DNA from: Forficula auricularia
Lineage: Eukaryota; Arthropoda; Insecta; Dermaptera; Forficulidae
NCBI GenBank assembly: GCA_024734495.1
Contig: JALMQS010000099.1
Location: 67,750,483-67,814,482 of the forward strand
Reading direction: 5' to 3'
Length of the DNA: 64,000 bases
Shown here: positions 1-64,000 of the stretch, piece by piece
Numbering within the stretch: the stretch's first letter is position 1
Layout: each line of letters starts with the position of its first letter
Position numbers and translations under genes: made by a program
The notes under the pieces: generated by a model
Databases searched by the model: none
What the model was told of the DNA's origin: nothing
Seen by the model: the letters and a program-made list of their open reading frames with translations, nothing else

Positions 1-40
1 TTCTGCTACTCTCGGCAAAAAAACTTTCAATTTAACCTGA
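1..40 (+). repeat. 3' tail of ribozyme family B unit (partial at window edge)
   Basis: The first 40 bases match the outer end of the family B units at 13.19-13.22 kb (plus) and 48.28-48.31 kb (minus): a 'ttctgctact' block followed by a 'aaaactttcaa' block. The rest of the unit would lie left of the window, so whether it carries a hammerhead core cannot be seen. A shorter trace of the same tail is at about 23931-23965. Confidence 0.6.
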
Positions 41-493
41 AGATAATTTAGAAAAATACTTGTAAACATAAATTATTCACAATTACAATCAATTTTAATT
101 ATTTTTGAGATCCTTTGTTAATTATTACTTTATTATTATTATTATTATTTTAATGGCCTTCGGTAACTATAGCCCATTTTGGCCATTAAGTGTTCGTGTG
201 TCTAAATGAGTCTAGTGATCAGATTATAGCTGGACAAATATTTGCATTATTTTATTACTTTATTATTTGTACGTCAATAAGAAAAGCTTGTTAATATAAA
301 AATAAAGTAAAAAGCATAGTACCCTAGTATTTTTTCGATCACATTTTTTGAAACATTATTATATTTATTATGTTGATTTTATTCAAACAGCGACCACCTA
401 TTATTTCTTTGAGTTTAAAGATTTTTTAATATATTAAATATAATGAGAATTTTGTGAAATTTTTACTCAATAAAAGTACTATTTGACACTTAA

Positions 494-689
494 GGCCAGT
501 TGTATGTCGGTTGGTAAACTCTTTTTAAACGTTGGCAAAGGGTAAAACCTTAAAATTCTCCTTGTGCCGGGTGGGATGACCAATCAGATGACAGGCACTT
601 TAATCTGATTGGCCATCCCAGTTTCTCCATTTACCATCTACCCTTTGTCACTTGTAAAAAGCATTTACAAAGCGACATACAACCGGCCC
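494..689. mobile_element. Harbinger-type MITE
   Basis: Terminal inverted repeats begin GGCCAGTTGTATGTCG on the left, and the right end reads as its reverse complement (CGACATACAACCGGCCC). The element is flanked by TAA on both sides (491-493 and 690-692), the 3-bp TWA target duplication typical of PIF/Harbinger elements. The body is about 196 bp, has no ORF, and the arms stay partly complementary inward. Superfamily assignment rests only on the target duplication. Confidence 0.6.
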
Positions 690-1089
690 TAAGTGTCTTA
701 AGCTTATTTTATAATTTTATTTATTTCATAGCACTCTTTCAAATATATAATCTTTTATGTCTTCAGTTTTAATTTTTTAGTGGTTAAAAAAATTATTTTG
801 CCAATTTTTACTGCATATATTTGCATAGTTCAACGTATTCTGCATATTACTTGCATATTTCAGCCTTTTAATTGCATATTTTATGGCATATTTTGGCAGT
901 TTTTACTGCATAAAAATACGGTCTCTAGTCATAAGTTAATATATAGAAATGTAAATGAAAAATAAATTCTTTCTGAATTTAGAAGAATTGACTTTTGAGA
1001 GAAAATCAAAGAGAGTGTTGTTTGCTTGATCCAAATAAACATACACACACATATATGGTATATAAATAAATACAAATCTTTTATAAAAC

Positions 1090-1354
1090 ATTTAGGGAAA
1101 GCGGTGTTGGTTTATAGTGAAACATATTTAACACAGGAGTTTTTAAAAGGGGTGTTTCACAAGTAAAAATAAAAATTAATTTTTTTTTTTTTTTTATATT
1201 TTTGGAGTTTTATTTTAAATACTCTATACATATTTCGGCTTTCTAGCCCTTCATCAGGAGTTTGAGTTTACAAAAAACTTTTTGAAATATGTATATAGTA
1301 TTTAAAATAAAACTCCAAAAATATAATTAAAAAAATTTTTTTTAATTTTTTTAA
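1090..1354 (-). mobile_element. Ribozyme family A inverted dimer (locus A1)
   Basis: An 11-bp direct repeat (ttttataaaac) at 1079-1089 and 1355-1365 bounds the insertion. The left unit reads on the minus strand and contains a full hammerhead core (1215-1266). The right unit reads on the plus strand and begins at about the GAAA of the core (near 1283), so it is 5'-truncated. Both units end in the same tail, which runs into AT-rich sequence and a T-tract. The outer part of the left unit (from 1093) is shared with the family A locus at 58.17-58.49 kb. The structure suggests retrotransposition of a non-autonomous unit; no protein is encoded. Confidence 0.65.
1215..1266 (-). ncRNA. Hammerhead ribozyme motif, family A
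   Basis: On the minus strand: stem I strand ACTC (1261-1258), core CTGATGA (1257-1251), an extra A, stem II GGCT/AGCC with a 4-nt loop, GAAA (1236-1233), then a short AU stem III with a UG loop, and AUA at the predicted cleavage site between 1225 and 1224. GAGT (1224-1221) closes stem I with ACTC. All invariant hammerhead core nucleotides are present. Architecture is type I (open at stem I). Activity is inferred, not shown. Confidence 0.72.
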
Positions 1355-1365
1355 TTTTATAAAAC

Positions 1366-3520
1366 GTTTATTTAAAATCCTAACATTTCTGGAGAATTTC
1401 TCCCTTTATTAATGGAATTATTGAATTTAATTCCATTGTTTTTAATGTTTTTATATAAAATTTAAACTTTAATTATGAGAAAAGTTTTAATAGGATAAAA
1501 TAATTTTGAAATAAAATAAATAGCAATAAATTTTCATTTAGTTATAGTTAGTTATACTAAAATTATTGGCAGTAAAATTTAATTTAGAATGTCTGAATAA
1601 GAAATTCTTATCAATAAAAGATCTTATAAGTTCACTGGAAATAGCCATTAACTACTATATTCCATTGATAAGGGGAAAATTCTCCCGAAACTTTTTGATT
1701 TGAAATAAACTTAAGATTGTATTTAAAAAAAAAAAAAAGATTTTCAATAGAGAACACCCTCGTTGCTCATAAAAAACACTGTAATTATAATTTTCAGTCT
1801 TTTAGAACCGGGCTTCACAAATACTGTTTTTGGTGGATTAGAAAAGTCAATATTGTCCCAGTTTAATTTTGATTAACTAATTAATTAATTAATTTTATCT
1901 TTTCTAATCTCAAAATTTTAGATAATGAAGGAAATTTAGAAAAAAAAATTAAATCTAGAAATGATCGAAATTAAAAAAAAAATTAACAAAAGATCAGATA
2001 TAGACTGTTTTTCTAATATTTACCAAAAATTTTTAGAAAATAATAATTTTTCATAATTCTTTTATTTTTATTCAAGGTAATTTCATCCCCAAAACAATCT
2101 GTATCATTGTTTATTTTCAAAATATTTATTTATTTATTTATTTATAGTAGCTTTATATTAATTTCTTAAAGCAACTTTTTCTAAATATTTTAAAATTCCA
2201 CTGATAGAGTGAGACATTCTTTCGAAACGTTTAAATTAAACATTTTAAGATTGATGTTTTATTAAAGGTTTGTATTTATTTATATTTATAAAACCATCAA
2301 TATTTTTTTTATATCCTTAGATAAGTATATTATAGACAAATTGATTTTTAAACTGAAAGTTTTAATTATTTTTGTTAAGCAATTTAAACCGTTATTTAAC
2401 TTTCGCGGTTCAAATTGCTTAATAAGTACATTATATTTTATGAATATTTCATATTTTTTCTCAAATCGTCCCTGGTTTCTTAAGGAGTTTCGGGACAGCT
2501 TATCTGGTTGATTTAAGAAAAAATCTTTTGTATTTCTGCAGAGTGGCAACTTCTGACAACTAAATATTTTAATAAAATAATGAGGTTAATTTCAAATAAA
2601 AATCTTTGTTTTGGTAATATTAATGAAAAATATTGAGATATTGAGATAAATTTTTTCTCATTATAAAAACGTTTATTTAACCCAAAAACGATTTCAAGAA
2701 ATAGAGTTGAAATTCTAAACTAGTGCTTTTGTTATATTCTGTTGTCTGCAAATAACTTTTTATTTTTTACATTTATGAATAACTAATTAACTAGACTGTC
2801 AAATTTATTAAAAAAAGGTATCATTCGATTCATAAAAGTTGAATTATTGAACTGTATAAATTTGTTGAAAATGGTTTCATTTGTATAGAAGTTATAGCCC
2901 TTTTAAAAGCTTGGTCGGTCCATTTACTTCCATGTTAAAAGGACAATTTTCAATAATTTATTTCTCGGTAATGGGACAGACAATGAACTTCAAATTTCGG
3001 GAATAAATATTTAATGCATCAATGATTCGATGGTAAAAATTTGAGAATTTTCTTAAAAAAATGATAAACAGTCACGAACTCTCTTATGAGAGTGTTCGTA
3101 TATCGCTTACTCTATCTGAAGAGATAACGCCTTGTGAAAGGGTATTGTTGTCTATGGAGATAGGAGATGTTACTGTACCCGACTTGCTTAAGAGCTCTCT
3201 TATCCATTGATATGAGATGTAAACACTCAACTATACTTAGATTGACTGTATTATATAATAGAGCCGACTGCATTGGCATTTTCAAAGCAACTGATCTTTT
3301 AAGAAAAATAAAGCGAGGCTGAATTCTGATGAGAAAACAATCTGAGAGCAGTGGCTGTTTGCGCTGCAAGAGGTGCTGTTTTGCTGCCCTTTATCTTTAC
3401 ATACAATTAATTACAACGATTATACGAACAAGTTGGTCTAGATAGATTGTAGAATTTTTACACGATACTACTAGGCTTAGCCTGCCGCCCGGGGGAACCT
3501 AGTTTTGAATTAATACAAAA
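1366..3520. repeat. Dispersed AT-rich repeat mosaic, no gene
   Basis: No convincing coding sequence. The block at about 1915-2130 recurs at 21845-22050 and, inverted, at 22190-22400 and in part at 37740-37920. The block at about 2610-3075 is repeated in the same orientation at 19365-19820, with only scattered substitutions and small indels. From 3070 to 3440 the sequence is less repetitive and has a short inverted repeat near its ends (gttcgtata at about 3093 and tatacgaac at about 3422), possibly another small DNA element. Confidence 0.5.
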
Positions 3521-4240
3521 AATTTCAAATATTTTTTTGCTCAGTGTATTTAAAAATGTCTGGAACCAGATACCAGCATTATCTCAAAGAACGAAAAATC
3601 GGAGAAAGTTTGTTTTTGTGCTAAAAAGTTTGTATTTATTAGATTTTAAGTTCTCTAGCTTTAGAACTTCTGATTTAAAATTGCAGAAAACAGAACTTTT
3701 TAATGATTTTATTGAGGTCTTAAGGCAATGTACGTATTTATAATATAAGCATTGGTGAAAAATTATATTTAACTTTTTATTAAATACTTAGCTTTCACTT
3801 TTTTTTTGTTATTTAATAAATAATAGATACTTTTATTAAAATCTAATCGAGGAAAATTATTGAAATATAGCCCGGATAAAATGAATGATTTCTCTTCCTT
3901 TAACCTAAGCTGCGACCCAAATTTGAGAAATATGTTCATATCGCGACTCCCCCCCCTCAAAAAAATTTAATTACCTTTTTTTAGACGATGCTTGAGAAAT
4001 TTTCTTCAGTTTCCAATGATGACTTTTTTAACTCACATAATAATATTATTTTGCAACAATTAAGATAACCAAAGGTACCTTTCGATCTAAGGAAAATTTA
4101 ATGAAAAAGAGCATATGTTTCATATTTTGATTTTTTTTTAGTATTGAATAAATCAAAATATATTTTACAACTTATAATAATAAGTAAAATATTTGATTAA
4201 CGACTTTGAGCGACCCAAAAAATATGCTTTGCGACCCAAT
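3521..4240. repeat. Dispersed repeat (shared with 12.4-13.4, 15.1-15.4, 26.0-26.2 and 28.7-28.9 kb)
   Basis: This stretch belongs to a recurrent AT-rich family. Diagnostic blocks such as 'gattttattgag' followed by 'taaggcaatg' and a later 'atttaataaat' recur at 12.95, 15.15 and 26.13 kb. Several copies served as targets for other insertions, so the uninterrupted copies act as internal empty-site references. No protein-coding potential is seen. Confidence 0.5.
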
Positions 4241-4610
4241 TTTGGCCAGGAGGCTAGAAATGCAAAAACTAACCACCCAAAATGGGGGAAGGGGGTCAGA
4301 AATGAAAGTTCTATCCCTTTCAACCAAACTATGTATTCAATATTTGGCTAGTTTTTGCATTTTCTACCCTTCTGGGGGTCCACAGAATAGGTATACAAAA
4401 TTTGGTTGAGTTTGGTCGAAAGAGCTAGAATTTTCATTTTTGACCCCCCCCCCCCGCATTATTTTTGTCTGATAATGTTTAAAACACATTTTCAAAAATA
4501 TATATATTTTATATTATTTGCAAAAATATATTCAGTTGTTTTCTAGTTAAATTTTTTCATTTTTTTATACCTCTTCAAAATGTGGTAGATCTTTATGCCC
4601 CACCCTGTAT
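4240..4610. mobile_element. Partial copy of the CAGGRTGGGRCATA transposon family
   Basis: The right end (gatctttatgccccaccctg at 4590-4609) matches the right end of the complete element at 22701-23900. The body shares the 'ctggggg tccacagaat' block and poly-C/poly-G tracts with it. The left end is not recognisable, so this is a truncated copy. No transposase reading frame is present. Confidence 0.55.
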
Positions 4611-5165
4611 ATGTGTGGTTCGCCAAAATTTTTTAAATTCTTAATTGGCTCAAGCTAGGTTAAAGGTTGGGCACCACTGTCTTAAACAAATATTTCTATT
4701 ATTTCAAATATCATTTTCAATTTGTTACGTAAAGAAAATATAAATTTAATAAATTTTCAAATGTGGTTCATTTAATAAAACATTGACTTTAAATGACAAT
4801 ACTAGTTGCAAAATTGATCTAACGCTACCTAAATAGGATTTTAAATCGATTAGTAATAATAATAAAAAAAACTAAGTGTTTTTGTTTATATTGTGAACTG
4901 AAATCTGTGAAATCAACCTGGTCTAGTTATTTATTGGCTCTTGGACTGTCTATATAATCCGATTCGTGAGTGTCACTCACGAGCACAAAACCCAAGAAAA
5001 GGTCATCCTTAGGAGAGCAACATTGCGTATTAGAAATATATAAAAACCTATATAGGTATAAACCGATCAATATAATAATTTTTATTTTGAGTGTTAAATG
5101 AACATAAGGTCGTAGTAAATATTCTGAAACTCCCCAGTACCTAATGAGATAAAATCAATAATTCC
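4611..5165. other. AT-rich sequence, nothing recognised
   Basis: No coding region, terminal repeat or RNA gene was recognised. Short stretches resemble other dispersed repeats of the window, but no boundary can be drawn. Confidence 0.4.
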
Positions 5166-5167
5166 CC

Positions 5168-5470
5168 CAAAGCATGCTTTGCACTTAGCACGCGCTTTGC
5201 CGACTCCCAACACTCTTTCGCGGTCAAATTAGAAAAGTGCCGGACCACTTCATTCGCCAATACATATATCCCCATGACTTCAAGGAACTGGAACTCTCTC
5301 CCAGATTATAATCTTCAAACCTTCAAAACCGGAGTGCATAGACACCTACGTCTACACCCTCTCACTTAATCAACTTTCCCTTCTCTTCGGTAATGCAAGG
5401 GTCTTTCGAGATCCATAGGAGCTGCATCTTTACTGGTGCACCCCTTCTTGCATTCGATTACATTAAAAAA
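5168..5470 (+). pseudogene. 5'-truncated LINE, C-terminus of a Jockey/CR1-like reverse transcriptase ORF
   Basis: Plus-strand translation gives a tail with SFANTYIPMTSRNWNSLP and a terminal FKTGVHRHL just before a stop. This is the conserved end of Jockey/CR1-group ORF2 proteins. The same tail is better kept at 47766-48087 (FIPMTSRDWNSLP, FKTRIHR). The 3' UTR with 'gcatctttactggtgcaccc' parallels 'gttgcacctttttggtgtaa' at 48.17 kb. Only the last roughly 70 codons remain, with no endonuclease or catalytic RT motifs, so this is a dead 3' fragment. Confidence 0.7.
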
Positions 5471-5589
5471 AAATATATATATCCAGTAGGGTCGTCACAA
5501 GCTATAGGAAGGAAGTGAAACTAAACGTTTCCAAAACTCTGTACACTGTTTGCATTATCGATGAATTAATCATTTTTAATGATAAATAA

Positions 5590-6425
5590 GGAAGTCTAAT
5601 ATTCATATCTTCTTCTTCTTCATCTTCTCTATAGGCTTTCGCCTGTTCTTCCAATAAGAAAAAAAAAGAATAAAGACGTTAGTTTCTTTCTGCGACATCT
5701 TTCCATTTTTTTTCGGCCGCCCTCTGCTCCGAGTGCTACGTGGGCGATTTTCCTTCACGATTTTTGCAAGGCGGTCATCCGTCATTCGTTCCACATATTC
5801 CCCCCATCCTCTCTTTCTCACATCGATCCATTCCACTATATCCTGGATTCCGCTTAGTTCCCTTAGATCATTGCTGCGGATTCTATCCCTTAATGTTTTC
5901 CCGTTTATAGCCTTTATTATTCTCATCTCTGTTATTCGGAGTAGTTTATGGGTGGTAATTGTTGATGCTCTGGTTTTTGCTGCATATGTCAACACTGGAC
6001 GTACGCAGGTCTTATAAATTCGTACTTTGCTTTTTGCTGACATATATTTGTTTTTCCAGACCAAACCATATAGACATTCAGCTATCCTAGCTCCTTTTGT
6101 TACTTGGGTTTTAACCTCTTTGCTGAGATCTCTGTGCTCCGAAATCTCGGCTCCCAAATAGTTAAATTTTTCAACTTGATCTATTTTTAAGTTTGACTTC
6201 ACACTTAAGCTGTTCTTTCGCTATCACAATACATTTTGTTTTTTCAATGGATATTTCCATATTTAATCTTTCTACTATTTGATCGAATTGTGATAAGAGA
6301 GTTTGCAGATTTTGCTCGCTGTCCGACACCAAAACACGTCATCAGCATAACACACAGCCTGTATGGAGTTTTCTTCCATTTTGTATCCAATCCGTGGATG
6401 GATTGGCTTTATATTCCATGTCGAT
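5590..6425 (-). pseudogene. 5'-truncated non-LTR retrotransposon, RT C-terminal part
   Basis: The minus-strand frame 6202-5603 encodes a typical region after the RT catalytic domain: KFNYLGAEIS near its start, then KVRIYKTCVRPVLTYAA, RIIKAINGKTLRDRIR, and a W-rich basic tail ending in GRPKK. Upstream, in another frame, GYKMEENSIQAVCYADD is readable; the YADD catalytic box is at 6349-6338. A stop and frame change separate the two parts. The fragment ends in a CTT/AAG-rich tail near 5605. It lacks the endonuclease and the upstream RT motifs, so it cannot be autonomous. The family resembles endonuclease-RT LINEs common in insects. Confidence 0.8.
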
Positions 6426-6429
6426 TTAA

Positions 6430-8260
6430 TATTTTCTTACCTAGAGTCAAAAAGCCGTTTCTAGAATAATAGAAATTGAGATATTAATCTCTACTAGCCC
6501 TTTTCCATGTGTATTTCATCAGAAAACTCCAATTGTATTTTAGAAATCTCAATTGAATACAGTCGAACCCACTCATAACGAGCCCTGATTTAACAGGAAC
6601 CCGGATCGAGGTACTTCTTCTAGCCTCTAAATAGTTCAAGTTTCAAATCCCAAAGCTCTGCGACTTATCGTGTACGAGATATGGACGATTAAAATATTTT
6701 TTTTGGTAAGACTACTTATTTACACCCTCTTTCTTTATTTCAATCGGATTAAAATTTATACACGACTAAACAACTTATGAGAAGTACACCAATTAAAAGA
6801 AAAATCGTTATAGCCGTTTTTGAGAAAATTACAACAAAATACCAAAAAGCTTTTATGTAAATGTCAATTTCCCGTGTTCCAATTTCAGCCAAAAGCTTGC
6901 TGTACTTCTTCTAGCCTACATAGAGCTTAAGTTTCGAATTTCGTAGATCTGAGATTTGTAGTTGCGAAACGCAGGGGGATTACATACATATGTACGCGCT
7001 GAACAATGAATTTTTGGTCACTTTTGGCCTCTGGGGACCACAATATCAGGATTTTTGTTCTAAATTCCGGATTCCTTCCTCCTAGAATTGACAAAATTAA
7101 ATTAAATTTTTTTATCTCTGAGATACAAGCTCTCAGTGTCAGGACCCAGACAGACGATCGTAATACAAAAATTGCCAGTTTTTTACTCCAAATGTTGGCT
7201 TTTGTATTTTCTGTTCTATGAGGGAAATCGCCTCAGAGCATCACAAAATAAATAAAATTATAATTGTATTTCAGAAATCTCAATTCAAGTTCCAGAAAAG
7301 TTTGAGTTGTTTGCCATAAAAGAATTTAGTCTTTTTGATTTTAAGTCGATTCTTCCACGTTTTCAGTAGAGGTTGCCATTAATAGTCAAAACATCAAAAA
7401 TGGAATGCAATAAGGTTATTCCTCTAGTATTAGATAAGAATCGATCGTTATTTTTGATTTTAAGCCGATTCCTCCATGTCTTCAGCAATGGTTACCAATA
7501 AAAACCGAAACGTCAAAAATCCAATATAGAATGGTTATTCCTCAAGTACTAGATGAGAATCCATCGCTATTTTTGATTTTAAGTCGATTCCTCCATGTCT
7601 TCAGCAATGGTTACTAATAATAACCGAAACGTCAAAAATCCAATGAGAATCGATCATTATTTTTGAATTAAAGTCAACATGAACTGCAAATTGCAAGTCA
7701 TATCTGATTAATAATAAAGGAATAAACATATTATTTTTTTATTGTTAAAGGATAAATAATTAATATATCCAGTACACCCCAAGCCAGCAAAACATATTAA
7801 TATTTCAAATGAATTTGGATAAAGTTTAGCAACGATCCGTTGCAGTTTTTTTTTTTTTTTGATTTTCTCAAAAACGGCTCTAACGATTTTTTTTATATTA
7901 GTGTATTTATCAAGTGTCACGAGTTATTAGTTGTATCAAATTTTTAACTACTACTTTACCCCCCCTTCCTTTATTTTAATCAGATTAAAAATATGACACA
8001 ACTAATAACTCATGATAAATACACTAATTTTTAAAAAGCCGTTTTTAAGAAAATCTAAAAAAACGAAAAATATTACATGTAAATTTCCACTTCCGGTCTT
8101 CCGATTTCACCCAAAAGCTTGATGTACTTGAGAAAAAAAAAACGAAATAAAGGAAGGGGTGTAATTAGTAGTGTCGCGATGATTTCAAATAAATGAAAAT
8201 GTGAAAGTCGTGTGGTGAACACACCAGTTAATTTAATTAATATTCAATTGAGATTTATGG
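6430..8260. repeat. Repeat mosaic with three tandem ~119-bp units
   Basis: A phrase near 6561 (gtcgaacccactcataacg) looks like a MITE terminus. From about 7330 to 7660 there are three imperfect head-to-tail copies, with 'gattttaag' recurring at 7337, 7456 and 7575 (period about 119 bp). A related single copy lies inverted at 24.96-25.08 kb. The 8135-8235 block is repeated inverted at 42.71-42.80 kb. Sequences of the 'tcaaaaacggct' type at 7.87 kb recur at 18.54, 42.80 and 61.1 kb. No gene. Confidence 0.5.
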
Positions 8261-8418
8261 AATACAATTGGAGTTTTCTGATATACCATACACATGGAAA
8301 AGGTGTAGATATATAGAATTCTAATATTATTTGAACAGGTGTTTATATTTAATAGTCATCTTTTTAATATATTTTTATTCTCAAGAATTATTTTCTCGGT
8401 TGCTATCTTATCAGCCGA

Positions 8419-8607
8419 ATGAGATTCTCCAAATTCACCTTGCTTTTATTTTTATTTATTTCAATTGAAAATTCATTTCGAGTCCAGCAGCCATTGAGGA
8501 AAGGCCAATTCTCGTATATTCGCGTCATTGTGCGTTGTTTGATCGATTCAGTTTTTTATTTTTGTTCACTCCCGTTGTTGAAAATAGTTCACACCTTCGA
8601 GTATTAA
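8419..8607 (+). CDS. Weak candidate: small secreted-type reading frame
   Basis: An ATG-initiated 62-codon frame starts MRFSKFTLLLFLFISIENSF, which looks like a signal peptide (basic N-terminus, hydrophobic core). The rest has no recognisable domain. A GTAAGC donor-like site lies 2 nt after the stop codon, so this could equally be part of a non-coding exon or chance. The stretch is less repetitive than its surroundings. Evidence is thin. Confidence 0.15.
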   Translation: MRFSKFTLLLFLFISIENSFRVQQPLRKGQFSYIRVIVRCLIDSVFYFCSLPLLKIVHTFEY

Positions 8608-8639
8608 CGGTAAGCTCAACTCAGCAATTTATTTTATTT

Positions 8640-9925
8640 CAATGATTTATATGTATTATATGATAATTTTAAATGGTAGTATTGTGATGGACTGACTATA
8701 TATATATAATATCGATTCCATTTTATTTTTTAGTCAATGATCTATGATATTATTTAAATAAATACAAATCTTTTATAGAACAATCTAGAAACGTTTATTA
8801 AAAATCCAGACTTTTTAGGTGAAATTCACAGGTGGGTCTGTCAATATAAATTTACAATTGCATTTTTTTCAATTTCTTTTTATTAATTAATTGGTTTTTA
8901 ATTTTAAAACTCACTAATAAATAATTCATTAGAAATATTATTACATATATTAAAATTAGGAAATTTAATAAATTAGAGGTATCTTCTATTGGAGACGGAG
9001 TGGTAGAACTTAATGCTGAATTGATGTAAAGGTACCCAAGGATTAGGAAAACCACAAATTCTGAATAAAATAATTTATTAGAACATAATTTTTATCCTAC
9101 TAAAAAAATACAAAATTCAGAGGATTGTACATCTTTCTTCGGGATTTAAAAGGGTCAACGAAGGAACGCCCCTCTGTGTATATTAATATTTTTAATTTCA
9201 ACTAAATTCAAAAAGTTTGCAAAAAATAAATTAAATTTTATTCCTGTTTTATTTAATTATGGTTTCAAATAATAATCAACTTTTTTTACTTGAATTTAAA
9301 AATATAAAAATATATTGCTTTTAATTATATAAAACAAGCAACGGTTGGTCCGCCAGGTACTTAAGATTGACAGTAAGAGAGATGATCAGATTTCGATTGA
9401 AATCGAATCCCAAATTAAGGAGAGAGGGTTCTTAAAAAATTAAAATTATCAAATTTTCAAACTAAAACAAACAAACAGACAAAAAATAGATTTCACTAAA
9501 AAGAGTCCTAATAAAATAATCAAAAAGTCATTATTTTTTTTCAGGGACCAAAATAGGGGGGGGGTGTTCAAAATAGAACTATCAATATAAGTCCTTTAGA
9601 CGCTTTTATTGATTTGTTTAAAATTTCTCCTATGCAGTCTATAAAACCTTAGTATAAAAACATTGATAGTGACCCAGGGGGTTAAAAATAATGTAAAATA
9701 ATAAAATTTTCAAACAAAAATCGAAGAAAGCTGATATTTACATTAGAAGACTCTCATTTACAAGTCGAAATTATTATTTACTAATGGGCCCAAAATGGGG
9801 GAGGGCTCTAAATTATAAAATTTTCAATCTAAAAAACCAAGCTAGCTGAAACTTAATATTATTCATGTTTTAATATAAAATTATAAACATTATTTAAATA
9901 ATAAAAACTTGTAAATGATTATAAA
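8640..9925. other. AT-rich repeats, no gene
   Basis: The start (8755-8830) resembles the dispersed repeat at 1070-1090 and 1355-1400. Around 9120-9190 there is a remnant of the ribozyme family C tail region (a 'cttcgggatttaaaagggtc' phrase inverted relative to 10.19 kb). G-tracts at 9551-9560 and 9675-9684 belong to a low-complexity repeat. Nothing coding was seen. Confidence 0.4.
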
Positions 9926-9929
9926 TTAG

Positions 9930-10290
9930 TATACCTGGATCACCGAGCGATGCTCGGTAATTTTTTTGATTCAGTTAAAATTGATATATTAATATTATTT
10001 TAAATTTTAAATTCAGGTAAAAAGGTCGATTTTTAATCGGAGCCAAAATAAAATGAAATTGAAATAAAACTGAATTTATTTTTTTGCCAACGTTTACACT
10101 CGCTATGGCCATCATCACACTGGGCATAAAGTTTTGAATGTAATTTCAATTAAAAATAATATTAATATACACAGAGGTTCTTACGTTGACCCTCTTAAAT
10201 CCTGATGAAGGAGTTAAAATCCTTCGAATTGTCGGCTTTTTTAAGAGAATGAAATTGATATTCTAATAAATTATCTTATAGAAAAATACC
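9930..10290 (+). mobile_element. Ribozyme family C-related unit with upstream palindrome
   Basis: This composite repeat begins with the palindrome ACCGAGC-gat-GCTCGGT (9943-9959) and runs through a 'caacgtttacac' block into a plus-strand hammerhead-like motif (10190-10248). The same order occurs at 44.56-44.87 kb and, more diverged, at 33.05-33.30 kb. The block at about 10090-10125, read on the minus strand, resembles a decayed second hammerhead (GATGATGGCCATAGC, then AAACGTT), suggesting an old head-to-head pair. No clear target duplication was found. Confidence 0.5.
10190..10248 (+). ncRNA. Hammerhead-like motif, one core change
   Basis: CTGATGA (10202-10208) is intact and is followed by an AGGA/TCCT stem II. 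GAAA is changed to GAAT (10226-10229), which should impair folding. GTC follows at 10231-10233. Stem I is well kept: inner TC/GG plus an outer 7-bp helix TCTTAAA (10193-10199) with TTTAAGA (10240-10246), separated by an internal loop. Probably a recently inactivated ribozyme. Confidence 0.55.
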
Positions 10291-10559
10291 TGTAATTAAT
10301 TAAATTAGCAAATTCTAATATATAATAATATTTGTAATGATCCATTAGTGGAATTTAAAATAAAAAAATTAATTAATTTTATTGAAAGAAAATTGAAACA
10401 AATGTAATTATAAATTTTTATTCAAATAACCACTTGTGAATAATTATTTTATTTAACAAAAAGCCCCAAAAACCACTTAGCCGAAGATGAGGCCGTGACA
10501 GATCGAATTGTCAACCCAAAAACCTCCTAACCCGTGAATTTCATCCAAATCGTTAGAAC

Positions 10560-10735
10560 CGTTTTCGAGAAACCGACTATATATATATATATATACAAGA
10601 ATTGCTCGTTTAGTACCTGGAGCCACCGAGCGATGCACGGTAACCCCTGCCCCCCCCCCTCCCTCCCGAAACCACATATCTCGCCCCCACCACTGCACAC
10701 CCCACACCTACCCCATCCCGCACCCAGTTTTTGCA
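10560..10735. repeat. TATATA tract plus CCGAGCGATGCACGG repeat end
   Basis: A (TA)n run at 10578-10596 is followed by 'aagaattgctcgttta' and the palindrome-like block near 10624-10642, then poly-C and 'cacccagtttttgcatttct'. The same module is found inverted at 32.75-32.92 kb, where C-tracts read as G-tracts, and its core recurs at 17.85, 49.25 and 60.58 kb. Reading frames here on both strands are by-products of the C/G-rich tract. Confidence 0.5.
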
Positions 10736-12450
10736 TTTCTAGCCTTCTAATGGTCTACATATTATGTGTATATTTGTTTACTCGTACACCAATTTGCCCA
10801 CATTCGTTCATATTGATAAACATTATAAAAAAATAAATAGGAAAATAATAATAATAAAAAAATAATCGTATAGGATCTGAAATAAAAACATAAAATTAAA
10901 TAAGATTTGTTTCCAAATTATATAAAAAAAGCCACTTCAGCCACTTTATTTGTAAACACACCTGTTTTGTTATGATTTAGACACCTGTTAATTAAAAACA
11001 AACAAAAAATTCCTAATTTTAATATAATATATTGATATTTACTATAACCTATAGTGGGTTTTAAAATTAAAAAAACAATTAGTAAATAAAAGATAATTGA
11101 AAAAATGTAAATAAACTGTTTTATTGAGATTTTCATCTATCAATAATTACTTTAATTAAGAAAATATCAATTAAGATGAAATTTGTCGAGGTCCAGACCT
11201 AGCGAGATGAGAGGGTGCAGGTGCATAGTACCTTACGTTATCTAGATGGTCACATCAGTTTATTTTTTTTCAATTACCTATTTATTTTACGAAAATAACA
11301 GCCTAATATAAATTTAAAAAAGACTTTGACCATAAATTATGTTAGCCTAAGTTGTTAATTGATGAGTGTGATTTATGAATTTACAGTGGAATCAATATTA
11401 TCTACATAATATGCATATTGAAAGAAGAAAGAGTAATTTATTTAAAGAAAGATCCGGATGTCGGGGCTGTGTCCATTCACCCGACAATTTCTTAATAACG
11501 ATAAAACTAATATATTATAGGATGGGTTTAATGAAAATTCCTTTCACCTAATATACAAGATAAGCAATTACAATTTGATTAATATTCATTGATTTAAAAT
11601 TAAATATGATATTCACCTTTTAATGATATGTTAGGTGATGATAAGAAAATAAAAATTCTGACATAAATTATTTTCAGATTAATTCGAAATGTCATTTATC
11701 AAGATAGATGGCTGGCCAGTCTTAAACAGTTTTACTCAAATGGGTGTTAGTTAGTTTGTCTGTCTTCATTCCAAATGGAAATCTACCTGGAATGTTTGAA
11801 TTTTAAATTGTTAACAGATAATTATAGTAGATTATTTTCTTTTTTTGTAATTGAATCTACAACCCACGAAATATATTCACTTTTGTTTCGAAAAAGATAA
11901 TGGCTTTTCTTTAGTTTTACCCGGTACGCTCTCTCGAATCATGTCTTTGTTGGCTTTGTATTATTATTATTTGCTTATTTGTGTTTAGGTAAATCTGAAA
12001 CTTCGAGAAACTTTTTTTGTATTTATGTTTGGATTCAGATATCTACGATAACTGAAGAACGAAAAGTCGCATAAAATTTGTTCTGATATCATACCCATGT
12101 TTGTATTGAAAATAAATAAATCAATTTGTATTTAATGAGATTTTTTATTCAATGTTCTATATTTGAAGTTTATAGTAATTCACTATTAATTTCATTTTGG
12201 CATGTTAGATGATGATTTTTTTATCTATCGATAAATATACTAGACTCGAAAAATTTTTATTCGTAGCTCAATAGCAAGACCCCAATAGGGGAACCTTATC
12301 AACTTTCATCTAAAATTCAAGGGTATACAAAGGAACCTTTTTCGAGTTTCTTGGACGAAATTATAATTTCCTATATCTTTATAAAATACTTTACTAGAAA
12401 TAAGTATAATCGCTTGGAAATTCAAATATTTATAAATATTTTTAGATTTT
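10736..12450. other. AT-rich sequence with dispersed repeats, no gene
   Basis: The block at 11100-11210 ('ccagacctagc') is repeated inverted at 32.25-32.36 kb and 49.36-49.44 kb. From 11.3 to 12.2 kb the sequence is AT-rich without clear repeats, and no coding pattern or splice-flanked frame was seen. Confidence 0.4.
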
Positions 12451-12507
12451 GTGTTTTCTAACTTTAGAACTTCTGGTTAAAAAAATACAGAATAAATAAT
12501 TTTTTTG

Positions 12508-12912
12508 CAACGAAATTTTCTCTGGAGAGAGACGGACTGGTAGAAATTTTAATTGAATGTAATGGAAGGCAGCCCAGGGGTAGTGAGGAAAGAAAAAATT
12601 AACATATATCAAATAAGGTGTAATTTATTGGAATCCTTCCTCTTTTCTTAATTAGAAAAGGAGGCAAAAAAAAATAGTTTTTCTATGCCTTTGCTAAAAA
12701 AAGAAGAAAGTTTTGAACACTACTGTGGAGAGAAGAAGGAAACATTTTATTTGTTTTCTTTATTGACCCTTTGAAACCCTGAAGAAGGAGGGAAAAATCC
12801 TCCGAAACGTCGGTTTGAAAGGAAAAGAGGAAGGATTCCAATAAATTACACCTTATTTGATGTGTTAATTTTTTCTTTCCTCACTACCCCTGGGCTGCCT
12901 TCCATTACATTC
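12508..12912. mobile_element. Ribozyme family C inverted dimer (locus C1)
   Basis: A 19-bp target duplication with one mismatch (agaataaataatttttttg at 12489-12507; cttttt version at 12913-12931) flanks the insertion. The left unit lies on the minus strand and covers only the 3' part (about 12551-12650 is complementary to about 12825-12912). The right unit is on the plus strand and carries a complete hammerhead core (12773-12817). The left copy extends about 45 bp further at its 3' end, ending in a 'gagagagacgg' block also seen at the right end of C2. Non-coding; C2 at 23388-23814 is its closest relative. Confidence 0.7.
12773..12817 (+). ncRNA. Hammerhead ribozyme motif, family C
   Basis: AAACC (12774-12778) pairs with GGTTT (12112+700, i.e. 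12812-12816) as stem I. The core CTGAAGA (12779-12785) plus an extra A is followed by stem II GGAGG (12787-12791)/CCTCC (12799-12803), then GAAA (12804-12807) and CGTC (12808-12811), with cleavage predicted after C12811. Stem III is just A-C/G-U with no loop, so a monomer could not close it. The palindrome ACGT could instead pair with another copy, as in the double hammerheads known from some viroids and newt satellite RNA. Confidence 0.72.
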
Positions 12913-13001
12913 AGAATAAATAATCTTTTTGAATGATTTTATTGCGATTTTGAGCGATGTAGATATTTATAGTATAGGCATAAATGAACAATTTATTTTA
13001 T

Positions 13002-13227
13002 TGAAGGAGACAATAAAAAGAGTGTGTCTTCTGCTGGAATTATTAATTGTATTTTTAACGAGACTATAGTTTCGAGAGCTTTGCCCTCTTCATCAGTCTA
13101 TTACACTAGAAACTATAGTCTCGTTATAAATAAATTAAAAATGTATAATTACAGCAGAAGACACACTCTTTATTGTCTCCTTCAATTTATAAAAATTCTG
13201 CTACCCCCAGCAAAAAACTTTCAACTT
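13002..13227. mobile_element. Ribozyme family B inverted dimer (locus B1)
   Basis: A perfect 12-bp target duplication (aatttattttat) lies at 12990-13001 and 13228-13239. The left unit is on the minus strand with a full hammerhead (13051-13108). The right unit is on the plus strand and starts at the GAAAC of the core, so it is 5'-truncated. The uninterrupted target is still visible in paralogous repeats at about 15188-15225 and 26160-26200. Outer ends share the 'cagaagacacactctt' tail with the 48.3-kb and 43.3-kb loci. Confidence 0.7.
13051..13108 (-). ncRNA. Hammerhead ribozyme motif, family B
   Basis: Minus strand: CTGATGA (13096-13090), extra A, stem II GAGGGC/GCTCTC (one G-U pair, AAA loop), GAAA (13073-13070), then stem III C-TATA-G and the classic GUC cleavage triplet (13064-13062). 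Stem I starts with GA/TC, followed by an internal loop and an outer AU-rich helix, as expected for type I hammerheads with loop-loop contacts. Every invariant core position is kept. This is the most canonical motif of the window. Confidence 0.75.
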
Positions 13228-13891
13228 AATTTATTTTATATTTAAGTTTATTATCATTAATTAATTTCTCCAGCCTTTTCATTTTTTTTATTATTTAATA
13301 AATGTGTGAGTGAGTGTCTCTTTAATTAGAATCTAATCAAAAGGAAATTTACTAAATATGGAGCAAGGGATCCTGCCTGCCTGGAGAACTTATTATTGAA
13401 TTCAAGTAAAATTTTTTTTTTCGCTCATTGTGTTGAAAAATGTTTGAAACGTGGAGAAAAATCATATTCAAGCATTTTGTATTGTCTGTGTCTAATCGAA
13501 TTTAAATATCCTCCTCCTACTTAAGGAGGTCCTTTCGCCGCCAGAATGTTAAATAAAAAATATTAGATTATAACTATAACTTAATTTTTTATTCAGGAAT
13601 AGTAATTATTTCGATTCTTATAATATTTTTTATAATCAGTAACGAGGCTTTTTGAATCACAATTAATTTTTTATAATAGTTTATGACTCTATCTATGCTT
13701 TGGTGAAGTTTCAATCACAACATTAGCGTGCAAATTTTTGAAAATAAAATTTTTTTTATGTAAACATTTTCTTAGAGTCTTATGGAAAATTAAAATCTTA
13801 CACATTCTCTTGAATTATACTACTATTAGTTGAATTGATAAAGTTAAACAAAAACTAAAAATTAGCTTTTTGAAACATTCAGGTTTCTTTC

Positions 13892-14651
13892 TACTTTACC
13901 ATACCATGTGTGGTCAAGTATTGTAATAGTGCATGAAAAAAGTGTTTTTTTTTTCAAAATATCTCAAAAACGGCTGAAACTATTTTGATTAAAAAAATTG
14001 AGCTAAACCATGGCTCAACAAAAAAGCTCTAACAAGTGAACATCGAAAAATTATATTTTTCGAGATAATAATTGTTTTGTCAAAATGTCTGTTAGCTAGT
14101 CCGTTAGTCTGTGCATTAACAAATTTTTGTGGACGAGCTAGCTCAAAAACTAGTGTGAATATCGAAACCAAATTTCCCCCGTAGTTTTGGTCCATTGAGA
14201 TTCAGAGCTGATTAGATTTTGGTGCATATCGACCCAAAATAAAGGGGGTGGAGGGTGGTCAAAAAATAAAAATCTAGGCCGTTTGAGCAAACTCAGCCAA
14301 ATTTTCTATACATAATCAGTGGACCCCCAGAAGTCTAAAAATGCAAAAACTAACCGCCCAAAATGGAGGGAGGGGGTGGTGTAGGGTCAAAAAATGAAAA
14401 TCTTGGCCATTTACCAAACTCAACCAAATTTTGTATACATAGTGGACCCCCAGAAGTCTAAAAATGCAAAAACTAACCGCCCAAAATGGGGGGAAGGGGG
14501 GGGTCAAAAAATGAAAATCTTGGCCATTTACCAAACTCAAACAAATTTTGTATACATAATCAGTGGGACACCAGAAGTATAAAAATGCAAAAAAAAAACC
14601 CCACCCTACATGATTATAAATAATTTTAGGGGTCAGGTTGTATGGTAAAGT
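13892..14651 (+). mobile_element. ACTTTACCATACA-family transposon, copy a
   Basis: Short terminal inverted repeats (ACTTTACCATACC at the left, TATGGTAAAGT at the right) bound a 760-bp non-coding element. It contains 'ctcaaaaacggc', a 'gtctgttagc' block and an internal tandem repeat of about 122 bp (copies starting at 14331, 14454 and 14575) rich in poly-G and poly-C. Other copies: 26246-26941 (+), 46390-47303 (-), 61211-61566 (+, 5' truncated) and 63400-63497 (- fragment). Frames in the tandem part are chance by-products. Confidence 0.6.
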
Positions 14652-16056
14652 CAAGTGGATGGCCACATCAGAACACGTCAGCTTATTTTGCAATAAAACA
14701 TAATATATCATTGACCGTCGAATTTACTTTAAAAAATCACATAAATGCTGTTTGGATGTAAACATAAACAGTAGAAATACAACGCATTGCCAAATCATAC
14801 AAGAGTTATTATCAGCTGATTTGAATAAATCAAACTAACTTTTGTATTTAATTATTTTTTATAATTGTTTTTATTTCAAACATTTACGGCTTTCATACTA
14901 TTTATTTTTTAATTCTATTATTTTTCATTTGTATTTTAACTTATTTTATTAAATATTAGATACTAAACTTCTTCTAAACTTCTTTTGACTCAACTGGAGC
15001 GAAAGGACCTCCTTAAGAATGAAATGGCTAAAAAGTTCGATTTTGATCTCAAAATGTTTGTATTTCAAATGCGGAGAACTGATTAGATTTGGAGCTTTTT
15101 AGATTTAGATCTTCTAATCCAAAAATGCAAGAAATATTTTAATTTTACTGAAATTTTAAGACACTTTTATAATTAGAATATGTATAGGCTTAATTGAACA
15201 ATTTATTTTTTTATTTAAGTTTATTATTAATTATGTATAAAATAAATACATTTTCCTGTTTTTTTGTATTTAATAAATGACGTAGGTAAGTTAGAATCTG
15301 ATGGAGGAAAATGACTTAAAACGACATGGATAGAATAATCTCTCTTTCTTTAGAGCTATTGCCAAATACAAGATCAGATCCTGTTTCACACTACTAGAGA
15401 TTAATTTCTTAATTTCTATTATTCTAGAAATGGCCTTTGACTCTAGGTAATAAAATATTAAATTGAAATTAATATCAGATTTATATATTTATCATGTAAA
15501 AATTAATAAGTCACCAAAACTGCAAACACCGTACCGAGCATTAAAAAGTCTCCCTTGTTGCTCCAATTTGTAGGTATTTCTAGAACTTCAAATTTCTCTT
15601 TGAATGAATTAAATATATAGAAAATCGAGTTTTCTTATCTTAAATTCTTTTCAAATTATTCACTATTAAAATGCTGAAATTCCAACAGTGACGTAGATAG
15701 ATTTATAGATTTTAGATAACGAACCTGATTTTGTTGAATATATACCTAAATATATATAGGTATACATATACAATATTAATAACATAAAATTATAGTTTTT
15801 TAGAAAAAAATTTAAAAATTTCCAACTATTTTTGAAAATATTTCAAAATATGAAATCAATCCTTAGACCTACACATTAATTGAAAAAAAATAAATAAGTG
15901 AAATTCCATGTTTTAGGTGATTTTTTTTCAAGTAGAAATAGTGCAATTAAAACGGAATGTCTTAATGGAATTTAGGTATATATATAAAATCAGAATTTTA
16001 AGATAAATTGGGATATTTTTGGAAATAATAAAAGAAAATCTGTATTGTATATTTGT
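14652..16056. other. AT-rich sequence with dispersed repeats, no gene
   Basis: 15.08-15.37 kb is another copy of the dispersed repeat described at 3521-4240, here without the ribozyme insertions found at 12.5-13.2 kb. 15.4-16.05 kb has no recognised feature. No coding pattern. Confidence 0.4.
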
Positions 16057-16865
16057 GCAGTAAAAATCCGTTTTTTAGTAAGAACGGGTTCTTACTAGTT
16101 CAAACGCGTTTCACTGAATACCTTTGTGAGAACTAGAATTTACTGATGTTGGTTGAGTTTGGTCGAGGGGTGAACCGCGACCTAATATGCTGTACACCTA
16201 CTTCCACTTGTACTTTCAAATATTTCCAAGTACTTCCAAATATTTTCAAGTACTTCCAAATATTTCCAAGTACTTTCAAATATTTCCAAGCACTTTCAAA
16301 TATTTCCAAGTACTTCCAAATATTCCCAAGTACTTCCAAATGTTTTCAAGTACTTTCATATATTTCCAAGTACTTTCAAATATTCCCAAGTACTTCCAAA
16401 TGTTTTCAAGTACTTTCAAATATTTCCAAGTACTTTCAAATATTTCCAAGTACTTCCAAATATTGCCAAGTACTTTCAAATATTTCCAAGTACTTTCAAA
16501 TATTTCCAAGTACTTCCAAATATTTCCAAGTACTTCCAAAGAGGTGTACACCTACTTCCAATCACGGATCACCCCTCGAGTTTGGTCCAAAGGTCTAGAA
16601 TCTTCATTTTTGACTTTCTTTAAGCTTTTTTAAACGAAAATGTCAAAAATTACATCTTTATTAGAGGCAAATTTGTAGAGGATGTAATTTTGACATTTTC
16701 GTTTAAAAAACACCCAAAATGAGGCGGAAGGTCAAAAATGAAGATTCTAGACCTTTTGACCAAACTCAACCAACATCAGTAAATTCTAGTTGCCACAAAG
16801 GTATTCAGTGAAACTCATTTTAACTAGTAAGAACCCGTTCTTACTAAAAACGGGTTTTTACTGCA
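16057..16865. mobile_element. Foldback transposon with internal satellite
   Basis: Long inverted repeats of about 150 bp or more: the left arm starts TGCAGTAAAAATCCG and the right arm ends CGGGTTTTTACTGCA. Both contain 'aagaacgggttcttacta', itself palindromic. A shorter copy of the family without the satellite is at 41969-42379. The centre holds a second palindrome (about 16632-16712, 'aaaatgtcaaaaattaca' and its complement). A 20-bp tandem array (16211-16540) sits inside the left half, bounded by a 16-bp direct repeat. No transposase. Confidence 0.7.
16211..16540. repeat. 20-bp tandem array (~16.5 copies)
   Basis: The unit is caaatatttccaagtactty, with scattered substitutions (tattcccaag, tattttcaag, tattgccaag). 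Because 20 bp is not a multiple of 3, the array reads open in several frames on both strands as a 20-residue period (for example KYFQVLPNIFKYFQIFPSTF); these frames are not evidence of a protein. The direct repeat TGTACACCTACTTCCA lies on each side (16191-16206 and 16545-16560), and the sibling foldback at 41969-42379 lacks the array, so it arose inside this copy. Confidence 0.85.
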
Positions 16866-16888
16866 ACATATACATTAAACAAAAAAAT

Positions 16889-16936
16889 CACCGATTGAAG
16901 CTCGGTACCGGAAGACCGAGCTTCGATCAGTGATTT
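16889..16936. repeat. Near-perfect hairpin with ACCGAGCTTCGATC stem
   Basis: The sequence 'aaaatcaccgattgaagctc-ggt' is followed by an 8-nt spacer and by 'accgagcttcgatcagtgat-ttttt', its near-perfect reverse complement, giving a stem of about 24 bp with two mismatches. It lies just outside the foldback element and resembles the 'accgagcgatgctcggt' palindromes at 9.95, 10.63, 44.56 and 60.63 kb. It could be a transposon terminus. Confidence 0.5.
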
Positions 16937-17866
16937 TTTTCTTTAAATTATTGTTTATTTGATCAACTACTTGTTTTGAATAAAAATATGATTCATTTTT
17001 TCAACCAGCTCTTAATAATTAGTTTAATTAAAAAAGTCTATGAAAATATTTTTCCCAAAATTATAGCCTGGTCGTTATTATGATATATATATTATTTTTT
17101 ATTCTATTAAGTGAATACAATTCTTTATAAATACAATCATAAAACGTTTATTAATTAATTCATAAGTTTCAAGAGAAAAAATATTTATAGTATTATAAGT
17201 CGGCTAAAGAAAGAACCCGCCCACAATACCTCTTAAAGGCCTTTGAAAAAATTACCTTTCCAAAGCTATTGTCTATGTGAACACAAAAGGAAAATTTTTT
17301 AAATTTACCTGTGAATAATATTACTTTGATTACGTAATAACCAATCAAATTAAAGTCAATCGAAAATGAGATCCTGACAATTCGATTTTTCAACCCAAAA
17401 AAACCCCCTAGTGCGTGATTTTCATCGAAGTCGATAAAGCCGTTTTCGAGAAACCGATTCTATATATGTATATATCAGTGGCGTGCGGTCCATGGATGCT
17501 GTGGATGCGCCGCATCCCTAAAATATCAAAACATTTAGAGTATTTTCATTAATATTGACTTAAAAATTTCAGGAGGATCTTTAAATTTTCAAATTATTAT
17601 CCAATATTTCAAATATTTCTATAAAAAACCTTTTTTGTTTTAAAATGTATATTGGTTCTCGAAATGAAATAAAATTGTTGCATAGTTTCAAGGTGGAATT
17701 AAAATGAATGATTTTCCGAAAAGGGCGCGGATAGAAGGTTTCAAGTCCCTGTCTGGTATATCTTCCAGTTCAAGCATGTTAAAGACAAGTTTTAGTTGAA
17801 TCAAAATTGTTCTTTCTGAGGAACTATTAAAATCTTATATTATTAAACGAGCAATTCTTGTATATA

Positions 17867-17899
<33 letters not shown>

Positions 17900-20040
17900 C
17901 GGTTTCTCGAAAACGGCTCTAACGATTTCGCTAAAAATTGGTGCACTTATCAAGTGTAATGAGTTATTAGTTGGGTCAAATTTTTAATCAGATTGAAATA
18001 AAGGAAGGGGGTATAAATTAGCCATGCCACAAAATAAATAATTTAATCGTTCATATCTCGTCTTCGGTAAGTCGCAGAGTTTTGAAATTTAAAACTTAAG
18101 CTATCTAGAGGTTTCAAGAAGTATCACAAGATTTTGGCTAAAATCAAAGTACAAAAAGTTGATTTTTACGTACGTAAGAATGTACCCCCCTGCCTTTCGC
18201 AACCATAAATCTCAGTGCTACGAAATTCGAAACTTAAGCTCGATATAGGCTAGAAGGGGTACAGCAAGCTTTTTTCTTGATCGCATTGCACAGTTGTGGG
18301 GCGCTTTTGGCTCTCCCGTGTTGGGAACACTCTGGCCTCGGTTCTGAAGTCCTAATAGCCACAACATCTGGCGTAATTGTTTGGACGGCTGATGAGGGTT
18401 GCAACCTAATTTTTAAATAAATCTGTTTTCTTTCTGTAAAGGGCTGCCGCCTTCTGCGTGGCGAAATAAATCAGTCATGTAAATCAGAATACCGGAAGTG
18501 GACATTTACATGAACGATTTTTCGTTTTTTTTTATTTTCTCAAAAACGGAATTAACGATTTTGTTTAAAATTGGTGTACTTAACAAGTGTCATGATTTAT
18601 TAGTCGTGTATAGATTTTAATCCGATTGAAATAAAGGAAGAGGGTGTAAATTAGGAGTGTCGTAAAATAAATATTTTAATCGTTCATATATCGTCTTCGG
18701 GAAGTCGCAGAGTCTTGAAATTTGAAACTTAAGCTATTTAGAGGCAAAAAGTTACCGAACACTGTATATATTATTAAAAAAAATCCATCAGAGATTAATA
18801 AGTATTTTGACCAACCACGTCGCTCGCCCAAGTGAGTGATTTAATTAAGAGATTATTATGAAAGGAGTGGTTGCCAATCAAGAAAGAAAGTGAAAGCGGA
18901 CGGACACCTAAATTCTAGTTGGAAAAAAAAAGTATTTAGTACATTTTTAATCTCTCTTAATAGTACCAAGGATTATTCTCGTTTTATTATTCAATTATCT
19001 ATTATTTATAGTTACGTCAGCTAACAACTGTGTGGATGTTGAAAGAAAGCACCTGTGGATTCATAAATCTTGCAAGTTAATGATGTATCCCTCTCAAAAT
19101 AACGAGAATTAATTTCATGAAATTATTCATATATTTGTATATTTTGCAACATCAACTCATTCAAATATCCTGATGTATTTCAATGCGAATTCAAATCAGG
19201 TTATTATTTTTGCTTTTTATTCATTTAAATATGTATATTAGTACGCCCCGTTGTTAACTTGTTTTCTAACAACCATATTGGAGGAAAAGTGAAATTTTTT
19301 CAAGACTCGGTACGCTGTTTGCAGTTTTGGTGAATTAATTATTTTAAATAATAAATTAGAATTGAGATAAATAATTGAGATAATATTGAGATAAATTTTT
19401 TCTCATTATAAAAACATTTATTTAACACAAAAACGATTTCAAGAAATAGATTTGGAATTCTACACTAGTGGTTTTGTTATATTCTGTTGGCTGCAAATAA
19501 TTTTTTATTTTTTACATTTATGAACAACTAATTAATTAGAGTGTCTAATTTATTGATAAATGTATCATTCGATTCATAAAAGTTGAATTTTTGATCTGTA
19601 TAAATTTGTTGAAAATGGTATAATTTATATAGAAGTTATAGCCCTTTTAAAAGCTCGGTCCATTTACTTCCATGTTAAAAGGACAATTTTCAATAATATA
19701 TTTCTCGGTAATGGGACAGACTTTCAACTTCAAATTTCGGAAATAAATATTTAATACATCAATGATTCGATGGTAAAAATTTTAGAATTTTCTTATAATA
19801 AAAATGATAAACAGTCCCGAACCTTCTTAAGTTATCGTGGGTATCTGAATCTAGACACAGCAAATGATTGAATATTAACTACTTTTCTCCACGTTCCAGA
19901 CATTTTTAAACACAATGAGACAAAAAATTGTTTGCTTGAATTTAATACTAGGCTAATAGGAGTAATATTATTTCCCTTTTAGTTGTTGGTTTGATTATTA
20001 TCTAGTATACCCAATTGTCGACGTCGTCACTCTATTGAAA
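16937..20040. repeat. Dispersed repeat region, no gene
   Basis: 17845-17900 carries 'aaacgagcaattcttgtata' followed by a (TA)n tract, and 17900-18780 carries blocks ('tcttcggtaagtcgcagag', 'gaaataaaggaagggggt') that recur at 6.6-8.2, 42.8 and 60.6-61.15 kb. 18290-18480 is a more GC-rich insert of unknown origin. 18.80-19.33 kb looks low-copy but has no coding pattern. 19365-19820 duplicates 2610-3075. Confidence 0.45.
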
Positions 20041-20069
20041 TTGTGTAGTTTGTTTAAAGGCAACTCTTA

Positions 20070-20400
20070 TAATTAACCCAAGAAGATGAGACTATCTGAT
20101 CTCTGTGATGGGAAGCAGAGAGCTCTCGGGATGGACACGCGATTGTGCTTTCGATGATAATGATATCCCCTTGCTGGAGGAGAGAGGCTGGAGAGAAATC
20201 GTGGCCAGCTGGCCAGCCAACTCAACTCGCTGGAGGCTTTATTAACCTCTCTGGGCAATTTAAGAATCGGTGTGCCAAGCCAGGCCCAACTACCAAACAT
20301 TCAGTCAGGGGGAAAAAAGCCACAATTTCCGTTCTCTCTTTTATGCGAGTGTGATCTTTGATGTGAGAATGATCGACTTCCTGACTCGGCCACGACAATT
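20070..20400. promoter_or_regulatory. GC-rich low-copy island, possible regulatory element or exon
   Basis: Base composition rises sharply compared with both flanks and no part recurs in the window. It includes the palindromic 'ggccagctggcc', direct 'ctggaggagagaggctggag' text and a 'tgactcggcc' block. Open frames on both strands show no recognisable domain. It lies about 300 bp upstream of the KEN-box reading frame at 20706, so it could be a promoter or 5' UTR for it, or an enhancer. Function is not determinable from sequence alone. Confidence 0.3.
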
Positions 20401-20705
20401 ACATTAGTGTTCAATTCGAAAAGAAGAATAGACCTGTTCTGTCTAGAAAGGACACAAATTATCATAAGTGCTTGGGATATATAACTTGCGGTCAATTTTG
20501 TATATAGAAACTTTTATGAAAAAAAATAAATATGCCTTTCTTAGAAACAGCCTAAAGTGATTATATTAAATTAGCCACATTAATAAACTCATACTAGTGA
20601 TATAATAATAAGTATACAGTTTAGTTAGCAACGTATTAACTTTATTATTCAACTAACCTGAGACACAATTTGGACCGAAAGAGCGGAATTTACAAAAAAA
20701 AAAAT

Positions 20706-21210
20706 ATGCAGGAATCTTCAAATATTATTAGAACGCCTATGTCTAAAGACAAAATGACAACTCCATTTAAAACTCCTACACTAAGTGCTCAAAAGCCAAA
20801 AAACAAAACAAAATTTGGTCACATAATAATTCCAGTTACTGCATATATACCTAAATAAGCCATCACCAAGGCTTATTCAAAATATAAAGTGTGAAAAATC
20901 AATTAATGAAACTAAATTGAGAACTCCATCATCACAAAAAGAAAATATGGATACGAATAATGTGTCAATTCAATTTCCTAAAGTTGATTATAAACAAGGA
21001 CCCAGACTTTTACTGGAAGGTAAAACAAAATCTAGATTTCTTCACCATCTCACTCCAATGATGCGAAATAATTTACCAGAATCATCTCCGATTCCGTGCA
21101 AACATAAAGGTCATCTTCGGATTGATGGAAACAACTTTGATAATGATGAGTTCTCAATGGTCGTTCGTAAAAATTGACCAAAAGCAGCGCGGGTAACTAG
21201 GCAGGTGCAA
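20706..21210 (+). pseudogene. Frameshifted KEN-box reading frame, probable pseudogene or broken gene
   Basis: Frame 1 runs from the ATG at 20706 (MQESSNIIRTPMSKDK) to a stop at 20858. A one-base frame change near 20848 continues through LNKPSPRLIQ into the frame 20917-21177, which contains KEN (at about 20939-20947), KSRFLHHLTP and ends NFDNDEFSMVVRKN-stop. The composition is basic, Ser/Thr-Pro rich (RTPMS, FKTPT, LRTPS, ESSPI), as in CDK-substrate cell-cycle proteins with KEN/D-box degrons. I do not recognise the family. After TGA the same frame would continue PK across a hAET insertion point. A hAT element (21185-21663) interrupts it. Confidence 0.5.
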
Positions 21211-21663
21211 CAGGTGCACCCGCACAGGGCCCAGAGATCTAGGGGGCCCTAAAACGAAATTGTTAATTGAATTTTCTTTACAAATTTTATTCGAGATTTT
21301 AAAACACAAATTTTTACAAAAATTTCCATTCGAGATTTTAAAATAAAATATGTAAGATAATTAATATACAAATAATATAAAAACTATTTAAGGTCTACTA
21401 TTGGACAAGATAGATTATCCAATCTTTGCCATAATATCTAATGAGTATAACATCGCAAAGGATATTAATTATGACGATATAATTAATGACTTTGCTCAAA
21501 TGAAAGCTAGAAGAGTACAAATAAATGAAAATTAAATATTCTTAAAATATAAATAATGTAATATATTTTTGTGTACAATAAATTTTTTATATGATATCTA
21601 TTTGAACTATAACTTTTTTTCCCCAAAAATATAGGGGCCCTAAAAAAGCTAGTTACGGCGCTG
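21185..21663. mobile_element. Non-autonomous hAT element
   Basis: The left end CAGCGCGGGTAACTAG and the right end (reverse complement) CAGCGCCGTAACTAGC form terminal inverted repeats of hAT type. The 8-bp target duplication is accaaaag (21177-21184) and atcaaaag (21664-21671), one mismatch. Subterminal 'agggggccctaaaa' and 'ataggggccctaaaa' blocks also pair. It is 479 bp and encodes no transposase. It landed directly on the 3' end of the KEN-box frame. Confidence 0.75.
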
Positions 21664-21844
21664 ATCAAAAGGACCATCTCTTCGTAAAATAATAAATTTG
21701 TTGATGCTTTGGTTATTGAATTATTTATTTTAATTTTTTTTTTCTGTTAAAAACATATTTTCCATTAATTATTAAACAAATATCCTAAAACTTTTGTGAC
21801 AAACTGATTTATATTTGCCATTCCTTAAGGCATTCCCATCACAA

Positions 21845-22405
21845 TTTAATTTTTTAGAAATGATCGAAAAAATTTTAAAGAACAAAAATTAATTTAATAA
21901 AAAGTCAGATATTATGAAAAATTTATAGAGAAAAATAATTTTTCGTAAATATTTATAATTTGGATTTTTATTCAAGATAATTTTATCTCCAAGACATTCT
22001 GAATCTTTGTCTATTTTCAAAATATTTTTTGTTTATAGTTGCTTTATATTCCTTTCTTATAGCAAATATTTTAAAATTTTCATTGATAAAGGGGAGAATT
22101 TTGGACTTTAAATAAACTTTTTCAGTGTTTTTTTTTTTTTATATATAAAATATTTGTATTTATGTATATTATGTATATATATACACATTGTCTTGGAGAT
22201 TAAATATTACCTTGAATAAAAATAAAAAATATAAATTTGTATGACAAATTATTTTTCACTAAAATTTTTTGATTATTATTGAGAAAAACAATCCATTATC
22301 TGACCTTTAGTTAATTCAATTTTTGTTGTTTAAAATTTTGTTCATTTCTAAAATTAAACATTTTTCTAAATTTCGCTCATTATCTAAAATTTTCGGATAA
22401 GAAAA
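21845..22405. repeat. Inverted pair of dispersed repeats
   Basis: 21845-22050 and 22190-22400 are inverted copies of a block also present at 1915-2130, around a central AT-rich segment with 'tatgtatatatatac'. Landmarks are 'gaaatgatcgaaa' on one side and 'tttcgctcattatctaaaat' with 'ttcatttctaaaatt' on the other. A further partial copy is at 37740-37920. No coding content. Confidence 0.5.
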
Positions 22406-22700
22406 GTAAAAATTGTGTCCCAGGTTAGTTGAATGGCTAGCTACTAGCTAGCATTGTACATTCGGAATATATTCTTAAATTTTAGGTTTTAAATATTGTT
22501 TTGTCTGTCCCATATAAATCTATCTAAGCAATCAAAAATTATTTTGATTTAATTGAGGAACTTTTTTATTAAAAAAAAATGAATTTGTGTGAATTGGTAA
22601 ATAGGAGTACTAAATAAAAAAAAAAATAACTATGATGTCTTTTTCAAGAAAAAATCAATTAGAGTGTCCTCTGGTTGATACAAATATACATACACTTATA

Positions 22701-23900
22701 CAGGATGGGGCATAGAGATCTACCACATTTTGAGAGGTATAAAAAAATGAAAAAATTTAGCTAGAAAAAAACTGAATATATTTTTGAGAAATACATAAAA
22801 AAAAATTTTTTTTAATGTGTTTTAAACATTATATTAGACAAAAAAAGAGCGAGGGGTGGTTAGTTTTTGCATTGCTAGCCTTCTGGGGGTCCACAGAATA
22901 TGTATACAAATTTGGTAGAGTTTTGTCGAAAGGACTCAGGAATTTTTTATTATTGAAAAATTCTAGTCCTTTCTGACAGGCTCTACTCAAATTTCCTGTA
23001 TACATATTCTGTGGACTTCAGATGGGCTAGAAATGCAAACCAACCACCCAATGGGGGAGGGGTCAAAAACAAAAGTATCCTAACCCTTTCAACAATGTAT
23101 ACAAAATTTGGTTAGTTTTTGGATTTATAGCCTTCTAGGGGTTCACAGAATATGTATACAAAATTTAGTTGAGTTTCGTCAAAAGGGCTATAATTTTAAT
23201 TTTTGACCATAGCCTCCATTTTGGGTGGTTATTTTTTGCATTTCTAATCTTTTTGGGGCCCACAGAATATATATACAAAATTTGGTTGAGTTTCATCTTT
23301 GACCTCCCCCCTCCCCTTTTTTCTGATAATGATTAAAACACATTAAAAAAATATATTTTATGTTCTTTTAAAAAATATATTCAGTTTAATTGAATGTAAT
23401 GGAAAGCAGCCCAGGCAGGAGGAAAGAAATTAACACATATCAAATAAGGTGTAATATATTGAATCCTTCCTCCTTTCCTTTCAAACCGTTTCGGAGGATT
23501 TTTCTCCTTCTTCATGGTTCAAAGGATCAATGAATGAAACAAATAAAATGTTTCCTTCTTCTCTCCACAGTAGTGTTCAAAAAGAAGAAGGAAATATTTT
23601 ATTTGTTTCATTCATTGACTCTTTGAAACCCTGGAAGAAGGAGGGAAAAATCCTCCGAAACGTCGGTTTGAAAGGAAAGAGAGGAAGGATTTCAATAAAT
23701 TACACCTTATTTGATATGTGTTAATTTTTTCTTCCTCACACCTTGGGCTGCCTTCCATTACATTCAATTAAAGTTTCTACCAGTCCGTCTCTCTCCAGCG
23801 AAAATTTCGGTGCAAAAAAATATATTCAGTTTTTTTATAGTTAAATTTTTTCATTTTTCATACCTCTTCAAAAGGTGGTAGATCTTTATGTCCCACCCTG
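22701..23900. mobile_element. CAGGRTGGGRCATA-family DNA transposon, interrupted
   Basis: The left terminus CAGGATGGGGCATAGAGATC and the right terminus, read in reverse, CAGGGTGGGACATAAAGATC are inverted repeats that extend through 'taccac' and the 'gaggtat' block. The element is about 770 bp once the nested ribozyme dimer (23388-23814) is discounted. The internal 'gggtccacagaatatgtata' block is repeated several times (22.89, 23.14 and 23.26 kb). No transposase frame. A truncated relative is at 4240-4610. Confidence 0.6.
23388..23814. mobile_element. Ribozyme family C inverted dimer (locus C2), nested
   Basis: An 18-bp perfect target duplication (aaaaaatatattcagttt) at 23370-23387 and 23815-23832 shows insertion into the 22.7-23.9 kb transposon. 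The left unit (minus) and right unit (plus) both carry hammerhead remnants. On the minus strand (23520-23491) the core starts ATGAAGA and two bases are missing after GAAACG. On the plus strand (23626-23670) the core has one inserted G (CTGGAAGA), while stem I AAACC/GGTTT, stem II GGAGG/CCTCC, GAAA and CGTC are all kept. The two units face each other head to head. Confidence 0.7.
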
Positions 23901-24040
23901 CTTATATATTTTCTTTATATTGACAATTCTGCTACTATCGCCAATAAAATATTTTCAAATTATGTTGTCTTCATCGAATCTTGTCATTTTTTTTTTACTT
24001 TCACTTATATATTACTTATAGTATGTTAAAGTATTAAATT

Positions 24041-24217
24041 TTTTTGGCTTTTCTGCTTTTCTAGTCATAAGCCAATTTACGATACTACTTATTTTTTCAA
24101 ATTTGTCTCTTCCCCTGGGGTCAGATTTTAGCAGGATGGCTCGAGTCGGATTCGAGCTCAGGTTCACTTGGTTGTAGCAGGCTGGCACGCTAACCCTAGC
24201 CTATCTGACCCGCCCCC
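24041..24217 (-). mobile_element. tRNA-derived SINE, copy 1
   Basis: A perfect 12-bp target duplication, aagtattaaatt, lies at 24029-24040 and 24218-24229. On the minus strand the head reads 'gggtcagataggctagggtt', with an A-box-like 'taggctaggg' and a B-box region 'gctcgaatccgactcg' (perfect consensus in copy 2). The 3' part matches copy 2 at 62412-62594 and ends in a T-rich plus-strand tract (A-tail on the element strand). The internal promoter boxes imply RNA polymerase III transcription; mobilisation would need a LINE in trans. Confidence 0.8.
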
Positions 24218-24229
24218 AAGTATTAAATT

Positions 24230-25220
24230 AATTACAGAATCGATTAATATTTATATTTTATGCTTAATTTAAATAAATACAAGTATTTTTTTTTTAGTTT
24301 GTTTATTCAAGAAAAAAAATAATTCCAGCTTAATTTAATAATTTAAGATGATAAATCGGATCAAATATTTGTTGAAAAAAACGGTATATTCTGTCCGGTT
24401 TGAATAATCAGCCGAGGCGTATAGAGGAGGAGGAGGTGGCCTGGCCACAGGTCTGTCTGTCCGTCCTCTTTCCTGTCTGTCCCCCTTTCAATCTGTTTTT
24501 CTCTAAGTTGGTGTCAGAAGATGTTTTTACGTGTGAAAGTTAATCTTGTCAAGGTGCGTCAAGACCCTCCACATCGTTCGTAATCCTATAAAAAACACAG
24601 GAGAAACAAAAAGTACCTACAACAAGAAATCGTTCAACTAGAACTTGTCAATTTTTCAAAATCATTGGAGAATCCTTCTTAGTTCCAGAATTTATCTCAG
24701 TATCATAGGTGATGCTTAGAATCCTCAATATATTTATAATAGTACTAATGAATTAGAATTGAAAATTGGAAAACAAATAATATATAAGTTTTAAGGGTGT
24801 GAGTTTTTTGCGATTCAAAATAAAACTTGCACCGGGTCAAGCTGCTAAGCTTTATCCAAAGTCATTTTAAATATTGATATATTTATTTCATTATTATTAA
24901 TCAGATATCATTTGCTATTTGCAGTCCATGTTGACTTTAATTAAAAAATAATGATCAATTCTCATCTAATACTCGAGGAATAACCATTCTACATTGGATT
25001 TTTGACGTTTCGGCTATTATTGGTAACCATTGCTGAAGACATGGAGGAGTCGACTTAGAATCAAAAATAAACATCGATTTTCATCTAACACTTGAGAAAT
25101 TGTTTGTGGATCGATATATACCATAAACTAATCAGCGCTTCATTTTGTTAAAATAATGGTAGGTTTTTAATTTCATTTCAACCGGTGCAACGGTGTGGAA
25201 AAATTGTGGACGAAAAAAAC
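24230..25220. other. Low-copy stretch with a GC-richer core, then repeats
   Basis: 24400-24600 is GC-richer and not repeated in the window (for example 'gaggaggaggtggcctggcc'); it might be regulatory but has no diagnostic motif. 24.96-25.08 kb is an inverted copy of the roughly 119-bp unit tandem at 7.3-7.66 kb. 25.10-25.22 kb matches 29.21-29.33 kb, the empty-site relative of the next feature. Confidence 0.4.
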
Positions 25221-25230
25221 GATAACATAA

Positions 25231-25352
25231 CACAGTTTTTAATCTGTAAACTCCTGATGATGGACTAATATTCTGAAATATATTGAGTTTGTATAAACCT
25301 CTTTGAGTTTTATTTCATTCTCTGTGAAACTACACTCCCTTTACTTTATTAA
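25231..25352 (+). mobile_element. Single ribozyme unit, family D
   Basis: About 120 bp is present here but absent from the otherwise matching repeat at 29.21-29.36 kb, where 'gacgaaaaaaaagggtaata' passes directly into 'acatccatccatcc'. The insert holds one plus-strand hammerhead motif (25247-25293). Unlike the other loci it has no inverted partner. Exact ends and target duplication are uncertain in this AT-rich context. Confidence 0.5.
25247..25293 (+). ncRNA. Hammerhead ribozyme motif, family D
   Basis: Stem I is the strongest here: AAACTC (25249-25254) pairs perfectly with GAGTTT (25286-25291). The core CTGATGA is at 25255-25261 and GAAA at 25276-25279. Stem III is the palindrome ATATAT, followed by T as the cleavage nucleotide (AUU triplet, allowed by the NUH rule but usually slow). 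Stem II is weak (GGA/TTC with one G-U pair). Core nucleotides are intact, activity doubtful. Confidence 0.6.
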
Positions 25353-26245
25353 TACACATCCTCCATCCATCCATCCGCACGCACTAAATGAAAAAATCGC
25401 ACTTTTTGGACGAGACCCCATGTAATTTTTGGCAAAACCGTCTCGTGCTAAAATTCAATCTAATTGAATACTACAATTTGTGACTTTAATTGAGACTTGT
25501 GGTTCCGTAGTTTTTCCCTGAGGACCCTTTGAAGTCGCGCTTGCCGTGAGACCGATTACAATATACTTTCCATATGCTTTGCAGTGGATAAAGTAAAAAT
25601 AATGTTGTTATTCAAAAGTTCACCTCACTCTTAATATATTTTTTTCAAAAATTTCAAAATCTAAAAAGGCCTATTATATCTAAGATTTTACCGATTTGAA
25701 TTATAGCTATATGTCGGAGGAATCTCGTGTCTCTAGAGAGTCCATCTGCCCGGATATCTATATATATTTAGATAGTTGTTTCGCCAGTTTTTTAAAAATA
25801 AATTCCATTTTTGATAAAAAATACCTGTACCATTTATACAAGTAATCAAATTATCGAAATTTATCATTCATGAGATATAATTATTTGGTAGGTCCAGCAC
25901 GCAAGCTTATAATACTTAGATATTGATTTCACACAAAAATAAAAAATAAATTTTTTGTTCATTGTGTTGGAAAATATCTGAAACGTGAAGAAAAATCAAA
26001 TTCAACAATTATTTTTTGCTGTCTCGACTCAGATACCCAGGATAACTTAAGGACAAAAAAAATTCGTTCTTGTGCTAAAGTATTTTCCCCCATGCGGAGT
26101 TTAAAAATACACAAAACATCAATTTTTGAGTAATTTTATTGAGATTTTAAGGCAATGCTACAATATAGGCTTAAATGAACAATTACTATTTAAGTTTATT
26201 ATTACTTATAAAGGCTTCTCTAGAACAAATAACTTTTCACTTATT

Positions 26246-26941
26246 ACTTTACCATACAGGGTATGGTCAAGTATTGTAATCATGGATGAAAAAAGTGTTT
26301 TTTTCCTTCTTTTTTTCGAAATATCTCAAAAACGGCTTAAACTATTTTGGTTAAAAAATTGAGCGAAACCATGGCATTTCGCTCTACAAAAAAGCCTTAA
26401 TAAGTGAACATCAAAAAAATTATATTTTTTGAGATAATAATTGTTTTGTCGAAATATCTGTTAGTCTGTCTGGTTGTCTGTTAGTTAGTTAGTCTGTGCG
26501 TTACCAAATTTTTGTGGACGAGCTAGCTCAAAAACTAGTGTGAATATCAAAACAATATTTAACAGGTAGTTTTGGTTCATTGAGATTAAGAGCTGATTAG
26601 ATTTTGGTGCATATCGACCCAAAATTAAGGAGTGGAGGGGAGGTTAAAAATTAAAAATCTAGGCCATTTGAGCAAACTCAACCAAATTTTGTATACATAA
26701 TCAGTGGGACCCCAGAAGTCTAAAAATGCAAAAACTAACCGCCTAAAATGGGGGTTGGGGGGGAGTAGGGTCAAAAAATGAAAATCTAGGCTCTTGTACC
26801 AAACTCAACCAAATTTTGTATACATAATCAGTGGGCCCCCAGGAGTCTAAAAACGGAAAAACTAAGCCCCCTTCCCTACATGATTATAAATAATTTTATT
26901 AAATATTAAATATAAGTGAGGGGCCAGGTTGTATGGTAAAG
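26246..26941 (+). mobile_element. ACTTTACCATACA-family transposon, copy b
   Basis: It begins ACTTTACCATACAGGG and ends TATGGTAAAG, with the same internal order as copy a: 'ctcaaaaacggctta', a repeated 'gttagtctg' stretch, 'gacgagctagctcaaaaac', then two copies of the roughly 120-bp 'aagtctaaaaatgcaaaaac' unit. Non-coding, about 0.7 kb. Confidence 0.6.
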
Positions 26942-26996
26942 TCAAGTGGATGGCCACATCAGAACACTCCAGCTTATTTATTATTTAATAAATGTA

Positions 26997-28651
26997 CAGG
27001 GTGATTCAATAAGGGTGACGAGGTACCGTATCTCAGGAACTAATAATCGTAGAAGTTTGGGAAAAAAATCCTTCAGACAAAATCGGCCAAGAAAAATTGC
27101 TGGAAATATTTTTTAAGTTCATACGTCCACCGCTAGGTGGCTAAATTGCTTCGATCGTATAAAAAAATGCAATTTTCTCGAAAATTTTCCAATATAAGTT
27201 TAGAAATGAATACTCTCACGTTAATGCCACCATAATAGTCCATCTTTTTGATAAATGACTTTTTATTGTAGGACGTAAAATAAAGGCGTGAGGGGATGCT
27301 AAACTTTTATTGACTGTAGTGTCTATAACTTAAGTTTGACTTAACGGAAATTTGTTAACAAGGTCTGGTTCAAGAAAGGAAGGTTTGGTGAATAAAATAA
27401 AAAACCATCCATGCCATTCTAGTTCTTGCCGCCCTCGCTAAGGGGCGTGTTTTATAAAGTTAACCGTTTTATTGATTTTTCTCCAAAATCTTAAATGGAA
27501 CCTAATAATTATTTTATTAGATTCAGAAAGTAGATCAAATTTGCAACAAAATATGTTCAAACCTCATGTCGATATCTTTTTTCGTTTAACAGTTATTGCT
27601 TAAAGAATATTTTATTAAAGAATTTATTAAAGAAACAAAATAGGTAATTGAGTTTTCAATTTTTTTTAAGTTTCGTAGTCAAGCATGCCATGGATAAATA
27701 AAAAAACAGTTTAAAACTTTGTTCTTATTTTCATCTAATCACAACAATAATGATAATAACGCTTTTCTGTGTCGCCTGTGAGTAGGTATTAAATTTCAAA
27801 AATGTCTAATTTCTTAGAAGGCCGTGAAAGACTTGGTTGACAGTTTCTATGGAAACGGCGATTTTTCACAAATAGATGTTAATGTTTTAATTGTTATTTT
27901 ATTGTTTGTTATGTTATATCATTATTGTTGTGATTAGATGAAAACAAGAACAAAGTTTTAAACTGTTTTTATTTATCCATGGCATGCTTGACTTTACGAA
28001 ACTTAAAAAAATTGAAAACTCAATTACCTATTTTGTTTCTTTAATAAATTCGTTAATAAAATATTCTCTTTAAGCAATAACTATTAAACGAAAAAAGATA
28101 TCGACATGAGGTTTGAACATATTTTGTTGCAAATTTGATCTACTTTCTGAATCTAATAAAATAATTATAAGGTTCCATTTAGATTTTGGAGAAAAATCAA
28201 TAAAACGGTTAACTTTATAAAGCGCGCCCTTAATGGGGCGTCAAATTAGAATGGCATGGATGGTTTTACATTTTATTCACCAAGCCTTCCGCTCTTGAAC
28301 CGAACCTTGTTAACAAATTCCGTTAGATCAAACTTAAGTTATAGACACTACGGTCAATAAGGAAGTTTAGCAATCCCCTCACGCCAACATTTTACTCTAC
28401 AATAAAAAGTCATTTGGATATCAAAGATATGGTTGGCATTAGCGTTGAGTTATTCATTTCTAAACTTTGTAGGAAAAGGTTTTCGAGAAAAACTGCGACG
28501 CGATCAACAATTAGCCACCTAGCGGTGAGACGCATGAACGCAAGCTATTTCCAGCAATATTTCTCGGCCGATTTTTATCTGGTTTTTCCCAAACTCTACG
28601 ATTATTAGTTCACAGAAACGGCACCTCGTCACCCACTATTGAATCACCCTG
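26997..28651. mobile_element. 1.65-kb foldback transposon (long terminal inverted repeats)
   Basis: The ends CAGGGTGATTCAATA and TATTGAATCACCCTG are flanked by TA dinucleotides (26995-26996 and 28652-28653). The arms are about 755 bp (26997-27752) and 733 bp (27919-28651), separated by a unique spacer of roughly 165 bp, so almost the whole element is a diverged palindrome. The arms have drifted by substitutions and small indels, which argues for an old insertion. No transposase; frames inside are incidental. The TA duplication suggests the Tc1/mariner group. Confidence 0.8.
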
Positions 28652-29440
28652 TACAGTTAAGCGATTCTTTTATTAGATCAGATGTTCGAGGAAAATTAGT
28701 AATAATGAGCCCGATTGAATGACCTCTTTCTCCTTTAGAGCTAAAGCATTATAAGTAATTAAATACAAGCCTAGACCTATTTCACACTATCAAAGATTAA
28801 TTTCTTAATTTCTATAATCCTATGAACGGCCTTTTGACTCTAGGTAAGAAATTATCAAATCGAAATGAATATATTGAGATTTAGATATTTACCTATCATT
28901 TAAAATTACTAATCCGCAGGGACGCGCCGTCCATATGTGCAAGGACGTGCGGTGCACAACGGCGCCAAGGCTTTAAAGGCGACCATTGACCATGAGCTAT
29001 ATTATACCGATTAAATAATTAAATTTTAAAGAATTTTAAAAAAGTGCTATCTTACTCTAGGGTAAAGTACTTTAAAATATAATTTTACTAATAATTTTAT
29101 ATAACCTTTTTTGTGGTCTTCGAGATGCTTAATTACAATATTAAATTTCATCAGAATTGGTTAAGTCATTTCCAAGATTTTAGGAAAAAATTAAAAAAGT
29201 CCTAATGTTTGTGGGCCGATATGTAGCAAAAACTAATCAGCGCTTCATTTTCCTAAAGTAATGGTAGATTTTCAATTTCTTTTCAATTTGTTGAACTGTG
29301 TGGAAAAAATTGTCGACGAAAAAAAAGGGTAATATAAGTACATCCATCCATCCATGCTTCGCATTAGATAAAGTAAAAATGGGGAATGGTTTGCGCCTTT
29401 TTCGCAGGCTAGTTATACCCTTAAATGATCTGGTAAAATA
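28652..29440. repeat. Repeat mosaic including the empty-site copy for family D
   Basis: 28.66-28.88 kb continues the dispersed repeat of 3521-4240. 28.91-29.00 kb has a short GC-rich 'gggacgcgccgtcc' insert, perhaps a transposon end. 29.21-29.40 kb is the uninterrupted counterpart of 25.10-25.42 kb. No gene. Confidence 0.45.
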
Positions 29441-29449
29441 GTTGTCTAT

Positions 29450-31130
29450 ATATCAGGGGTTCCAATTATATTGAACACGGTTGTGTTTGATGATGTTTCT
29501 CCCACCCTCTGCTTGCTAGACATTATGGGGTGGAGTGAGAAAAAGCGTTCCAAATAAGAGTTATATGAGTTTTCGACGGTTTCTGGCTGGTGCTAAATTT
29601 TTGAGGGATTAAAAACTACGAAAATTGTGGACTTTTTCCATATTTTGCTTATAACCCGAAAATCATGCGCCCTACAGAAAATTTTACTCTTATCAAATTG
29701 AAAGAACATAACATTACGCGTCGAATAATCTACTTATAAGTTAAAATTGCTTCAGCCGTTTAGCCACAATCGATCGTCAAAATAGGCAATTTTTACCAAA
29801 GTGAATTATGTTCATTAGGTGGTCACAAGAAACATTTCTTCAAATTTTTGCGGCGCTGACCCCCAGAATTGTTACCAATTGGCTAAAAAACGAGATTGGC
29901 AATCATTCATCTTAATTGGACAACGGGAGCCCGTGCCGCAATGAGGTTGAAAAAATTGAAGTTTTTCATTCATAAAATGAAAACCACTCATCCTAGAAAC
30001 TTGATTCTTGTCTCATTTTCTAAAAAATTTTATAGTCTTGAAGTCTTACTTGAGTCACTTTTTTGTTAAAACTTTTAAATTTGAAGATATCCAGAATTTT
30101 CCAAGACAGGACATTATTGCGGCATGGGTTACCGTTGTCCAATTATGATGAAACTTTGCCGATCTCATTTTTTAGCCAATTGGCAACTATTATGGGGATC
30201 AGCAACCAAAATTCGAAAAGTGGTTTCTTGTGATCACATAATGAGAATAATTCAATTGTACGCAAAGTTGGTAAAACTTGTCTATCTTTGACGATCAATT
30301 GTGGCTAAACGGCTAAACTGATTTTGACTTTTCTGTAGGTTATTCAACGCGAAATTCTATGCTCTTTATTTTTAACCGACTTCGAGATTTTCTATTCGAC
30401 TGATTTTTTTTTTGTTATGTTACCTCATATCTGCGCCAGTTGTGAACCGATTTTGAAATTTTTTTTTGTATTGGGTTCAGTCTAGCTTCCGATTGGTCTC
30501 ATTTTTTTTATTGGTATTAGACCTTTTTTGTTAGGTTTGTTCAGGCCTAACTTCTTTGTTTATGAACCGATTTCGATGATTATTTTTTTATTGGAAAGAA
30601 GGTATCTTAGGGATGGTGCCATATTAATTTGGTCAAGTTCTGATGATATGATCACTATTAATAACATCACTAAAAAGAGAAAAATAAAAATGATTTTTAA
30701 GAAAAAAATAAAACCGACTCAAAAAATTAAATGCAACAAATAAAATACACTAAAAGGTATATAATAATTATTATCTTATTTAGTTACAACTAAACGACGA
30801 AATAATAACATGAAATTACTTTTTGAAGTCGGTACCAAACAAACTACACCTACCTATAAGCGAGCATACCCTCCAAAGGTACTAAGTAAGATCCGTCGAG
30901 TGCGATTCATAAAAAGTAATTTCATGTTAATATTTCGTCGTTTAGTTGTAACTAAATAAGATAATAATTATTTTATACCTTTTAGTGTATTTTATTTGTT
31001 GCATTTAATTTTTTTGAAGTCGGTTTTATTTTTTCTTAAAAATTATTTTTATGTTAATAGTAAAATTTTCCTTAGGGCCCATGGTTTTCGAGTTATAAGC
31101 AAAAATCTGAAAATAGTCCCAAATTTTCGT
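29450..31130. mobile_element. Foldback element interrupted by a second element
   Basis: The segment 29.60-29.94 kb is complementary to 30.11-30.37 kb ('gacaacgggagcccgtgccg' versus 'cggcatgggttaccgttgtc', and 'cagccgtttagccacaat' versus 'attgtggctaaacggct'). The remaining right-arm piece continues only at about 31.05-31.13 kb, after the AACCGACTTC element at 30374-31028. The central spacer is about 29.95-30.10 kb. Related sequence near 58.6-58.75 and 59.53-59.80 kb surrounds another copy of the inner element. No coding sequence. Confidence 0.55.
30374..31028. mobile_element. AACCGACTTC element, copy 1
   Basis: It starts AACCGACTTC and ends GAAGTCGGTT. One half is itself a foldback (30711-31028), with arms around 'agtaagatccgtcgagtgcg' and the motif 'caactaaacgacgaaat' complementary to 'atttcgtcgtttagttg'. 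The direct repeat 'ttattttt' flanks it, though in low-complexity sequence. Copy 2 is at 58796-59528 in opposite orientation. A 71-codon plus-strand frame inside shows no transposase motif. Confidence 0.6.
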
Positions 31131-32740
31131 GGCGGCAAAGGGGCACATTAAGATTGTATCGTATGAAGTTCAAATTTCATACACATGATTACACTTATAG
31201 GTGGCAACTTTTCCGCATACAGCCTAATAAATTGAGTAACACTTTTTTTTGGCTCCACCCTACTAGTCGCTCAGTTTGTTTGAAGCATATAAAGGCATAA
31301 ATCAGTATTTTGCATGACGGCACAAAAGGGACTTGGCACGTCGCTGCTAATCCACCGAAACAGCAAATAGCGTACCAAGTCTTGAAAAAGTCTCACTTTT
31401 TCCTCCCATTTCAAAAACACTTTTCTTTATTTTTCTGACATCTCTATATCAGAGTATAAGTATATATTGTTGTTTTTTAATGATAATTTATTACCTAAAT
31501 TTTGAAAAATATTTTAATTTTTTATATTTATATATTTATTAGTAGTCTTTTTGACTAAAACCGAAATTCGAGGGTAATTAAGTTATTTAAATAATAGATA
31601 AGAAATTTTAGGTTTTTATATGTTACGAATCATTTCGATTGATAATATTTAATCTTAAAAAGGTATACAACTTTGAATTATTTAATGGATATCGAATTTT
31701 TCCCACAAGAATAAACTTTCCTCTCTATCAACTTATCATAAAATGAAAGTAAAAATTTTAAGAATTTCCTTTCTTTTTTATATTCAATATATACATTCTT
31801 ATTTTTTTTTTTTTTTTATAACCACGGCATGGATGAATCTCTTCAAACAAGAATATATCGAATATTTTATTTAAATCTTTTCCTTTTCTCCCTTGTAGAT
31901 AGCGAGAACGTGGGTTTTTTAAGAGATTTTGGTTAAAGACGCGTATGAGCTTTCAGTATTATCTACATCCCTGTTTGAAAACACCCGATGCACGTGTATC
32001 TAAAAAACATTCTTTGGACAAACAACCAACGTTTAAATAGGAATTTGTTTATCGAAAATCAAATTCTATTCGAATGTTAATAAGTGTATATTATCTTTAT
32101 TATATATCAGAAAGAATTTCAAAAACATCTCATTGCCAACAAATTATTTTTAAAAAGGTATGTGGGACATCGCAAGTGATATAAATTAAAGATATTATCT
32201 TTTTTCTATTTTGAAAACGGCTCTACCGATTTTGATGAAACAAGTTTTGGGGATGAAAAAGCGATCTGGCTAGGTCTGGACCTCGACAAATTTAATCTTA
32301 ATTGATCTTTTCTTAATTAAAGTAATTATTGATAGATGAAAATCTCAATAAAAAAGTTTGTTTACATTTTTTTCAATTATCTTTTATTTATTAATTGGTT
32401 TTTTAATTTTAAAACCTACGAATACTTTATACCAAATATTGTTATATATTAGAATTTGCCAATTTAATTGATTAAAATTCCTCTTATTAAAAAACACGGA
32501 CTAAAAATATTATCGCAAGCTAGAAGATCAAGTACAGTCGATGGTGGGGAAGTAATCTCCGAAATCGAAGCCTCAAATACAATGTATACATTATTTCATG
32601 TAAAAAATTGCTTCAATAAAATTATTATTTATTATTTATTTAATTGATTAAAAAACTCGATAAATTGTTATTTAATTAAAAAAATAATTATACGGAATTT
32701 ATTTATAAACCTATATACACATAATCTGTGGACCACTAGA
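31131..32740. other. AT-rich sequence with small repeat pieces, no gene
   Basis: 31.37-31.45 kb ('taccaagtcttgaaaaagtc') resembles 19.3 kb. 32.21-32.47 kb carries the 'ctggctaggtctggacctc' repeat seen at 49.37 kb and inverted at 11.19 kb. Between them nothing is recognised. Confidence 0.4.
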
Positions 32741-32744
32741 AAGC

Positions 32745-32920
32745 TAGAAATGCAAAAACTGGGTGCGGGGTGGGGATGGATGTGGCGGCGGTGCGGGTGT
32801 AGTGGTGGGGGCGAGGTGCATGGGTTCGGGGGGGGGGGTCCAGGGGCGTGTACTATATATATTTGTATTTTTTTTAATTTGGTTACCGTGCATCGCTCGG
32901 TGGCTTCAGGTACTTTTAAT
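32745..32920 (-). repeat. Inverted copy of the 10.56-10.73 kb GC-tract repeat
   Basis: The order is 'agctagaaatgcaaaaactg', a G-rich tract with 'gggggggggg', then 'gttaccgtgcatcgctcgg' and 'caggtact', the reverse of 10.6-10.74 kb. Two overlapping 60-71 codon frames here are Gly-rich by-products of the G-tract. Confidence 0.55.
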
Positions 32921-33084
32921 AATATATGTAGCTGTAGCTATATGATGTTTTTGTGTTCTTTTTAAACTATTACTAGATGGAAGGCCAGCATTGCTAAGTA
33001 ATTTTTCTTTTAATTATTAATATTAATTTTAATTTCGGGTTAAAAGATGGGTTTTTATTTACAACCAGAATTAAATAAAATTGA

Positions 33085-33300
33085 ATTTTTTTTGACAACG
33101 TTTTAACGGGCTCCGGATATCAACAAGGCATTGCAATGGACAAAGTTTAAAACTTAATTTCACTTAAAAATAATATTAATATACACCAAGGTGAATTTGT
33201 TGACCTTTTAAGCCCTGAAAAAGGAGGGACGACCCTTCGAATCGTCAGCCTTTTTAAGTAATGAAAATTATGTTCTAATAAATTATTATATTATGAATTT
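33085..33300 (+). mobile_element. Decayed ribozyme family C-related unit
   Basis: The same order as 9.93-10.29 kb: an 'caacgttttaacggg' block, then a plus-strand hammerhead remnant at 33211-33256. The core is CTGAAAA (33215-33221, G8 changed to A). Stem II GGG/CCC remains, GAAA has become GAAT, and a CGTC follows. These core changes should abolish cleavage. Confidence 0.45.
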
Positions 33301-33426
33301 GTGATTTTTATTATTATTGGGATGCCTTTACATCAATTAAACATTGAGTTCTACTACTCTGTCTTCAATAGAAAATACCTCTAATTAATGAAATTTCATA
33401 ATTTTAATACATAGTAGTTAATATAT

Positions 33427-34439
33427 CGGGCATTCCACGCCAAATCGGATAGTTTGGAAAATTTTAATTTTTGATTTTCTTCATTTTTTGACATTTTTTA
33501 GTATCCATCATAAAACTCTTCCTGGTATATTTTGAAATTTTTTTAATCACCAGTTTAAAAGATATCGAATTTCGGTTTTATTCGTCCATAGCTTCTTCAA
33601 AAATGTTCCAAATTCAAAAAAAAAATTTTTTTGAAATTTTTGTTTTTTACATACTTTTTAGAAAAAAATACAAAAAATTATTTAAAGTGTTTTTATATGC
33701 GATTTTTGAGTTTGAAAATTTTAATCTTGTTTTTGAAACTGTATGTACTTATCGATTTTTTTGATAAATTTTTCTTTTAAATTTCTATTCATTCTACAAA
33801 TTTTAAGACCGGGTTGATAGTGGTCTTATGATAATTACTAATTTTTTCGATTTTTTATATTTTGATTTTCTTTCAACAAACTAAAATACTAATTATTTAT
33901 TTAAAACACCACGTAACGATACAAATCAATTCAAAATAACTAAAAAAGAGAACTCAATACCAAAAAGTGGTTTTAATAATGGTTAGGTAATAGCGAATAA
34001 AATTTCTTTCGAAATTTTCAAAAATCGAAAAAAAATTAGTAATTATCATAGGACTACTATCAACCCGATCTTAAAATTTGTAGAATGAGGTTTAAAATAA
34101 AAAATTATCAAAAAGATCGAAGAGTACATACAGTTTCAAAAACAAGATTAAAATTTTCAAACTCAAAAATCGCATGTAAAAACACTTTAAATAATTTTTT
34201 TGTATTTTTTCTAAAAAGTATGTAAAAAAACAAAAATTTCATTTTTTTTTTTGAATTTGGACCATTTTTGAAGAAGTTATGAGCGAAAAACCGAAATTCG
34301 ATATTTTTAAACCGGTGATCAAAAAAATTTCAAAATTTACAAGGAAGAGTTTTTTGATGGATACTAAAAAATGTCAAAAAAATTAAAGAAATCAAAAATT
34401 AAAATTTTTAAAACCGTGCGATTTGACGTGGAATGCCCC
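33427..34439. mobile_element. Foldback MITE with GGGCATTCCACG ends
   Basis: The left end GGGCATTCCACGCCAAATCG is the near reverse complement of the right end CGATTTGACGTGGAATGCCC (one internal difference). The arms extend about 450 bp each with matching landmarks ('tttttagtatccatcata' and 'tgatggatactaaaaa'; 'tgatagtggtcttatgata' and 'tatcataggactactatca'). They are flanked by 'atat' sequence on both sides. The spacer near 33.88-34.0 kb is about 120 bp. No transposase frame. Confidence 0.75.
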
Positions 34440-35840
34440 ATATATACCATAATGAATTTTTTTAGTCATACACCCACCTGTGAATAATTAGTTTAATTAA
34501 GAAAACCCATATCAAATTAAAGTTAGCTGAAAATGATACTCAGACAGATCGATTTATCGACCCGAAAAGCCCCTAATCAGGAATTTTAACTTAAATCGTT
34601 AGAGCCGTTTTTGGGAAACATATATTTTCAAGCTTGTTCATTTAATGTAATAAGATTTATGGAAAGTTTTCAACCGGAAATATATCTTATAAGATCACCG
34701 AATCCACGAGGACAATCTTAGGCATTGGATCTCATTGTGGTAGCGATATCCAAATACGACAGGTAGGCTAAATGAAATTTGAAACTTAAACTAAGTATCA
34801 GATGAAGATCCAACACCAAGATTATGCTGGAATTATGTTTCTTTTTATATCACCTGTAGATTTTTTTTCCATATATTTTCTTTAAAATAGTCTCTAACGA
34901 TTTGTTTTGAATTCGCACAATTTTTTTTTAATTACTCGATTTTTATAAATAATAGTTAATTTAGTATTAATTTAGTTGATTATTTTGAAGAAGTGGAAAA
35001 ACGGCATTTTTAGCGTTAAGCTCAGAAGTAAAACGGGAACCAAGGTACAATATCTAGCATTCTGTCAGATCATTTTAGCTTGTAAATTAAGTAAGATAAA
35101 AACTCGAAATTTAGAAGTCATCTGCATTAGTTTTCCCCAAAATAAGAAATTATATTAAAAGTTTAATCGAATGATTGATTATTTTGGGAAGGATCAAAAA
35201 ATATTTTTTATCAGGGAATGTGAGGTATCCCTGTAAAGATCTCATTAAATAGAATTAGCCTATTTTTTTTAATATTTAATTACTTTACTATAAAGGCCAG
35301 AGAGAGACCTGAATTTCCTATTTTTAGAGCCCTTTTGTCAATACCGTTTTAAGACTTTCGAGGGTACTGAGACAGTCTTCATCTGGGAGCACTTGAGTTA
35401 TTTTTCAATATTATCCTCAATTTTATTTTTACTAATTTATATAATACACCAGAAAATTCTAGAATCTTATAGAGTGTCATGATGAAATTTATCGAAAGGG
35501 GGCTACCTGAGCTCGGGGGCCATGCATGAGGCGGCGCCGGCGCCTCGCTTGCCTCAGGAATAACTAGCCACTGGTCCCTCTCTATATTTAGAAATGGCTT
35601 AATTTAAAATGTTTTTTCAAGTGTTTTGCGAGATATAAGTTACAGAACTTTCGGTATGCAAGTATTACTCGCACTTAGCCGCCTTATTTCTTAATCAGGT
35701 TTATATGCATACATCGTATATGTGCTGACAAAACAACTAACTACTTTACGAGCTCAGTGCGTTATCTAAAATCTTTTGGTGAGTACGATCGATTGTGACA
35801 AATAACTACCTACCATCAAATAATATTTTATTATAACAAT
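34440..35840. other. AT-rich sequence, no gene; short GC-rich transposon-like end
   Basis: 34.55-34.62 kb resembles 45.1 and 10.5 kb ('aatcgttagagccgtttt'). At 35503-35577 a GC-rich palindromic stretch ('gaggcggcgccggcgcctcg') ends in 'actagccactgg', whose reverse complement begins CCAGTGGC, similar to hAT termini; the other end was not found. Otherwise nothing recognised. Confidence 0.4.
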
Positions 35841-38800
35841 AACGCATTCAAGTCTCCAAATGTAAATTCTAATTTAAGTTCAAATTATTAGTTATAAAAA
35901 GTTTTGGGTTTATTTATAATTGTTTAATGTATTAAACAATTCTACATTAAGTTCAAAAAATTTTTATGGCAAATAATTTGAACTTAAATTAAATTTACAT
36001 TTGGAAGACTTAAATGCGTTTTTACAAGTAACTTGTATATTTTACATTTAATGTCAATTAATTTGAACTTAAATTAGAATTTAAATGCGTTTTTACAAGT
36101 AACTTGTATATTTTACATTTAATGTCAATTAACTTAAAAAGAAAAATCGTCATTTTCATATATTTTATTATGGCTAAAGTCAATATATATTTCTTATATC
36201 TCACGTGATACCGGCCGAAGACACTAGATTGTTAATCTTTCATTTCAAAAATGGCAAGTGGAGAAAACAGAATTAATTATTTAATGTGAAAAATACACAA
36301 TTTGTTTTTGGAAACTTAAATATACTACATATTATATTTGATTTTTGTTAACAAAAATTCTATAATCTAGATTTAACTTGTATATTTTATAACTAGTGGC
36401 ATTTAAAGTCAAATAAAATCCAACGAAATTGTATATTTTGCAAGCAATGTCGTTTAATGTCAAATAAATCGAAAAACAAAACGTAATTTTCATATTTAAC
36501 CAGAACTAAATTCTTGTACTTGAGATTCCAACCGATGACTATCACCGCATTAATCTTTCCTTCATCTTAAGAATAATAATTTAAAAATGACAAGTAGAAC
36601 AAACAGCTTTAATTATTTTTAATGTGAAAATACTTACACTAAAGAACTCAAAAATTGGAATTTCTAATTGGAGACTTGAATGACTTTCATTAGCAGAAAT
36701 ACGACTATGCTTGAATATTTTCATAAAAATTCTAATTTAATAAATTTCAAAAAATAACGAAACGTATTTTTACGATTATTGAATTTTCAGCTATTTTATT
36801 TCACAAGCTATATTAATAAATTGCTAATAAATGTGATAATGGCTTTCTTAATCTAACTACCATTATATTATATAATATGATTAAATAAAACCCCGTTTTA
36901 CAAGTTTCAACTAATTATATTGTAACTCATTTTTTATATACATATATAAAAAAAAATAGAACTTTTATTTTTCAAGATAAATTAGAATTTGATGGAGACT
37001 TGAATATTTGACTTTTCTAACAGAAATTATGATTAGAAGATTAATTTGAGATTAAAATAAAAATATAATAAATAAATAAATAACTCAAAAACAAATAAAT
37101 AAATTTATAGAGTTTGATAATTTTTTAGAGTGGGTCTTTAAATTCTTTTATAGATTAAAATAAGACGGCCAGTACGTATCCAGAATTCCGTACCTCTTTC
37201 AAAATACTTGAAATTTAAATTACTTTTTATTTGTCTTTGATAAGTAGATAATGAGTGAATTTTTTCATAATTTTATAATAGGTTAAGCCACTTCTGAAGG
37301 CCGGCAGGTACAAAAACAACTTAAAAATGGCCACTTCGGGGTTCTCGCCCTTTCATTTTAAAATGAATTAAATTTAAAAAAAAATTAGGCTAATTCTTTT
37401 GAAAGAGATCTTCACAGAGATATCTCACGTCCCATGATAAAAAAATATTTATTTTCAGCCTCACAAAAAATTTGATCCTCCCCAAAATAATCATTCGATT
37501 AAAATTCTAATATATTAGGATTTTTAATTTTGAAGAAAATGAATACCTACATATTTATCTGTTGTAAATTTCAAGTTTGAATATTTTTAGTTTATGAGTT
37601 AGAATAATGCTCTGACTAACATTGATTATCGACATTAATAATGTCCAATTCAAAAGTATTAGAGTTCATTAATATTTAATATACCTATAAACCTATATAT
37701 ATATAGGTTTGTAGGTATATATATAGGTATATTGAAAAAAATATTAAAAAACAATCCATATCTGACCTTTTGTTAATTTAATTTTTGTTGTTTAAAATTT
37801 CAATCATTTCAAAAATTGAATCTTTTTTTTTCTTAATTCCCCCTTGTCTTCAAAAAAAAGAGCGAAATTTAGAAAAAAGATTAATTTTAGAAATGATCGA
37901 AATTTTAAATAACAAAAATCCAATTAACATACCATAAGGCCACAATTTCTAATATATGGTTATGAATATCACTTTTAATGGAATATAGAGGTAATTTTGG
38001 TACATCATAGATTAATGATCGAAAGTCTTTTCTAAGAAGTTTTCAAAGAATGGCTATCTTTGAAAATCCTCCTATTATTACTTTCCCATTATAATTATTT
38101 GAACCTATGATTTTAATTGAAATAGTTCCCAAAATGAGTCGTCTAACAATTATAATCTTAAGTATATTTATTATTATTATTTTTTTTTCTTTTGGGATTG
38201 TATCATTTTGACAATTCATTTGATTTGATGGCAAATTATCCCTACTCTAAATGTATAATTTTCTTTTTGAAAGTTATATCTAAATGATATTCGAATAGGA
38301 AGTCGGGGATATATATATTCAAAGAGGATGATATGCGGAATGCCGTTCTGTGGTTGCTCTTGCGGGCTAATGACGCGTTGGCTGGCTTTTGCCCCGTTGA
38401 TTGGCAAAGCGTGAGATGAGAACCGAGTAATGAAGTGTGAGCAATTGCTGCAGCCCTTCTTCCTTCCACTCTTCATCTTCATCTTCATCTTCATCATCTG
38501 CCTGCGAGCGGAGCCCGGCCTGGTCCTCCGCTTCACTAATGACTCAATCCAACAGCTCCGTTTCACAAACACTATCTTTAGAGAAGGAAGAGCGACTCTG
38601 GAGGCTCGTTGGAGGGGCGGGACCCGAAACAAATGACAGGTGATCGGGAAAAGGTCAAAAGCAATACAGGAATCAACCAAGTGCCTTTTTTTTATCAATT
38701 GACTAAAATTATACTATCCCAAAAAAAGAGACTTGAATGCCCTTCAAACATAAGTATGATAGATAAAAAACAAGTTTATTCGTTACCTAGCTCTTGTAAT

Positions 38801-40568
38801 AATAGTCGTGTTCTTGAAAATATATAATAATTTGATTTAGTATAAGGGTCCTTAAATAAGGGACTAATTTTCTAAATGGATATTTATTTTTCTTTTGAAT
38901 AATTCAGTTATTTTTGAATTTTTAATGAAGACGGAACAGGCAATCGTGCCTACTCTTCGCAAGAAAGAACGAAGACAAAGATTAACTTATTATTCTAATA
39001 ATATCTCAATTAAAAGAGAGACTCTTTCATATTTCTAAACAAATAATCCATTTTTAGTTGTAATTTAGATTCTTCTATTGATATCTAGTATAAATAATGT
39101 CTTTATTAATGAAAATTATATTAGCCAAACTCCATGTAGCCTACAACTTTTTAAAAATTACTAAGTAATTTTTATATTTCAAAGATAAATTACAATTCGC
39201 TATTGGAGACATGAATGCAGTGCATGTAAAATTTAATTTCGACTAGCAAAAATCCTATATCTCGAATGAACAACAGCTTTACAAGTTTAATTCAATTATA
39301 TTGAAAATTTTTTGACAGTCTTTATTTGGAATTCGCTTCTGGAATCTTTATATAGTAAATTGTAAAAGAATAAAGAAATAATTTCTACAAAAAAAAAAAA
39401 TCGCCAGATAAATTTAAAAATTTCAAATAAAGGTGAATTTGACTTTTTCAGACAAAATATCATTAAATATGTTCAAATAATATCCAGTTTAGTAAGTTGT
39501 ATTTTATTATATCTTAATTGTTTTCTTGAATATTAAGAAGTGTGGTAAATTAGAATTTTCGATTGGAAACTTGAATGCCTACATGTAATTTTGACTTTCC
39601 TATTAGTGTGTGTGAAATAGCTTTTAAATAATATTTTCAATAAAATATATTGAGAATTTTGTTATTTGATAGGTGTTCATAGTTTTATAAATTTTAAGTA
39701 CTAATTTTCAGGTCATGGACTGTGAGAAAAATCGAAACAACATGTAATTCAAAAGCGACGTTTCTTCTCTTTTATACAATTTTAAGCTCTTAAATTTGCA
39801 TTCAATAATTAACATGTTGTTTAAATATTACGTACGAGTCTGTACAAGAATGTTATGAAACATTTAATTGATCTGGCAAGTTAATTATTAGATCATAAAT
39901 AAACCGCTAGATCATTAAGTTGTTTTGTCTCAATCCTATTCACGACTGTATCTATGCAATATTTGAATAAAAAATGTTAATTATCTAATACAACGTGAAA
40001 CAATAAATATAATATTTTGAGAAAGACTCAACAAAGAGACAAAAAGTCGGATTTGAATTAAATGATTTGTTTCGATTTTTTCCGACGTCAAAGTCCTGAG
40101 AAATAGTACTTAAAATTTATAAAATAATGAACACTTCTCAAACAAAATAATTTTTAATCTGTTTTTATTGAAAATGTTAATTTAAAAGCTATTTCGGGTA
40201 GGAAAGTCAAAAATTACATGTAACGCATTCAAGTTTCCAATCACAAATTCTAATTTACCTTACTTCTAAAATTCATCAAAATATTACATATTATAGATTG
40301 AAACTCACTAAGCTGATGTGTGATTTAATCATAATAATTTTTTGGGTGTTAAAGTTAACATCGCCTTTTATTCGAAATTCTTAAATTTATCTTGTGAAAT
40401 TTTTTATTACAAATATAAATTTTTTCTTTATTCTTCTAAAATTTACTATAATTGAATTCCCGCTAGAGAAAGTAAAATATTACATATAATTTATTTAAAA
40501 TTCCAATAGCGAGTTACAAATAAAGGCTATTAAAAATTGTTCAATATACATAATTGAACAGGGTGTAC
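35841..40568. repeat. Region with a recurring 'TTGGAGACTTGAATGC' module
   Basis: A module built from 'taaattagaattt', a variable 5-8 bp, 'ttggagacttgaatgc' and 'tacatgtaattttgac' recurs, with drift, near 35850 (-), 35995, 36655, 36970, 39190, 39545, 40210 (-) and, past the ribozyme dimer, 41170. The copies at 39541-39760 (+) and 40040-40265 (-) are longer inverted arms (over 200 bp). Spacing is irregular, so this is a dispersed or foldback family rather than a satellite. Confidence 0.5.
38330..38650. promoter_or_regulatory. GC-rich island with open frames on both strands
   Basis: This stretch is far more GC-rich than its flanks. On the plus strand a TATA-like 'atatatat' (about 38309-38316) precedes an ATG at 38430 that opens a 68-codon frame with a hydrophobic start (QLLQPFFLPLF then FIFIFII) made by a TCATCT microsatellite. 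On the minus strand the same repeat reads KMKMKMK in a 160-codon frame. A GGGGCGGGAC GC box (38614-38623) and CCAAT on the minus strand (in 'gccaatcaac') suggest promoter function. I cannot say which strand is transcribed. Confidence 0.35.
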
Positions 40569-40583
40569 ATAAGATATATTATT

Positions 40584-41011
40584 AAAGTTGCTATCGGGGA
40601 AAAAGGACTATATTTTTATGTAAATAATTTTTATTTTGTTGACTTCTTCAGGGCTCTAAAAAGTGATAAGGCCTCAATTAATACAGATTATAACATCTTC
40701 AAATCAAAATCAAACTAACTAAGAGAGAATGATAAAAATGACAAATATGCATAGGAAGATAATTATTTGGTATGTAAAATGAGATTTTTTTGTGTGTATT
40801 AATTTGTTTTTTGTAATGTATTGAAATTGATTTTGATTTCAAGATGTTATAATCTGTATTAATTGAGGCCTTATCACTTTTTAGAGCCCTCAAGATGTCA
40901 ACAAAGTTGATGAAACGTTGGCAACAAAATAAAAATTATTTGCATAAAAATATAGTTCTTATTTCCCGATACCAACTTTAATAATTTAATTGATGGACAT
41001 AACTAATCAAA
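40584..41011. mobile_element. Ribozyme family E inverted dimer
   Basis: A 15-bp perfect target duplication (ataagatatattatt) at 40569-40583 and 41012-41026. Arms of at least 110 bp (about 40584-40710 and 40830-40985) face head to head around a 120-bp unique spacer. The plus unit has a hammerhead relic (40884-40925): GCC/GGC stem I, CTCAAGA (G5 changed to C), stem II TCAAC/GTTGA, GAAA, CGTT. The minus unit keeps a perfect CTGAAGA (40651-40645) but has lost stem II and the GAAA box by deletion. Each unit alone is therefore probably dead. Confidence 0.65.
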
Positions 41012-41271
41012 ATAAGATATATTATTGAATACAACGTGAAACAATAAATTTAAGATCTTGAGAAATTCTCAATATAGAACGTCGGTTTCGATTTGTCCCG
41101 AAGTTATAAACTTCTCTGAGAACTCAAATTTAAAGTATATTGAAAATATTTTGATAAATATTAAATATTGGTGGATAAATTTGAATTTTAGTTTGGGGAC
41201 TTGAATGCGCTACATGTTTTTCGACAGATGACAGATGTCAATAACTGGGGGGGGGGGGAGGGAGAACTTAC

Positions 41272-41400
41272 CTCGCTCATGTCCGTATCGTTGCGACGTC
41301 AATGTTTGCTAATTACACTAATCACTTCACTTGCTTATTTCACCCATTCAACGGCCCCCCGCATGGCACTGTGAAAAACACTGCACGGACGGCTCGGTCA
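41272..41400 (-). CDS. Putative first exon of a minus-strand gene (Met-Ser-Glu then splice donor)
   Basis: On the minus strand, 'gatacggac' precedes ATG AGC GAG (41280-41272), which is followed directly by GTAAGT (41271-41266), a perfect 5' splice consensus. The purine at -3 fits a start context. The 5' UTR would run back into the CpG-rich island. Phase is 0 after three codons. Downstream exons would lie to the left but none could be assigned, so the product is unknown. The exon end is clear; the transcription start is not, and the upper coordinate given is nominal. Confidence 0.45.
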
Positions 41401-41790
41401 AAAAGACAAGAACACTTTAAAAAAAAAAAAACAAAAAAAAAATCCCAAGTGACAGGATGTTGCACTGTCAAACGAACGCATGCGACTGGAATTGAGAGTG
41501 TGCGAGAGCGAAGTCTTCCACACTTGCACTGGCGGAATGTGCAGCGAGCCGGCGCGGCCAGGACCAATGGCAGCGTGGTACTTTGGTGACGTCACTGGTG
41601 GCCACGGACAGGTTGCGAGTACTCCGAGGTGGCCCGTGTGTCTGTGGGGGGCAGACTCGAGAACCAGCGGTGAAAAAAAGAGCCTGGTCCGCCGCCGGCC
41701 GGGCAGGTTCCCAAGCGAGAGAGATCGACGACGGGGCACCAAAAGCACAAGACACCCTCACGAGCCCCGCCTCGGATTGATTCGTTAATA
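41280..41790 (-). promoter_or_regulatory. CpG-rich promoter island
   Basis: This is the most CpG- and GC-rich stretch of the window, especially 41465-41780, ending abruptly in AT-rich sequence on both sides. It contains a palindromic CRE, TGACGTCA (41587-41594), a second ACGTCA half-site (41295-41300), a CCAAT box (41564-41568) and several GC-rich tracts such as 'gccggcgcggcc'. No TATA box is obvious. The downstream Met-Ser-Glu/GTAAGT exon sets the likely direction as minus. Long frames on both strands across the island are expected from composition and are not called. Confidence 0.55.
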
Positions 41791-41968
41791 ACTAACAAGG
41801 GAATGCTTGTTAGACATCGACGTACCAATCGCCAAAATGAGAAATCTATATATCTCTCCAACCATTGTTCTTCATATAAGAAGAAAATACCTCGACTCCA
41901 CACCGGAGCCTAACTAACGCAAGAGATTCTCAGAATATCTATTAAATTTATTATATATATATATATGT

Positions 41969-42379
41969 TTCAGTAAAAACCCATTTTTTAGTCAAGAACG
42001 GGTTCTTACTAGTTAAAATGCGTTTCACTGAATACCTTTGTGGCAACTAGAATTTACTGATGTTGGTTGAGTTTGGTTCAAAGATCTAGAATCTTCATTT
42101 TTGAACTTCCGCCTGGGGTTGGGTGTTTATTTTCAAAATTTTTTAAACGAAACTGTCAAAAACTAGAAGCAATGTTATAGAGGATGTAATTTGTATCAAT
42201 TTAAAGTTTTTTGAAAATAAACACCCAAAATGAAGTGGAAGGTCAAAAATGAAGATTCTAGACATTTGAAACAAACTCAACCAGTATCAGTAAATTCTAG
42301 TTCCCACAAAGGTATTCAGTGAAACGCGTTTTAACTAGTAAGAATCCGTTATTATTAAAAAACGGGGTTTTACTGCAAC
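41969..42379. mobile_element. Foldback transposon, short copy (sibling of 16057-16865)
   Basis: Ends are CAGTAAAAACCC and GGGGTTTTACTG in TA-rich flanks. Arms carry 'aagaacgggttcttactag', 'gcgtttcactgaataccttt' and 'gaatttactgatgttggttg' with their complements on the right. The central loop 'aaagttttttgaaaataaac' is a second palindrome. About 410 bp and lacking the 20-bp array, so it serves as the pre-expansion reference. Confidence 0.7.
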
Positions 42380-43090
42380 ATATATACATATATACACTTG
42401 CGAGCAAAGAAACTTAATCACTTTGTTTTCAGTAATTTAATGCAATTTTTTCTATTCCAACCTATAATTTTACAAATATAAATATTATTTTATAAAAGCT
42501 TCATATTTCAGGATTTAAAAAAAAGCAAAATCAATAAAATGTTGCATTATTTGATAATGTTATTAGCCTACAATGTAAAAACGATTTTTTTTTGCCCTAT
42601 TTCCAAACTCAACCGAATTTTGTATTCGTCGAAAGGGCTAGAATTTTCATTTTTGACCCTCCCCCTTTTTTTTGTCTGATATTATGTTTAAAACACATTA
42701 AAAATCAACTGGTGTGTTCACCACACGACTTTCCCATTTTCATTTATTTGAAATCATCATGACACTACTAATGCACGACCCTTCCTTTATTTCGTTTTTT
42801 TTCTCAAAAACGGCTATAACGATTTTTTAAAAAATTAGTGTATTTATCAAGTGTCATGAGTTATTAGTTGTGTCAAATTTTTAATCCCATTGAATTAAGG
42901 AAAGGGTTGTAAATTAGGAGTGTCGCAGCGCGCGGCGTGAGAGAAGCTGCTTCAGGGGTATGAGACTTTATGACCAAGTATTAGTTTTTACTCAAATGTT
43001 AAAAATAATATACCATATACCTACTTAACGATACGATTATTTAAAACTGCAAAATAATATAAGTAAATATTATAATAGAAATATATTCTT
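42380..43090. repeat. Dispersed repeats, no gene
   Basis: 42.60-42.70 kb is a piece of the poly-C/'tttgaccct' family. 42710-42935 carries the 'gtgttcaccacacgactt' block and 'tcaaaaacggctataacg', matching 8.23-7.87 kb in inverse. The rest is AT-rich. Confidence 0.45.
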
Positions 43091-43440
43091 TTTTGGAGAC
43101 TGACTGGTAGAAATAATTTATTGGAACATCATTAAAAACAGCCATTTCAGAGGATCTTCGCTTCTTCTTCAGGGTTTAAAATTGTAAACCTATAGAAAAC
43201 AAACAAGCCACTTCATGAAGGAGTGAAGAAGAGACGTCGGGTTTTAAGAAGATGAAAATGACGTTCCTATAAAGTCTTTTAAAGGAGACAATAAAAGAGT
43301 GTGTCTTCTCCTGGAAAAATAATTTATTTATTTATTTAAAAAGAGAGTATAGTTTCGAGGACTTTGCCCTCTTCACCAGTCTCTTATAATTGATTCACAG
43401 AAACTTTCAATCTTTTATTCAGAATTTTATTTTTTTGGAC
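43090..43440. mobile_element. Abutting decayed ribozyme units (families C and B)
   Basis: 43.10-43.28 kb has family C landmarks: 'gactggtagaaa', minus-strand CTGAAGA (about 43161-43167) and a plus-strand 'gagacgtcgggtttt'. It is followed by a family B unit on the minus strand, whose core is CTGGTGA (43379-43373, A6 changed to G) with stem II GAGG/CCTC, GAAA (43356-43353) and ACTC in place of GTC. Both look inactive. Confidence 0.5.
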
Positions 43441-44540
43441 TCCATCATTGTCTAATCATTTGCTTAAGTAAATTTAATTTAATAAAAAAAAGAGATAAAA
43501 TACTAGTTCAATTAAAAACTTCAAAGTTCCTGATTAAGGGTGGTAATGAAGAAAAACAGATATACCATTATCTTTGGATAAGAGATATCATACTTTTTAT
43601 ATTTCAGTGACCAATGTAAATTTAATTAAAGGACGTGCAATGAATAGTCTAATTTTGTTCACTGAATAGTTGATTACCACCAACTCCGGCCCAATATCTG
43701 AAATTACTCCTCCCTGCAAGGCTCCATCCGGACTACATAGGTTGTACCATTTCTTGTCAGTATAAAAAACAGTTAAGGTAGTTGTTTGGCGACAAAGCTA
43801 ACAAAAAGTTAATGCTAGAGTATATAGAACAGACAATAAGGATTACTAATTCATAAGCTCAAAACTTTTTGCTGTTTATGTACCACTACTAGCCAATCCC
43901 GTGCTCGTTTGACAAATCTGGCAACACTGTTCGAGCTTGTATATATTTTATCTTAGAACTGTCAGATAAAGTATATTATAAAGAGAAATTTATAAAAAAA
44001 GAAGTTCTTAATAGGCGATTAAAAAGCTGTTGCGACAATGGCTGAAGCGAAAAAAACCTCAAAAAAGTACTAAAGTTAACCCATTTTTTAAGTTAAATAA
44101 ATGCGTTGTTGCCAGCTTGTTTTTAGTGTAAATTTTTCATTATTTATTCATTATTATCTCAGAAACTGTGTTGTAACTTTGAATTAAAATTTTCTTAAAA
44201 AATGTATTAGTTATTGTTATTAAATAATAATCTGTCTAAATTTCAAAAAAAAATCCTATGAAAATCCATATGGTGAAACAACTACCTTAATTAAATTAAA
44301 TGTATTAATATTAGAAGTGAAAATATGATGATTTCATGATGGCTGCCTCGGAAATAGATGATGATTGTCGTGCTATTTATGAACCTCCGTCGATTGAAGC
44401 TCCTGTACTTTTTGAATGTGTATTTTCTCACGCTTTCGCGAGAAAATAAATATTAAAACTGGATCACTCACTTTGCTGAATTGGCGATAAGAGAAATGTG
44501 ATACGACCTCCCGACTTCCTTCGTTCGCCAGGTGTATTAA
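43440..44540. other. Low-copy AT-rich stretch with two tiny ATG frames
   Basis: No repeats shared with the rest of the window were noticed. An ATG at 44038 in good context (gacaATGG) opens MAEAKKTSKKY then stop. Another at 44336 opens MMAASEIDDDCRAIYEPPSI and runs 37 codons to 44449. Both have start contexts and codon choices better than background, but no splice-linked continuation was found. They might be first exons of a plus-strand gene or remnants. Confidence 0.25.
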
Positions 44541-44880
44541 ATAAAAGTACCTGGAAACGATGCTCGGTAATTTTTTGATTCAGTTAAAAGCGATATATTA
44601 ATTTTATTTTTAATTTTAAATCCAGGTAAAAAGATCAATTTTTACATCGCAGCCAAAATAAAATAAAATTGAAATAAAACTTAATTTATATTTTTACTAA
44701 CGTTTACATCAGCTATGGCCATCATCAAGACTGGGCACAAAGTTTAGAATGTAATTGTAATTAAAAATAATACTATTATACACCGAAGCTCTTTCGTTGA
44801 CCCTTTGAAATCCTTCGAATTGTCGGATTTTTTAAGAGAATGAAATTGATATTCTAATAAATTATTTTATAGAAAAATAC
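44540..44880 (+). mobile_element. Decayed family C-related unit (third copy of the 9.93-10.29 kb repeat)
   Basis: It begins with 'acctggaaacgatgctcggt' (palindrome half-lost), then 'taacgtttacatcagctatg' and ends with 'tccttcgaattgtcggattt'. The CTGATGA box present at 10202 is deleted here (the text jumps from 'gaaatcc' to 'ttcgaatt'). Read on the minus strand near 44702-44738, GATGATGGCCATAGC and AAACGTT recall a second decayed hammerhead. Confidence 0.45.
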
Positions 44881-45689
44881 CTTTAATTAATTAAATTGGA
44901 AAATTCTAATATATTCTAATATTTGTAATGATCTATTAGTGGAATTTAAAATAAAAAAAACAATTGATTTTATTAAAAGGAAATTGAATAAAAATGTAAT
45001 TATACATTTTAATCAAGACAACCACCTGTGAATAATTATTTCAATTAACAAAAAACTCATGAAAAATAATTTATACGAAGATGAGACCGTGACAGATCGA
45101 ATTTTCAACCCAAAAATCCCCTAACACGTAAATTTCATCAAAATCGGTAGAGCCGTTTTCAAATTAAAATATAAACAATTTTTGTTTGTTTAATAAAAGA
45201 GTAGATCGATTATTTTGAAAGTTCTGCTAATAATAAATATTTCTCTTCTTCTGAACTTGTTTCCACTCCTTTCATTCTTGCATTTTTTTCTTCTTTTACG
45301 GATTCCAGTCAGGATCATTTTTCCTGCACGGGTTTTGTTTCTCTTCTTTATTAGCCAAGAATCCATTCTTTTTTTTATTTTATTTTATTTTCAATGTAAT
45401 TAACCAAATGCCAACTTAAAAAATACATAATAATAATAATAATAAAAATGCACATACACCACACATATCAAAGTTTAAAATATCTTAATTAATCACAACA
45501 TCGATACTCCCTACCTACTTGGTACAATTAATGATAAACAGGTTTTTCAACTTTTCATATTCCAAAAGAATATAAAAAAATTTGCTAAGTGTGCCTAAAT
45601 GACTTTTACTTACCTGGTCTCATCTTTTCAAATTTTTACAAAACTTGGTAAGCTTAAACGCAAATAATACTAATTTGACGCTTATTATT

Positions 45690-46160
45690 AGAGTTCCGTT
45701 CAAAATTAAAACGGAACCCTATTGATGCTTGCAAATTAATCGGCTAAAAACTCTTTTTTCAAAATTCGGCACCGTAAAATTGAAAAATAGAGTGAGCTGT
45801 CTTCCCGATTTTGTGAGGCACTGTTTCATGTTTTTTGTTCTATTTCCATGCCTTTTGTTTAGTCTACGTTCCAAAATTTTTAAAATCACTGCTCTCTTGG
45901 TGTCCATCGACTAGGAATGTGTCGTCTAATTCTTGTTAATTCTAGGTTGATAGCCCCGCAAACGTGGATAAAATTGTGGATGTCGTTATTATATATGGTT
46001 TTATAGCTATGGCAATTTTGAGTACTAAAAAACGCACATGGCAATTTCGAATTTATAGTAAGGTCGCGGTCTATTCTCTCTTCCCAGACGGTTTTTATCA
46101 GAATTAGAAAAATCGTCCTAACCCAAAATTGGAGCACGTGTTTGTGAAACCTTGGAGCAA
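45690..46160 (-). other. Possible degraded transposon with GTTCCGTT hairpin end
   Basis: A hairpin 'gttccgttcaaaattaaaac-ggaac' (45692-45716) sits at one edge, of a type seen at DNA transposon termini. Minus-strand frames of 62 and 83 codons next to it have fairly GC-rich codons but no recognised domain. The stretch is unlike its AT-rich neighbours. Identity is unresolved. Confidence 0.25.
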
Positions 46161-46389
46161 CACAAAAACCTTTTAATCTTCACCTTAATTTGTATTAATC
46201 ATCTTATTAATTTTAATTTGTAAAATTATTGGATAAAAAATACTTGGTAGGTTTCACATTAATGTAATGTAATTTTTTATACAATAAATTTAAAAAATGT
46301 TTCACCAAGTACCAACACCAAATTCCTTAAAAACTATTTTAATTTGTGTTTAAAATAAGCTGACGTGTTCTGATGTGGCCATCCACTTG

Positions 46390-47303
46390 ACTTTACCATA
46401 CAACCTGGCCCCTCACTTATTTTTATATATAAATTATTTATAATCATGCAGGGGGGGTTAGTTTTTCCATTTTTAGACTCCCGGGACCCGCTGATTATGT
46501 ACCTATACAAAATTTGGTTGAGTTTGGTGAATGGCAAAGATTTCCATTTTTTGACCCTTCCCCCCATTTCGGGCGGTTAGTTTTTGCATTTTTAGACTTC
46601 TTGGGTCCCACTGATTATGTATACAAAATTTGGTTTAGTTTGGTAAATGGCCAAGATTTTCATTTTTTGACCCTCCGCCCCCCCCCCCCCATTTCGGGCG
46701 GTTAGTTTTTGCATTTTTAGACTTCTTGGGTCCCACTGATTATGTATACAAAATTTGGTTGAGTTTGGTAAATGGCCAAGATTTTCATTTTTTGAACCTC
46801 CGCCCCCCCCCCCCATTTTGGGCGGTTAGATTTTGCATTTTTAGACTTCTGGGGGTCCACTGATTATGTATACAAAATTTGGTTGAGTTTGCTCAAACGA
46901 CCTAGATTTTTAATTTTTAACCCCCCTCGACCCCCCTTAATTTTGGGTCGATATGCACCAAAATCTAATCAGCTCTTAATCTCAATGGACCAAAACTACG
47001 TGTGAAATTTGGTTTCGATATTCACACTAGTTTTTGAGCTAGCTCGTACACAAATTTGGTAACGCACAGACTAACTAACTAACTAACAGACATTTTGACA
47101 CAACAATTATTATCTCGAAAAATATAATTTTTTCGATGTTCACTTATTAGAGCTTTTTTGTAGACCTAAATGCCATGGTTTCGCTCAATTTTTTTAATCG
47201 AAATAGTTTCAGCCGTTTTTAGATATTTTGAAAAAAGAAGGAAAAAAACCACTTTTTTCATGCACGATTACAATACTTCTGACCATACCCTGTATGGTAA
47301 AGT
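46390..47303 (-). mobile_element. ACTTTACCATACA-family transposon, copy c (longest)
   Basis: Ends ACTTTACCATACAACC and TGTATGGTAAAGT. Inverted relative to copies a and b. It carries four copies of the internal unit starting near 46477, 46592, 46720 and 46844 (spacing about 115-128 bp), each with a poly-C tract of different length. The 'aactaactaactaacagaca' run near 47077 is the complement of the 'gttagttagttag' run in copy b. Non-coding. Confidence 0.65.
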
Positions 47304-47765
47304 AAAATATATGTGAAAGGAACTTTTAATTAATAAGCGAGTGTAATCAGTTTGAATTTTAACATTTATTTAAATTCCAACCTTTTATATTTTATTTCTA
47401 TAGTTTTAAGTTATTTTTCCTACCCTCAATTGTATTCGCATTTAGAAACCATATTTTATCATCATCAATTTATATTAAATTTTATTAAATCTATACAGTC
47501 CACTTAACCTGAAATTAATTTTTTTATTTTATAATTCCTATAATTTACATTATTTCTCCACTCTGCCATCGTTGCACCACCTATTATTGTCTCTACATTG
47601 TCTGGCTGTCAGACCAATATTGTAGCTCGTAAACTAGATGAAATTTACAAGTATTTTTCTGAGATTAACAGGTTATTATGACCGTTTACCTTAATTTTTC
47701 AGATTTACCTTCATATTATTTATGAATTTTTTTTCTTCCTATATAATTTTTAGAATTTTCCTGAT

Positions 47766-48200
47766 AGGAGACCCGGCTCTAACCAGCTCACTCGACTCTC
47801 TGGCTCACCGAAGAACCGTTTCTGCCCTTTCCCTGTACTACAGATACTATCGCGGTGTCTGTTCAGTCGAGCTGAAATCAATTATCCCCCCTAATGCCCT
47901 CTTTACGAGAAACACGCGGTTTTCTAACGCTCAGCACCCCTTCGCTGTCAAATTGGATAAAAGTCGAAAAAGCGCTTTCGCCAACTCTTTTATCCCTATG
48001 ACCTCCAGAGACTGGAACTCGCTCCCTGCCACCATCTTTCTCGCGACTTATAACCTTCAGCTATTTAAGACCCGTATCCACAGATAACTTCGAACCCCGC
48101 CCAACCCATAAAATTCTTTCTTCTTCTCTTCACGATGGAGGGGCCAACCCAGGCCTTTAAGGGTTGCACCTTTTTGGTGTAACTCCTTCTCTCATCATTA
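47766..48200 (+). pseudogene. 5'-truncated Jockey/CR1-like LINE, C-terminal ORF2
   Basis: The open frame to 48087 encodes SLDSLAHRRTVSALSLYYRY, VELKSIIPP, HPFAVKLDKSRKSAFANSF, IPMTSRDWNSLPATIF and a terminal FKTRIHR, the well-known C-terminal segment of Jockey/CR1-type ORF2. The 3' UTR ends in a (TAAAA)n-like tail near 48205-48225. It is the same family as 5168-5470 but better preserved. RT and endonuclease domains are absent, consistent with usual 5' truncation during target-primed reverse transcription. Confidence 0.8.
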
Positions 48201-48264
48201 TCATAAAAAAATAAAATAAAATAAGAGAAATCAATGAGGCTGTTCTCTGCTTGATGCAAATAAA

Positions 48265-48575
48265 CATACAGTAAGTAAATTGAAAGTTTTTTGGCGAGAG
48301 TAGCAGAATTTTTATAAATTGAAGGAGACAATAAAAGAGTGTGTCTTCTGCTGGGATTATAAATTTTTAATTTATTTACAACCAGAATATAGTTTCCAGA
48401 GGTTTGCTTTTCATCAGTCTATTACAATTGATTCATAGGAATGGTACCATTCATAGATTAATTCCTGTGAATCAATTGTAATAGACTGTTGAAGAGGGCA
48501 AAGCTCTCGAAACTATAGTCTCGTTATAAATAAATTAAAAATTAATAATCCCAGCATAACACACACTCTTTTATA
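48265..48575. mobile_element. Ribozyme family B inverted dimer (locus B2)
   Basis: The left unit is on the minus strand: core CTGATGA (48417-48411), but stem II is disrupted and an extra G precedes GAAA (48396-48393). The right unit is on the plus strand: core CTGTTGA (48486-48492, A6 changed to T), with stem II GAGGGC/GCTCTC, GAAA (48509-48512) and TATAGTC all intact. The units meet head to head around 'aatcaattgt' on both sides of 48.45 kb. A clear target duplication was not found; the right end is truncated in the 'cacactctttta' tail. Confidence 0.6.
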
Positions 48576-48599
48576 GAGACTATATAGTAGGTATATAAT

Positions 48600-49380
48600 A
48601 ACTAATATAGCACTCGAATTGTTTACATGGATGTGTCAACTAGAATAACGAGCCGTTAAGCGAAGCGCCTGCACGCCTGCAGTGTATAGCTTTAGCTTAA
48701 ATTAATAATATGAATGTTGCCTAACATCTAGGCGCCCTGTTGCTCATTGAATAAACTAGAAGTACTTATTATCAAGTATATTTTGTTAAACCACAGCAAT
48801 ACTTTTTCATCGGGAAGAATTTTTAGATTAGGGCTACTATTATTCCTCTATTTGTAAGAGGGAGGGGGGGGGGGGTGATTCATGGGCACTAGAGTGGTCC
48901 TTATTTTGGGTTTTTTTTCCGAATTTTTACGCTGCCAGAGGTTCATATGGTTCGAAATAAATAAAAAAAATATCTTCCAAATTTCATGTCCCTATCTCAA
49001 TTTTAACCTGGGCCCCACAGCGATGTATGGGGTTTTTGGCATTGAACAAAGAATTTTTTATCCCGGCCAAAGTAATGGTTCGAATAATTTGAAACTCTTT
49101 AGACTTTATCCTTCTAATAGTAGCTATGCCTCAGAATTTTTACATATTTTTAGCTCTTATAATTTTGGAGACTATAACTTACTAATACTAAGATATAACA
49201 GTATTTTATCTAGCTGTAACTCCAAAATTATCTATCTACTCTTATTAAACGAGCAAAAATTGTATATTTATTTATTTATTTATATATTTGTATCTTGGTT
49301 CTATTTTGAAAACGGCCCTACCGATTTTGATGAAACAAAATCTATTAACAAAGTTTTGAGGATGAAAAAACGATCTGGCT
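48600..49380. other. AT-rich sequence; incidental long frame
   Basis: A 166-codon plus-strand frame (48882-49382) has no recognisable domain, is rich in F, Y and I as expected from AT-rich DNA, and its last third is the dispersed repeat 'aaacgagcaa..ttgatgaaac' shared with 32.2 kb. Not called as a gene. Confidence 0.4.
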
Positions 49381-49390
49381 AGGTCTGGAC

Positions 49391-49587
49391 CTCATCAAAA
49401 TTCATCTTAATTGATTTTTTATTAATTAAAGTAATTATTTTTTTTTTTTTATCAAACAGGACAATATCGGGTCTATTTGCCTCAACTGCTCTATCAGTTG
49501 TGATGGCACAGTCCCACAAAATTCTCGCTCTATCATTGCTGATTACTGTCACAAGCTTACATTTGTAACAAGGTTGTTCTTCTTCTA
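49391..49587 (-). pseudogene. R2-like retrotransposon, restriction-like endonuclease part (right-hand piece)
   Basis: The minus-strand frame reads CYKCKLVTVISNDRARILWD, CAITTDRAVEANRPDIVLFD. The ILWD...TDR..EANRPDIV pattern is that of the C-terminal endonuclease region of R2/site-specific-type non-LTR elements, where the RPDI/D residues belong to the nuclease active site. It breaks off in an A-rich run near 49455. The piece preceding it in the protein lies at 50483-50667, on the far side of a mariner insertion. Confidence 0.65.
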
Positions 49588-49589
49588 TA

Positions 49590-50480
49590 GGGTTTTCCAA
49601 TAAGATGTGTTATTTTGATATTCAAAGAAAAATGGCATTTTCTGAGATAAATGATCGGATGTTTATTTCAATGTAAAGAGAAAGGTATGCCATTAATAAT
49701 GGAAAACAATATCAGTCAAATGGTCACCACGGCTACGCTTACAGGACCATATCCTTTTCATGAAATTTTCCATCACCAAATCGCAAAGTGGCTGCTGTAT
49801 GCCCTCAATAGCTTCTCGAATTCCATCTTTGAGGTCTTGAATCGACGCTGGACTGTTGGCGTAGACCTTATCTTTCACGTGGCGTGTTAAATCACAAGAT
49901 CTCGGTGGCCAATTGTGATCACCTCTTCGAGAGATAACACGGTCCGGAAACAATCTGAAAAGACACCACGTTGTTGATGATCGGCCGGCTTGAGTTCTTG
50001 TGTTAACTGAACTTTATAAGCCTTAAGACCCAAGTCATTATGCAAAATACGGTGTAATGACGTTTGTGGAATGCCCAATTCCAAAGAACGACGAGTAATG
50101 GACAAACCTGGGTTTTCTTCAACACTTTGGGCTACAGCAGCAATATTCTCAGTTGTTCTTGAGCGACGTGTACGGGTTTTATTCTTCACATCACTAACTT
50201 GTCCCAACAGCTCGAATTTTTCCACCAATTTCTGTATTGCGGACCGACAAGGTGCTTTACGACGACCCAAAATTGTTTTAGTTTTACGAACCTTCGCTGC
50301 CAAATTTTCACCAATTTTATAGTGAATTTTAATAATTTCAATGCGTTGTTGAAGCGTATATCGTTCCATTTTTATTAATGGCGTAGTTTCTACTTGTCAA
50401 ATGTCAAAAAATTACAGCCAAAAGTGAGATCTACCGAAATAGCGGGCTATTCAAAATAACACCTCTTATTGGAAAACCCT
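49590..50480 (-). mobile_element. Internally deleted mariner-like element
   Basis: Terminal inverted repeats start GGGTTTTCCAATAAG (left, 49590; right, reverse complement ending 50480), within a TA-rich junction. The minus-strand frame 50369-49887 encodes the N-terminal helix-turn-helix region (MERYTLQQRIEIIKIHYKIG, then SITRRSLELGIPQTSLHRIL). The frame 49953-49693 encodes the C-terminal end (WPPRSCDLTRHVKDKVYAN to GDHLTDIVFHY). The catalytic middle, including the aspartate triad, is missing, so the element is non-autonomous. The deletion joint is near 49955-49985. Confidence 0.8.
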
Positions 50481-50482
50481 TT

Positions 50483-50667
50483 ATAAGACGATATCTCTTT
50501 CCCAGTGCTTGATGTATGACCTTGGCTACATTATTATGCCTTTGTAGATATTCAGTTGGAGCCAGTGATGGGAATGGGCATCCACAGCAAATATGTTGTA
50601 TTGATTCATTGGTAGTTTTACATAGGTGACATCTACTGTCGATCCGCTGACCCATGAATTCATTCAT
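50483..50667 (-). pseudogene. R2-like retrotransposon, CCHC zinc-finger part (left-hand piece)
   Basis: The minus-strand frame carries a C-X2-C-X8-H-X4-C finger (CHLCKTTNESIQHICCGC), then APTEYLQRHNNVAKVIHQAL, matching the finger-plus-linker that precedes the endonuclease in R2-group proteins. The upstream end stops at an ATT microsatellite (50670-50690). The downstream end is cut by the mariner at 50480, and the reading resumes in 49587-49391. Confidence 0.7.
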
Positions 50668-50998
50668 TATTATTATTATTATTATTATTTTATATTATTT
50701 TATATTTTCAGCTTCTCTTCAAACAAAAAGAGTGGATACGGAGATCATAGTACCAGATCAGCCGAGGATATATGTACTACATAACATAGGGGGTGAGTTT
50801 TTGAAAACAATTTTAATTTCAACTACTTTCCCTTTTATAATGCATATAATTATTTTTTTTACTCGGTACGCTTGTAAGGAATAATTCCACTCGAAGTTTT
50901 ACAATTTTTTTTCTTTTTAATGGATATTTTCGTGGAGAAAAATCATTTTCAATCTGTCTACTTCGCCTGCCTCCCGGGCGTACCGAATGAAATGTTTC

Positions 50999-51962
50999 TT
51001 GGGTCGTCTATAAATTACCTCACACGAATTTCAAGATTATTAGATCCCCCTCCTCCTGTGTCACATTCTGTCACATTTTCATTGAGTCCCCCCCCCCCTG
51101 AATTGTGACGTCAAACTATCACTTTTATACCCTATAATTTAATAATTGTAGAATTTTATTTTATAAATTTATTGACTCCATGCACGACACTATAGACATC
51201 TGGTGGTGAAAAACCAGCACTAAATTTATAAAAAAATACACTTATTGTTATAGAGATTTACAGTAAAAAGTGAGGAAAAAATTAAAAAGCAGGTAATTTT
51301 GCAATTGTTCTTTGTGTGTTTGATGTCTTCAGTTCTTTGTATTATTCACACCAAAAAATACCTAAGTACAGTCCTGTGTATATACATTTTTAGGATATTG
51401 GTTTTCATTTAGAGGTTAGACCTGTCAAGTTGTTTTGATTAATGATATACTCATTTGGAAAACAAAATGAATTAATTTATAAAACGCAATCTATCGTTTT
51501 ATCTGCTCTGTTTTATATTTGGCTTTTGGAAAGATATAAAATTTATACTTGCTATTTAGACCATTATACACGAAGTATGACCCATTTTTAAAAATAATTC
51601 TCTATTAATGCTGTTGAATATTTCCGGATTCTTTACTTTTTTCACCGCCTCGTGCGCTTCGATCGATTTTCTTATCCCCACCAGGGAGCATGTACGGAGC
51701 CAATAGTAACTCAACTAAAGGGATTTAATATATTTTAAGCTTATCTTTATTTTTATTCATATCATTTAACACATTCACTATTACTATTATTATTGCATTA
51801 TAAATAAATTTAAAAAATATATTTTAAAATTTTTAAAAATTTTTTAATTTGATTTTTGTGATATCAGAATTTTTAAGATCCCCGGGCTTCCCTGTTACAT
51901 TTTGTGACAAATATGAGATGCCCCCTTCCCCTGGAGTGTGACGTAATTTATGGACAGCCCCT
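50999..51962. mobile_element. DNA transposon or MITE with GGGTCGTCTATAAATTAC ends
   Basis: The left end GGGTCGTCTATAAATTACCT and the right end, reverse complemented, GGGGCTGTCCATAAATTACG form inverted repeats that continue into 'tcacac'. Subterminal 'gatccccctcctcctgtgtc' and 'gatgcccccttcccctggag' blocks are also opposed. About 960 bp with no transposase frame. It contains a less repetitive interior (51.58-51.72 kb). Confidence 0.6.
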
Positions 51963-52820
51963 CACTTCAAGAGACCAAAAAGCTAAAATTAGATAAGAGG
52001 GCGTAGGAAAATTGAATTAAATAAAATAAATCCATATATAGTATAAAGTTCTCCTTTTAATAACAATATTATCATGATTCCTTACTCTACTTAATCCAAA
52101 AAAGCTTTCTAAAGTACATAAGTGTATATGCAAGATTCAATTTTAATATAAAAACTTGCTTTAAAAAATTGAAATTAATTTTTTTCATTCTCAAGCGATA
52201 TTTGAGCAATTTATTAGAATAAAAATGAATAGATTTCCCGTGTTATAAAGTGCTATGAAAAATTAACAAAAAAATATCATACACCTGTGTTATAAGCTAT
52301 ATATATAGTTAGTTACCTGTAGTGAATATACATACATTGGCTGTTAAATAAATAAACATCAAACAGATAAATAAATAAATAAAAGTGTTTTCAGAAATAG
52401 ATGTCGTTTATCGCAATTATTATTATTGAATTCAAATCAATTGAACTGAAGTGAAATTCAATTAAACGTGAGGGGTAAGTTTATTAATACCTGCGGAATA
52501 CCACAATTACTCGATTCTAAGGCACGCTTTTCTTCAAATTTTAGGATATGAAAAAAAGGCTTACATTTGCGTATATATTATCTAGGTTAAATAAAGAAAA
52601 AAATATTGAAACTTATAAAATTGAGGTTCGTTTTAAGGCTCTACCCACACGCTGCCTTTTTGTACAAATAAGTTAGAATAGGCAAGACGGAGATAAAAGA
52701 CGTAGTGTGTAGTATGCCTTTTCGATTCGATTACACTTCTTATAATAGAATCGAGAAAATTTTGTACATCTTAAATTGGAAATAATCGAATTGATTGAAT
52801 AATGAGAAGATGATATAATA
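51963..52820. other. AT-rich sequence, nothing recognised
   Basis: A few (TAAA)n tracts near 52.35-52.38 kb. No coding frame, terminal repeats or conserved motif was seen. Confidence 0.4.
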
Positions 52821-53592
52821 TACTACGGTGCGAAAAAATCGATCCACCAATAAAACTTTATTAAATAGCAAATTATTTTAAAAATTTTTACAAATAACCA
52901 TATAATTTGTTCCATTTACTCAATCGATCCACCAATAAAACTTTATTAAATAGCAAGTTATTTTAAAAATTTTTACAAATAACCATATAATTTGTTCCAT
53001 TTACTCAATCGATCCACCAATAAAACTTTATTAAATAGCAAATTATTTTAAAAATTTTTACAAATAACCATATAATTTGTTCCATTTACTCAATCGATCC
53101 ACCAATAAAACTTTATTAAATAGCAAATTATTTTAAAAATTTTTACAAATAACCATATAATTTGTTCCATTAACTCTTAAACTAACATATTCAATAAATA
53201 TTGTTGATAATTTTTGAATTTTATAAAAAAAAAATAAGTAAAATTAAATTAAGAGATACAATTACAAATTATCAAACTTTTTCAAAATCACTTTACATAT
53301 AAATAAAATTTTAATAAAAGATCAAATTTCATTTGAAATATCAATCAAATGAATAATTTTGAATTAAGTATCATTGATAGAAAGATAAAATATACAAAAT
53401 GGATATTTCTGAAGTTCAAGCAGTTCAAATTGTGTGCCTAATTAATCAAGGGCTAAGTCAACAACAAGTGGCAAGTACACTTGCAATAAGCAATAATTTC
53501 AATAATGTATGGTTACTTGTAAAAAAATTAAAAATGATTTATTATTTAATAAAGTGTTTATTGGTGGATCGATTTTTTTGCACTTCAGTGTA
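52821..53592 (+). mobile_element. Degenerate Tc1-like element with expanded subterminal repeat
   Basis: Left terminus TACTACGGTGCGAAAAAATC; right terminus in reverse TACACTGAAGTGCAAAAAAA. Both continue into 'tcgatccaccaataaa'. TA borders fit Tc1/mariner insertion. Inside, from 53399, a plus-strand frame starts MDISEVQAVQIVCLINQGLS, the N-terminal helix-turn-helix of a Tc1 transposase (compare MDTKPEVAAQVVALLEQSLS at 56727), but it is lost after about 34 codons. The left inverted repeat has been amplified into four 85-bp tandem copies. Confidence 0.75.
52837..53178. repeat. 85-bp tandem repeat, 4 copies
   Basis: 'gatccaccaataaaacttta' begins at 52841, 52926, 53011 and 53096, exactly 85 bp apart. 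Copies differ by only two or three bases (for example 'gcaagttatt' in copy 2, 'ccattaactc' at the end of copy 4). The unit's start equals the terminal inverted repeat of the surrounding Tc1-like element. High identity points to a recent local expansion. Confidence 0.9.
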
Positions 53593-53652
53593 TAATATTA
53601 ATATATAAGGTCACTATCAAAATAGAGTGTTTTAATTTATCCACGATTAAGA

Positions 53653-54629
53653 TTACATAATTATTCGGTAATAATACTGAAAAATTTCCAATTTTTTTAA
53701 TCTTACGCATAGATGATTCAATTGATTAATACTAATATCCATATCTCTGACATTAAGTAGTTTCAACGTTTCGATTTTATGTTTAGAAATGGTCAAATAC
53801 GAAATCAGCTCTAAATAATTAAATTCCATCAATACTATTCCCTTAAGATTAGGAAATTTGTCTAGATCTAATATTACATTTTCTTTCGGATTGAATAAAC
53901 TTATAATTTCAACTTCTGGACAATATGTTGCAAAATCATCAAGTGTTTCTAACGTTGTGAATGCATCATAAATTTCGGTTAGTTTCAATCTTGCAGGAGA
54001 TTCACAATTAGAGAGATAAACAGATAAGCCTGCTTCTAAATTTTGGTACATGCCCAAAGATTTTAAATTTGGTAAAAGTTTTAATAATTTAGCACAATCT
54101 CTTGGAGATAAATTATTACAATTAATTTTTTCAATTTTCTGGAGACCATTTTGAACATCGGGATCATGCATATTAAAATCTTCCTTGATCAGAAGATCAT
54201 AGATGGTGCAATTATAGTCATAACATTGCACACGAATATCTTTTAGTTTGGTACATTTTTTCAAAAGCGTTTTGAATCCTCGCTTAAACATAGAATCGAT
54301 TGGGAATTCAGAGAATTCAATCCTTTCTATATTCGGAGCTAATTTCCAAATCATTTCAAACAAGGATGGTTTAGTCCAACAATTCCAGGGTCTTTGTACA
54401 AAACTGATGAATTTGGTATCCTTGCCGAGAAAAATAAGAAGACTTTTCAAACGGATTTCTTCTGTAATTGTAATATCCGCCAGAATATTTTGCAAAATTC
54501 TATATTTTGTCGATCGATGCACTTTATTATTAATAAATTCTCTTTCTATTTCGAAATTAAATTTGTGTTCCTTCTTCAGCTCGTTAATGTATTTAGGCGT
54601 AATTTCCGTTACCGTATCATCCACATGCT
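53653..54629 (-). CDS. LRR-like protein gene, terminal exon
   Basis: Minus-strand exon of 977 nt ending in TAA (53655-53653). The acceptor is TTTATCATTGTTTCAG ending at 54630; the exon then begins AG|CAT|GTG|GAT. It encodes about 325 residues with repeated leucine-rich patterns such as LLKLLPNLKSLGMYQNL, FPNLKGIVLMEF, KIETLKLLNVRDMDI and LNHLCVRLKKLEIFQ, preceded by a charged helical N-terminal part. This resembles the LRR half of F-box/LRR-type insect proteins, but no F-box is seen, so the function is not assigned. No signal peptide or membrane segment. With exon 1 the protein is 355 aa. No interrupting stop or frameshift. The exon ends about 60 bp from the Tc1 derivative at 53592. Confidence 0.75.
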
Positions 54630-55413
54630 CTGAAACAATGATAAATTATTGAAGTCCATATTATTTAATAAATGAAGTACATACACTGAAAAAACGATAT
54701 ATTTATAGTTAAGAAATTATATTTGATATGAATAAATGGTGAAGTTAATTATGGTGAAATCGATCTCGTTCAATATGAACAAATGATATATGTATTTTAA
54801 GTATTCTCATATTTTTGGATCAACTCTCAGATATATTAATAGTTAAGATGCATCTATTTGAACCAAGCACCAATAGGTTATGAAAATATTGTTATTTGAG
54901 TAAAATAGTGGAATAGTTAATTTTAATAGTTAGGTATTTAAATGAAATAATAGGTAAGTACGACAAGTAAATGATATAAACTTGAATATTTTTTATTTAT
55001 AATAACTAGATGAGTATATTAATTTGATGTAGAATCTATATTCAAATTCAAATGAATTATATAAATATTTATTTTAATTATTCATTTGGTTGAATTAATT
55101 AGATACAAATTTAAATTAATTATTATATTTGATTTAAGATACAAGGTAATCTAATTTTAATATATATTAATATTTCTTATAATCTTATAGTGAATTTTAA
55201 AATTAAAAACAATTAATAATGTAAAAAAAATTTGTTATTTTTTTACATATCTTAATTATTAAGATATCACTATTTCCAAAAAATCTAAGTCGTTTTATGA
55301 TAACAAGACATTTGTTTATATAAAACAAGTGGTTTTACTTGAAGTAAACAACACATTGATTTAATTATAAAAGAAATCTAATGGAATAAAATAGATCACT
55401 CAAGTATATAATA

Positions 55414-57064
55414 TACACTCGGGAGCAGCTAAATCGACTCAACCTCTAAGCGCGCATACAAAGTTGTTTTTCTTTTAAATGGCCAAGCCGATATTTATAA
55501 AATAAATATGTCTTTAAAGCTTATTTATTTAGCTTTATATTGATATCAATTTCAAGCAAATCGGCTCATTACTTTTTAAATTATGTGATCTGAATGACAA
55601 TGAAAGGAAAAAAGGGTGTAAAGGAAAGGAAAAGTAGGGATGTTCAAAATTAAAATAAAATTGACATTTTAAACATAACAAAGAAAATTTATTTTCTTAA
55701 TAATTTGTGTTGCCCCTAGCTTTTATAACAGCCCGCATGCGATTCTGCATCGACCCGATGAGTTTTTTATAAAATCTTGAGGGATGCCTTCCATTCATCT
55801 AACAAAGCTGTCTTAAGCTCATCAATGGTCGAAGGTACCGAATTTCTGGCTCGAACCCTTTGTTTGAGGTGGTCCACATATGTTCGATGGGATTCATGTC
55901 TGGGCTGAGCGCTTTGGCCACTCTATGGTGTGGATAGCGACTTCGGAATCATGTATTGCCGAGTGACCATCTCGCAGTGTGGCACCGGGCATTATCATGC
56001 ATCAGTAAAAAATTTTCCCCAATAAATCCTTTATAAGAGACAATATGATGCAGGAGAATGTCAGCAATGTAACGGTCAGCTGTTAGACCCCCTCCCCGGC
56101 CTCCACCAGGCACAAAAACAATATCTGTTTTTCCCTCCAGAGAAATGCCACCCCAAATCATGCAGGAACCACCACCATGTGACACTGTTTGAGAGAAACA
56201 GCATTGAGAAAATCGCTCTCCCTGACGCCTGTAGACCCGACTTCTCCTGTCACTTCCATGAATGCAAACTCTACACTCATCTGTGAAAAGACAGCCCGCC
56301 ATTGGTCGATACTTCAATTGAGATGCTCTCGAGCAAATTGAAGTCGAGCTGACGGTGACGTGAGGTTAATTTTGGTCCAGAGGCAGGTCTTCTGCAAGTG
56401 AGGTTGGCTTCCTTCAAGCGTCTTCTGACTGTCCACCGACTGACAGCCAGACCTCGAACTTCTCTCAGCTTGCTGATGGACATCGACACCAGTGAGGTGG
56501 CGGTTTCGGAGAGACGTCGTGACGATAAAACGGTCATCCCTCTCAGACGTGCACCGGCGGCGGCGGGTATTCGGTCTCCGAGTGAAGGCACCAGTCTCCT
56601 GAAACCTTCTGTAGACTCTTGAGACAGTAGACTGACTTAAGTTCAATTGAAGAGCGACTTCTCTTTGGCTAAGGCTCTGTTCCAACAGAGCAACAACTTG
56701 AGCGGCAACTTCTGGCTTAGTATCCATGATTTTCTAAAAACAATTGTGTCAATTTGCGTAGATGTGTTCAGGTCAATTGCTGAAAATCGATTAATAAGAA
56801 TAATTGGTTACATTGGTTTTTATAAGGAAATTGTAACTAACAAGTAGCGGCAGCTAGGAACAGCAATTTTTCCAGTTCAGCCATTCGGATCACATAATTT
56901 AAAAAGTAATGAGCCGATTGGCTTGGAAATTGATATCAATATAAAGATAAATAAATAAGCTTTAAAGATATATTTATTTTATAAATATCGGCTTGGCCAT
57001 TTAAAAGAAAAACAACTTTGTATGCGCGCTTAGAGGTTGAGTCGATTTAGCTGCTCCGAGTGTA
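55414..57064 (-). mobile_element. Tc1-like transposon with broken transposase
   Basis: Inverted repeats of about 180 bp: left from 55414 (tacactcgggagcagctaaa), right ending 57064 (its complement with one G less). TA at both borders is the expected Tc1 target duplication. The inner end of the repeats is around 55595 and 56882. It encodes one transposase gene on the minus strand, now frameshifted, and lies in the intron of the LRR gene in the same orientation. Confidence 0.88.
55700..56727 (-). pseudogene. Tc1 transposase pseudogene (DD34E type)
   Basis: The ATG at 56727 opens MDTKPEVAAQVVALLEQSLS with a helix-turn-helix (SQREVALQLNLSQSTVSRVY). A frame change near 56590-56320 leads to the DNA-binding second half and then the frame 56317-55949 with the catalytic core: FTDECRVCIHGSDRR (first Asp), LLMHDNARCHTARW (second Asp). 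Further on, after another frame change, SPDMNPIEHMW supplies the Glu near 55887. At least three frame breaks mean it makes no functional enzyme. The family is the common animal Tc1 group. Confidence 0.85.
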
Positions 57065-58173
57065 GTTGGATTAAAACCTAAAAATTTGGTCATATTTGGA
57101 ATGATTTCTATATATCTTGATTATTAATCAAATATCTTTGGAATAAATAAGGGCTCATTAAAAATGCTCAACTTTATCAATATATTTATTATAAAGAAAT
57201 TGTTTTTTCAGTGTACATGATGATAAATGTTGGCCCCGCACATGAGACCGATTTCAATTTTTTAATTTTTAATTGGTTTCAATTTCCTTATTAGCACGGG
57301 GAATTGCCTAGGGATATTTTAGAGGGGGAGTTGGGAAAGAAAAGGGAAATGCCCAGATTAAAATATTTCTTTCAAATAATTAACAATATGGGGTAAGAGT
57401 TATTTAGAGAGATCAAAGAGTGGAGACGGGTGATTGCGTCAAACCAGTCTTAGTACTGTGTACTCACTAATGATGATGGAAAATTAAATAATGCTATATA
57501 GTATCAAAAGTTAATTATATTAGAAGTAAATTTTATTTTTGAAAGACGAAGATTGAGTTATTGTGGGTATCGTTCGTAATCAAGGGCCGTAGAGAGAATA
57601 ACCGGACCCGAGGGGGGGGGGTCTAGAGTCTAAGGCAGTGGTTCCCAATCTGGGGGCAATCGCCCCCAACTGGGCGATTCGGGTTACCAGGGGGGCAATA
57701 AATAAGTGGGGGCGATGAGTATTCAAAGGGGGAAAAATTCAAATAGTACTGTAGAGTAGAAGTTGCCGTGATCGATAACAAAGCAGTTTTCAAACTTAAA
57801 TTTATTTTTTCAAATTTCAACTGTCAACTTTCTTAATTTTTCCAGATTCCAATTTAAAAATGGAAAAATGTACTCCTGTTTTTTTTTTAATGTACGTCAA
57901 TGATCTTAGTTAATTATTTAACTTCTTTGTTCTTAAAAAATATCTTTAAAAAATGTACATTTTAATTTTTTTTCTATTTTATTTAAGAGTGACCGGATAA
58001 AAATGCTTTGGTTGTTTTTATATACGGTAATAAAATTGTTTAAAATAATACAACTGCTTTATTATTTACACTTTACTTCAAATTAAAATTAGGCATACAA
58101 TCAGAGGGGCAGCCACCGGGGGGGGGGGGGGTAAGAACCGTTTCTTATGGCAAACTAACCATAATTAAATAAA

Positions 58174-58490
58174 GTTAAGTTTAGGGAAAGCGGTTTTGGT
58201 TTATAGTGAAACATATTAATAACAGGAATTATTTAACGGGTTATAGTGGTATTTCACAAGTGGAAATAAAATTAAAAAAATAAAAGTTCTTTTAAAATTA
58301 TTTTGGAGATTTTTTTATTTATATCTATACATATTTCGGGCTATGAACCTTTTCTGTTAAACCTCCTGATGAAGGGTTCATAGCCCGAAATATGTATAGA
58401 GATAAATAAAAATCTCCAAAATAATTTTAAAAATTTTATTTTAAATTTTATTTACTTTACCACTATAACCCGTTAAATAATTCCTGTGCC
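58174..58490. mobile_element. Ribozyme family A inverted dimer (locus A2), nested in hAT
   Basis: A 12-bp target duplication taattaaataaa at 58162-58173 and 58491-58502. The left unit (minus) starts inside the stem II loop (about 58348) and runs out to 'tttagggaaagcgg' (58190). The right unit (plus) has the complete hammerhead (58360-58405) and ends in 'aataattcctgtgc'. Arms are complementary from about 58229 to 58487. A1 at 1090-1354 is the nearest relative, sharing the outer 80 bp. Confidence 0.72.
58360..58405 (+). ncRNA. Hammerhead ribozyme motif, family A
   Basis: CTC (58363-58365) and GAG (58399-58401) form stem I. The core CTGATGA (58366-58372) is followed by an extra A, stem II GGG/CCC with a 7-nt loop, GAAA (58387-58390), a short AU stem III (ATA/TAT, TG loop), and AUA with cleavage predicted after 58398. 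The core is intact and stem I covaries with the 1.2-kb copy (ACTC/GAGT there, CTC/GAG here). Stem II is short, so in vivo activity is uncertain. Confidence 0.68.
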
Positions 58491-58795
58491 TAATTAAATA
58501 AATTATTAATTATGGAAAATGCTGGATATCTATAAATCTAAGAGATATAACAAAAAAGTGGTCCAAGAGAGCGTTCAACTCAATAAAATTTCCTAAGGAA
58601 TGAGATAGAAATCAAGTTTCTAGAATCAGTGGTTTTAATTTTATGGACGAAAAATTGCGATTTTTTGCAAAAAATTGCAGTTTTTCAAAATTTCAACCTC
58701 ATAGCGTCACGGGTTACCATTATCTATTTAAGATGAAACTTTGATTGAATTGTATCAAATTTAATATAGTTTAAAAATTTTAAGAAAAAAATAAA

Positions 58796-59528
58796 AACCG
58801 ACTTCAAAAAATTAGTGCAACAAATATAAAAATACACTAAAAGGTATAAAATAATTATTATCTTATTTAGTTACAACTAAACGACGAAATATTAACACGA
58901 AATTACTTTTTAAAGTCGGTGCCAAACAAACTATACCTATAAGCGAGCGTACCCGCCAAACGTACTAAGTAAGATCCGTCGAGTGCGATTCATAAAAGGT
59001 ATATGTTTGGCACCAACTTCAAAAGTAATTTCGTGTTAATATTTCGTCGTTTAGTTGTAACTAAATAAGATAATAATTATTTTATACCTTTTAGTGTATT
59101 TTTATATTTGTTGCACTTAATTTTTTGAAGTCGGTTTTTATTTTTTCTTAAAAATTTTTATTTTTCTCTTTTTAGTGATGTTATTAATAGTGATTATATC
59201 ATCAGAACTTGACCAAATTAATATGACACCATCCCTAAGACACCCCCTTTCGGATAAAAAAAGAACCATCGAAATCGGTTCATAAACAAAGAGGTTAGGT
59301 CTAAACAAACCTAAACAAACCTAATAAAAAAGGTCTAATACCTATGAAAAAAAATCGAAAAAAAATGGGACCAATCGGAAGCTAGACTGGACCCAATGCA
59401 AAAAAATTTTCAAAATCGGTTGACAATTGGCGGAGATATGAGGTAACATAGGCAATGCAAAAAAAAAAAAAAAAAAAAAAAAAAAATTCAATCGAATAGA
59501 GAACCTCCTCCTTTTTTGAAGTCGGTTA
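58796..59528. mobile_element. AACCGACTTC element, copy 2
   Basis: It begins AACCGACTTC (58796) and ends GAAGTCGGTT (59528). The foldback half comes first here (58796-59140, arms around 'agtaagatccgtcgagtgcg'), so it is inverted relative to copy 1 at 30374-31028. It includes an A-tract of about 27 at 59459-59486. It shares the 'gatcatcagaacttgacc'-type body with copy 1. No intact protein. Confidence 0.6.
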
Positions 59529-60579
59529 AAAAATGTGTAGAGTGGTCTTTGTCGAAAATGTGGTCCTTCATGGTCAAAATGGGAAAAAATCGAAAAAAGT
59601 GCGAGTTTTTGGGATTTGCGGAATCAGAAAAAATACGCCAATTTTCAACTAGCGCTTGAGCCCGAACGGTTGGCTATAGAAAAAATCTAAATAATGAAAT
59701 TTGTAGGAAATTTTATGAACTTTCATTTTGAAAAGGAAAGTTATTTACGAAAAGTTGATAGTTTTCGAGTTATAAGGATAAACCGCCAAAAAATGAGATT
59801 TTTTTCTTTTTTTTGCATTTTTGATCGGATTCATCAGATCCAAAAACATAAAATTCGAAGAAATTACAACTACCCCAAAACTTTCCGGGTAAAAACACAA
59901 TTTAACTGGACTATTTGTTTTAATAAAAAAAAATTCTCATTAAATATTTTGCTTTGTGGATTGGCCCCCCCCCCCCCCAATGAAAGTTTTCTAGCCACGC
60001 CACTGCATACAATGAAAATGAAAAGGGGGCGATAGGTGTTAGACAACCTGTAGAAAGGGGAGATGGGCCACAAAAGGTTGGGAACCACTGGTCTAAGGGC
60101 TCTAAGTTAAATAAGTATAAATAATAATTTTATTCGTAAAAATATATATTATTAGAATTAACACTTATCGAACAATCTATTATTACGAATTTACAAAATT
60201 TTTCTCAGTAAAAAAAAATTGTTTATTTATTTTATTTTTATTAATAACTAGTTTTTATTTTGTGAAAATACCTACTTGATTTTATATAGATATCTATTAA
60301 TATATAATTTAATTTGTTTTACATCAATTAATAATATGAATAACGATCAAGGTCCATTTCAAGTATTTTTTTCTTTTTTAAATTTATTTTTAATAATTTA
60401 ATTATCAAAAAATTATTTTATATTATAGTTTTCATTTATTTTGAATTTTATTAAAAATAAAGTTTTCAATTATTGCCTTCCACAAGCCTATATAAACCTA
60501 ACAATTTAAATTTCTGAAAAGTTTTGAAAAAGTGACAATGTTTGTTTTTTAGCCGTAGCCCTTCATATCTTATTATATT

Positions 60580-61155
60580 AAACGAGCAATTCTTATATAT
60601 ATACAACATATATAGTGCCTGGAGCACCGAGCGATGCTCGGTAACTTTTTGCCTCTAAATAGCTTAAGTTTCAAATTTCAAGGCTCTGCGACTTACCGAA
60701 GATGATATATGAATGATTAAAATATGCCGTTTTTGAGGAAAAAAAAACGAAAGATCTTTCATATAAATGTCAACTTCCGGTGTTTCGATTTCAACTAAAA
60801 GCTGCTGTACCGTTCTATCCTATATCGAGCTTAAGTTTCGAATTTTGTAGCTCTGAGATTTATGGTTGCCAAACGCAGGGGGGTACATTCTTACATACGT
60901 AAACATCAACTTCTGGTACTTCGATTTTAACCAAAATCTTGTGGTACTTCTTGTGGCCTCTAGATAGCTTAAGTATCAAATTTCAAGGCTCGAGACGAGA
61001 TATGAACGATTAAAATATTTATTTTGCGACATGACTAATTTACACCCCCTTCCTTTATTTCAATCGGATCAAAATTTATACACGACTACTAACTCATAAG
61101 ACTTGATAAGCTCACCAATTTTTAGCGAAATCGTTAGAGTCGTTTTGAGAAACCG

Positions 61156-61210
<55 letters not shown>
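60580..61210. repeat. Dispersed repeat with palindrome and long (TA)n
   Basis: It starts with 'aaacgagcaattcttatata', then the exact palindrome ACCGAGC-gat-GCTCGGT (60628-60644), then blocks 'tcgaagatgatatatgaatg' and 'gaaataaagg'-type text shared with 6.6-8.2 and 17.9-18.75 kb. It ends with a (TA) run of about 27-30 dinucleotides (61151-61210), a likely hypervariable microsatellite. Confidence 0.6.
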
Positions 61211-61214
<4 letters not shown>

Positions 61215-61566
61215 CGAGATAATAATTGTTTTGTCAAAATGTCTGTTAGTTAGTCTGTCTGGTTGTCTGTGCGTTACCAAATTTTTGTGGACGAGCTAGC
61301 TCAAAAACTAGTTTGAATATCGAAACCAAATTTCACACCTAGTTTTGGTCCATTAAGATTAAGAGCTGATTAGATTTTGGTGCATAGTGACCCAAAATTA
61401 AGGGGGGTGGATGGGTGGTTAACAATTAAAAATCTAGGCCATTTGAGCAAACTCAACCAAATTTTGTATATATAATCAGTGGACCCCCAGAAGTCTAAAA
61501 ATGCAAAAACTAACCCTCCCCCCTACATGATTATAAATAATTTTAGGGGCCAGGTTGTATGTTAAA
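61211..61566 (+). mobile_element. ACTTTACCATACA-family transposon, copy d (5'-truncated)
   Basis: The left half is replaced by the (TA)n tract; sequence starts at 'tttcgagataataattgttt' and continues through 'gacgagctagctcaaaaac' to the right terminus ('ccaggttgtatgttaaagt', one base different). Only one internal unit is present, against two to four in other copies. The fragment 63400-63497 (-) is a further end piece. Confidence 0.55.
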
Positions 61567-61619
61567 GTCAAGTGGATGGCCACATCAGAACACTTCAACT
61601 TATTTATTATAAAAAATAA

Positions 61620-62015
61620 AGCCAAATCAGTAACATAAAATTAGTGAGATGTTTGTGATTGTTTTTGAGACATTAATCCGTCGATATTTAATTCAAAGGA
61701 ATTCTCTGTGAGTTCTCAAAATGCTCATAAAATATAATTCGGAACTAGCTTCATTCTTTGTGTGCTTGATATTTAAAGCTGCTTGAAAAAATACAATTAT
61801 TCAAGAACCATTTTATAAATACCTTATTGGCTCATTGCTAAATAACGTGTTAGATTCAAAAATTCATTACTAATATATTTATAATATTATTATATTTTTA
61901 TTCGAAAACTCATGAAGTTTGTAAGTGTGCGATTTTTTGTCGAGCCACATTAATAGCCGTCTTGGGCCAAATGCGGCCCGCCGGTTGGACAAGTCTGGTT
62001 TAGATTACACTGCTC
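61620..62015. other. AT-rich sequence, nothing recognised
   Basis: Near 61.96-62.0 kb the phrase 'gggccaaatgcggcccgccg' looks like a transposon terminus of the 'CAAATGCGGCCCGC' type, but the other end was not found. No coding content. Confidence 0.35.
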
Positions 62016-62017
62016 GA

Positions 62018-62850
62018 CAATAATTAAACAAAAATTTCACCACGTAAACCTAACAATGGATTCCAGTAGAGTTTTATACGCTGATTATCATGCAATTTCA
62101 CGATTTTTTACAATACGTCAGAGTTTTGAGATATTATCGATCAAAATGACGAAAAAGGCCATTTTGACCTATTTTCGAGTCCCATTAGATATTAAACAGA
62201 AATATTTGAAATCAACATATTTGTTGCCGTAATAGAAAACAGCTTCTTCTTTGAAATTATCTCTTGTTTTTAGCTCAATTAGAACTCGAGTTATAGCTAA
62301 AAGACTAAAAACTTATGTTTTTATCTATGTATATTAGTCTTTAAAATCACGTAGTTTTAGTTTTTTAGATATAACTTGAGTTATAATTGAGTTAAAAACA
62401 AATGGTAATTTTTTTTTTTGGCTCTTCGGCCTTTCTAGCCATAAGCCTAATTACGATACTAGTTATATATTTTTTTAAAATTTGTCTCTACCCCCGGGGG
62501 TCAGATTTTAGCTGGATGCCTCGAGTCGGATTCGAACCCGGGTCCCCTGGTTAGCTCGCTGGCACGCTACCGCCTAGCCTATCTGACCCCCCATATGGTA
62601 ATTTGAAAATCAAAGAAGAAGCTGTTTTCTATTACGTCAACAAAGTATTTTGATTTCAAATATTGCTGTTTAATATTTAATGGGACTCGGAAATAGGTCA
62701 AAATGGCCTTTTTCTTCATTTTGACCGATAATATCTAAAAAATCTGACGTGTTGTAAAAAATTGGGAAATCGCATGATAATCAGCATATAAAACTCTGCC
62801 GGAATCCATTGTTAGATTTACGGGGAGAAATTTTTTGTCGAACAGTGTTA
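62018..62850. mobile_element. Foldback element split by a SINE
   Basis: Left end 'cactgctcgacaataattaa' and right end, in reverse, 'aacactgttcgacaaaaaat' start arms of about 250 bp. Paired landmarks are 'aatggattccagtagagttt' versus 'aaactctgccggaatccatt' and 'ggccattttgacctattttc' versus 'ggtcaaaatggcc'. A second, inner hairpin ('agaactcgagttatagc' versus 'aacttgagttataattg') fills the middle. The SINE at 62412-62594 interrupts one side of it. No protein. Confidence 0.7.
62412..62594 (-). mobile_element. tRNA-derived SINE, copy 2 (best preserved)
   Basis: A perfect 10-bp target duplication atggtaattt at 62402-62411 and 62595-62604. On the minus strand the head 'gggtcagataggctaggcgg' contains an A box, and GGTTCGAATCC (62538-62528) is a perfect B box. 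Spacing between them, about 45 nt, is tRNA-like. The tail 'gctagaaaggccgaagagcc' ends in an A-run. Copy 1 is at 24041-24217. The acceptor-like 'ggcgg tagcgtgcc' region suggests a tRNA ancestor, isotype not assigned. Confidence 0.88.
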
Positions 62851-62916
62851 TTGATCGTCTGATCATCACTAATGTGTTTTTACTAATGTTTGATGATCAT
62901 AAAACTTGATACTTAC

Positions 62917-63007
62917 TTTTGAATAAGTCATAAGAACTCGGCATATCTTTTAGTCTTTCAGAAAAAGGTATATTAGCTTTTCGTCTTTCAATTCGGGGTA
63001 CACTCAT
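62917..63007 (-). CDS. LRR gene, first coding exon
   Basis: ATG at 63007-63005 opens 30 codons, MSVPRIERRKANIPFSERLK then DMPSSYDLFK, plus one base, and ends at the donor AAAA|GTAAGT (62916 onward). That single A plus AG of the terminal exon makes a Lys codon and keeps the frame into HVDDTVTEITPKY. Coding length is 91 + 977 = 1068 nt, divisible by three. The basic N-terminus has no signal peptide. The match of phase, consensus donor and acceptor is the evidence; transcripts would settle it. Confidence 0.65.
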
Positions 63008-63050
63008 TATTCTCTACAAGACTGTTTATGAATGAATCAATGTTGCCAAC

Positions 63051-63058
63051 TATTTATA
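63051..63058 (-). promoter_or_regulatory. TATA box of the LRR gene
   Basis: TATAAATA on the minus strand, 44 bp upstream of the ATG at 63007. Transcription would start about 30 bp downstream, near 63028, leaving a very short 5' UTR of some 20 nt. In this AT-rich DNA a chance match is possible; the position relative to the start codon raises confidence. Confidence 0.4.
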
Positions 63059-63708
63059 AATTTGATAGATTGATCTTCTTAGTAAACTAGAAATACACTA
63101 GATAGCAAAGTTTATTTATAATTTGATATCTTAAATAAATTTTTATAAATAAATTGGCAGATTGTAATACAAAATATTTTTAATTACAAAAACAAATCTA
63201 CATTGTATAAATAAATAAAAAAAATTACAATGTGTATATTATTATATTATAATTTTAATATTAGAAGTTTTTTCTTTTTGTAGAAACGAACTGATATAAT
63301 TTCAATGGAAGGCAGTGTAAATTTTTGAAATATTTAAAGTACTCTCTCCTCGGATTTTAAGTTTTAGCCATCAATTTTTACTTTAATTTTTTTTCAAAAT
63401 AGTTTTAGCCGTTTTTGAGATATTTTAAAAAAACGAAGCAAAACAAAAATACTTTTTCATGCACGATTACAATACTTGAACTTACACTTTATGGTAAATA
63501 ATAAAGAGAGATAAGATAAAATTATTGTATTTGTTAATTAATGGTTTAGTGGGCAGGACACCTTCCAGGAGCGTTATTTTCTAGTATTTTTCAGAAAGGG
63601 TGGCAATCCTAACTGGCACCAGGGCGCACAATGGCTCAGAAACGGCCCTGAAACAGTGTCATTCGAATTTTTGATAACTACGTAGTTGGAATTTTTGGTA
63701 CTTGTATA

Positions 63709-63975
63709 TTAACGCCACCGCAGCTACAGATTTGGCGGTTTTTAAATTTCGCCAATCTACACCTAAAATTTTTGAGACAAATCATAAAATAGAATAAATC
63801 AGTTCCCCTCTTTCAAAAAACAACTTGAATAGGTCCGGTTTATGATCTCGGTTCGATTAGATAAAAAATGCGTTCCCAAACAAACCTTGCAAACAACTTG
63901 AATAGGTTCGGTTTATGATCTCGATTAGATAAAAAAATGCGTTCCCAAACAAACCTTGCGGTGGCGTTAATGTTT
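63709..63975. mobile_element. MITE with ATTAACGCCACCGCA ends and internal duplication
   Basis: Left end attaacgccaccgcagc and right end gcggtggcgttaat are inverted repeats. Inside, a roughly 70-bp block occurs twice in tandem (about 63822-63890 and 63891-63958; both contain 'aaaatgcgttcccaaacaaa'), the second with a small deletion in 'gatctcgattagat'. About 267 bp, non-coding. Confidence 0.6.
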
Positions 63976-64000
63976 TTTTTTTTTAATGATATTGATGTGA

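What the first reader, a model, noticed from the sequence alone, without database searches (positions are those of the whole stretch)
1215..58405. A cluster of hammerhead self-cleaving ribozyme motifs in at least five unrelated-looking repeat families
Five sites keep all core nucleotides of a type I hammerhead in order (stem I, CTGANGA, stem II, GAAA, short stem III, NUH, stem I): 1215-1266 (-), 12773-12817 (+), 13051-13108 (-), 25247-25293 (+), 58360-58405 (+). About nine decayed relatives lie at 10.2, 23.5, 23.65, 33.2, 40.65, 40.9, 43.37, 48.4 and 48.5 kb. Outside the fold the families share little sequence, yet stem I partners differ in compensating ways (AAACC/GGTTT, ACTC/GAGT, CTC/GAG, AAACTC/GAGTTT). 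Hammerheads are known in retrozymes and Penelope-like elements; such density and family diversity in 64 kb is striking.
Basis: partly seen in the sequence, partly recalled or inferred. Interest (0 to 1): 0.92.

Follow-up and report, generated by a model that had tools for sequence, protein, structure and literature searches.

The report
Palindromic Penelope retroelements carrying hammerhead ribozymes
The stretch holds remains of short jumping DNA elements that carry a small RNA-cutting motif; each was inserted as a head-to-head pair of copies, and their layout suggests how this poorly understood class of retroelement copies itself into DNA.

Summary
The five hammerhead-like motifs are present where stated and exceed chance, although no Rfam hammerhead model matches. 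They sit near the centres of short head-to-head palindromic insertions that belong to Penelope-like retroelements (PLEs): direct repeats most often of 12 bp at both ends, a tail of about 45 nt on one arm only (27 of 29 and 23 of 24 copies in two families), and no PLE frame inside. The same genome holds GIY-YIG frames of PLE size; in 20 of 30 fetched loci a hammerhead of the same form follows on the same strand, and two of these loci show the identical inverted, one-tailed, duplicated-target layout with the nuclease inside. The 'unrelated' families fall into groups by tail. The density is ordinary for this genome. Palindrome centres differ copy by copy: one arm reaches a near-constant 5' end, the other stops in or near the ribozyme, which suggests reverse transcription from both ends of the cut target. 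Two oddities recur: an extra base before stem II (19 of 22 sites) and a self-complementary stem III (21 of 22), which suits a dimer. Cleavage is untested.

The parts
1090..1354 (-). Element A: palindrome with hammerhead 1215-1266 (-) and T3 tail 1096-1123 (-); 11-bp direct repeats 1079-1089 and 1355-1365
8966..10279 (+). Element P: interrupted inverted arms (9065-9167 / 10177-10279), decayed hammerhead 10196-10240 (+), T2-like tail 8992-9009 (-); ends not settled
   Evidence: no convincing target duplication
12501..12911 (+). Element B: palindrome with hammerhead 12773-12818 (+), T2 tail 12529-12546 (-); 13-bp direct repeats 12488-12500 and 12912-12924
13002..13227 (-). Element C: palindrome with hammerhead 13054-13102 (-), T1-like tail 13196-13211 (+); 12-bp direct repeats 12990-13001 and 13228-13239
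23388..23814 (+). Element R (relative of B): hammerheads in both arms, 23626-23671 (+) and decayed 23481-23521 (-); T2 tail 23774-23791 (+); direct repeats of at least 14 bp at 23370 and 23815
25248..25296 (+). Hammerhead of family D; no palindromic partner found in the window; a palindromic D copy with two hammerheads is in L014
   Evidence: not found by model R1
33209..33253 (+). Decayed hammerhead T
   Evidence: 18.6 bits
40584..41011 (+). Element U: palindrome, decayed hammerhead 40883-40926 (+), remnant near 40651 (-); 15-bp direct repeats at 40569 and 41012
43134..43178 (-). Decayed hammerhead, followed by a T2 tail at 43096-43113 (-)
43342..43385 (-). Decayed single arm W of the C/X family
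   Evidence: 10.0 bits, E 2.4
48273..48574 (.). Element X: palindrome with decayed hammerheads in both arms, 48394-48423 (-) and 48480-48527 (+); T1 tail 48293-48308 (-); no target duplication found
58174..58490 (+). Element E: palindrome with hammerhead 58360-58405 (+), T3 tail 58185-58212 (-); 12-bp direct repeats 58162-58173 and 58491-58502

Best explanation
The sites are the minimal, dimer-type type I hammerheads of Penelope-like retroelements (PLEs), here in short members without a frame. An element RNA runs from a near-constant 5' end, through the hammerhead, to a downstream start site for reverse transcription. A PLE enzyme (reverse transcriptase plus GIY-YIG nuclease, encoded elsewhere in this genome) makes a staggered cut of about 12 bp and starts reverse transcription of element RNA from both target ends. 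One end starts at the inner site (no tail) and usually copies to the RNA 5' end; the other starts about 45 nt further out (tail) and usually stops in or near the hammerhead. The two cDNAs are joined head to head, giving a palindrome with one tail between direct repeats. SHOWN: motifs, palindromes, direct repeats, one-sided tails, variable centres, PLE frames with the same kind of termini. INFERRED: the RNA intermediate, priming from both ends, mobilisation in trans. UNTESTED: ribozyme activity.
For: Palindromes centred on the motifs. Flank words of >=10 nt shared in 22 of 29 B and 18 of 24 E copies against 3.3% and 0.7% of mismatched flanks, commonest length 12. Exactly one tail in 27 of 29 and 23 of 24 copies. 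Centres differ copy by copy; long arms end near a fixed point (-49 in 16 of 21 E copies), short arms vary. 150 scored GIY-YIG matches of 3423 candidates, open frames to 864 aa, three in a row 2.9 kb apart; RVT_1 and GIY-YIG in one frame in L071 and L088. A hammerhead of the same form downstream on the same strand in 20 of 30 GIY-YIG loci; T1 tail shared with window families C and X. L069 and L073: GIY-YIG between inverted hammerhead arms, one tail, 12- and 14-bp repeats. Literature: head-to-head pseudo-LTRs with optional tail (PMC3846280, passages); cutting and extension of both strands and two adjacent start sites (PMC11167929, parts 1-2 of 4).
Against: No RNA seen. No partner PLE found for tails T2 and T3. 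X and P have no convincing target duplication; D in the window has no second arm; 3 of 24 E copies could not be parsed. Copies were the best matches to a query with the same layout, so ratios of tails and arm ends are biased. Arms of one insert are only slightly more alike than arms of different inserts (95.5 v 94.6% and 95.7 v 94.6%), which does not tell one RNA from two. Single-RNA folds of A, C, D and E are not, or only partly, hammerheads. The anole PLE inserts in vitro without a working hammerhead (PMC11167929).
Confidence: 0.82

Rival explanations
1. Snap-back: one cDNA is made, its 3' end folds back and copies itself, giving the palindrome (self-priming, proposed on an antisense template for Adineta PLEs in PMC3846280).
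For: Some centres are hairpins with small loops, e.g. L044 and L014; the published proposal (passages).
Against: A simple snap-back would copy the tail and the target into the second arm; a tail is on exactly one arm in 50 of 53 copies and the flanks are direct repeats.
Confidence: 0.2
2. MITE-like DNA transposons with long terminal inverted repeats that carry the motif by descent.
For: Inverted arms, small size, no frame, near-constant duplication length in family E.
Against: One-sided tail, copy-specific centres, duplication length that varies in family B, same layout around GIY-YIG-bearing copies. That no DNA transposon group has 12-bp duplications is recalled, not searched.
Confidence: 0.03
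3. The hammerheads are inert relics: the fold is inherited, but cleavage plays no part in the present elements.
For: Within family B the motif is hardly more conserved than the rest (97.2 v 95.9% column identity, rank 54 of 358 windows). Rfam does not match. The extra base departs from the standard core. The anole PLE inserts in vitro without a working hammerhead, which is silent without protein (PMC11167929).
Against: Stem I strands match each other between families while the core stays. Decay after insertion is expected of any retroelement copy.
Confidence: 0.25

Closest known systems
Penelope-like elements with inverted pseudo-LTRs (Adineta vaga, PMC3846280; Anolis Poseidon PAc, PMC11167929)
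   Same: Hammerhead in the terminal repeat, head-to-head arms, optional tail on one inverted repeat, target duplications, GIY-YIG plus RT enzyme in the genome
   Different: The window elements have no frame and are only about 230-440 bp; duplications are mostly about 12 bp (8-10 bp in the Adineta passages)
Minimal PLE hammerheads thought to act as dimers (Cervera and de la Pena 2014; Lunse et al. 2017; seen only as described or cited in PMC7761336, PMC6155905 and PMC10085705)
   Same: Type I, stem III nearly absent, thousands dispersed in animal genomes, some in PLE pseudo-LTRs
   Different: The extra base before stem II could not be compared, as those papers are not held
Metazoan non-LTR retrozymes (PMC7229834, passages)
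   Same: Short frame-less repeats with type I hammerheads, probably moved by PLE enzymes
   Different: Retrozymes are tandem repeats with standard hammerheads; these are head-to-head single insertions with minimal ones
SINE-LINE pairs (recalled)
   Same: Short elements share the reverse-transcription start region with an autonomous partner
   Different: Here the partner is a PLE, shown for the T1 tail only

Membership tests
Type I hammerhead ribozyme, minimal PLE form | Core CUGANGA / GAAA / UH in type I order with stems I and II | tested here: met
Type I hammerhead ribozyme, minimal PLE form | Stem III able to form | tested here: inconclusive
   Self-complementary 4-8 nt words in 21 of 22 sites: fits a dimer, hardly a monomer
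Type I hammerhead ribozyme, minimal PLE form | Recognised by an Rfam hammerhead model (a detection rule, not a definition) | tested here: not met
   the genome-wide search with RF00163 found nothing either, but rang in no control genome
Type I hammerhead ribozyme, minimal PLE form | Self-cleavage | not testable with these tools
   Needs in vitro work
Penelope-like element (non-autonomous derivative) | RT and GIY-YIG in one frame in copies with the same kind of termini | tested here: met
   for the T1 tail group; no partner found for T2 and T3
Penelope-like element (non-autonomous derivative) | Frame inside the window copies | tested here: not met
   Elements are 226-428 bp in the window and none of the 10 of 52 long window frames scanned is a PLE protein; hence 'non-autonomous derivative' only
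Penelope-like element (non-autonomous derivative) | Inverted repeats with one-sided tail and target duplication | tested here: met
Metazoan non-LTR retrozyme | Tandem monomers of about 150-450 bp | tested here: not met
   Head-to-head, single insertions
MITE / TIR DNA transposon | Two equivalent ends and a fixed interior | tested here: not met
   One-sided tail and variable centres

The most novel reading that the evidence does not exclude
PLE insertion is two-headed by design. Two element RNAs are held together by the hammerhead's self-complementary stem III (the dimer form of the ribozyme) and loaded on a dimeric PLE protein; each target end gets its own RNA, one started at the inner and one at the outer start site, which would explain why nearly always exactly one arm has a tail. 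The hammerhead fold, or its cut, then ends the second cDNA, so that short arms stop in or near the ribozyme and the two cDNAs are joined head to head. The ribozyme would be a template-pairing and stop device for integration rather than only a processing one.
Probability: 0.15. Interest if true: 0.85.

Novelty: new variant of a known kind. Interest (0 to 1): 0.52.

Why it matters
How Penelope-like elements insert, why their repeats are inverted, what the optional tail means and what their hammerhead is for are described as unsettled in the papers seen (PMC11167929, PMC3846280, PMC7761336). This genome offers many small natural insertion records with target duplications, one-sided tails and copy-specific junctions, so that two-ended priming can be tested by counting and with a PLE protein of the kind already purified. 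These minimal hammerheads also escape Rfam, so their numbers in genomes may be under-counted.

Tried and rejected
Rejected: five unrelated families (they group by tail); exceptional density; a MITE origin; the Rfam microRNA matches, all below their cut-offs, several of them lying on inverted repeats.

Led nowhere or unclear: extra conservation of the motif within family B; arm identity as a test of one or two RNAs. A first mapping of E short-arm ends by local alignment gave artefacts (13 of 24 values at the edge of the reference) and was replaced by a parse of the centres (21 of 24 copies). The idea that short arms start at the ribozyme's cut fits B (-7 to +28) but not E (-12 to -40), so template cleavage is not shown. 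Alignments A1 and A2 misplaced stem I or the core and were not used for counts. Of the 25 sites (3116, 54404, 54579) were judged chance or coding and left out. The L071 frame has no relative among solved structures by sequence.

Not done: genome counts of tails and cores (tool busy); a search for the partners of tails T2 and T3; structure predictions; 42 of the 52 long window frames.
Full report
WHAT WAS CHECKED. The window lies in an unnamed 1.06 Gb genome of 845 contigs and is AT-rich. The five reported motifs have the core nucleotides in type I order. Against resampled sequence they are beyond chance (3 against 0.06; 17 against 3.6 for the bare core pattern). Rfam does not see them.

COMMON FEATURES. 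One search covered the window and the flanks of 52 loci for core plus stem II (at least 4 bp) plus GAAA, with no condition on stem I or on stem III beyond its first A. Of 25 sites I left out 3 as chance or coding. In 19 of the remaining 22 one extra base separates CTGANGA from stem II. In 21 of 22 the bases after GAA begin with a self-complementary word (ACGT, ATAT, ATATAT, ATATGTAT with G-U pairs, ACTATAGT). Two of the 22 are one site seen from overlapping loci (L016, L034), and L021/L022 are a duplicated region. A 4-nt self-complementary word cannot close a hairpin, so a proper stem III needs two RNAs; this is the dimer form described for newt, viroid and PLE hammerheads (PMC6155905 and PMC7761336, passages). 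Stem I strands match each other across sites: 51 pairs over 18 sites against a mean of 16.7, maximum 41; for the 11 sites picked without stem I in view 27 against 8.0, maximum 25. Stem II was part of the selection, so its pairing is circular.

THE SITES ARE PARTS OF PALINDROMIC INSERTIONS. Inverted repeats centre on many of the motifs. For A, B, C, R, U and E direct repeats of 11-18 bp flank the unit; X and P show none that convinces, and D has no second arm here. For B, 40 copies were scored of 6340 first-look candidates and 30 loci fetched; for E, 40 matches of 1306 candidates and 30 loci. The longest word shared by left and right flank is at least 10 nt in 22 of 29 B and 18 of 24 E copies, against 3.3% and 0.7% of mismatched flank pairs; the commonest length is 12 (L022 dropped from B, six duplicate or segmentally duplicated loci from E; both sets include the window copy). 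A D copy in L014 and an F copy in L022 show 13- and 12-bp repeats; F in L006 shows none.

TAILS. One end carries about 45-50 extra bases. Exactly one arm has the tail in 27 of 29 B copies (2 none found) and 23 of 24 E copies (1 both). It is mostly on the arm opposite the single complete hammerhead: 24 to 3 in B; 14 to 4 in E, 5 E copies having hammerhead-like matches in both arms. These are best matches to a query with that layout, so this ratio is biased; the table suggests the other side in 7 of 40 B copies. Three tail types recur in the window within 3 mismatches: T1 four times (C, X, and alone at 1-16 and 23927), T2 four times (P, B, R, 43.1 kb), T3 twice (A, E), against 0.13, 0 and 0 expected. 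The D copy in L014 has a T3-like tail (82% over 34 nt to A); the window's own D copy has none.

LINK TO PENELOPE-LIKE ELEMENTS. GIY-YIG (PF01541) gives 150 scored matches of 3423 candidates, open frames up to 864 aa, and three on one strand 2.9 kb apart on contig C563, the tandem order reported for PLEs (PMC11167929). L071 and L088 hold RVT_1 and GIY-YIG in one frame; RVT_1 is below its cut-off in L071 and above it in L088. Of the 30 GIY-YIG loci 23 hold a hammerhead of the same form. In 20 it lies downstream on the same strand, of two types (6 and 14 loci; L067 and L068 look identical, so not all are independent). T1 within 2 mismatches is in 16 of 30 and follows a hammerhead on the same strand at 109-210 nt in 11 (one of these, L076, is a C-type copy). 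C and X share T1 with these PLEs at 82% over 57 and 90% over 41 columns. In L073 and L069 the GIY-YIG match lies between inverted hammerhead arms, with one T1 tail and direct repeats of 14 and 12 bp: the layout of the frame-less units with the enzyme gene inside. No partner was found for T2 and T3.

HOW EACH PALINDROME FORMED. The centres differ copy by copy. In the 21 of 24 E copies that could be parsed, the longer arm stops at -49 from the predicted cut in 16 and between -45 and -61 in all; the shorter stops anywhere from -12 to -40. The -49 limit is set partly by the reference, the window copy's own arm; the centres themselves show that likeness between copies ends within a few bases of there. 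In B the longer arm runs to the edge of the reference used (-93 in 27 of 29; -90 and -91 in two), and the shorter starts between -7 and +28 in 29 of 29. In window copies A and C the short arm starts at GAAA. So an RNA with a near-constant 5' end seems to have been copied in full on one side and in part on the other, anew at each insertion. As the tail is on one arm only and the flanks are direct repeats, each arm seems to have had its own start of reverse transcription, one per target end. This fits the report that the anole PLE protein cuts and extends both strands and uses two adjacent start sites in an AC-rich region (PMC11167929, parts 1-2 of 4), and the description of head-to-head pseudo-LTRs with an optional tail (PMC3846280, passages). 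The latter authors favour self-priming; the one-sided tail speaks against simple snap-back. Not shown: the RNA, its promoter, which enzyme moves which family, one RNA or two (one search does not decide).

THE RIBOZYME'S ROLE. Cleavage was not testable. In the anole element the hammerhead is silent without protein and its mutants still insert in vitro (PMC11167929). Short-arm ends fall in or near the hammerhead in both families, but the samples are biased and the families differ (B around the cut, E in and upstream of stem II). A structural stop would fit both; template cleavage fits only B.

DENSITY. 18 raw hits in 149,760 bp of flanks of 52 loci, 0.25 expected, is about one per 8 kb; the window has five in 64 kb. 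Extrapolated from this non-random sample, the genome holds of the order of 100,000. A random sample could not be drawn.

NOVELTY. PLE hammerheads, inverted pseudo-LTRs and tails are known. Frame-less, many-copy palindromic families that share a tail with PLEs of the same genome, and the near-strict one-tail rule, were not described in the passages seen. The searches that answered listed no paper devoted to this; four failed, and two key papers on minimal PLE hammerheads are not held. Hence 'new variant of a known kind', with that caveat.

Noticed in passing
window 1-16 and 23927-23942: T1 tails (exact and 2 mismatches) without a hammerhead beside them; the first may be the end of an element cut off by the window edge.
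   Followed up: no
window 55422-57057: Inverted repeats of 132 nt, 98% complementary, 1372 nt apart, around a frame with helix-turn-helix matches (HTH_23, 56317-56733 -): probably a DNA transposon.
   Followed up: no
window 49890-50396 (-): Frame with a DUF4817 helix-turn-helix domain, likely a transposon remnant.
   Followed up: no
window 5603-6202 (-): 199-aa frame that looks to me like the end of a non-LTR retrotransposon reverse transcriptase (recalled); no Pfam match.
   Followed up: no
window 53653-54624 (-): 323-aa frame without a Pfam match; possibly host coding sequence.
   Followed up: no
L022:1908-2231 (and L021): An F-family palindrome with a 12-bp direct repeat (ATAAGTAAGTAT) lies against a B copy: nested or neighbouring insertions.
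   Followed up: partly
window 46510-46890, 14289-14612, 26674-26871, 23161-23293: A repeat of about 130-140 bp, in short arrays and single copies on both strands.
   Followed up: no
E-family copies L035, L038, L040, L041: Several long arms read TTCAGTTTTCTG at their 5' limit, which resembles an arthropod transcription initiator (recalled): a possible start site of the element RNA.
   Followed up: no
window 48388-48517 and 16572-16768: Rfam microRNA matches below cut-off that fall on inverted repeats; apparent microRNA hits at such elements deserve caution.
   Followed up: no
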